Positions 1 to 22,201 of a stretch of DNA of 22,201 nucleotides are shown in pieces. Position numbers and translations under genes: made by a program. Below the pieces are notes generated by a model. The model saw only the letters and a list, made by a program, of their open reading frames with translations. It was not told the origin of the DNA and did not search any database. The stretch's first letter is position 1. The number at the start of each line of letters is the position of its first letter. Origin of the DNA: Spirochaetota bacterium (lineage in GTDB: Bacteria > Spirochaetota > UBA4802 > UB4802); NCBI GenBank assembly GCA_029548025.1, contig JAKPOE010000054.1, positions 1 to 22,201 of the forward strand, given 5' to 3'.

Positions 1-889
1 GTTTCCAATCAGCAAATCCATCTTTTATTGCTGTTATCACTTTACCGGCAACCTTACGGCTGTTGAAATTTGACCAATCACCAATGACATAGATATGGTT
101 TTCTTCATATTTTTGATAGGTTTTATCACGAGTAATAACCACCTCACGGTCAAGGGCTATTTTATCTTTATTTATTTTAACAAGAACTTTTGCAGCATCT
201 TTGTTTTTACCCTGCACCTGTGCTTGTTTTTCAATCAACTTTTCAATGAGAGTATGACGCTTATGTATGGCTTCAACATAGGTAGATAGTTCATGCAACA
301 TTTCTTCATTTGTTTTATATACCACTGGTTTTATATAAAATAAAGAATGGAATGCCTTCTGGTCAGCATAGTGATGCATTATTGCGCTTACCTTTTGATC
401 ATTAACTTTTATATGTGCAAGAAGTTTTTCCGGGTGAAGAATGGCATCTTTTAATGCTTTGATATCACCACCGGTAACATTGATAAAAAAATTACCTTTT
501 ATATTTGCCAGTCCACTGCCCTGCGCAATAATCATAAAGGATATAAGCATTGTTTTAAAGATTTTCTGAATATTTGCATCGTGTTGTGAAGTTGCTATTA
601 CGGGGTAATCAGTTACAATAAAAAACGGAATACCTTCGTTTCGTATGAATGCATGGAGTGCCGCCCGCAAAAATGCTGTTGATCTTGTTTTTTCCATTTC
701 ATTAATAATAAAATCAAGGGAATGTAGCTCTGTAGCAGTTTCAATGTCAAAATGATTCCTGGTGCAAAAATCTTTTACTGTATTAAAAAGATTACTGTTT
801 TGAGTAATCATGATGATCTTGTTTGATATCTTCATGGCACGTATAGTGTTTATAAAGTGTGCTGATGTAAAAAATATATACAGCAGCAC
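1..889 (-). CDS. Uncharacterised protein, 3' end beyond the left edge
   Basis: A minus-strand frame stays open from about 889 to the window edge, giving at least 296 residues. I do not recognise the family. The part from KIIMITQNSNLFNTVKDF onward has the beta-strand then helix pattern of a receiver-like or Rossmann-like fold, but no clear phospho-acceptor aspartate motif is visible, so this is only an impression. A helical, Lys/Glu-rich stretch (LIEKLIEKQAQVQGKNKDAA) follows, and then the sequence IYVIGDWSNFNSRKVAGKV. The chosen start is GTG at 887-889, because AAAGGAG lies 4 nt upstream (894-900). ATG at 833-835 and ATG at 809-811 are alternatives without a Shine-Dalgarno sequence. The gene is divergent from the methyltransferase gene. 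Confidence 0.7.
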   Translation of the reverse strand, partial: MLLYIFFTSAHFINTIRAMKISNKIIMITQNSNLFNTVKDFCTRNHFDIETATELHSLDFIINEMEKTRSTAFLRAALHAFIRNEGIPFFIVTDYPVIATSQHDANIQKIFKTMLISFMIIAQGSGLANIKGNFFINVTGGDIKALKDAILHPEKLLAHIKVNDQKVSAIMHHYADQKAFHSLFYIKPVVYKTNEEMLHELSTYVEAIHKRHTLIEKLIEKQAQVQGKNKDAAKVLVKINKDKIALDREVVITRDKTYQKYEENHIYVIGDWSNFNSRKVAGKVITAIKDGFADWK

Positions 890-1042
890 GTAACTCCTTT
901 ATGCTTATGTTTATGACAAAAGTAACAGGATATAGTTTAAAAATCAAAGGTTTTTTTATTTTTCAACAACATTACATTTACAGTAACTATCGCACAAAAA
1001 AAGTTGTTGCAATACCCTGTATTTTTTTGTGATGCTTAATCC
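890..1042. other. AT-rich divergent intergenic region
   Basis: This region separates the left-edge gene from the methyltransferase gene. It holds the Shine-Dalgarno of the left gene (894-900) and one copy of the ACTATCGC octamer (986-993). I see no convincing -35/-10 pair for the plus-strand gene. Confidence 0.5.
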
Positions 1043-1912
1043 ATGAACTATGAACATGTTCCCTGTATCATCTGCAACAGCTTTGACACCGTGTTGCGTT
1101 TTTCAAAACCATGGGGCGACAATGAGATGTTTACACTGGTGCGCTGTAAACATTGCGGCCTTGAATTTGTAAATCCCCGCCCCTTTTACAACGATATGCC
1201 ACAGTATTACAAAGGGTATTTTGATAAACGTACTGACCGCGGCTATAGCAACTATTTTTCAAAAGACATGCAAAACGAGGTTTCGCGATTGCTTGCATTA
1301 AACTTAGCCGATTTAAACTTTTATGAATTTGAATCAACATTGCCTGATACGCGGTATGCTCTGGATATAGGATGTGCTGCAGGCTATTTTGTTGATTATC
1401 TGGCAAAACGCGGCTGGAAATCCAGTGGCATTGATATTGCACCTGACTGCATCAATTACGCAACCACACAGCTCCATGTTGATGCCTATTGTGGTGACTT
1501 TTTAACATTCAATTTTACCAGCACCTACCACCTGATTACCTTATGGGCAACCATTGAGCACCTCCATTACCCCGATAGGTTCCTTGAAAAAATTTTTTCA
1601 TTGCTGCATGATGATGGCTTGTTGTATATCTCAACCTGCCGCAGCAGTATATGGTCGCCCCGCATCTTGTTTGGTAAGCAGTGGCGATACTATAATTTCC
1701 CTCATCACCTTTACTTTTTTTCATATTTATCGCTTGCAAAATTGTTGCAATTAAAGGGCTTTACCATTACACGGTTTGCTACCTATGGCAGTGGTATTGG
1801 CAAAGCAGGCAGTATGCTGAGAACCGTTGCCGATGGATTGGCAAAAAAATTGTATCTGGGCGACATGATGCTCATTGCTGCAAAAAAGCAAAAACATACA
1901 TTTAATTGTTGA
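1043..1912 (+). CDS. SAM-dependent methyltransferase with N-terminal zinc ribbon
   Basis: This 289-residue protein joins an N-terminal zinc-ribbon-like module (Cys8/Cys11 in CIIC and Cys35/Cys38 in CKHC) to a class I methyltransferase domain. Motif I is LDIGCAAGYF near residues 107-116, and the acidic residue after strand 2 is Asp131 in SGIDIAP. The post-motif segment TLWATIEHLHYPDRFLEKI is typical of the Methyltransf_11/23 group. Such zinc-ribbon methyltransferases are common in sugar, cell-surface and secondary-metabolite clusters, but the substrate cannot be read here. The start is the first ATG of the frame; no Shine-Dalgarno is visible upstream. It lies 12 nt before panC and is probably cotranscribed with it. 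Confidence 0.9.
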   Translation: MNYEHVPCIICNSFDTVLRFSKPWGDNEMFTLVRCKHCGLEFVNPRPFYNDMPQYYKGYFDKRTDRGYSNYFSKDMQNEVSRLLALNLADLNFYEFESTLPDTRYALDIGCAAGYFVDYLAKRGWKSSGIDIAPDCINYATTQLHVDAYCGDFLTFNFTSTYHLITLWATIEHLHYPDRFLEKIFSLLHDDGLLYISTCRSSIWSPRILFGKQWRYYNFPHHLYFFSYLSLAKLLQLKGFTITRFATYGSGIGKAGSMLRTVADGLAKKLYLGDMMLIAAKKQKHTFNC

Positions 1913-1924
1913 GGTAAAACAACC

Positions 1925-2794
1925 ATGGAAATTATCCATACCATTGATGCATTGCGCGATATAATTAAAAAGGAGCGCACCAACAATAAAAGGATTGGGT
2001 TTGTTGCAACCATGGGCTATTTACACCAGGGGCATCTGAGCCTTGTACACATTTGTAAACAACACGCTGATTTTCAGGTTATGAGTATCTTTGTTAACAA
2101 AATGCAATTCAATGACCCCAGAGACTATGATACCTATCCGCGTAACTATGACCGGGACTTTGCACTGGCAAAAGAGGCTGGTGTTGATTTGATATTTCTT
2201 CCGGATGATAGCGAGATGTATCAAAATAGGCTTACCTATATAGATATTGAAATGATGACCAGCTTTTTGTGCGGGTCGGCCCGCCCCGGCCATTTCAGAG
2301 GTGTTTTAACCGTTGTTGCAAAACTTTTCAACATAGTACAAACGGATGTTTCGGTGTTTGGTCAAAAGGACATTCAGCAAGCCGTCATTATTCAGAAAAT
2401 GGTAAAGGACTTAAATTTTCCACTGGACATTATTGTTGCACCCATTATCCGCGAAAGCGATGGGCTTGCAATGAGCTCGCGTAATGTTCATTTAAAAGGG
2501 GATGACCGAACCAATGCAACCTGTATGTACCGATCATTGAAAAAAGCTGAAGAGCTCATTCAGCACGGTATTATACAGGCTAACACAATCATACCAGCTA
2601 TGACCGACATTATTGCAGCAGGTAAGCCAAAAAAGATTGATTATATTTCGATAGTTGATTATGAAACATTGCAACCTGTTGACTCTTTAAACAATAAATC
2701 GGTGATTGCTGTAGCAGCATTCTTTGGACCAACACGTCTTATTGATAATATGATAGTAGAAAAGATAGGAGATTCATTTACATGCGTATATTGA
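1925..2794 (+). CDS. panC: Pantothenate synthetase
   Basis: PanC condenses pantoate with beta-alanine using ATP to make pantothenate, the precursor of coenzyme A, in the cytoplasm. The 289-residue length is normal. The nucleotide-binding signature is ATMGYLHQGHLSLV, with His34 and His37. The pantoate/ATP region is SIFVNKMQFNDPRDYDTYPR, and later motifs are FGQKDIQQAVII and RESDGLAMSSRN, all at the expected spacing. One oddity is Lys59 where most PanC proteins have Pro in the NPxQF motif. GAGGT about 9 nt upstream supports the ATG at 1925. The downstream lipoprotein gene overlaps its 3' end by 13 nt. Confidence 0.96.
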   Translation: MEIIHTIDALRDIIKKERTNNKRIGFVATMGYLHQGHLSLVHICKQHADFQVMSIFVNKMQFNDPRDYDTYPRNYDRDFALAKEAGVDLIFLPDDSEMYQNRLTYIDIEMMTSFLCGSARPGHFRGVLTVVAKLFNIVQTDVSVFGQKDIQQAVIIQKMVKDLNFPLDIIVAPIIRESDGLAMSSRNVHLKGDDRTNATCMYRSLKKAEELIQHGIIQANTIIPAMTDIIAAGKPKKIDYISIVDYETLQPVDSLNNKSVIAVAAFFGPTRLIDNMIVEKIGDSFTCVY

Positions 2795-3234
2795 TACATT
2801 TACTGCTCATTTCTTTCATTGTTGCCTGCGGCACATCAAAACCACTTACACCCCAGCAGGCATTGCAGCAACTATCGGATTCATATACCAGTGGTGACAT
2901 GGCAAAGGTTGCGCAACTGCTTTCTACAAACAGTAAAAAACGCATACAAAACGCAATACAGCTCATAGGTTCAATGAATCAATCACAACTGTCATCCTTT
3001 GCAAAACACTACCGGATAAGTGCCGCCAGTTTAAAAAATCTAACCATACCGCAATACCTGAGCCTGCAAAAAACAATTGCATCAATAGAAGGTGATGATG
3101 TCATTTTGCAGGCATTGCAACAACCCGTTACCGATATAACAATAAACAATGCACAGGCAACGGTTACCGTTTACAATGGTATGACATTAATCTTTGTAAA
3201 AGAAGGTGCATACTGGTATTTTGAATATGAGTGA
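2782..3234 (+). CDS. Small lipoprotein, NTF2-like/DUF4878-like
   Basis: The 150-residue product begins with a short basic and hydrophobic signal peptide ending in the lipobox FIVAC, so Cys16 should be lipidated and the protein anchored to a membrane facing the periplasm. After the signal it has the pattern of small NTF2-like lipoproteins: an N-terminal helix LQQLSDSYTSGDMAKVAQLL, then C-terminal strands ATVTVYNGMTLIFVKEGAYWYFEYE. Its function is unknown. The ATG at 2782 lies inside the end of panC, with AGGAG 10 nt upstream, so translation is probably coupled to panC. It ends 3 nt from the stop of the convergent regulator gene. Confidence 0.85.
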   Translation: MRILIHLLLISFIVACGTSKPLTPQQALQQLSDSYTSGDMAKVAQLLSTNSKKRIQNAIQLIGSMNQSQLSSFAKHYRISAASLKNLTIPQYLSLQKTIASIEGDDVILQALQQPVTDITINNAQATVTVYNGMTLIFVKEGAYWYFEYE

Positions 3235-3237
3235 TAG

Positions 3238-3999
3238 TTACCGGGAAGACATGCCCAGTAATCGTGAGCATTCCGCTCCGGCATCCTGAACAACAGTGAT
3301 GTAATCAGCAATATGTGGGCTTATCTGATCTTTTGGTCCGGATATCCCTATTGAGTATTCAACCTCGCCACGGTGGTTGAATACCGGTGCTGCGATACAC
3401 ACAACACCCAATCGGTATTCTTCATCATCAACCGCATACCTGTTTTGAACAATTGACGATAGATGATTACGGTATTCATCACCATCAACTATTGTATGGG
3501 GAGTATAGTGTGTAAACACTATACCCTGTAATAGTAATTCCTGCTCATTTTTTTGTGTAAAAGCAATCAGCACCTTTCCTAAAGCAGTGGCATGCGCAGG
3601 TTCGCGGGTGCCAACAGATATGTGCATACTTATCCCATTGCGCGGCTGTTCAACAGCAATGAATACCACCTCCTGTCCATGTAATATTGCAAGGTGAGTA
3701 TTCTGTCTGGTTTTGTCGCATACAGCTTTTAAAACCGGCCGTAAAAACGTTTCAATTTTCGTTTGCTCGCCAAACGCACCTGAAAGCTCCATAATCTTGA
3801 AACCAAGCATATATTTTTTTGTTTCAGCATCCTGATATACAAAATTATTTTGTGTCAGCGTGCTCAATAATCTAAAAATTGATGATTTGTCGATATCAAA
3901 AAATTGCGTTATTTCGCCCAGTGAAAGCGGTTTATCGGATTTGCCAAGTATCTCTAAAATACGCAAGCCCCGTTCTAATGATTGAATTAACTGCGCCAC
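3238..3999 (-). CDS. IclR-family transcriptional regulator
   Basis: This 253-residue regulator has the N-terminal IclR winged helix (about residues 5-60; recognition region FDIDKSSIFRLLSTLTQNNFV) and the C-terminal effector-binding domain, with ARTALGKVLIAF-type sequence (here HATALGKVLIAFT) and the end VEYSIGISGPKDQIS. IclR proteins usually control catabolic genes in response to a small organic acid or aromatic compound. The start is GTG at 3997-3999, supported by AAGGAG 7 nt upstream (4007-4012). It is divergent from the cupin-to-IolD-like gene set, the classic layout for a local regulator. I infer that it binds the odd palindrome at 4117-4137 and its copy at 19043-19063. Confidence 0.95.
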   Translation of the reverse strand: MAQLIQSLERGLRILEILGKSDKPLSLGEITQFFDIDKSSIFRLLSTLTQNNFVYQDAETKKYMLGFKIMELSGAFGEQTKIETFLRPVLKAVCDKTRQNTHLAILHGQEVVFIAVEQPRNGISMHISVGTREPAHATALGKVLIAFTQKNEQELLLQGIVFTHYTPHTIVDGDEYRNHLSSIVQNRYAVDDEEYRLGVVCIAAPVFNHRGEVEYSIGISGPKDQISPHIADYITVVQDAGAECSRLLGMSSR

Positions 4000-4022
4000 A
4001 TTCCATCTCCTTATGTTTCATA

Positions 4023-4054
4023 CTATGCAATGACAATGCACGCTATAGTGTCAA
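4023..4054 (-). promoter_or_regulatory. Putative promoter and degenerate operator of the IclR gene
   Basis: On the minus strand TTGACA (4049-4054) lies upstream of the GTG start. A 17-nt spacer would put a poor -10, ATTGCA, at 4026-4031. At 4023-4043 the plus strand reads CTATGCAATG then CAATGCACGC around one base. This matches 13 of 20 arm positions of the palindrome at 4117-4137, and eight of ten in its left arm. It could be an autoregulatory site. Confidence 0.4.
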
Positions 4055-4109
4055 GTACTAATTTTTTTATGATAAATGAGCAATTTTTATGCTTTCTCCA
4101 AAAAAGTTG

Positions 4110-4138
4110 TTGACATTTATGCAATAATATTGCATAAT
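4110..4138 (+). promoter_or_regulatory. Strong sigma70-type promoter of the catabolic operon
   Basis: TTGACA (4110-4115), a 17-nt spacer and CATAAT (4133-4138) give five of six -10 matches and a perfect -35. Transcription should start near 4145, leaving a leader of about 295 nt before the cupin gene. The -35 and the next 11 bases are identical to the minus-strand promoter at 19042-19070. Confidence 0.85.
4117..4137. promoter_or_regulatory. Operator: perfect 21-nt odd palindrome
   Basis: Arms TTATGCAATA (4117-4126) and TATTGCATAA (4128-4137) pair perfectly around a single central A. The site fills the -35/-10 spacer and covers most of the -10, so a bound protein would block RNA polymerase. 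Odd-length palindromes of about this size are known for IclR-family repressors such as KdgR. A near copy lies at 19043-19063. Confidence 0.85.
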
Positions 4139-4139
4139 A

Positions 4140-4439
4140 CACAATATCAGCAAGGCATATATGCTATCGTTGAAATTAAAGGAAACGGTGCTGAAGGAAA
4201 CCTGTCATGGCGACAGCTCATAATGCAGCATCACATATATGCATGTTTCGCGCTTCAGAAGCTATGGTAATGGCACCATGATATATCCGGTCAGGTCTCT
4301 GGATTTACCATAATTGAAATTCTGAGATAGTCATTGTGGCAGGTAAATGCTTATGATGTCGATGAGTCGATGAAGAGTAAAGCCCCCTATAGCAGGGAGG
4401 TTCATCATAGCACATTGTAATGATGGAGGTACATGGATT
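4140..4439 (+). other. Long, partly structured 5' leader
   Basis: About 295 nt separate the predicted transcription start from the cupin ATG. Visible structure includes an 8-bp stem TATGGTAA/TTACCATA (4263-4270 with 4305-4312) enclosing a 6-bp stem ATCCGG/CTGGAT with one G-U pair. There is also a tandem 8-bp repeat GTCGATGA (4358-4365, 4366-4373), a small CCCT/AGGG hairpin (4385-4397) and the cupin Shine-Dalgarno GGAGG (4425-4429). I recognise no known riboswitch. Confidence 0.5.
4207..4281 (+). CDS. Possible 24-residue leader peptide
   Basis: ATG at 4207 has AAGGA 8 nt upstream and opens a frame of 24 residues (starts MATAHNAASHICMFRASEAM) ending in TGA at 4279-4281. It lies within the leader, and its 3' end overlaps the first strand of the 4263-4312 stem, so its translation could affect folding. 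The peptide resembles nothing I know. It may be a leader peptide, a gene remnant or chance. Confidence 0.25.
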   Translation: MATAHNAASHICMFRASEAMVMAP

Positions 4440-4847
4440 ATGTTCATAGATTTTTCAACAATCAACGGTACCACCGTTGGCAGGCCATTTGAACGGGAAT
4501 TAAAAGTGATACTATCACCCGATACAAACCGCTCAATTAACGATTTTACCTTCATCCTGTCAACGCTTGCTCCAAACGGCGGCTGTACTGATTTTCATGT
4601 ACATGATACATCGGGCGAGCTTATGATCTTCATGTCCGGTAGTGGCAAAGCATGGTTTGAAGGCATGGAATACAAAATTAAACCAGGCACCGCACTGTAT
4701 GCTCCGCCGGGGTCAGAGCATAAAACAATGAACACAGGAAACGAACCGCTTATGATTGCCTGCATCTTTATCCCCGCCATCGCATCAGAGTATATTGTCA
4801 AAAGTGCGGAGGAAGCTAACAATGCAAAAGAGGCATCCAATGAATAA
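4440..4847 (+). CDS. Single-domain cupin protein
   Basis: This 135-residue protein is a small cupin with both conserved motifs. Motif 1 runs from Gly48 to Gly67, with likely metal ligands His53, His55 and Glu60; motif 2 (GTALYAPPGSEHKTMN) supplies His94. All four usual metal-binding residues are present, so it is probably an enzyme rather than a binding protein. Small cupins in catabolic operons act as isomerases, epimerases, decarboxylases or dioxygenases, and the reaction cannot be assigned. It is the first sizeable gene after the regulated promoter. Its last 26 nt overlap the acyl-CoA synthetase gene. GGAGG stands 10 nt before the ATG. Confidence 0.9.
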   Translation: MFIDFSTINGTTVGRPFERELKVILSPDTNRSINDFTFILSTLAPNGGCTDFHVHDTSGELMIFMSGSGKAWFEGMEYKIKPGTALYAPPGSEHKTMNTGNEPLMIACIFIPAIASEYIVKSAEEANNAKEASNE

Positions 4848-6963
4848 CGCCGGTTTTGACTTTAAAAAGCTGCATAATGAGCTTATAGCATCCGGCAACG
4901 TAATCCTGCCTGAAATAGAATCAAAGCACATAGTATCACGCTATGCCATTCCCACACCAAAAGGAAAATTTGTAACAACTATCGCACAGCTAAAGGAAGC
5001 TTCAACCTTGCTTACATTCCCCGTTGTGTGCAAGGTAAGCGGACGATTGCTGCACAAAACCGAGATTGGTGGTGTCATAACAGGTATTAAAAGTTATGAC
5101 GAATTAAAAGAATGTTTTTCCATGCTCGACAGCTCCATGAAACAAAAAAACATAGCAGGCTATAATGGGATACTTGTTGAAGAACAATGTCATGGCCATA
5201 TAGAAATGATTGCCGGCTATACCAATGACCCTGTGTTTGGACCTACCGTCATGCTGGGTTCTGGCGGCATTTATACTGATCTGTTTAAGGATGTGGTGTT
5301 TCACCATGCGCCGGTTACTGAAGAGGATGTGATGTCCATGCTTTCCAGATTGCGATGCTATCCTCTTCTGATGGGGTATAGAAATATTCCAACAATAGAT
5401 TGCAAACCATTGATACAATGCTTCATGAATTTAAACAGGTTGATTTGTGATGGCGCCCGGTATATACAATCCATAGATTTTAATCCAATTATTGTTGATG
5501 AAAAAAGCTGCGTTGTTGCCGATGCGTCATTTACCTTTTACCATGCACCCATCCCCGATCCTTTCATTGTTGAAAAACCTGCTGTGCAGCATCTGCATAC
5601 TTTTTTTAATCCAGCAAGTGTTGCCGTGGTAGGCGCTTCAACGGTTGTCAACAAAATAGGCAACGTTATTGTTGACACCCTTATCAATGGGGGCTTTCTA
5701 GGAGATATCTATCCCATCAATCCCCATCAAAAAGAGGTGCTTGGGCTTACCGCATATCATTCAATCAATGAGCTTGCAAAATCACCTGACGTCGTTATCA
5801 TCGCGGTTGATTTACAGATGGTACCTGAAATTCTTGACCAGATGCATGCAAAAGGCTGCCATAATGCAATCATTATCTCCGGCGGCGGCAAAGAGCTGGG
5901 GGGCACGCGTGAAAAGCTGGAAAAAGAAATTGAAGCAAAAGCAAAATGCTATGATATACGCATTATTGGGCCAAATTGCATTGGCGTGTTTAACTCACTC
6001 TCACGGTTTGATTCATTCTTTTATCATAGAGACAGGTTTACCCGCCCGCCGCAGGGAACCATCAGCTTCATAACTCAAAGCGGCACATGGGGAGTCACAT
6101 TTATGGAACTGGCACAAACTACAGGTTTACATATAATGGTAAGTTACGGCAACCGTGTTGATGTTGATGAGGGTGATCTTATTTCGTATTTGATGGATGA
6201 TGCCGGCACCGGTGTTATTGGCAGCTATATTGAAGGTCTGCAAAAGGGAAAAAAATATGCTGAAGCGATAGCTCATGCAATAAAAAAACACAAACCGGTG
6301 GTAGTGTATAAAACAGGCAGGAGCGACATATCGTCACAGGCCGCGATATCGCACACCGGGGCGTATGGCGGAAGTTATACGCTGTACCATGACATGTTGC
6401 AGGATGCCGGTGCGATACTTACCGATAGCCTGCATGAATGCTTTGCAGCATGTATGGCGTTATCCATGCAGCCGCCTGCAAAAGGCAACCGTGTTGCACT
6501 GGTTTCAAACGGTGCGGGACCAATGGTCAATGCACTTGACCTCTTCCCGCAGAAAAACCTTGTGCTTGCGCCGCTGTCAGATACAACAAAAAAAACCATG
6601 CGGGAGCATTTCAGCTTTTTTTACATTGTGCATAATCCTGTTGATGTGACTGGTTCAGCCACCTCCGATGATTATGACTTTGTATTGCAGCAGCTTATGA
6701 ATGACGACGGCGTGGATATCATTATGCCGTTTTTTGTTTTCCAGAATACACCGCTTGATGAGGCAATCATTGAAAAGATGAAAAGGCATTCTGATTTACA
6801 AAAAAAACCCATTGTTTGCAGTTGCACTGAAGGCACGTATTCACAACGCATGAACAATAGATTAATACATGCAGGCATACCGGTGTTTCATGAAATCAGT
6901 CACTGGGTTGTTGCAGTGTATGCTTTAATGCAATGGGGAAAAATTATTCAGCACGAGGTGTAA
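4822..6963 (+). CDS. NDP-forming acyl-CoA synthetase, ATP-grasp domain first
   Basis: This family interconverts an acid, CoA and ATP with acyl-CoA, ADP and phosphate; in fermenters it often runs toward ATP. In the 713-residue protein the ATP-grasp part comes first (about residues 10-240; FPVVCKVSGRLLHKTEIGG and GPTVMLGSGGIYTDLFKDVV). The CoA-binding Rossmann part begins near residue 260 (FFNPASVAVVGAS), and the ligase-type domain carries the phospho-histidine motif SHTGAYGG with His511. Many bacterial homologues have the opposite domain order. The ATG at 4822 is chosen for GGAGGA 8 nt upstream; ATG at 4840, which touches the cupin stop, is an alternative. The next gene starts after a single base. 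The acyl substrate is unknown; a product of the neighbouring BKACE is a reasonable guess. Confidence 0.93.
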   Translation: MQKRHPMNNAGFDFKKLHNELIASGNVILPEIESKHIVSRYAIPTPKGKFVTTIAQLKEASTLLTFPVVCKVSGRLLHKTEIGGVITGIKSYDELKECFSMLDSSMKQKNIAGYNGILVEEQCHGHIEMIAGYTNDPVFGPTVMLGSGGIYTDLFKDVVFHHAPVTEEDVMSMLSRLRCYPLLMGYRNIPTIDCKPLIQCFMNLNRLICDGARYIQSIDFNPIIVDEKSCVVADASFTFYHAPIPDPFIVEKPAVQHLHTFFNPASVAVVGASTVVNKIGNVIVDTLINGGFLGDIYPINPHQKEVLGLTAYHSINELAKSPDVVIIAVDLQMVPEILDQMHAKGCHNAIIISGGGKELGGTREKLEKEIEAKAKCYDIRIIGPNCIGVFNSLSRFDSFFYHRDRFTRPPQGTISFITQSGTWGVTFMELAQTTGLHIMVSYGNRVDVDEGDLISYLMDDAGTGVIGSYIEGLQKGKKYAEAIAHAIKKHKPVVVYKTGRSDISSQAAISHTGAYGGSYTLYHDMLQDAGAILTDSLHECFAACMALSMQPPAKGNRVALVSNGAGPMVNALDLFPQKNLVLAPLSDTTKKTMREHFSFFYIVHNPVDVTGSATSDDYDFVLQQLMNDDGVDIIMPFFVFQNTPLDEAIIEKMKRHSDLQKKPIVCSCTEGTYSQRMNNRLIHAGIPVFHEISHWVVAVYALMQWGKIIQHEV

Positions 6964-6964
6964 T

Positions 6965-7801
6965 ATGCAAAAGCTTATCATAACCGCAGCCCTGACCGGC
7001 GGGATTCATGGCAAGGAAGCAAATCCGGCATTACCTGAACAGCCCGACGAGATTATACAGGCTGCGTACGATTGCTACAACGCAGGAGCGGCAATTGTCC
7101 ACATCCATGCGCGTGACAGGGATGGGAACCAAACTGCATCGAAAGATATTTTTGCTACAATCAACAACGGTATTAAAAGCAAATGTCCTGTTATCATTCA
7201 AAATACAACCGGCGGTCCGGGGCTTCCTGTAGAGGAGCGCATTGCATCGCTTGATGCACATCCCGACTCGGCTTCGCTCAATTGCGGCTCGGTGGTGTTT
7301 TTTTATCAGGGCAAACAGCTCCCTTTCCATAACTATCGCCATGAAATTGAAGCCTTTGCGCAGGCAATGTTACAGCGGACCATAAAGCCTGAACTGGAGG
7401 TTTACAACCCTTCCATGTTCCTTGAGGTTGAAAACCTCATTGCAAAGAATCTACTTGCTTTACCATATTATATAAATTTAGTCATGGGCGTCAATGGCAT
7501 GGGAGGATATCCCGGTACGCCTGAAAATTTTTTAACGATGCTGCGTCATCTACCAGACAACAGTATTTGCAATGTATCCGGTATTGGCAAATATCAGCTT
7601 ACCATGAACACCATGGCAATACTTACAGGTTGTAATGTTAGAACAGGGCTTGAAGACAATGTGTTTTATCATAAGGGGAAGCTTGCAACATCAAATGCAC
7701 AGTTAGTGGAAAGGGTTGTGCGGCTTGCAAAAGAACTTGGCAGAGACATTGCTACCCCTGATGAGGCACGTACACTCCTGAGGATAGGAGGAGCATCATG
7801 A
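6965..7801 (+). CDS. Beta-keto acid cleavage enzyme (BKACE, DUF849)
   Basis: BKACE enzymes are zinc-dependent and convert a beta-keto acid plus acetyl-CoA to acetoacetate plus a new CoA ester. The 278-residue length is normal. Zinc ligands His46 and His48 (VHIHAR) and Glu230, with Arg226 and Asp231 in VRTGLEDN, fall at the same numbers as I remember for the founding member Kce. Position 14, which I recall as a substrate-amine-binding Glu in Kce, is Ile here (GGIHGKEANPAL), so an amino-keto acid is an unlikely substrate. GAGGTG lies just upstream. The stop overlaps the next ATG by 4 nt, pointing to coupled translation. Confidence 0.95.
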   Translation: MQKLIITAALTGGIHGKEANPALPEQPDEIIQAAYDCYNAGAAIVHIHARDRDGNQTASKDIFATINNGIKSKCPVIIQNTTGGPGLPVEERIASLDAHPDSASLNCGSVVFFYQGKQLPFHNYRHEIEAFAQAMLQRTIKPELEVYNPSMFLEVENLIAKNLLALPYYINLVMGVNGMGGYPGTPENFLTMLRHLPDNSICNVSGIGKYQLTMNTMAILTGCNVRTGLEDNVFYHKGKLATSNAQLVERVVRLAKELGRDIATPDEARTLLRIGGAS

Positions 7802-8424
7802 AGATTGCAGTTATAAACGAAACAAGTGCCGCGGATAAAAATGCTGATATCATGCAGGCGTTACAAAACAGAGGACATGAAATTATCAATGCAGGCATGA
7901 CCATAAGCGGACAGTCGCCGGAAATTACCTACATTCACACGGGATTGATGGCCGCTTTGCTGTTAAACGCAAAACGGGTTGACCTTGTTGTTGGAGGGTG
8001 TGGTACCGGACAGGGATTTTTAAACGCTGTAATGCAATATCCCGCTGTAATGTGCGGACATATTGTAACACCGCTTGATGCATGGCTTTTTGCGCAGATT
8101 AATGGCGGCAACTGTATCTCGCTTATGCTTAATCAGGGATACGGGTGGGCATCAGAGCAAAACCTTACTTTTATATTTGACGCATTGTTTTCGGTTCAAT
8201 GGGGAAACGGCTATCCAGCGCACCGTAAAGAATCACAGCAAAGCTCCCGCCAGCTTTTATCTGCCATTTCAAATCTGACGCATGCTTCCATGGCACACAT
8301 TATGCAGGCATTGCCCGATGAGGTGGTAAAGCCTGCTTTAGAATATCCTGGCTTTATTGATAGTATGGATGTACCATCGCTTGACGATGAACTTAAACAT
8401 GCCATCGTAGCAAGGATATCGTAG
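7798..8424 (+). CDS. RpiB/LacAB-fold isomerase, long divergent form
   Basis: The 208-residue product matches the RpiB/LacAB sugar-phosphate isomerase fold. It has the conserved GGCGTGQG motif with the likely catalytic Cys68, followed by VMCGHIVTPLDAWLFAQINGGN, which aligns with the His region after that motif in RpiB. Two things differ from ordinary RpiB (about 150 residues). The N-terminal Asp-His pair that helps bind phosphate is replaced by INETS, and there is a C-terminal extension of about 60 residues. The substrate may therefore not be a simple pentose phosphate. AGGAGG precedes the ATG, which overlaps the BKACE stop. Confidence 0.85.
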   Translation: MKIAVINETSAADKNADIMQALQNRGHEIINAGMTISGQSPEITYIHTGLMAALLLNAKRVDLVVGGCGTGQGFLNAVMQYPAVMCGHIVTPLDAWLFAQINGGNCISLMLNQGYGWASEQNLTFIFDALFSVQWGNGYPAHRKESQQSSRQLLSAISNLTHASMAHIMQALPDEVVKPALEYPGFIDSMDVPSLDDELKHAIVARIS

Positions 8425-8551
8425 TTCACGATGGCTGGATTATGGACAATCATACGGGATAAAAATATTTGGTGACAGCCATCCTGAACCATATTCCTGG
8501 TTTCAGGCGCTCTGTTACCTATCTGGATTCCGGGTCAAGCCCGGAATGACA
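8401..8551 (+). repeat. Three consecutive hairpins including a REP-like palindrome
   Basis: Hairpin 1 pairs GCCATCGT (8401-8408) with ACGATGGC (8428-8435) around the RpiB-like stop codon. Hairpin 2 pairs CCTGAA/TTCAGG plus CCA/TGG (8483-8507, one bulge). Hairpin 3 pairs ATTCCGGG (8527-8534) with CCCGGAAT (8540-8547) around TCAAG, flanked by CTGG and GACA. Hairpin 3 resembles the GGATTCC...GGAATGAC palindromes that occur as dispersed repeats in many bacterial genomes. None is followed by a T-run. They fill the gap before the IolD-like gene and could stabilise or attenuate the operon transcript. Confidence 0.6.
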
Positions 8552-8589
8552 TTGATAGAATAATGCTATTTTTCAAAGGAGCTACCATC

Positions 8590-10455
8590 ATGAACACAGG
8601 CATACAGCAAAGAGCGGCTGCCATTGCACGTCACAGCTCATTGCACAAAGCTGTTTTACAGGGAACTATCGCACAGTACCAGGACATCACTGTTTCAGAA
8701 GCTCTTGTACTTGGATTGTTACAACAGGGTGTGACCAGGTATTTTGGCATCTTTGGACATGGTTCAACCGCCATTGCGGAGGTCCTCCGTATTTACGAAT
8801 ATCACGGACTGGTGCACACCTATAACCTCAGACACGAGACGGCAGCTTCGCATGCCGCTACCATGCTCAATATGCTCACCGGCGAAGTGGCGGCGGTTGT
8901 TACGTCAATAGGGCCCGGTGCATTACATGCATTTGCAGGTTCGCTGGCATCAGCATCAAACGGTGCCGGCGTTTACCACATATATGGCGATGAAACAACC
9001 CATGATGAAGGCTTCAACATGCAGCAAATACCAAAGGATGAGCAGGCGCTGTTCCTTAAGCTGTGCAGTGTCATGGGGAATGCCTATGCACTGTACGAGC
9101 CATGGAGCGTTATCTCTGCGCTTAAACGCGGAGCGGTGTGCACAAAAGGGCTGCCGTTTGCTCAACCGTTTTTTTTGCTTGCGCCCATGAATGTACAGCC
9201 GGCAGTGCTTACACACTTTAATCTTTTGCAGCTTCCCCATGCACATCGCCATGTTCCTGTTGTGTGCTACGATGATGCTGTTTTTGAAAAGGCAACCGCG
9301 CTGGCAAAAAATGCAAAGCGGGTAACCATTAAGATTGGTAACGGCGCACGGGGTTGCGGCAGTTATATTGAAACGCTTGCCAACCTGCTTGATGCCGCTA
9401 TTGTCAGCGGTCCCTCAAGCGCCGGCATCGTTCCCTACACCAATCCCAGGTACATGGGCGTGGGCGGTTCCAAGGGTTCACTGTCCGGCAACTTTGCAAT
9501 GGAAGCTGACTGCATCATTGTTATAGGTGCACGCGGCGTGTGTCAGTGGGATTGCTCGGGCACTGCATGGAAGAATGCGCGTTCCATCGTCAACTTTAAT
9601 GTCAATCCATTTCACGCAGCTCACTATAACCGCTGTGTTTCAGTTGTTGGCGACGCACAGGGTAACCTGCAACGGTGGATTGAGCACCTGCGGGCTAACG
9701 GCTTTTCTATGGGCGATAGTCACTCTGAATGGTTTTTAGCATTACAGGAAAAGAAAGCACAATGGCAGGCATTGAAGCAGCAGCGCTTTGATTGCCCGGT
9801 ACTATTTGATGAGATGTGGAAGCGGGATGTGCTCACACAGCCTGCAGCAATAAAGACAGCATGCGATTTTGCGGATGAACACAATTATATAAAAGTTTTT
9901 GACGCCGGCGATGTGCAGGCTAATGGCTTCCAGATTATTGAAGATAAGCACGAGAAGCAAACCATAACCGAGACTGGAGCATCGTATATGGGCTTTGCAT
10001 CATCATCGGTGCTTGTTTCCGGCATTGTTGACAAAAAGATGATGGCTTTCTGCGGTGATGGCAGTTTTATAATGAATCCACAGATTTTAATTGATGGTGT
10101 TGAGCACGGTGCCAACGCTACCATCATTATTTTTGACAACAGAAGGATGGCAGCCATCACCGGCTTGCAGTATGCTCAGTATGGCAGCGAATACAAAACA
10201 TCGGATAGTGTTGCTGTAGATTATGTTGCGATGGCTCATTCGGTTCATGGTGTGCAGGGTATCTATGGCGGTTACACCCCTTCTGAATTGATGCAGGCAT
10301 TACAGAAAGCAGATCAATACAGGGGACTATCGCTCATACATGTTCCGGTATATTATGGTCAAAACGAGCTTGGCGGCATGGGTGTATTTGGCAGCTGGAA
10401 TGTTGGCAGCTGGTGTTCACAGGTTCAGGAGGAATATCACCGACAGGGCTGGTGA
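8590..10455 (+). CDS. IolD-like ThDP-dependent enzyme
   Basis: This 621-residue protein has the three-part layout of ThDP enzymes. The N-terminal Pyr domain contains GIFGHGSTAIAEVL and the cofactor-activating Glu83 in YNLRHETAASHAA. A central domain follows, and the C-terminal PP domain carries the ThDP/metal motif from Gly489-Asp490-Gly491 to Asn517. Length, the GIFGHG segment and the terminal SW-rich tail fit IolD (trihydroxycyclohexanedione hydrolase) better than acetolactate synthase. Cyclohexane-1,2-dione hydrolase is a related enzyme and an alternative role. The start at 8590 is set by AAAGGAG 8 nt upstream. It is the last gene of the plus-strand set, separated from the RpiB-like gene by 165 nt of hairpins. 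Confidence 0.85.
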   Translation: MNTGIQQRAAAIARHSSLHKAVLQGTIAQYQDITVSEALVLGLLQQGVTRYFGIFGHGSTAIAEVLRIYEYHGLVHTYNLRHETAASHAATMLNMLTGEVAAVVTSIGPGALHAFAGSLASASNGAGVYHIYGDETTHDEGFNMQQIPKDEQALFLKLCSVMGNAYALYEPWSVISALKRGAVCTKGLPFAQPFFLLAPMNVQPAVLTHFNLLQLPHAHRHVPVVCYDDAVFEKATALAKNAKRVTIKIGNGARGCGSYIETLANLLDAAIVSGPSSAGIVPYTNPRYMGVGGSKGSLSGNFAMEADCIIVIGARGVCQWDCSGTAWKNARSIVNFNVNPFHAAHYNRCVSVVGDAQGNLQRWIEHLRANGFSMGDSHSEWFLALQEKKAQWQALKQQRFDCPVLFDEMWKRDVLTQPAAIKTACDFADEHNYIKVFDAGDVQANGFQIIEDKHEKQTITETGASYMGFASSSVLVSGIVDKKMMAFCGDGSFIMNPQILIDGVEHGANATIIIFDNRRMAAITGLQYAQYGSEYKTSDSVAVDYVAMAHSVHGVQGIYGGYTPSELMQALQKADQYRGLSLIHVPVYYGQNELGGMGVFGSWNVGSWCSQVQEEYHRQGW

Positions 10456-10552
10456 ACAGGTGGGGACAACTCCTGTCCGGTTACTCCTTGCAGTAACTGC
10501 TATTTACGCAATGCATCCCTGTCACTGCCGCCATGAGCTTTTTTACCGGTAC
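10456..10552. other. Short convergent intergenic region
   Basis: This gap lies between the stops of the IolD-like gene and the minus-strand Fe-S gene. It has a 6-bp stem GTTACT/AGTAAC and a 5-bp GGACA/TGTCC pair but no T-run, so no clear intrinsic terminator. Confidence 0.4.
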
Positions 10553-12004
10553 CTATCCAGACACCTTTGAGCACTGTTTGCGAATGAATTGTTTTCTTTT
10601 GAATGCAAGGCATAGCCCATACAAACGGACAGCCAGCCGTACCATCATCGCAATCAGCCATTGCGTGATACGATTTGTTAACAGAGGGCTATCCAGAATG
10701 CTGCGTATCCTTTGCAGAGTTTTTGCATCGGATTTGTTAAGTACAGGGATTGTCTGGACATCATCAGTTTGAGGCGATGCAGGATGGAAATGCTCACGGA
10801 CAGAACGGGAAGAAATCCATCGCAGCAAAAAAAATATAATCCCTGCAAGAATATCCCGGACACGCCTATCCATCATAGCATTATGCGGCTGCCCTGCTGC
10901 TAACGAAACAACCTGAGTAAGATGCATTATTTTTATTTTTCGTCTGGTTACATACTGCGCAACTGAAAGGAAGATGTAGCAAGCAGGGCAGCCTGTCACC
11001 ATTACATCAGCCTTTGCATCCACACCCTCGCAGAGCCTTTTGTCAAGGCTATACAGCAGATACAGGGCAATTCCAAAAAGTGAGGCATTGCGGTAAAGCG
11101 ATGGTATTGTGGCTGCCCATCCGCAGCACAGCGATTTTTCTTTTGCATGCTCCATCTCAACAGATAAGCCGCCGCACCGTTTTACAATCTCGCGCATTGT
11201 TTTTTGCGGTTTGCCGTTGAGGTATCGTGACATGCAATTATCATGCACGGCAATCCGTATGGCAAGGGGAGCACTTATTGTAATATCGCCCTGTTTTATT
11301 TGCTGCAAAAGCCATTCTTCTATCGGGATTATAGTGATATTATAATCAATGCCATAATACTGGGGAAGTATCTCCTGAAGCATGGCTGCCTCGGCTTCCA
11401 TAAAGCAGATAACCTTTTTAACCTTCATGGAATGGAGCTTGTTTTTCAACAGCAAAGCCACCTTTTCAGTGATGTCAACAAGTCCCAGCTTATGAGCATC
11501 ACCACCACATCCCCATAACCCTTCACTCCCCGCAATGGGAATGGTGGAATTTTGAAACATTACATGGTCTAAAAGAAAAGGAACAAGGTTTGTATAAAAT
11601 CCGGTTAGCATAATGGTGCTATGCTTTTCATGGAGATTGTTTTCCCACTGTTTTAAAAAGTGTTTTTCTTTCCGAGTCAAAAGAGCCCCTGTTATTGCCC
11701 ATATATTCAGATACTCATTGGGGAAAACCAATCGTGCAATCCCCGGCAGGCCTTTATTGCGCTGGGCTTCATCATAACGTTCCAGAACAAGCTCGTATGG
11801 ATGTGATTGTGTTGGGCATATAACGTTGCAAGCGTTGCAGGTTGTACAATATGATAGCGATAGTGACTCATTAATTGAGCCTTCCCGTGCAATGATTCTA
11901 TCCCTGCGTGCTGCACCGGCTGGGAGCGAAACTACTGGACAAAAAGAAAGGCATTGACCACATACACGGCAGCGATTGTCACGAAACCAGCGGTATTGTT
12001 TCAT
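10553..12004 (-). CDS. Fe-S oxidoreductase subunit with a degenerate CCG domain
   Basis: This 483-residue protein is of the HdrD/GlpC type that passes electrons between flavoenzymes, quinones or disulfides. Two [4Fe-4S] motifs lie at Cys12/15/18/22 and Cys53/56/59/63. Two CCG-type domains follow. The second looks intact (LCCGWAATIP, then TGCPACYIF). The first has lost key cysteines: GCGGD where CCG is expected and CFMEAE where CTAG is found in the partner. A tail of about 100 residues has two hydrophobic stretches (LAGIIFFLLRW, LIAMMVRLAVRLYGLCLAF) that may touch the membrane. It starts 2 nt after the partner's stop, so the two are probably translated together and may form one complex. Confidence 0.88.
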   Translation of the reverse strand: MKQYRWFRDNRCRVCGQCLSFCPVVSLPAGAARRDRIIAREGSINESLSLSYCTTCNACNVICPTQSHPYELVLERYDEAQRNKGLPGIARLVFPNEYLNIWAITGALLTRKEKHFLKQWENNLHEKHSTIMLTGFYTNLVPFLLDHVMFQNSTIPIAGSEGLWGCGGDAHKLGLVDITEKVALLLKNKLHSMKVKKVICFMEAEAAMLQEILPQYYGIDYNITIIPIEEWLLQQIKQGDITISAPLAIRIAVHDNCMSRYLNGKPQKTMREIVKRCGGLSVEMEHAKEKSLCCGWAATIPSLYRNASLFGIALYLLYSLDKRLCEGVDAKADVMVTGCPACYIFLSVAQYVTRRKIKIMHLTQVVSLAAGQPHNAMMDRRVRDILAGIIFFLLRWISSRSVREHFHPASPQTDDVQTIPVLNKSDAKTLQRIRSILDSPLLTNRITQWLIAMMVRLAVRLYGLCLAFKRKQFIRKQCSKVSG

Positions 12005-12006
12005 GC

Positions 12007-13224
12007 TTAAAAATCCAGCTTTTTTACATCAACCCTGTGACGGTTTAACGAGAACAGCAGTGGTACCTGATGTTTTAAAACGCCAGCAAACAATGTTTGT
12101 GCTCTGTTTTTGTTAAGCCGTGCAGGTTTTTCGCCAATTGCCATCTGCAAAAGTTCCAGAATGTGATACACCGGCATTCTATTGAATGGATATAAAATTT
12201 GCCCCACCGTAAGCATCTGGAGGCAACCTGCACAGTAAACTGCAATGGCATCAGCACCCGTTTGTTTAGCTAACCCAAGAGAGCGAAACGTTTCATGAGC
12301 AATATCAACAGGATGATATCCCGATTTAACACTGAAGCCTCCGGCAATGCCACAACAGAGAGCATGGCTTCTGATCAATTTTTCTTCAATAACCTGTACA
12401 CCTATGCTGTTGAGAATCTTTCGCGGAATATCCATATAATCATTGCCGAAAATCTTGCCGTAGCATGATTCCTGTACTGTCACAGTCATATTTAATTTTT
12501 CTTTGATTACTATCTCACCTTTTTCCATCCGTTCCCATAGCCAGGGAAGTATATGCACAACCTCAAAATCAAATTTAACGCCAGATGATGGAAGGACATT
12601 GGTAAACATGTTGCGCCCTGCTGTACAGGGGATGATCATCTTCCGCACGCCTAACTTTTTAAAATATCGCTCCAGACGTTCCGCCACTTTGTACATCTCA
12701 TCGATAAGCCCCATGCGGTAATAGGTTTCGCCGCAGCAAACATCAAGGCTTCCTCTAATTTCCAGCCCTTCCAGAAGCGATGTTTGTGTTAAATAAGGGG
12801 CGGTAATGATATTGCAGCCGGGATACAATATTTCCGCACATTCAGAGGTATCCTTCCATTTTTCAATCAGTGCTCGCTCGTCATACGGCAGCCTGTCAAC
12901 GACATAGGTGCGGAAGTTTGTACTATGATTGGGGTCAAAATACCTTGCTCTCAGCGGCAGACCTTTACTGCGGTATGCATTATGCCATAGGTCAATTATC
13001 TGCTGAGCAGGATTACATCCCTGCGGACACACAAGGTTACAGGCAAAACAGGTGGTACACCGCTTCATTATTTTTGCAGAAACCCTGCCTCTGTTTAATT
13101 TTTTCCTTTCGCTGATAGCTTCATCAGGTTTCATCTGTAAAACCGGACATTGGTGCAAGCATTCCCCGCATTCTTTGCATCGTGATATATCAAATGGGCT
13201 TGTAAAGCTGCGCAATTGTTCCAT
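12007..13224 (-). CDS. Fe-S oxidoreductase subunit, HdrD/GlpC-like (two CCG domains)
   Basis: The 405-residue product has [4Fe-4S] motifs at Cys16/19/22/26 (CKECGECLHQCP) and Cys56/59/62/66 (CTTCFACNLVCP). Two cysteine-rich CCG domains follow: first YPGCN, VCCGETYYRMG, CTAG; second ESCYGK, LCCGIAGGFS, YCAGCL. Such subunits relay electrons from dehydrogenases (glycerol-3-phosphate, lactate, electron-transfer flavoprotein) or reduce disulfides; the partner dehydrogenase is not in view. The start is ATG at 13222-13224 with AAGGA 6-7 nt upstream. A TTG at 13242 extends the frame by six residues but lacks a Shine-Dalgarno. Its own palindromic operator lies just upstream, so it need not be cotranscribed with the CoA-ligase gene. 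Confidence 0.9.
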   Translation of the reverse strand: MEQLRSFTSPFDISRCKECGECLHQCPVLQMKPDEAISERKKLNRGRVSAKIMKRCTTCFACNLVCPQGCNPAQQIIDLWHNAYRSKGLPLRARYFDPNHSTNFRTYVVDRLPYDERALIEKWKDTSECAEILYPGCNIITAPYLTQTSLLEGLEIRGSLDVCCGETYYRMGLIDEMYKVAERLERYFKKLGVRKMIIPCTAGRNMFTNVLPSSGVKFDFEVVHILPWLWERMEKGEIVIKEKLNMTVTVQESCYGKIFGNDYMDIPRKILNSIGVQVIEEKLIRSHALCCGIAGGFSVKSGYHPVDIAHETFRSLGLAKQTGADAIAVYCAGCLQMLTVGQILYPFNRMPVYHILELLQMAIGEKPARLNKNRAQTLFAGVLKHQVPLLFSLNRHRVDVKKLDF

Positions 13225-13251
13225 ATCCAATTCCTTTACCAATCAAGGATG

Positions 13252-13277
13252 ATGGTACTATAAAATTATAGTACCAT
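13252..13277 (-). promoter_or_regulatory. Palindromic operator over the -10 of the Fe-S operon
   Basis: Arms ATGGTACTATAA (13252-13263) and TTATAGTACCAT (13266-13277) pair perfectly around AA. On the minus strand the right arm contains a consensus -10, TATAAT (13265-13270). The -35 is weak (GCATGT or TTGCAT near 13289-13296). The site is 28 bp upstream of the ATG at 13224. It differs from the TTATGCAATA operator, so a different regulator is implied. Confidence 0.75.
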
Positions 13278-13383
13278 TGTCATGAACAACATGCAACAAA
13301 TAAAAAACGTTGCTCCTGCACCAGCTCCAGAAACAGGTTCATTAAAAAGCTACACCATCATTTATCCATAATCACAGATTTTT

Positions 13384-15231
13384 TCAGTTTCGTGATAAAA
13401 CAGCCTCCCTGCCATTTGTCTTAAATGCTTCTTTGATTTTAACAAACTCATCGTATGTTAAAAGCCTGTAGGTATTGTCGCCTCGCTGGCGGAAATAAAT
13501 TTTCATGGTGGGGTTGTTATCAAGATTAAAGTTTTCTTTTTTAAAGGGCCTCACCATAATTTTTTGTGTATTGGTCACAGAAAATTTATCAATTATTCTA
13601 ATGTAATCCGGCATCCACTTTGGGTCCATCCCACCCTCTTTCTGCTGCTGCATAAACCAGTGGTACACTTCATCAGGATTAAAAGATGCGCCCTCTTTCA
13701 TCTGTATGGTAATCATAACCTTTTCATCGGAAACCTCGCTGGGGATGCCGTAAGCAATTGCAATGTCCACGCCTGGAATTCTGTGTGCATAATCAAGAAC
13801 GTTCTCAGCAGAAAAATTTTCGCCATCCTTGCGAATCCAGTCATCAGTTCGGCCATTGAAAAACAAATATCGTCTGCCATTGATGATTCGTATGTGCCCC
13901 AGATCTCCCGAATGGTACCACCCATCACGAAATTTTTGACTGGTTGCCTTTTCATTCCCAAAATATCCTTCAAATCTAAGGTTACTATCGCCAACCTTAC
14001 GGCATATCTCGCCCACGGCTTTATCATAATTAATCAGAGCTCCATTTTCATCTACTATGCCCGGCTCGCACTCCTTCCCTTCTTCATTCAATATTTTGAT
14101 AGATGAATCAACCCTGCCAACAGAATCGATTGGGTCCCCCGGAAGGTTGGCAGTGGTAATAACCGCTTCGGTTGAACCATAAATCTCGTAAATGTGCTCC
14201 ATGCCCAGGTAGCGCTTTAATTTTATACGATCGGTCACCGTTGCACCGTTTCCATACGCTTTGCGAAATTTATTGCGCGGATGATGTGCCAGCGCTGCTT
14301 CCACCGCTTCACCGCTGCCATACTTGCGCTCCAGTGCTTCAATAATGTAATGCAGTGGCTGCCCAACATAGTTAAGGAAGGTTACTCCATAGCGCAGCAT
14401 ATCCTCCTCAAAGGCGCTGGCAGAAAAACGCCTTTTCAAAACAAAGCTTCCGCCAACAATCAATTGCGGCAAAATTCCAATATACCATGCATTGGAATGA
14501 AACAACGGCATGGAAATATAACCGCGATCATTTTTATTGAGATGGACGGCAAATTGCACAATAAATCCTGCTCCCACCAGTTTAATATGGGTACAGGGAA
14601 CGCCTTTGGGCAGCCCTGATGTGCCGGAGGTATAGATGACAATGACGGGACTAAAATTATCAATTTTTGTTCGATAGTTTTTGGGGATATTTTCATGCTG
14701 AGCATGGTCAACAGCTTCCTCAAGGGAGTGGAACCCCTGAGCAGCGTAACCATTGTTGTTGCCAGCATAATAGATGTCATCTGCATGAATCACCGTACTA
14801 TTGTTGATGATTGGTGCAACCTCATGTACTGTGCTTTCATTGATAATGAGAAACGAGATGTTTGCCTGATCTATAACCTTTGCCAGTGTTTCCCCTCTGA
14901 ATCCGGTATTGATAGCAAAGAGGATAGAGTTGCTCAAACCCGCACCAAACGAGGCAAAGATAAATTCCGGGTTGTTATCCATGTAAACGCCAAAAGCAAG
15001 CCTTTGATTGTCATGCAACCTTCCACTTTCAATAAGCTTTTTACGCATGCTTAAAAAAAATGTTGCATAGCGCTTTGACTGTTTATACACCTCGTTATAC
15101 GTGTATTCACGACCTTCAAAGATAAAAAAGACCCGTTTTCGCCTGAACCAGAGCCAGTGCATTGTTAATTGAATCATTGTGCTGAAATTGACAAAGCTCA
15201 AATAATTGCGTATCAGTTTTTTAAGATTCAT
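13384..15231 (-). CDS. Fatty-acid/very-long-chain acyl-CoA ligase, FATP/VLACS type
   Basis: This adenylate-forming enzyme makes acyl-CoA from an acid, ATP and CoA. In the 615-residue protein the AMP-binding signature is at about 196-212 (VIVIYTSGTSGLPKGVP), followed by YGSTEA, DGWYHSGDLG, FNGRTDDWIRKDGENFS and the C-terminal lysine region TNTQKIMVRPFKKENF. The order and the FATP-style C-terminus point to the very-long-chain synthetase branch, whose substrates include long fatty acids and, in some members, bulky alicyclic acids. An N-terminal stretch, residues 11-30, is moderately hydrophobic. AGGAGG lies 9 nt upstream of the ATG at 15229-15231. It precedes the Fe-S pair on the same strand with a 159-nt gap holding a separate operator. 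Confidence 0.92.
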   Translation of the reverse strand: MNLKKLIRNYLSFVNFSTMIQLTMHWLWFRRKRVFFIFEGREYTYNEVYKQSKRYATFFLSMRKKLIESGRLHDNQRLAFGVYMDNNPEFIFASFGAGLSNSILFAINTGFRGETLAKVIDQANISFLIINESTVHEVAPIINNSTVIHADDIYYAGNNNGYAAQGFHSLEEAVDHAQHENIPKNYRTKIDNFSPVIVIYTSGTSGLPKGVPCTHIKLVGAGFIVQFAVHLNKNDRGYISMPLFHSNAWYIGILPQLIVGGSFVLKRRFSASAFEEDMLRYGVTFLNYVGQPLHYIIEALERKYGSGEAVEAALAHHPRNKFRKAYGNGATVTDRIKLKRYLGMEHIYEIYGSTEAVITTANLPGDPIDSVGRVDSSIKILNEEGKECEPGIVDENGALINYDKAVGEICRKVGDSNLRFEGYFGNEKATSQKFRDGWYHSGDLGHIRIINGRRYLFFNGRTDDWIRKDGENFSAENVLDYAHRIPGVDIAIAYGIPSEVSDEKVMITIQMKEGASFNPDEVYHWFMQQQKEGGMDPKWMPDYIRIIDKFSVTNTQKIMVRPFKKENFNLDNNPTMKIYFRQRGDNTYRLLTYDEFVKIKEAFKTNGREAVLSRN

Positions 15232-15592
15232 ATATAATACCCTCCTGTTATAAAAGATATATCGTTAGCCTAACCGGTATGTATACATAATCCATCAGTC
15301 ATGCTATCCTTTTCATAATAATACAAAATTGTATAATAAATACATTATAGAAAAAAATGATATACCTATTTGTAAGTTCATAACAATAGAATATTTGCGC
15401 AACAAAAAAATAATATATATGACAATGTTACATCATGACAACGATATGTAAACTTTTTAAAGAAGTTTTAATGTATTTTTAATAGGTAATGTTTGGTGGC
15501 ATACTATGCAGGAAACATAAGCATTATGATATAGCAACCAGGCTTTACTACTGTACACAAGAGGCTTTTCTTTCAATTATAAACAATTATAA
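15232..15592. other. AT-rich intergenic region with small palindromes
   Basis: There is no gene in this gap. It holds palindromes TATGTATACATA (15278-15289) and ATACAA/TTGTAT around AA (15321-15334), a spaced repeat TTACAT/ATGTAA (15428-15451), and an AT-only hairpin AATTATAA/TTATAATT (15575-15594) at the 3' end of the antitoxin gene. The first two lie upstream of the CoA-ligase gene and could be operators. No consensus promoter is clear. Confidence 0.45.
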
Positions 15593-15802
15593 TTATTGTA
15601 CCATTTTATCAATGGTTACAAACTTTGTCTTTCCACCCTTTTCACACTTTTCAAAGGCTTCTATTATCTTATCTTTTATATCCTCATATAATTCCCACAG
15701 GGATTTTTTTATGAGCGTGGAAGCGTCACAGTTATAATGTTTTTTAAGAATCTTTACTATCTTTTCCTCTTTTGCATTAAATCGTACACTTGTTACTGCC
15801 AT
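15593..15802 (-). CDS. Probable antitoxin (ribbon-helix-helix-like)
   Basis: This 69-residue protein begins MAVTSVRFNAKEEKIVKIL, the strand-then-helix pattern of ribbon-helix-helix antitoxins (RelB or DUF6290-like), followed by charged helices that would wrap the toxin. Its start overlaps the toxin stop by 10 nt and has a strong AGGAGG (15813-15818), so it may be translated in excess of the toxin. It lies downstream of the toxin gene, the reverse of the more common antitoxin-first order. Family assignment is by pattern only. Confidence 0.75.
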   Translation of the reverse strand: MAVTSVRFNAKEEKIVKILKKHYNCDASTLIKKSLWELYEDIKDKIIEAFEKCEKGGKTKFVTIDKMVQ

Positions 15803-16062
15803 TGATCATATACCTCCTCTCGCTTTCCTATATAAACAATATAAAAGTCATCATTTTCTATAAAGAACATTGTCCTGAATTTTCCTTTCCGTAATCGACA
15901 ATAATTTCTTCTAAAACTTCCTTTCACCTTTTTGACATCAAACAAATTCAAATCTTTTGTTAAATCAAGCGATACAAAGGCATTATGAAATCGTTTTACT
16001 ATCTTTGTCGGAATATCACTCTTCTTAATTGCTTTTTGAACTTCCTTATCATAATAAATCAT
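15793..16062 (-). CDS. RelE/ParE-family toxin
   Basis: The 89-residue product has the RelE/ParE-fold signature in its C-terminal half: a small core ending in CRLRKGKFRTMFFIENDDF, then YIVYIGKREEVYDQW, close to the family pattern of a conserved YRlr..fR, beta strands and a final vghR..vY. RelE members cut mRNA on the ribosome and ParE members block gyrase; the sequence alone does not decide. The ATG at 16060-16062 has no Shine-Dalgarno, consistent with weak toxin translation. It is followed by the overlapping antitoxin gene. A palindrome overlaps the promoter. Confidence 0.82.
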   Translation of the reverse strand: MIYYDKEVQKAIKKSDIPTKIVKRFHNAFVSLDLTKDLNLFDVKKVKGSFRRNYCRLRKGKFRTMFFIENDDFYIVYIGKREEVYDQWQ

Positions 16063-16068
16063 GTTTAC

Positions 16069-16097
16069 AATGTACTACATTAATTGCAATTTGTTAA
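16069..16097 (-). promoter_or_regulatory. Toxin-antitoxin promoter with operator
   Basis: On the minus strand TTAACA (16092-16097), a 17-nt spacer and TACATT (16069-16074) form a plausible promoter. The 13-nt palindrome AATGTA/TACATT around one base (16069-16081) covers the -10, as expected for autoregulation by a toxin-antitoxin complex. Confidence 0.6.
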
Positions 16098-16136
16098 TTG
16101 TTCTGATGATTTTTAATGAATTTTTACATAACCACC

Positions 16137-17498
16137 TTACCCAATTTCTTCCACTATCTTCCGGTGCATTTTCTCATCAATGGGGAAAAGCCATATAAAC
16201 ACAATACCGACGATAATAAGCAGCATGGGGATAATGGTACTCAGCAGCCGTATACCGGTAAGCGCACCTTCAGTCTGCATTCGGGAGGTTAATGTGTTAT
16301 CAACAAGAAACGGTTGCAAGTAGCCACACAGCGTTAGCCCAATACCGATGATAAATCCCGCACAGGCTGCTGCTAATTTCTGGCTGAAATAAAAAAATCC
16401 ATACAAAATGCCTTCTCTGCGTATGCCTGTTTTCCACTGCGAGTATTCAACAGTATCGGGGATCATTGCCCATGGACTGAAGAACACGGTGGAGATGCTG
16501 ATACCCGCAATGACGAATAGCACAATAAAAAGAACACTATTAAATTCCTTAACAAAAAACAAAACAAGCAGTATAACAGCAAGCATCCCCATACCTGCGT
16601 TGAATGCATGTTTTTTGCCCATCTTTTGCGATAAAAAAACCCATAGAGGTATTGCCACCGCCGCTGTTGCAAACATACATAAAAATGCAACCGGAACAAA
16701 TTCCTCTTTTGCATAATTATACTTGAGCAGATAATTTACCATCGATGCCAGCACGCCTATTGCACACAAATGTAAAAACACACCTATCGATAAAAAAATA
16801 AACGGTTTATTTACCTTTAACGTTGTGGCAATATCGCGCAGATGATATTCATCGGTATCCTTATGCTGTATGCGCTCCTTTACTGTGGCAAATGTTACAA
16901 GGGTAAAAAATGCTGCTATGGCGCCGTACAACATTCCAATAAAGCGCCACCCTTCAACGGAACTATCGAACAAACCAACAAGAGGCTTTGTTGCCCCTGC
17001 TACAAATAATGTGCCCAGTATCGCAAAAAACATACGGTAACCGGTTAGGCGTGAGCGTTCGTTGGTATCAAGGGTAAGGTTTGCCGTCAAAGCGCCGTAA
17101 GGAATATTAACAACGGTGTACGCAGTGCATACCAGCAAAAACATCACCAGCGCATACATTGTTTTTGATGAACCTTCAAGCGCAGGAGTATAAAAAAGTA
17201 GCATCATACAAATACCCAGAGGCAGCGCACCAAAAAGAAGATATGGCCGCTTCTGCCCCCACCGTGATTTTGTTCTATCGCTGATGTACCCCATCATTGG
17301 GTCGCTTACTGCATCCCATATCTTTGCAATTAAAAAAATTGTGCCGGCAACTCCCGCAGGTATCAAAAAAACATCTGTTAAATAAAACATTAAAAAAAGA
17401 ACTACCGACTGGAACACCATGTTGGCGCCAAAATCACCAACGGCATATCCTAATTTTGTTATGAGTGATAAACCGGTTTGTGCTATACTCTGTTTCAT
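16137..17498 (-). CDS. GPH-family sugar:cation symporter (MFS)
   Basis: This 453-residue inner-membrane transporter has about twelve hydrophobic segments. Its N-terminal motif WDAVSDPMMGYISDRTKSRW followed by GQKRPYLLFG is diagnostic of the glycoside-pentoside-hexuronide:cation symporter family, which brings in sugars, glycosides, uronates and some sulfonated sugars with H+ or Na+. The ATG at 17496-17498 is chosen for GGGAGG 6 nt upstream; a TTG at 17519 would extend it by seven residues. It starts 17 nt after the oxidoreductase stop, so both genes share the operator-bearing promoter near 19050. I infer that it imports the substrate of the catabolic set. Confidence 0.93.
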   Translation of the reverse strand: MKQSIAQTGLSLITKLGYAVGDFGANMVFQSVVLFLMFYLTDVFLIPAGVAGTIFLIAKIWDAVSDPMMGYISDRTKSRWGQKRPYLLFGALPLGICMMLLFYTPALEGSSKTMYALVMFLLVCTAYTVVNIPYGALTANLTLDTNERSRLTGYRMFFAILGTLFVAGATKPLVGLFDSSVEGWRFIGMLYGAIAAFFTLVTFATVKERIQHKDTDEYHLRDIATTLKVNKPFIFLSIGVFLHLCAIGVLASMVNYLLKYNYAKEEFVPVAFLCMFATAAVAIPLWVFLSQKMGKKHAFNAGMGMLAVILLVLFFVKEFNSVLFIVLFVIAGISISTVFFSPWAMIPDTVEYSQWKTGIRREGILYGFFYFSQKLAAACAGFIIGIGLTLCGYLQPFLVDNTLTSRMQTEGALTGIRLLSTIIPMLLIIVGIVFIWLFPIDEKMHRKIVEEIG

Positions 17499-17515
17499 AC
17501 GAAACCTCCCCTCAA

Positions 17516-19018
17516 TCAAATTCCAAATGCTGAACGCAATCGCAGCGCCTCTTCCGACTTCCCTTCAATTTTCAGCAACCCCTGAAGATACGCCATTTCA
17601 ATGCGTTTCTTTTTGAGTAAAATTGCAGCCCATACGCCTGCCTGCGCGGTAATCTTCATGTCCCATTTTTCAGGGAGCGCCCCTTCCTTTACCATCAACG
17701 CGCCATTATTAATTGCAATGCTGTACAGAAACTCATCGGCATTGCCCTCTTTTTTTATATGCAGGGCGATAGTTACTGTCCACTGTTTTGCTGCCTCGGG
17801 ATTATACCGCTTTATAAATTGCCGGGTCAGCTCTTTTGCCTGTGGCGCATATTTTGCAAAGTTTGCCGATAAGCCAAGGCGCTCAGCAATGCTTTTTTTG
17901 GGCTTTTTTGCCTTGAGCTCTTTGCAGTGGTGGCGAACATAGTAAAGTGAGGGAAATTTGCTGTCCAGTTCGTGTGTATAAACCTCCCTGTTAAGCCGGG
18001 CCGATTTTTGAATTGCTAAAGAAAAGCGCAAAATTTCACGTGCATCCCTTCCTGAAAGCATGGGCTCTTCTTTACCAAGAATTGCGTTTATAAAATTATG
18101 GGTAGCGCCCACAAATCCAAGGCTCCAGTCGGATGGAACATTGTAGTTTTTCCATCCCTTGTTAGTAAAAACTCCAACAACCGGGCCTTTATTAATACTC
18201 CCCGTACATCGACGTATAACTACTATACCATGAGTGCCACTTACCTCTATCCACTCATCATTGGCATAATATTTACAGGGGATGGTAAGCGAAGGCAAAT
18301 GAACAAACTCAATTGAGCCGTAACATCCATTGTCATACTTCCACATCATGACTGCAGGAGCATCAATAATGCCATCAATTGAGTCAATCCATCCTGCTGT
18401 CTTTTCAACACCGCCGCATAAATACCATGCTGTTGTCCATAGGTGATGTCCATGATCAAATGTATCAAGCCCGCGCATGCCACCGCTCTCGGTATTTTCC
18501 TTAATCCGCCACTGCCATGCTTCTGGCGGCACATGCCACCCGCCGCTGCCTCCTCCAATAAATTTTATGCGCAGGGCAATAGGTTTTCCAATTTCGCCGT
18601 TATCTATAATCTTTTTTGCCAGCCTGATAGGCGGGTAAAATGGATAGTTATCGGTAACCTTAAAAATTTTACCGGCAGTGTCTGTCGCAGCAATTATGCG
18701 GTCGGAACTTTTCAGGTCAACCGTCATGGGTTTTTGCAGTGCAATATGTTTTCCGGCATGAGCGGCAGCTACCGTCATTGATTCATGGAGCGAGTGAGGG
18801 GTTAGAATTTCAACGGCATCAACATGTGCATCAGCTACAAGATCACGGTAATCGGTATATACTTTTTCGGCATTCCATTGTTTTTTTCTTTTCTGTGCAA
18901 GTTCAAGGTTACTATCGCACACCGCATATACCTTTGCCTGTTTATTATTGGTATATCCCAGATAATGAAGATCGGCAATGCGTCCCAGCCCAATAAAACC
19001 TATCTGTATAGATTTCAT
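17516..19018 (-). CDS. Gfo/Idh/MocA oxidoreductase fused to an SCP2 domain
   Basis: Residues 1-120 form a Rossmann fold (IGFIGLGRIADLHYLG) with the family Lys-Pro at 96-97, although the usual EKP reads QKP here. The middle C-terminal-type domain contains GGMRGLDTFDHGHHLW, the likely Asp/His catalytic region. Such enzymes oxidise or reduce sugars, inositols and related polyols with NAD(P). After about residue 400 comes an SCP2 (sterol-carrier) domain: NNGALMVKEGALPEKWDMKIT, then MAYLQGLLKIEGKSEEALRL. At 500 residues it is about 130-150 longer than plain family members. GGAGG is 4 nt before the ATG. It is the first gene of the operon with the symporter. Confidence 0.93.
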   Translation of the reverse strand: MKSIQIGFIGLGRIADLHYLGYTNNKQAKVYAVCDSNLELAQKRKKQWNAEKVYTDYRDLVADAHVDAVEILTPHSLHESMTVAAAHAGKHIALQKPMTVDLKSSDRIIAATDTAGKIFKVTDNYPFYPPIRLAKKIIDNGEIGKPIALRIKFIGGGSGGWHVPPEAWQWRIKENTESGGMRGLDTFDHGHHLWTTAWYLCGGVEKTAGWIDSIDGIIDAPAVMMWKYDNGCYGSIEFVHLPSLTIPCKYYANDEWIEVSGTHGIVVIRRCTGSINKGPVVGVFTNKGWKNYNVPSDWSLGFVGATHNFINAILGKEEPMLSGRDAREILRFSLAIQKSARLNREVYTHELDSKFPSLYYVRHHCKELKAKKPKKSIAERLGLSANFAKYAPQAKELTRQFIKRYNPEAAKQWTVTIALHIKKEGNADEFLYSIAINNGALMVKEGALPEKWDMKITAQAGVWAAILLKKKRIEMAYLQGLLKIEGKSEEALRLRSAFGI

Positions 19019-19041
19019 GACACCTCCATTTATTATTGCAT

Positions 19042-19070
19042 ATTATAAAATAGTATTGCATAAATGTCAA
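19042..19070 (-). promoter_or_regulatory. Consensus promoter of the oxidoreductase-symporter operon
   Basis: On the minus strand TTGACA (19065-19070), exactly 17 nt, then TATAAT (19042-19047): a perfect sigma70 consensus. The first 17 bases, TTGACATTTATGCAATA, are identical to the promoter at 4110-4126. The predicted leader to the ATG at 19018 is under 20 nt. Confidence 0.88.
19043..19063. promoter_or_regulatory. Second copy of the TTATGCAATA operator
   Basis: The plus strand reads TTATAAAATA (19043-19052), G, TATTGCATAA (19054-19063). One arm is identical to the operator at 4117-4137 and the other differs at two positions. A further half-site, TATTGCATA (19034-19042), lies 20 bp away, two helical turns, on the gene side. 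Confidence 0.82.
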
Positions 19071-19384
19071 TGATTTTTTGTGATACCCGGCAAACAATCC
19101 AGATTTACTATACACTTATGATATATGCACAACCTGTGAATTCAAGTCAAATAACACAGGAACTATCACCAATCCTGACAATGCTGATAATCCAGTTAAA
19201 ACCATTCACTGGAAAATTGCCGATAAAAAAACTACTGATACACTTTACTGTCGATGAAAATAAAAAGCCAGTTGGGGGAGCTACTGTTTTTATATGGAAC
19301 AGCAACGAAAAATGCTTTTATAGCCAGTCAGAAGCATGGGGGCCTGAGGGCACTGTTATGAACGTGCACAAACTAAAAAAATGA
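19064..19384 (+). CDS. Small hypothetical protein
   Basis: An open frame of up to 106 residues ends in TGA at 19382-19384, and a strong intrinsic terminator follows 10 nt later, which supports a real plus-strand transcript. The C-terminal half (IHFTVDENKKPVGGATVFIW, ending MNVHKLKK) reads like protein but I do not recognise it. The ATG at 19064 lies inside the divergent promoter and has no Shine-Dalgarno; ATG at 19118 (88 residues) is more plausible but also lacks one. It could be the 3' remnant of a lost gene. Confidence 0.4.
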   Translation: MSMIFCDTRQTIQIYYTLMIYAQPVNSSQITQELSPILTMLIIQLKPFTGKLPIKKLLIHFTVDENKKPVGGATVFIWNSNEKCFYSQSEAWGPEGTVMNVHKLKK

Positions 19385-19394
19385 ACAGTTCCAG

Positions 19395-19429
19395 AGCTGT
19401 CATAACAACTGATGACAGCTTATTTTTTT
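19395..19429 (+). terminator. Rho-independent terminator
   Basis: Stem AGCTGTCAT (19395-19403) pairs with ATGACAGCT (19412-19420), 9 bp around an 8-nt loop, followed by TATTTTTTT. The T-run lies on the plus strand only. Confidence 0.88.
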
Positions 19430-19468
19430 CTCATCAATAGCATGTAATTGTTGTAAAAAATATTGATA

Positions 19469-19496
19469 TTGACATCAACATAGTGTATTGTATTGT
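19469..19496 (+). promoter_or_regulatory. Candidate promoter of the FKBP gene
   Basis: TTGACA (19469-19474), a 16-nt spacer and TATTGT (19491-19496) precede the FKBP gene by about 140 nt. A closer TTGATA/TATAAT pair (19595-19600, 19619-19624, 18-nt spacer) would start transcription inside the Shine-Dalgarno, so it is less likely. Confidence 0.45.
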
Positions 19497-19639
19497 GGTA
19501 AGGATATATTGCTTTTTGTAAAATACTGCAACAGTATAATGCTTTAATCATCGTATAATCCTTCCTCTTACCTATTTGATTACAGCATCGTTAGTTGATA
19601 CAATGAGCAATTGCCAATTATAATTATTAAGGAGTTTTT

Positions 19640-20125
19640 ATGGTAACAGAAGGTAAATATGTAGCCATTCACTACACCGGCACGTTTGATGATGGTCAGG
19701 TGTTTGATTCAAGCCTTGATGGTACACCTTTTGAATTCCAGATAGGTGCCGGCATGGTAATCCCCGGTCTGGACAAAGGAGTGGTTGGCATGAAACTTGA
19801 TGAAGAAAAAGATATCGTTATTACACCTGAAGATGGTTATGGTGACTACGATGAAAATCTATTATATGCATTCCCCCTTGAAGAGGTGCAACAGCAGTTT
19901 AAACCTGAAATTGGCATGACCATTGCTTTGCAGATGGACAACGGTTCACAAATACCCGCCGTCATTAAAGAAATCGGCGATGACGAGGTAGTTGTTGATA
20001 TGAATCATCCATTGGCAGGGAAAACATTGCATTTCCACATTAAAGTCATTAATATAAGCGATTCACCTGAATATAGCAATGGATGTGATGCTTGTGGCGG
20101 CTCCCATGATGGCTGTAGCTGTTAA
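19640..20125 (+). CDS. SlyD-like FKBP-type peptidyl-prolyl isomerase
   Basis: This 161-residue cytoplasmic foldase catalyses cis-trans isomerisation of X-Pro bonds and acts as a chaperone. The FKBP part includes VAIHYTGTFDDGQVFDSS and MVIPGLDKGVVGM. The inserted flap domain sits around DENLLYAFPLEEVQQQFKPE, and VVVDMNHPLAGKTLHFHIKV closes the fold, as in SlyD. The tail CDACGGSHDGCSC (149-161) is rich in Cys and has a His, like the metal-binding tail of SlyD but shorter, so nickel or zinc binding is plausible. AAGGAG lies 5 nt upstream of the ATG. It forms a single-gene unit between two terminators. Confidence 0.94.
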   Translation: MVTEGKYVAIHYTGTFDDGQVFDSSLDGTPFEFQIGAGMVIPGLDKGVVGMKLDEEKDIVITPEDGYGDYDENLLYAFPLEEVQQQFKPEIGMTIALQMDNGSQIPAVIKEIGDDEVVVDMNHPLAGKTLHFHIKVINISDSPEYSNGCDACGGSHDGCSC

Positions 20126-20132
20126 CACGTAC

Positions 20133-20160
20133 AACCCACGGGTTAACCCGTGGGTTATTA
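20133..20160 (+). terminator. Terminator after the FKBP gene
   Basis: Stem AACCCACGGG (20133-20142) pairs perfectly with CCCGTGGGTT (20147-20156), 10 bp with a TTAA loop, followed by ATTATTATTAT. It sits between the convergent FKBP and TPR genes. The downstream tract on the minus strand is not T-rich. Confidence 0.8.
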
Positions 20161-21015
20161 TTATCTTGCTATTTTTGACTTCACACCTACAAGCAGGTCT
20201 TCTGCTTTTTTATATTGACCTTTAAATATATAGAGCATACTGAGTCGTGTATATTCTGACAGATTTGGTTTTTCTGCCATTATCTTCCGTTCCAGTGCTT
20301 GTATTGTAGCATCAATATCACCAATCTCTTTCAGCTTGTTTTCATACGTAAGACTTTCAAGATATGCTTTAAACTGGGCATATTTGGGACTGTTGGTAAG
20401 TGCAGCACTTAAAAACTTCACAGCCTTTTTATAATCACCTAAATGATAGTAGCAAAAACCATAGTACCGGTTAATAAACATGAGATCATCTGCAATATGC
20501 TCTATCCTCTTTAAGCACTCAATGACTTTCAGATATTCCTTATCCTCATACAATATATATGCTAAAAGATAGTTTGCCTTTAAATGATGGGCATCAATGG
20601 CGACAGTAGCCTCAAAATATTTTTTTGCCGACACATAATTTTTAAGATTAAAATACGTCATGCCAGTATAAAAATTACCCTCAAGAAAATCTTTTTTCAG
20701 CAATAGCGATTCGTTGAAATATTGCAAGGCTATCGTATAATCAGCTGCATTATAATATTCAACACCCAGATTAAGCAAAACCTTATGATTCTTTTTTATG
20801 GACAATGCCTTGCTATATACCTGAATTGCTTTTTCACTATTACCCATTCGCGAATACAGTTCACCAATGTTATTATATGCCTCAATAAATTGAGGGAATA
20901 CTTCTACAGCTCGCATATATTGTTCTATAGCAAGATCATAATTGCCCATATTGGACAGCGCCAGAGCCTTATTATATATACTGGCAGCTTCAGTTGGTAT
21001 TCCTATTGCCTTCAT
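20161..21015 (-). CDS. Tetratricopeptide-repeat protein
   Basis: The 284-residue product is built almost entirely of TPR-like helical pairs at about 34-residue spacing. Examples are ALALSNMGNYDLAIEQYMRA, AYNNIGELYSRMGNSEKAIQ, NLGVEYYNAADYTIALQYF, FYTGMTYFNLKNYVSAKKYF and YYGFCYYHLGDYKKAVKFL, about six or seven in total. No signal peptide or membrane segment is visible. TPR proteins are interaction scaffolds, so no specific role can be given. The ATG at 21013-21015 has GAGG 7 nt upstream. The 120-nt gap upstream holds one ACTATCGC copy. Confidence 0.92.
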   Translation of the reverse strand: MKAIGIPTEAASIYNKALALSNMGNYDLAIEQYMRAVEVFPQFIEAYNNIGELYSRMGNSEKAIQVYSKALSIKKNHKVLLNLGVEYYNAADYTIALQYFNESLLLKKDFLEGNFYTGMTYFNLKNYVSAKKYFEATVAIDAHHLKANYLLAYILYEDKEYLKVIECLKRIEHIADDLMFINRYYGFCYYHLGDYKKAVKFLSAALTNSPKYAQFKAYLESLTYENKLKEIGDIDATIQALERKIMAEKPNLSEYTRLSMLYIFKGQYKKAEDLLVGVKSKIAR

Positions 21016-21135
21016 AATAAAACCTCATACTATGCTAAAATCTTCTATTGATAACTATCGGTACATTTTTCATTTTCATTTAGAAATTCAGAAATCCTTA
21101 CAGCAATTTTTGGCGATAGTTACTGGTAAATAATA

Positions 21136-21609
21136 CTATTGCAATAAAAGTTTACCGTCATACCGTATCAGCTCTTTTTTGCCTGATGCATAGTGGAGAA
21201 CGATGCAATCTTCTTTAAAGTGATAATAATACAGGTCACTATCTATCTGGTGAAACCACAGCTTATTGCCCTCATCACATTCAACCTTAATTAAAAAATG
21301 CTGCTCATTCTCATCAATAAAGATAAGATACAGATACCCCCTGTACAAAACCTCCAGGCTGGTACAACCCGGTATGAACCATACAGTAGAGCCGTTGCTT
21401 TTGTCTAATGTTAAAAATATACCTTCTGTATCACCGGTTTTGCAGGCAATATAGTAATATCGCTCATCAAAAAGGACATTCTGTATTGCAACTGGTTCGT
21501 GCATTTTTTTTGCCCATACCTTCTTCCCATCACCATACGCAATACAAACAATAATATATTTTTCGGGATAGTATACAATAGATGTTTCGTTACAATCAAA
21601 CTGCTGCAT
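21136..21609 (-). CDS. Small beta-rich protein, PQQ-propeller-like repeats
   Basis: The 157 residues are mostly beta strands with repeats of the form DGKKVWAKKMHEP, KSNGSTVWFIPG and DEGNKLWFHQI. These G-(K/S)-x-x-W units spaced about 45-50 residues apart are the hallmark of PQQ-type propeller blades. Only three or so are present, too few for a closed propeller, so it may pair with another protein or be a fragment. No signal peptide is seen. The ATG at 21607-21609 has no good Shine-Dalgarno. It follows the cytidylate-kinase-like gene after 15 nt, so it is likely cotranscribed with it. Confidence 0.65.
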   Translation of the reverse strand: MQQFDCNETSIVYYPEKYIIVCIAYGDGKKVWAKKMHEPVAIQNVLFDERYYYIACKTGDTEGIFLTLDKSNGSTVWFIPGCTSLEVLYRGYLYLIFIDENEQHFLIKVECDEGNKLWFHQIDSDLYYYHFKEDCIVLHYASGKKELIRYDGKLLLQ

Positions 21610-21624
21610 AGTTTAACTTCAAAC

Positions 21625-22201
21625 TTACGCTAATATACCTTTGTGCTTCATAGTCTCAATTATAAGACGTGCTAATTCGTCAATTGCAAAACGTTCATTA
21701 TTGACAACAATATCATAGTTATGGGTATCTTCCAGATCAAATTTCAAAAAAACTTTTATAAAGCTCTCACGTTCATTTTCTTTCTTCTCAATGATACGTT
21801 TAGCCTCAGCCTTGCTTACTTTGTTTTTTGCAGCTATACGTTCAACACGATATGCTAATGGAGCAATAATGCGCACATGCAGACCATACGGAATACCACG
21901 GGTAATGATATTACCTGCCCTTCCTACAATGACCACATGTCCATTTATTGCCATTGTCCGGATAACCTCTGCCAATTTTCTGTATACTGCTACCTGAGGA
22001 GGAAATTTACTGAATGTTGTCTGGAACAGCTCAGTCATTTTACTTCGGGCAGCATTGGTTAGTGTATCGGTTAATTTTTGTGTCAATCCTAAATCAGCAG
22101 TAATAGTATCAAGAATCTGTTTATCATATGCTGCCCATATAGGCATGGCGTTATATTCATTATTTAAAATGTCTGATAGCTTTACAGCCAGATCAAAACC
22201 A
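21625..22201 (-). CDS. Cytidylate-kinase-like family protein, 5' end beyond the right edge
   Basis: The frame stays open to the window edge, so the ATG at 22146 is not the true start. The visible N-terminal part GFDLAVKLSDILNNEYNAM precedes WAAYDKQILDTI, which matches the lid and NMP region of cytidylate_kin2 proteins. Further on, GHVVIVGRAGNIITRGIPYG is the family signature, and IIAPLAYRVERIAAKNKVSK with KKENERESFIKVFLKFDLED gives the Arg/Lys-rich nucleotide-binding region. The phosphate-binding P-loop would lie outside the window. The substrate of this family is not securely known. At least 191 residues are visible. Confidence 0.88.
   Translation of the reverse strand, partial: GFDLAVKLSDILNNEYNAMPIWAAYDKQILDTITADLGLTQKLTDTLTNAARSKMTELFQTTFSKFPPQVAVYRKLAEVIRTMAINGHVVIVGRAGNIITRGIPYGLHVRIIAPLAYRVERIAAKNKVSKAEAKRIIEKKENERESFIKVFLKFDLEDTHNYDIVVNNERFAIDELARLIIETMKHKGILA

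What the first reader, a model, noticed from the sequence alone, without database searches (positions are those of the whole stretch)
4110..19070. One operator in two distant promoters defines a regulon across the window
Seen directly: the plus-strand promoter at 4110-4138 and the minus-strand promoter at 19042-19070 share 17 identical bases (TTGACATTTATGCAATA) and the same odd 21-nt palindrome placed between -35 and -10, perfect at 4117-4137 and with two arm mismatches at 19043-19063. The downstream genes are the cupin/acyl-CoA synthetase/BKACE/RpiB-like/IolD-like set and the oxidoreductase-SCP2/GPH symporter pair. From family knowledge, IclR proteins bind such sites and one is encoded beside the first operator. 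Inference: a single IclR repressor coordinates uptake and breakdown of one substrate.
Basis: partly seen in the sequence, partly recalled or inferred. Interest (0 to 1): 0.82.

Follow-up and report, generated by a model that had tools for sequence, protein, structure and literature searches.

The report
Three-box operator of a spirochaete IclR regulon
Two promoters at the two ends of one sugar-type catabolic gene cluster in an uncultured spirochaete carry the same repressor-binding sequence, which is conserved in related genomes and most likely lets one IclR-family repressor switch uptake and breakdown genes together; the finding is real, but of an ordinary kind.

Summary
The two promoters share 17 bases and a palindrome that is perfect at 4117-4137 and imperfect at 19043-19063, far beyond chance (first and second of 44,326 positions with a matrix trained on other clades). 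The regulon reading is well supported. The box precedes the cupin gene in 13 of 13 relatives where that gene was mapped. It precedes the Gfo/Idh-SCP2 gene in register in 9 of 16 relatives; 4 have a weaker, displaced palindrome, 2 have none (gene inside the operon) and 1 has none (regulator and ThDP gene not found). In the nearest held genome the two promoters are the top two hits genome-wide.

Two corrections. The operator is not just a palindrome: it is three 9-bp boxes in alternating direction, 1 bp apart, from the -35 spacer to about +1. At the second promoter the middle box has become a consensus -10. A weaker copy sits on iclR's own promoter. Also, the 15-kb distance includes about 5.5 kb of genes absent there in three relatives.

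Three-box IclR operators are already described (PMC8222616), so this is a new regulog of a known kind. Binding and substrate are untested.

The parts
3238..3999 (-). iclR: IclR-family regulator, 253 aa (GTG start)
   Evidence: Pfam IclR_C 1.1e-39 and HTH_IclR 4.9e-14; orthologues in 15 of 46 class genomes
4014..4042 (-). weaker three-box element on the iclR promoter: box1 4042-4034 CGTGCATTG, box2 4032-4024 CATTGCATA, box3 4022-4014 TATGAAACA; possible autoregulation
   Evidence: third-best boxes-only site in the window (11.6 bits); same register in 10 of 15 iclR upstream regions, scores -9.0 to 16.5 bits; alignment A5
4110..4138 (+). promoter of the cupin operon: TTGACA 4110-4115, 17 bp, CATAAT 4133-4138
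4118..4146 (+). three-box operator: TATGCAATA 4118-4126, TATTGCATA 4128-4136, TACACAATA 4138-4146
4440..4847 (+). cupin-domain protein
   Evidence: Pfam Cupin_2 6e-13
4831..6963 (+). ADP/NDP-forming acyl-CoA synthetase (ATP-grasp_5, Succ_CoA_lig, CoA_binding_2)
6965..7801 (+). BKACE (beta-keto acid cleavage enzyme)
   Evidence: Pfam 5.8e-91; solved Kce relatives such as 2y7d
7798..8424 (+). RpiB/LacAB-like isomerase
   Evidence: Pfam LacAB_rpiB 2.2e-13; NCBIfam PRK09273 2.4e-61, above its cut-off
8584..10455 (+). ThDP enzyme, IolD/acetolactate-synthase superfamily
   Evidence: three TPP_enzyme domains; IolD model hit far below its cut-off
16137..17519 (-). GPH-family sugar:cation symporter
   Evidence: TIGR00792, 363.5 bits against cut-off 231.35
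17516..19018 (-). Gfo/Idh/MocA oxidoreductase fused to an SCP2 domain (gfoSCP)
   Evidence: Pfam GFO_IDH_MocA 1.3e-21 and SCP2 1.9e-7
19034..19062 (-). three-box operator: TATGCAATA 19062-19054, TATTTTATA 19052-19044 (middle box altered), TATGCAATA 19042-19034; the two outer boxes are a direct repeat 20 bp apart
19042..19070 (-). gfoSCP promoter: TTGACA 19070-19065, 17 bp, TATAAT 19047-19042

Best explanation
The IclR-family protein encoded at 3238-3999 is a local repressor that binds a three-box operator (TATGCAATA-n-TATTGCATA-n-TATGCAATA) lying over the -35 spacer, the -10 and the start region of two strong sigma-70-type promoters. It shuts off the cupin-acs-BKACE-RpiB-ThDP operon and the gfoSCP-GPH symporter operon together, and perhaps more weakly its own gene. 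An inducer made from the transported substrate would release it. Shown: the sites, their register within the promoters, their conservation and scarcity elsewhere in relatives' genomes, and co-occurrence with this IclR. Inferred: that this IclR is the protein that binds, that it represses, and that there is one inducer. Substrate: probably a sugar, sugar acid or cyclitol, not determined.
For: A matrix trained on 9 cupin promoters from other clades ranks the two window sites first and second of 44,326 positions (40.9 and 40.0 bits; the next entries, 20.4 and 13.7, are the reverse readings of the same two sites). Box at the cupin promoter in 13 of 13 relatives whose cupin gene was mapped. gfoSCP in 16 relatives: box in register in 9, weaker displaced palindrome in 4, none in 2 where the gene has moved inside the cupin operon, none in 1 (G032) that has no IclR or ThDP match at the cut-offs used. 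The two promoters are the top two distinct sites genome-wide in G001, G002, G004, G038 and G028. In SAR324 genome G009 and unclassified genome G012 the best hit of the same model lies in the gap just upstream of the ThDP gene. In G029 a box precedes another Gfo/Idh-GPH operon. A three-box element lies on iclR in the same register in 10 of 15 upstream regions.
Against: No binding data. G029 has boxes, and G030 a weak displaced one, but neither has a detected IclR (their operon contigs begin inside acs, so assembly gaps are likely but not proven). The iclR-promoter copy is weak: 11.6 bits in the window, only 2.3 and -9.0 in two of the ten, absent in 5 of 15. Unassigned sites outside the pathway exist: a 19.3-bit one in G001 and a 21.7-bit one in G012, both between reading frames and not explained. 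In G012 the IclR-like gene is not beside the box-bearing cluster. In Desulfobacterales genomes G011 and G013 the model gives at best 15.9 and 14.3 bits. The co-occurrence test is partly circular: 12 of the 16 box-positive genomes supplied training sites and G001's site is identical to the window's; the cut-off was chosen after seeing the scores and the genomes are related.
Confidence: 0.85

Rival explanations
1. The box is a real operator but is bound by a different transcription factor; the neighbouring IclR regulates something else.
For: G029 (boxes) and G030 (weak, displaced box) have no detected IclR orthologue. In G012 the IclR-like gene and the box-bearing cluster are on different contigs.
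Against: Three boxes in alternating direction are a documented IclR-family operator form (PMC8222616). Each of the 15 IclR-positive class genomes has a box of 24.5 bits or more, and 1 of 31 IclR-negative ones does. A box lies on iclR itself in the same register in 10 of 15.
Confidence: 0.09
2. IclR acts mainly as an activator or a dual regulator at these promoters.
For: IclR-family activators with three-box sites exist (PcaU and PobR have such sites in PMC8222616; that they activate is seen only in a cited title and a PDB molecule name). The conserved TTGACA on the iclR promoter stands 21 bp from the -10-like CATAnT, an abnormal spacing.
Against: In both catabolic promoters the boxes overlap the -35 spacer, -10 and start of near-consensus promoters that should need no activator.
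Confidence: 0.1
3. No operator: the similarity is shared sigma-factor consensus plus AT-richness or a recent duplication.
For: Promoter hexamers account for part of the match; the local sequence is AT-rich.
Against: With the -35 columns removed, the two sites still rank first and second in the window (31.3 and 31.1 bits; next distinct site 10.8, on the iclR promoter). The C of boxes 1 and 3 is invariant in 13 cupin and 10 gfoSCP rows. The 30 class genomes with no IclR, G029 set aside, give at most 21.3 bits.
Confidence: 0.02

Closest known systems
IclR-family three-box operators (32 orthologous groups in PMC8222616; PcaU, PobR, HmgR)
   Same: Three boxes in alternating direction; a palindromic pair plus an external direct repeat.
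   Different: Box sequence TATGCAATA matches neither published consensus (GKTYCRYW3-4RYGRAMC, TGRAACAN1-2TGTTYCA), and Spirochaetota do not appear in that survey's Table 2. PcaU and PobR control aromatic catabolism.
A/T-rich palindromic IclR-family sites (IclR, KdgR, AllR; grouped so in PMC8222616)
   Same: A/T-rich inverted repeat; carbon catabolism (the latter recalled for these regulators).
   Different: Here a third box is present, and the middle box can lose its conserved G.
Inositol (iol) catabolic clusters (gene roles recalled)
   Same: Gfo/Idh dehydrogenase, IolD-like ThDP enzyme, isomerase, sugar symporter.
   Different: IolD and IolG model scores are far below their cut-offs. BKACE and an acyl-CoA synthetase are present; no iol kinase or aldolase among the 11 cluster proteins scanned.

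Membership tests
IclR-family transcription factor | HTH_IclR and IclR_C domains above the Pfam cut-offs | tested here: met
   52.3 bits against 22 and 136.2 against 24
IclR three-box operator (PMC8222616) | three half-sites in alternating direction | tested here: met
   13 cupin and 10 gfoSCP rows; the middle box has lost its conserved G in 7 of the 10 gfoSCP rows
[quoted passage not shown]
   about 4 of 7 positions per half, compared by eye with the consensuses quoted; so: same architecture, different sequence
IclR three-box operator (PMC8222616) | third box needed for binding (shown for PcaU, as cited there) | not testable with these tools
   -
Regulog of the window IclR | site upstream of the same operons in relatives that hold the regulator | tested here: met
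   13 of 13 mapped cupin promoters; 9 of 16 gfoSCP in register
Regulog of the window IclR | direct binding by the IclR protein | not testable with these tools
   -
iol (inositol) pathway | IolD and IolG equivalog scores above cut-off | tested here: not met
   IolD 122.2 against 715 bits; IolG 106.4 against 355 bits

The most novel reading that the evidence does not exclude
In the window clade the gfoSCP promoter has given up the invariant G of the middle box for a perfect TATAAT -10, leaving two direct repeats 20 bp (about two helical turns) apart. If IclR still represses there, it must bind head-to-tail outer boxes without an intact palindrome. The same regulator would then use two binding modes at two promoters of one pathway, leaving uptake and first oxidation leakier than the downstream enzymes.
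Probability: 0.25. Interest if true: 0.5.

Novelty: new member of a known kind. Interest (0 to 1): 0.35.

Why it matters
It gives a predicted regulator, operator and gene set for a catabolic cluster of unknown substrate in uncultured Spirochaetota. The IclR/ThDP/Gfo-SCP2/GPH part of that cluster recurs in a SAR324 and a Desulfobacterales genome. The co-regulation narrows the substrate search to something handled by a GPH symporter, a Gfo/Idh dehydrogenase, an IolD-like ThDP enzyme and BKACE. The two promoter forms make the alternative dimerisation modes proposed for IclR proteins testable at natural sites.

Tried and rejected
Candidate extra sites: G001 C5:283511, G026 C36:6344, G037 C26:203684 and G002 C136:14962 lie inside reading frames and were set aside. 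G001 C5:220879 (19.3 bits) and G012 C75:138684 (21.7 bits) lie between reading frames; they are neither explained nor excluded. A plain pattern scan with up to 3 mismatches gave 4 places in G001: the two promoters plus C23 and C49, whose surroundings hold no matrix hit of 11 bits or more. In the same scan 10 of 13 genomes had a match, and the reversed control pattern matched in 2 of 13. The fadD-hdrB-hdrA genes between the two operons have no box in the window. An IclR search in 291 genomes of the order of G013 found only G013 itself at E up to 1e-60, so the box could not be followed further there. An IclR search of plasmid records gave only matches under 60% identity. An inositol-pathway assignment was considered and not accepted. 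No structure prediction was made.

Papers: spirochaet + 'IclR family' + regulon found none. BKACE / beta-keto acid cleavage / spirochaet with at least two terms gave 7 papers, none with spirochaet. Inositol + beta-keto acid cleavage + IolD with at least two terms gave 51 papers; the 10 listed have no beta-keto acid cleavage. Searches were searches on PcaU and three-box operators. Of PMC8222616 I read section 13 whole and passages elsewhere; all other papers were seen only in search listings.

The cupin matrix gave 0.01 hits per 22 kb at 20 bits or more in 100 Markov-simulated windows. One search's background quantiles include true operators in their upper tail and are not used as P values.

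Full report
Observation. The two promoter regions were read directly. On the plus strand TTGACA (4110-4115) and CATAAT (4133-4138) are 17 bp apart; on the minus strand TTGACA (19070-19065) and TATAAT (19047-19042) are 17 bp apart. The first 17 bases are identical. The 21-bp palindrome is perfect at 4117-4137 and has 2 mismatches at 19043-19063; it occurs nowhere else in the window at up to 3 mismatches, and 0.01 matches are expected by chance.

Source of the DNA. Protein searches and the nearest locus place the window in an uncultured Spirochaetota genome. The closest held contigs come from 'Spirochaetia bacterium UBA2205' (IclR 96% identical). The window's own genome is not held.

Relatives. 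Of 46 genomes in the class of G001, 15 have the IclR orthologue at E up to 1e-40, 14 the gfoSCP protein at E up to 1e-60 and 14 the ThDP enzyme at E up to 1e-150; 11 have all three. Fragments of gfoSCP were seen in two more, G003 and G004. Clusters were fetched and mapped by tblastn. The common order is iclR divergent from cupin-acs-BKACE-RpiB-ThDP, with gfoSCP and often gph nearby. In G002, G026 and G027 ThDP and gph face each other about 10-20 bp apart, and in G002 the two promoters are about 9.6 kb apart. In the window, fadD-hdrB-hdrA and a small ORF lie between ThDP and gph, which accounts for most of the larger distance of 15 kb; which state is older was not tested.

Operator anatomy. The aligned promoters (A3: window plus 12 relatives at cupin; A4: window plus 9 relatives at gfoSCP) show three 9-bp boxes after TTGACA (TTGC in place of TTGA in two cupin rows): TAT(G/A)CAATA, TATTG(C/T)ATA, TAT(G/A)CAATA, each 1 bp from the next, so the outer two form a direct repeat 20 bp apart. 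Mean matches per 9-bp box are 8.5, 7.9 and 7.8 at cupin and 8.5, 8.0 and 7.1 at gfoSCP, against 3.4 for shuffled letters. L054 (G001) is identical to the window at the cupin site and was left out of A3. In 7 of 10 gfoSCP rows (the window clade) the middle box contains ATTTTATA and forms a TATAAT -10; the G that is invariant in all 13 cupin rows is lost.

Tests. (a) A matrix trained on nine cupin promoters from clades other than the window's scores the window sites 40.9 and 40.0 bits, first and second of 44,326 positions; the next two entries (20.4, 13.7) are the reverse readings of these sites. With the -35 columns and the last two columns zeroed the values are 31.3 and 31.1, and the next distinct position is the iclR promoter at 10.8.

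(b) A sequence-only model (R1) of the cupin promoters was run on 46 whole genomes (stricter filters; weak matches beyond the listing not shown). Twenty-four rows score 24.5 bits or more, in 16 genomes; one is a reverse reading, leaving 23 sites: 13 at cupin promoters, 8 at gfoSCP promoters, 1 in G026 (C67) between a BKACE fragment and iclR at a contig start, which looks like a strain variant of the end of C43, and 1 in G029 (C74) before a TIM-barrel epimerase-like gene, Gfo/Idh, GPH symporter, Gfo/Idh and GH13 glycosidase. The highest score in the 30 genomes with neither IclR nor such a box is 21.3, inside a reading frame of G037. IclR by box: 15 both, 0 IclR only, 1 box only (G029), 30 neither; Fisher P 3e-11. 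This P is optimistic: 12 training genomes are included, the genomes are related, and the cut-off was set after seeing the scores. Genomes that gave no training site and show the box are G003, G027 and G029 (G001's site is identical to the window's). In G001 the third hit (23.3 bits) is inside a reading frame; the fourth (19.3 bits) is in a gap between frames and unexplained.

(c) gfoSCP promoters in 16 relatives: 9 in register; 4 with a weaker palindrome not in register with a TTGACA (G007, G008, G030, G031; for G008 the displayed 150 bp begin at the palindrome); 2 without a box because gfoSCP directly follows ThDP in the cupin operon (G006, G043); 1 without a box (G032), which also has no IclR or ThDP match at the cut-offs used.

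(d) Outside the class, R1's best genome-wide hits in G009 (SAR324; 25.3 bits, the only hit at E up to 1; on the strand facing away from ThDP) and G012 (26.5 bits) lie in the gap upstream of the ThDP gene. G012 has a further 21.7-bit hit between reading frames, not explained. In the Desulfobacterales genomes G011 and G013 hits are weak (15.9 and 14.3 bits).

Autoregulation. The iclR promoter carries CGTGCATTG-T-CATTGCATA-G-TATGAAACA at 4042-4014. The same register is found in 10 of 15 iclR upstream regions, ending 14-15 bp before the start codon in six and overlapping the start codon in four; 5 of 15 have none. The scores run from -9.0 to 16.5 bits, much lower than at the catabolic promoters. 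In two of the ten (G002, G003), where the forward score is 2.3 and -9.0, a reverse reading shifted by one box scores 16.0 and 18.3. The TTGACA to CATAnT distance of 21 bp is unexplained.

Mechanism. The boxes cover the RNA polymerase contacts of two near-consensus promoters, so repression by occlusion, relieved by an inducer, is the most likely mode (inference). IclR-family proteins can bind DNA as tetramers, and three-box sites in alternating direction were predicted for 32 orthologous groups and reported for PcaU, PobR and HmgR (PMC8222616).

Comparison. The architecture is the known three-box kind; the box sequence fits neither published consensus (compared by eye). The pathway is not the known iol pathway by model cut-offs. 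In the SAR324 relative L005 the cluster holds an IlvD/EDD-type dehydratase and an aldehyde dehydrogenase; L012 and L083 have a 563-aa frame in the same place that looks alike by eye, and L012 an aldehyde dehydrogenase. This points to a sugar or sugar acid; the substrate is undetermined.

Verdict. A real, conserved local regulon: a new member of a known kind.

Noticed in passing
window 10553-16062: Two Fe-S/CCG (heterodisulfide-reductase-like) proteins, a fadD-like acyl-CoA ligase and a small ORF (RelE/ParE-like by eye, untested) lie between ThDP and gph; nothing lies between these two genes in G002, G026 and G027.
   Followed up: partly
L061 11865-12645 (G004): The cluster has collapsed: an N-terminal piece of acs next to fragments of gfoSCP, with no ThDP match in the genome, yet iclR, cupin and both operators remain. 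Either recent pathway loss or an assembly fault.
   Followed up: no
L117 4604-11249 (G029): A three-box site precedes a second operon: TIM-barrel epimerase-like, Gfo/Idh, GPH symporter, Gfo/Idh, GH13 glycosidase. Possible regulon extension hinting at a glucoside-type substrate.
   Followed up: partly
L064, L065, L067, L068 at the iclR start: The conserved iclR box overlaps the ATG with no room for a leader; iclR may be read from a leaderless mRNA.
   Followed up: no
L005 13178-16379; L012 13044-14735; L083 12791-14482: In SAR324, Desulfobacterales and unclassified loci an IlvD/EDD-family dehydratase (Pfam-tested in L005 only) stands between ThDP and gfoSCP; cupin, acs, BKACE and RpiB were not found in these 20-kb loci.
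   Followed up: partly
window 1043-3234: Three genes (methyltransferase-, PanC- and small lipoprotein-like by eye) upstream of iclR keep this order in G001, G002, G004, G026 and G027; no box of 11 bits or more lies on them in the window.
   Followed up: no
L126 about 1500 (G012 C75) and L115 4380-4408 (G001 C5): Box-like sites of 21.7 and 19.3 bits between reading frames and away from the pathway; could be further targets or chance.
   Followed up: partly
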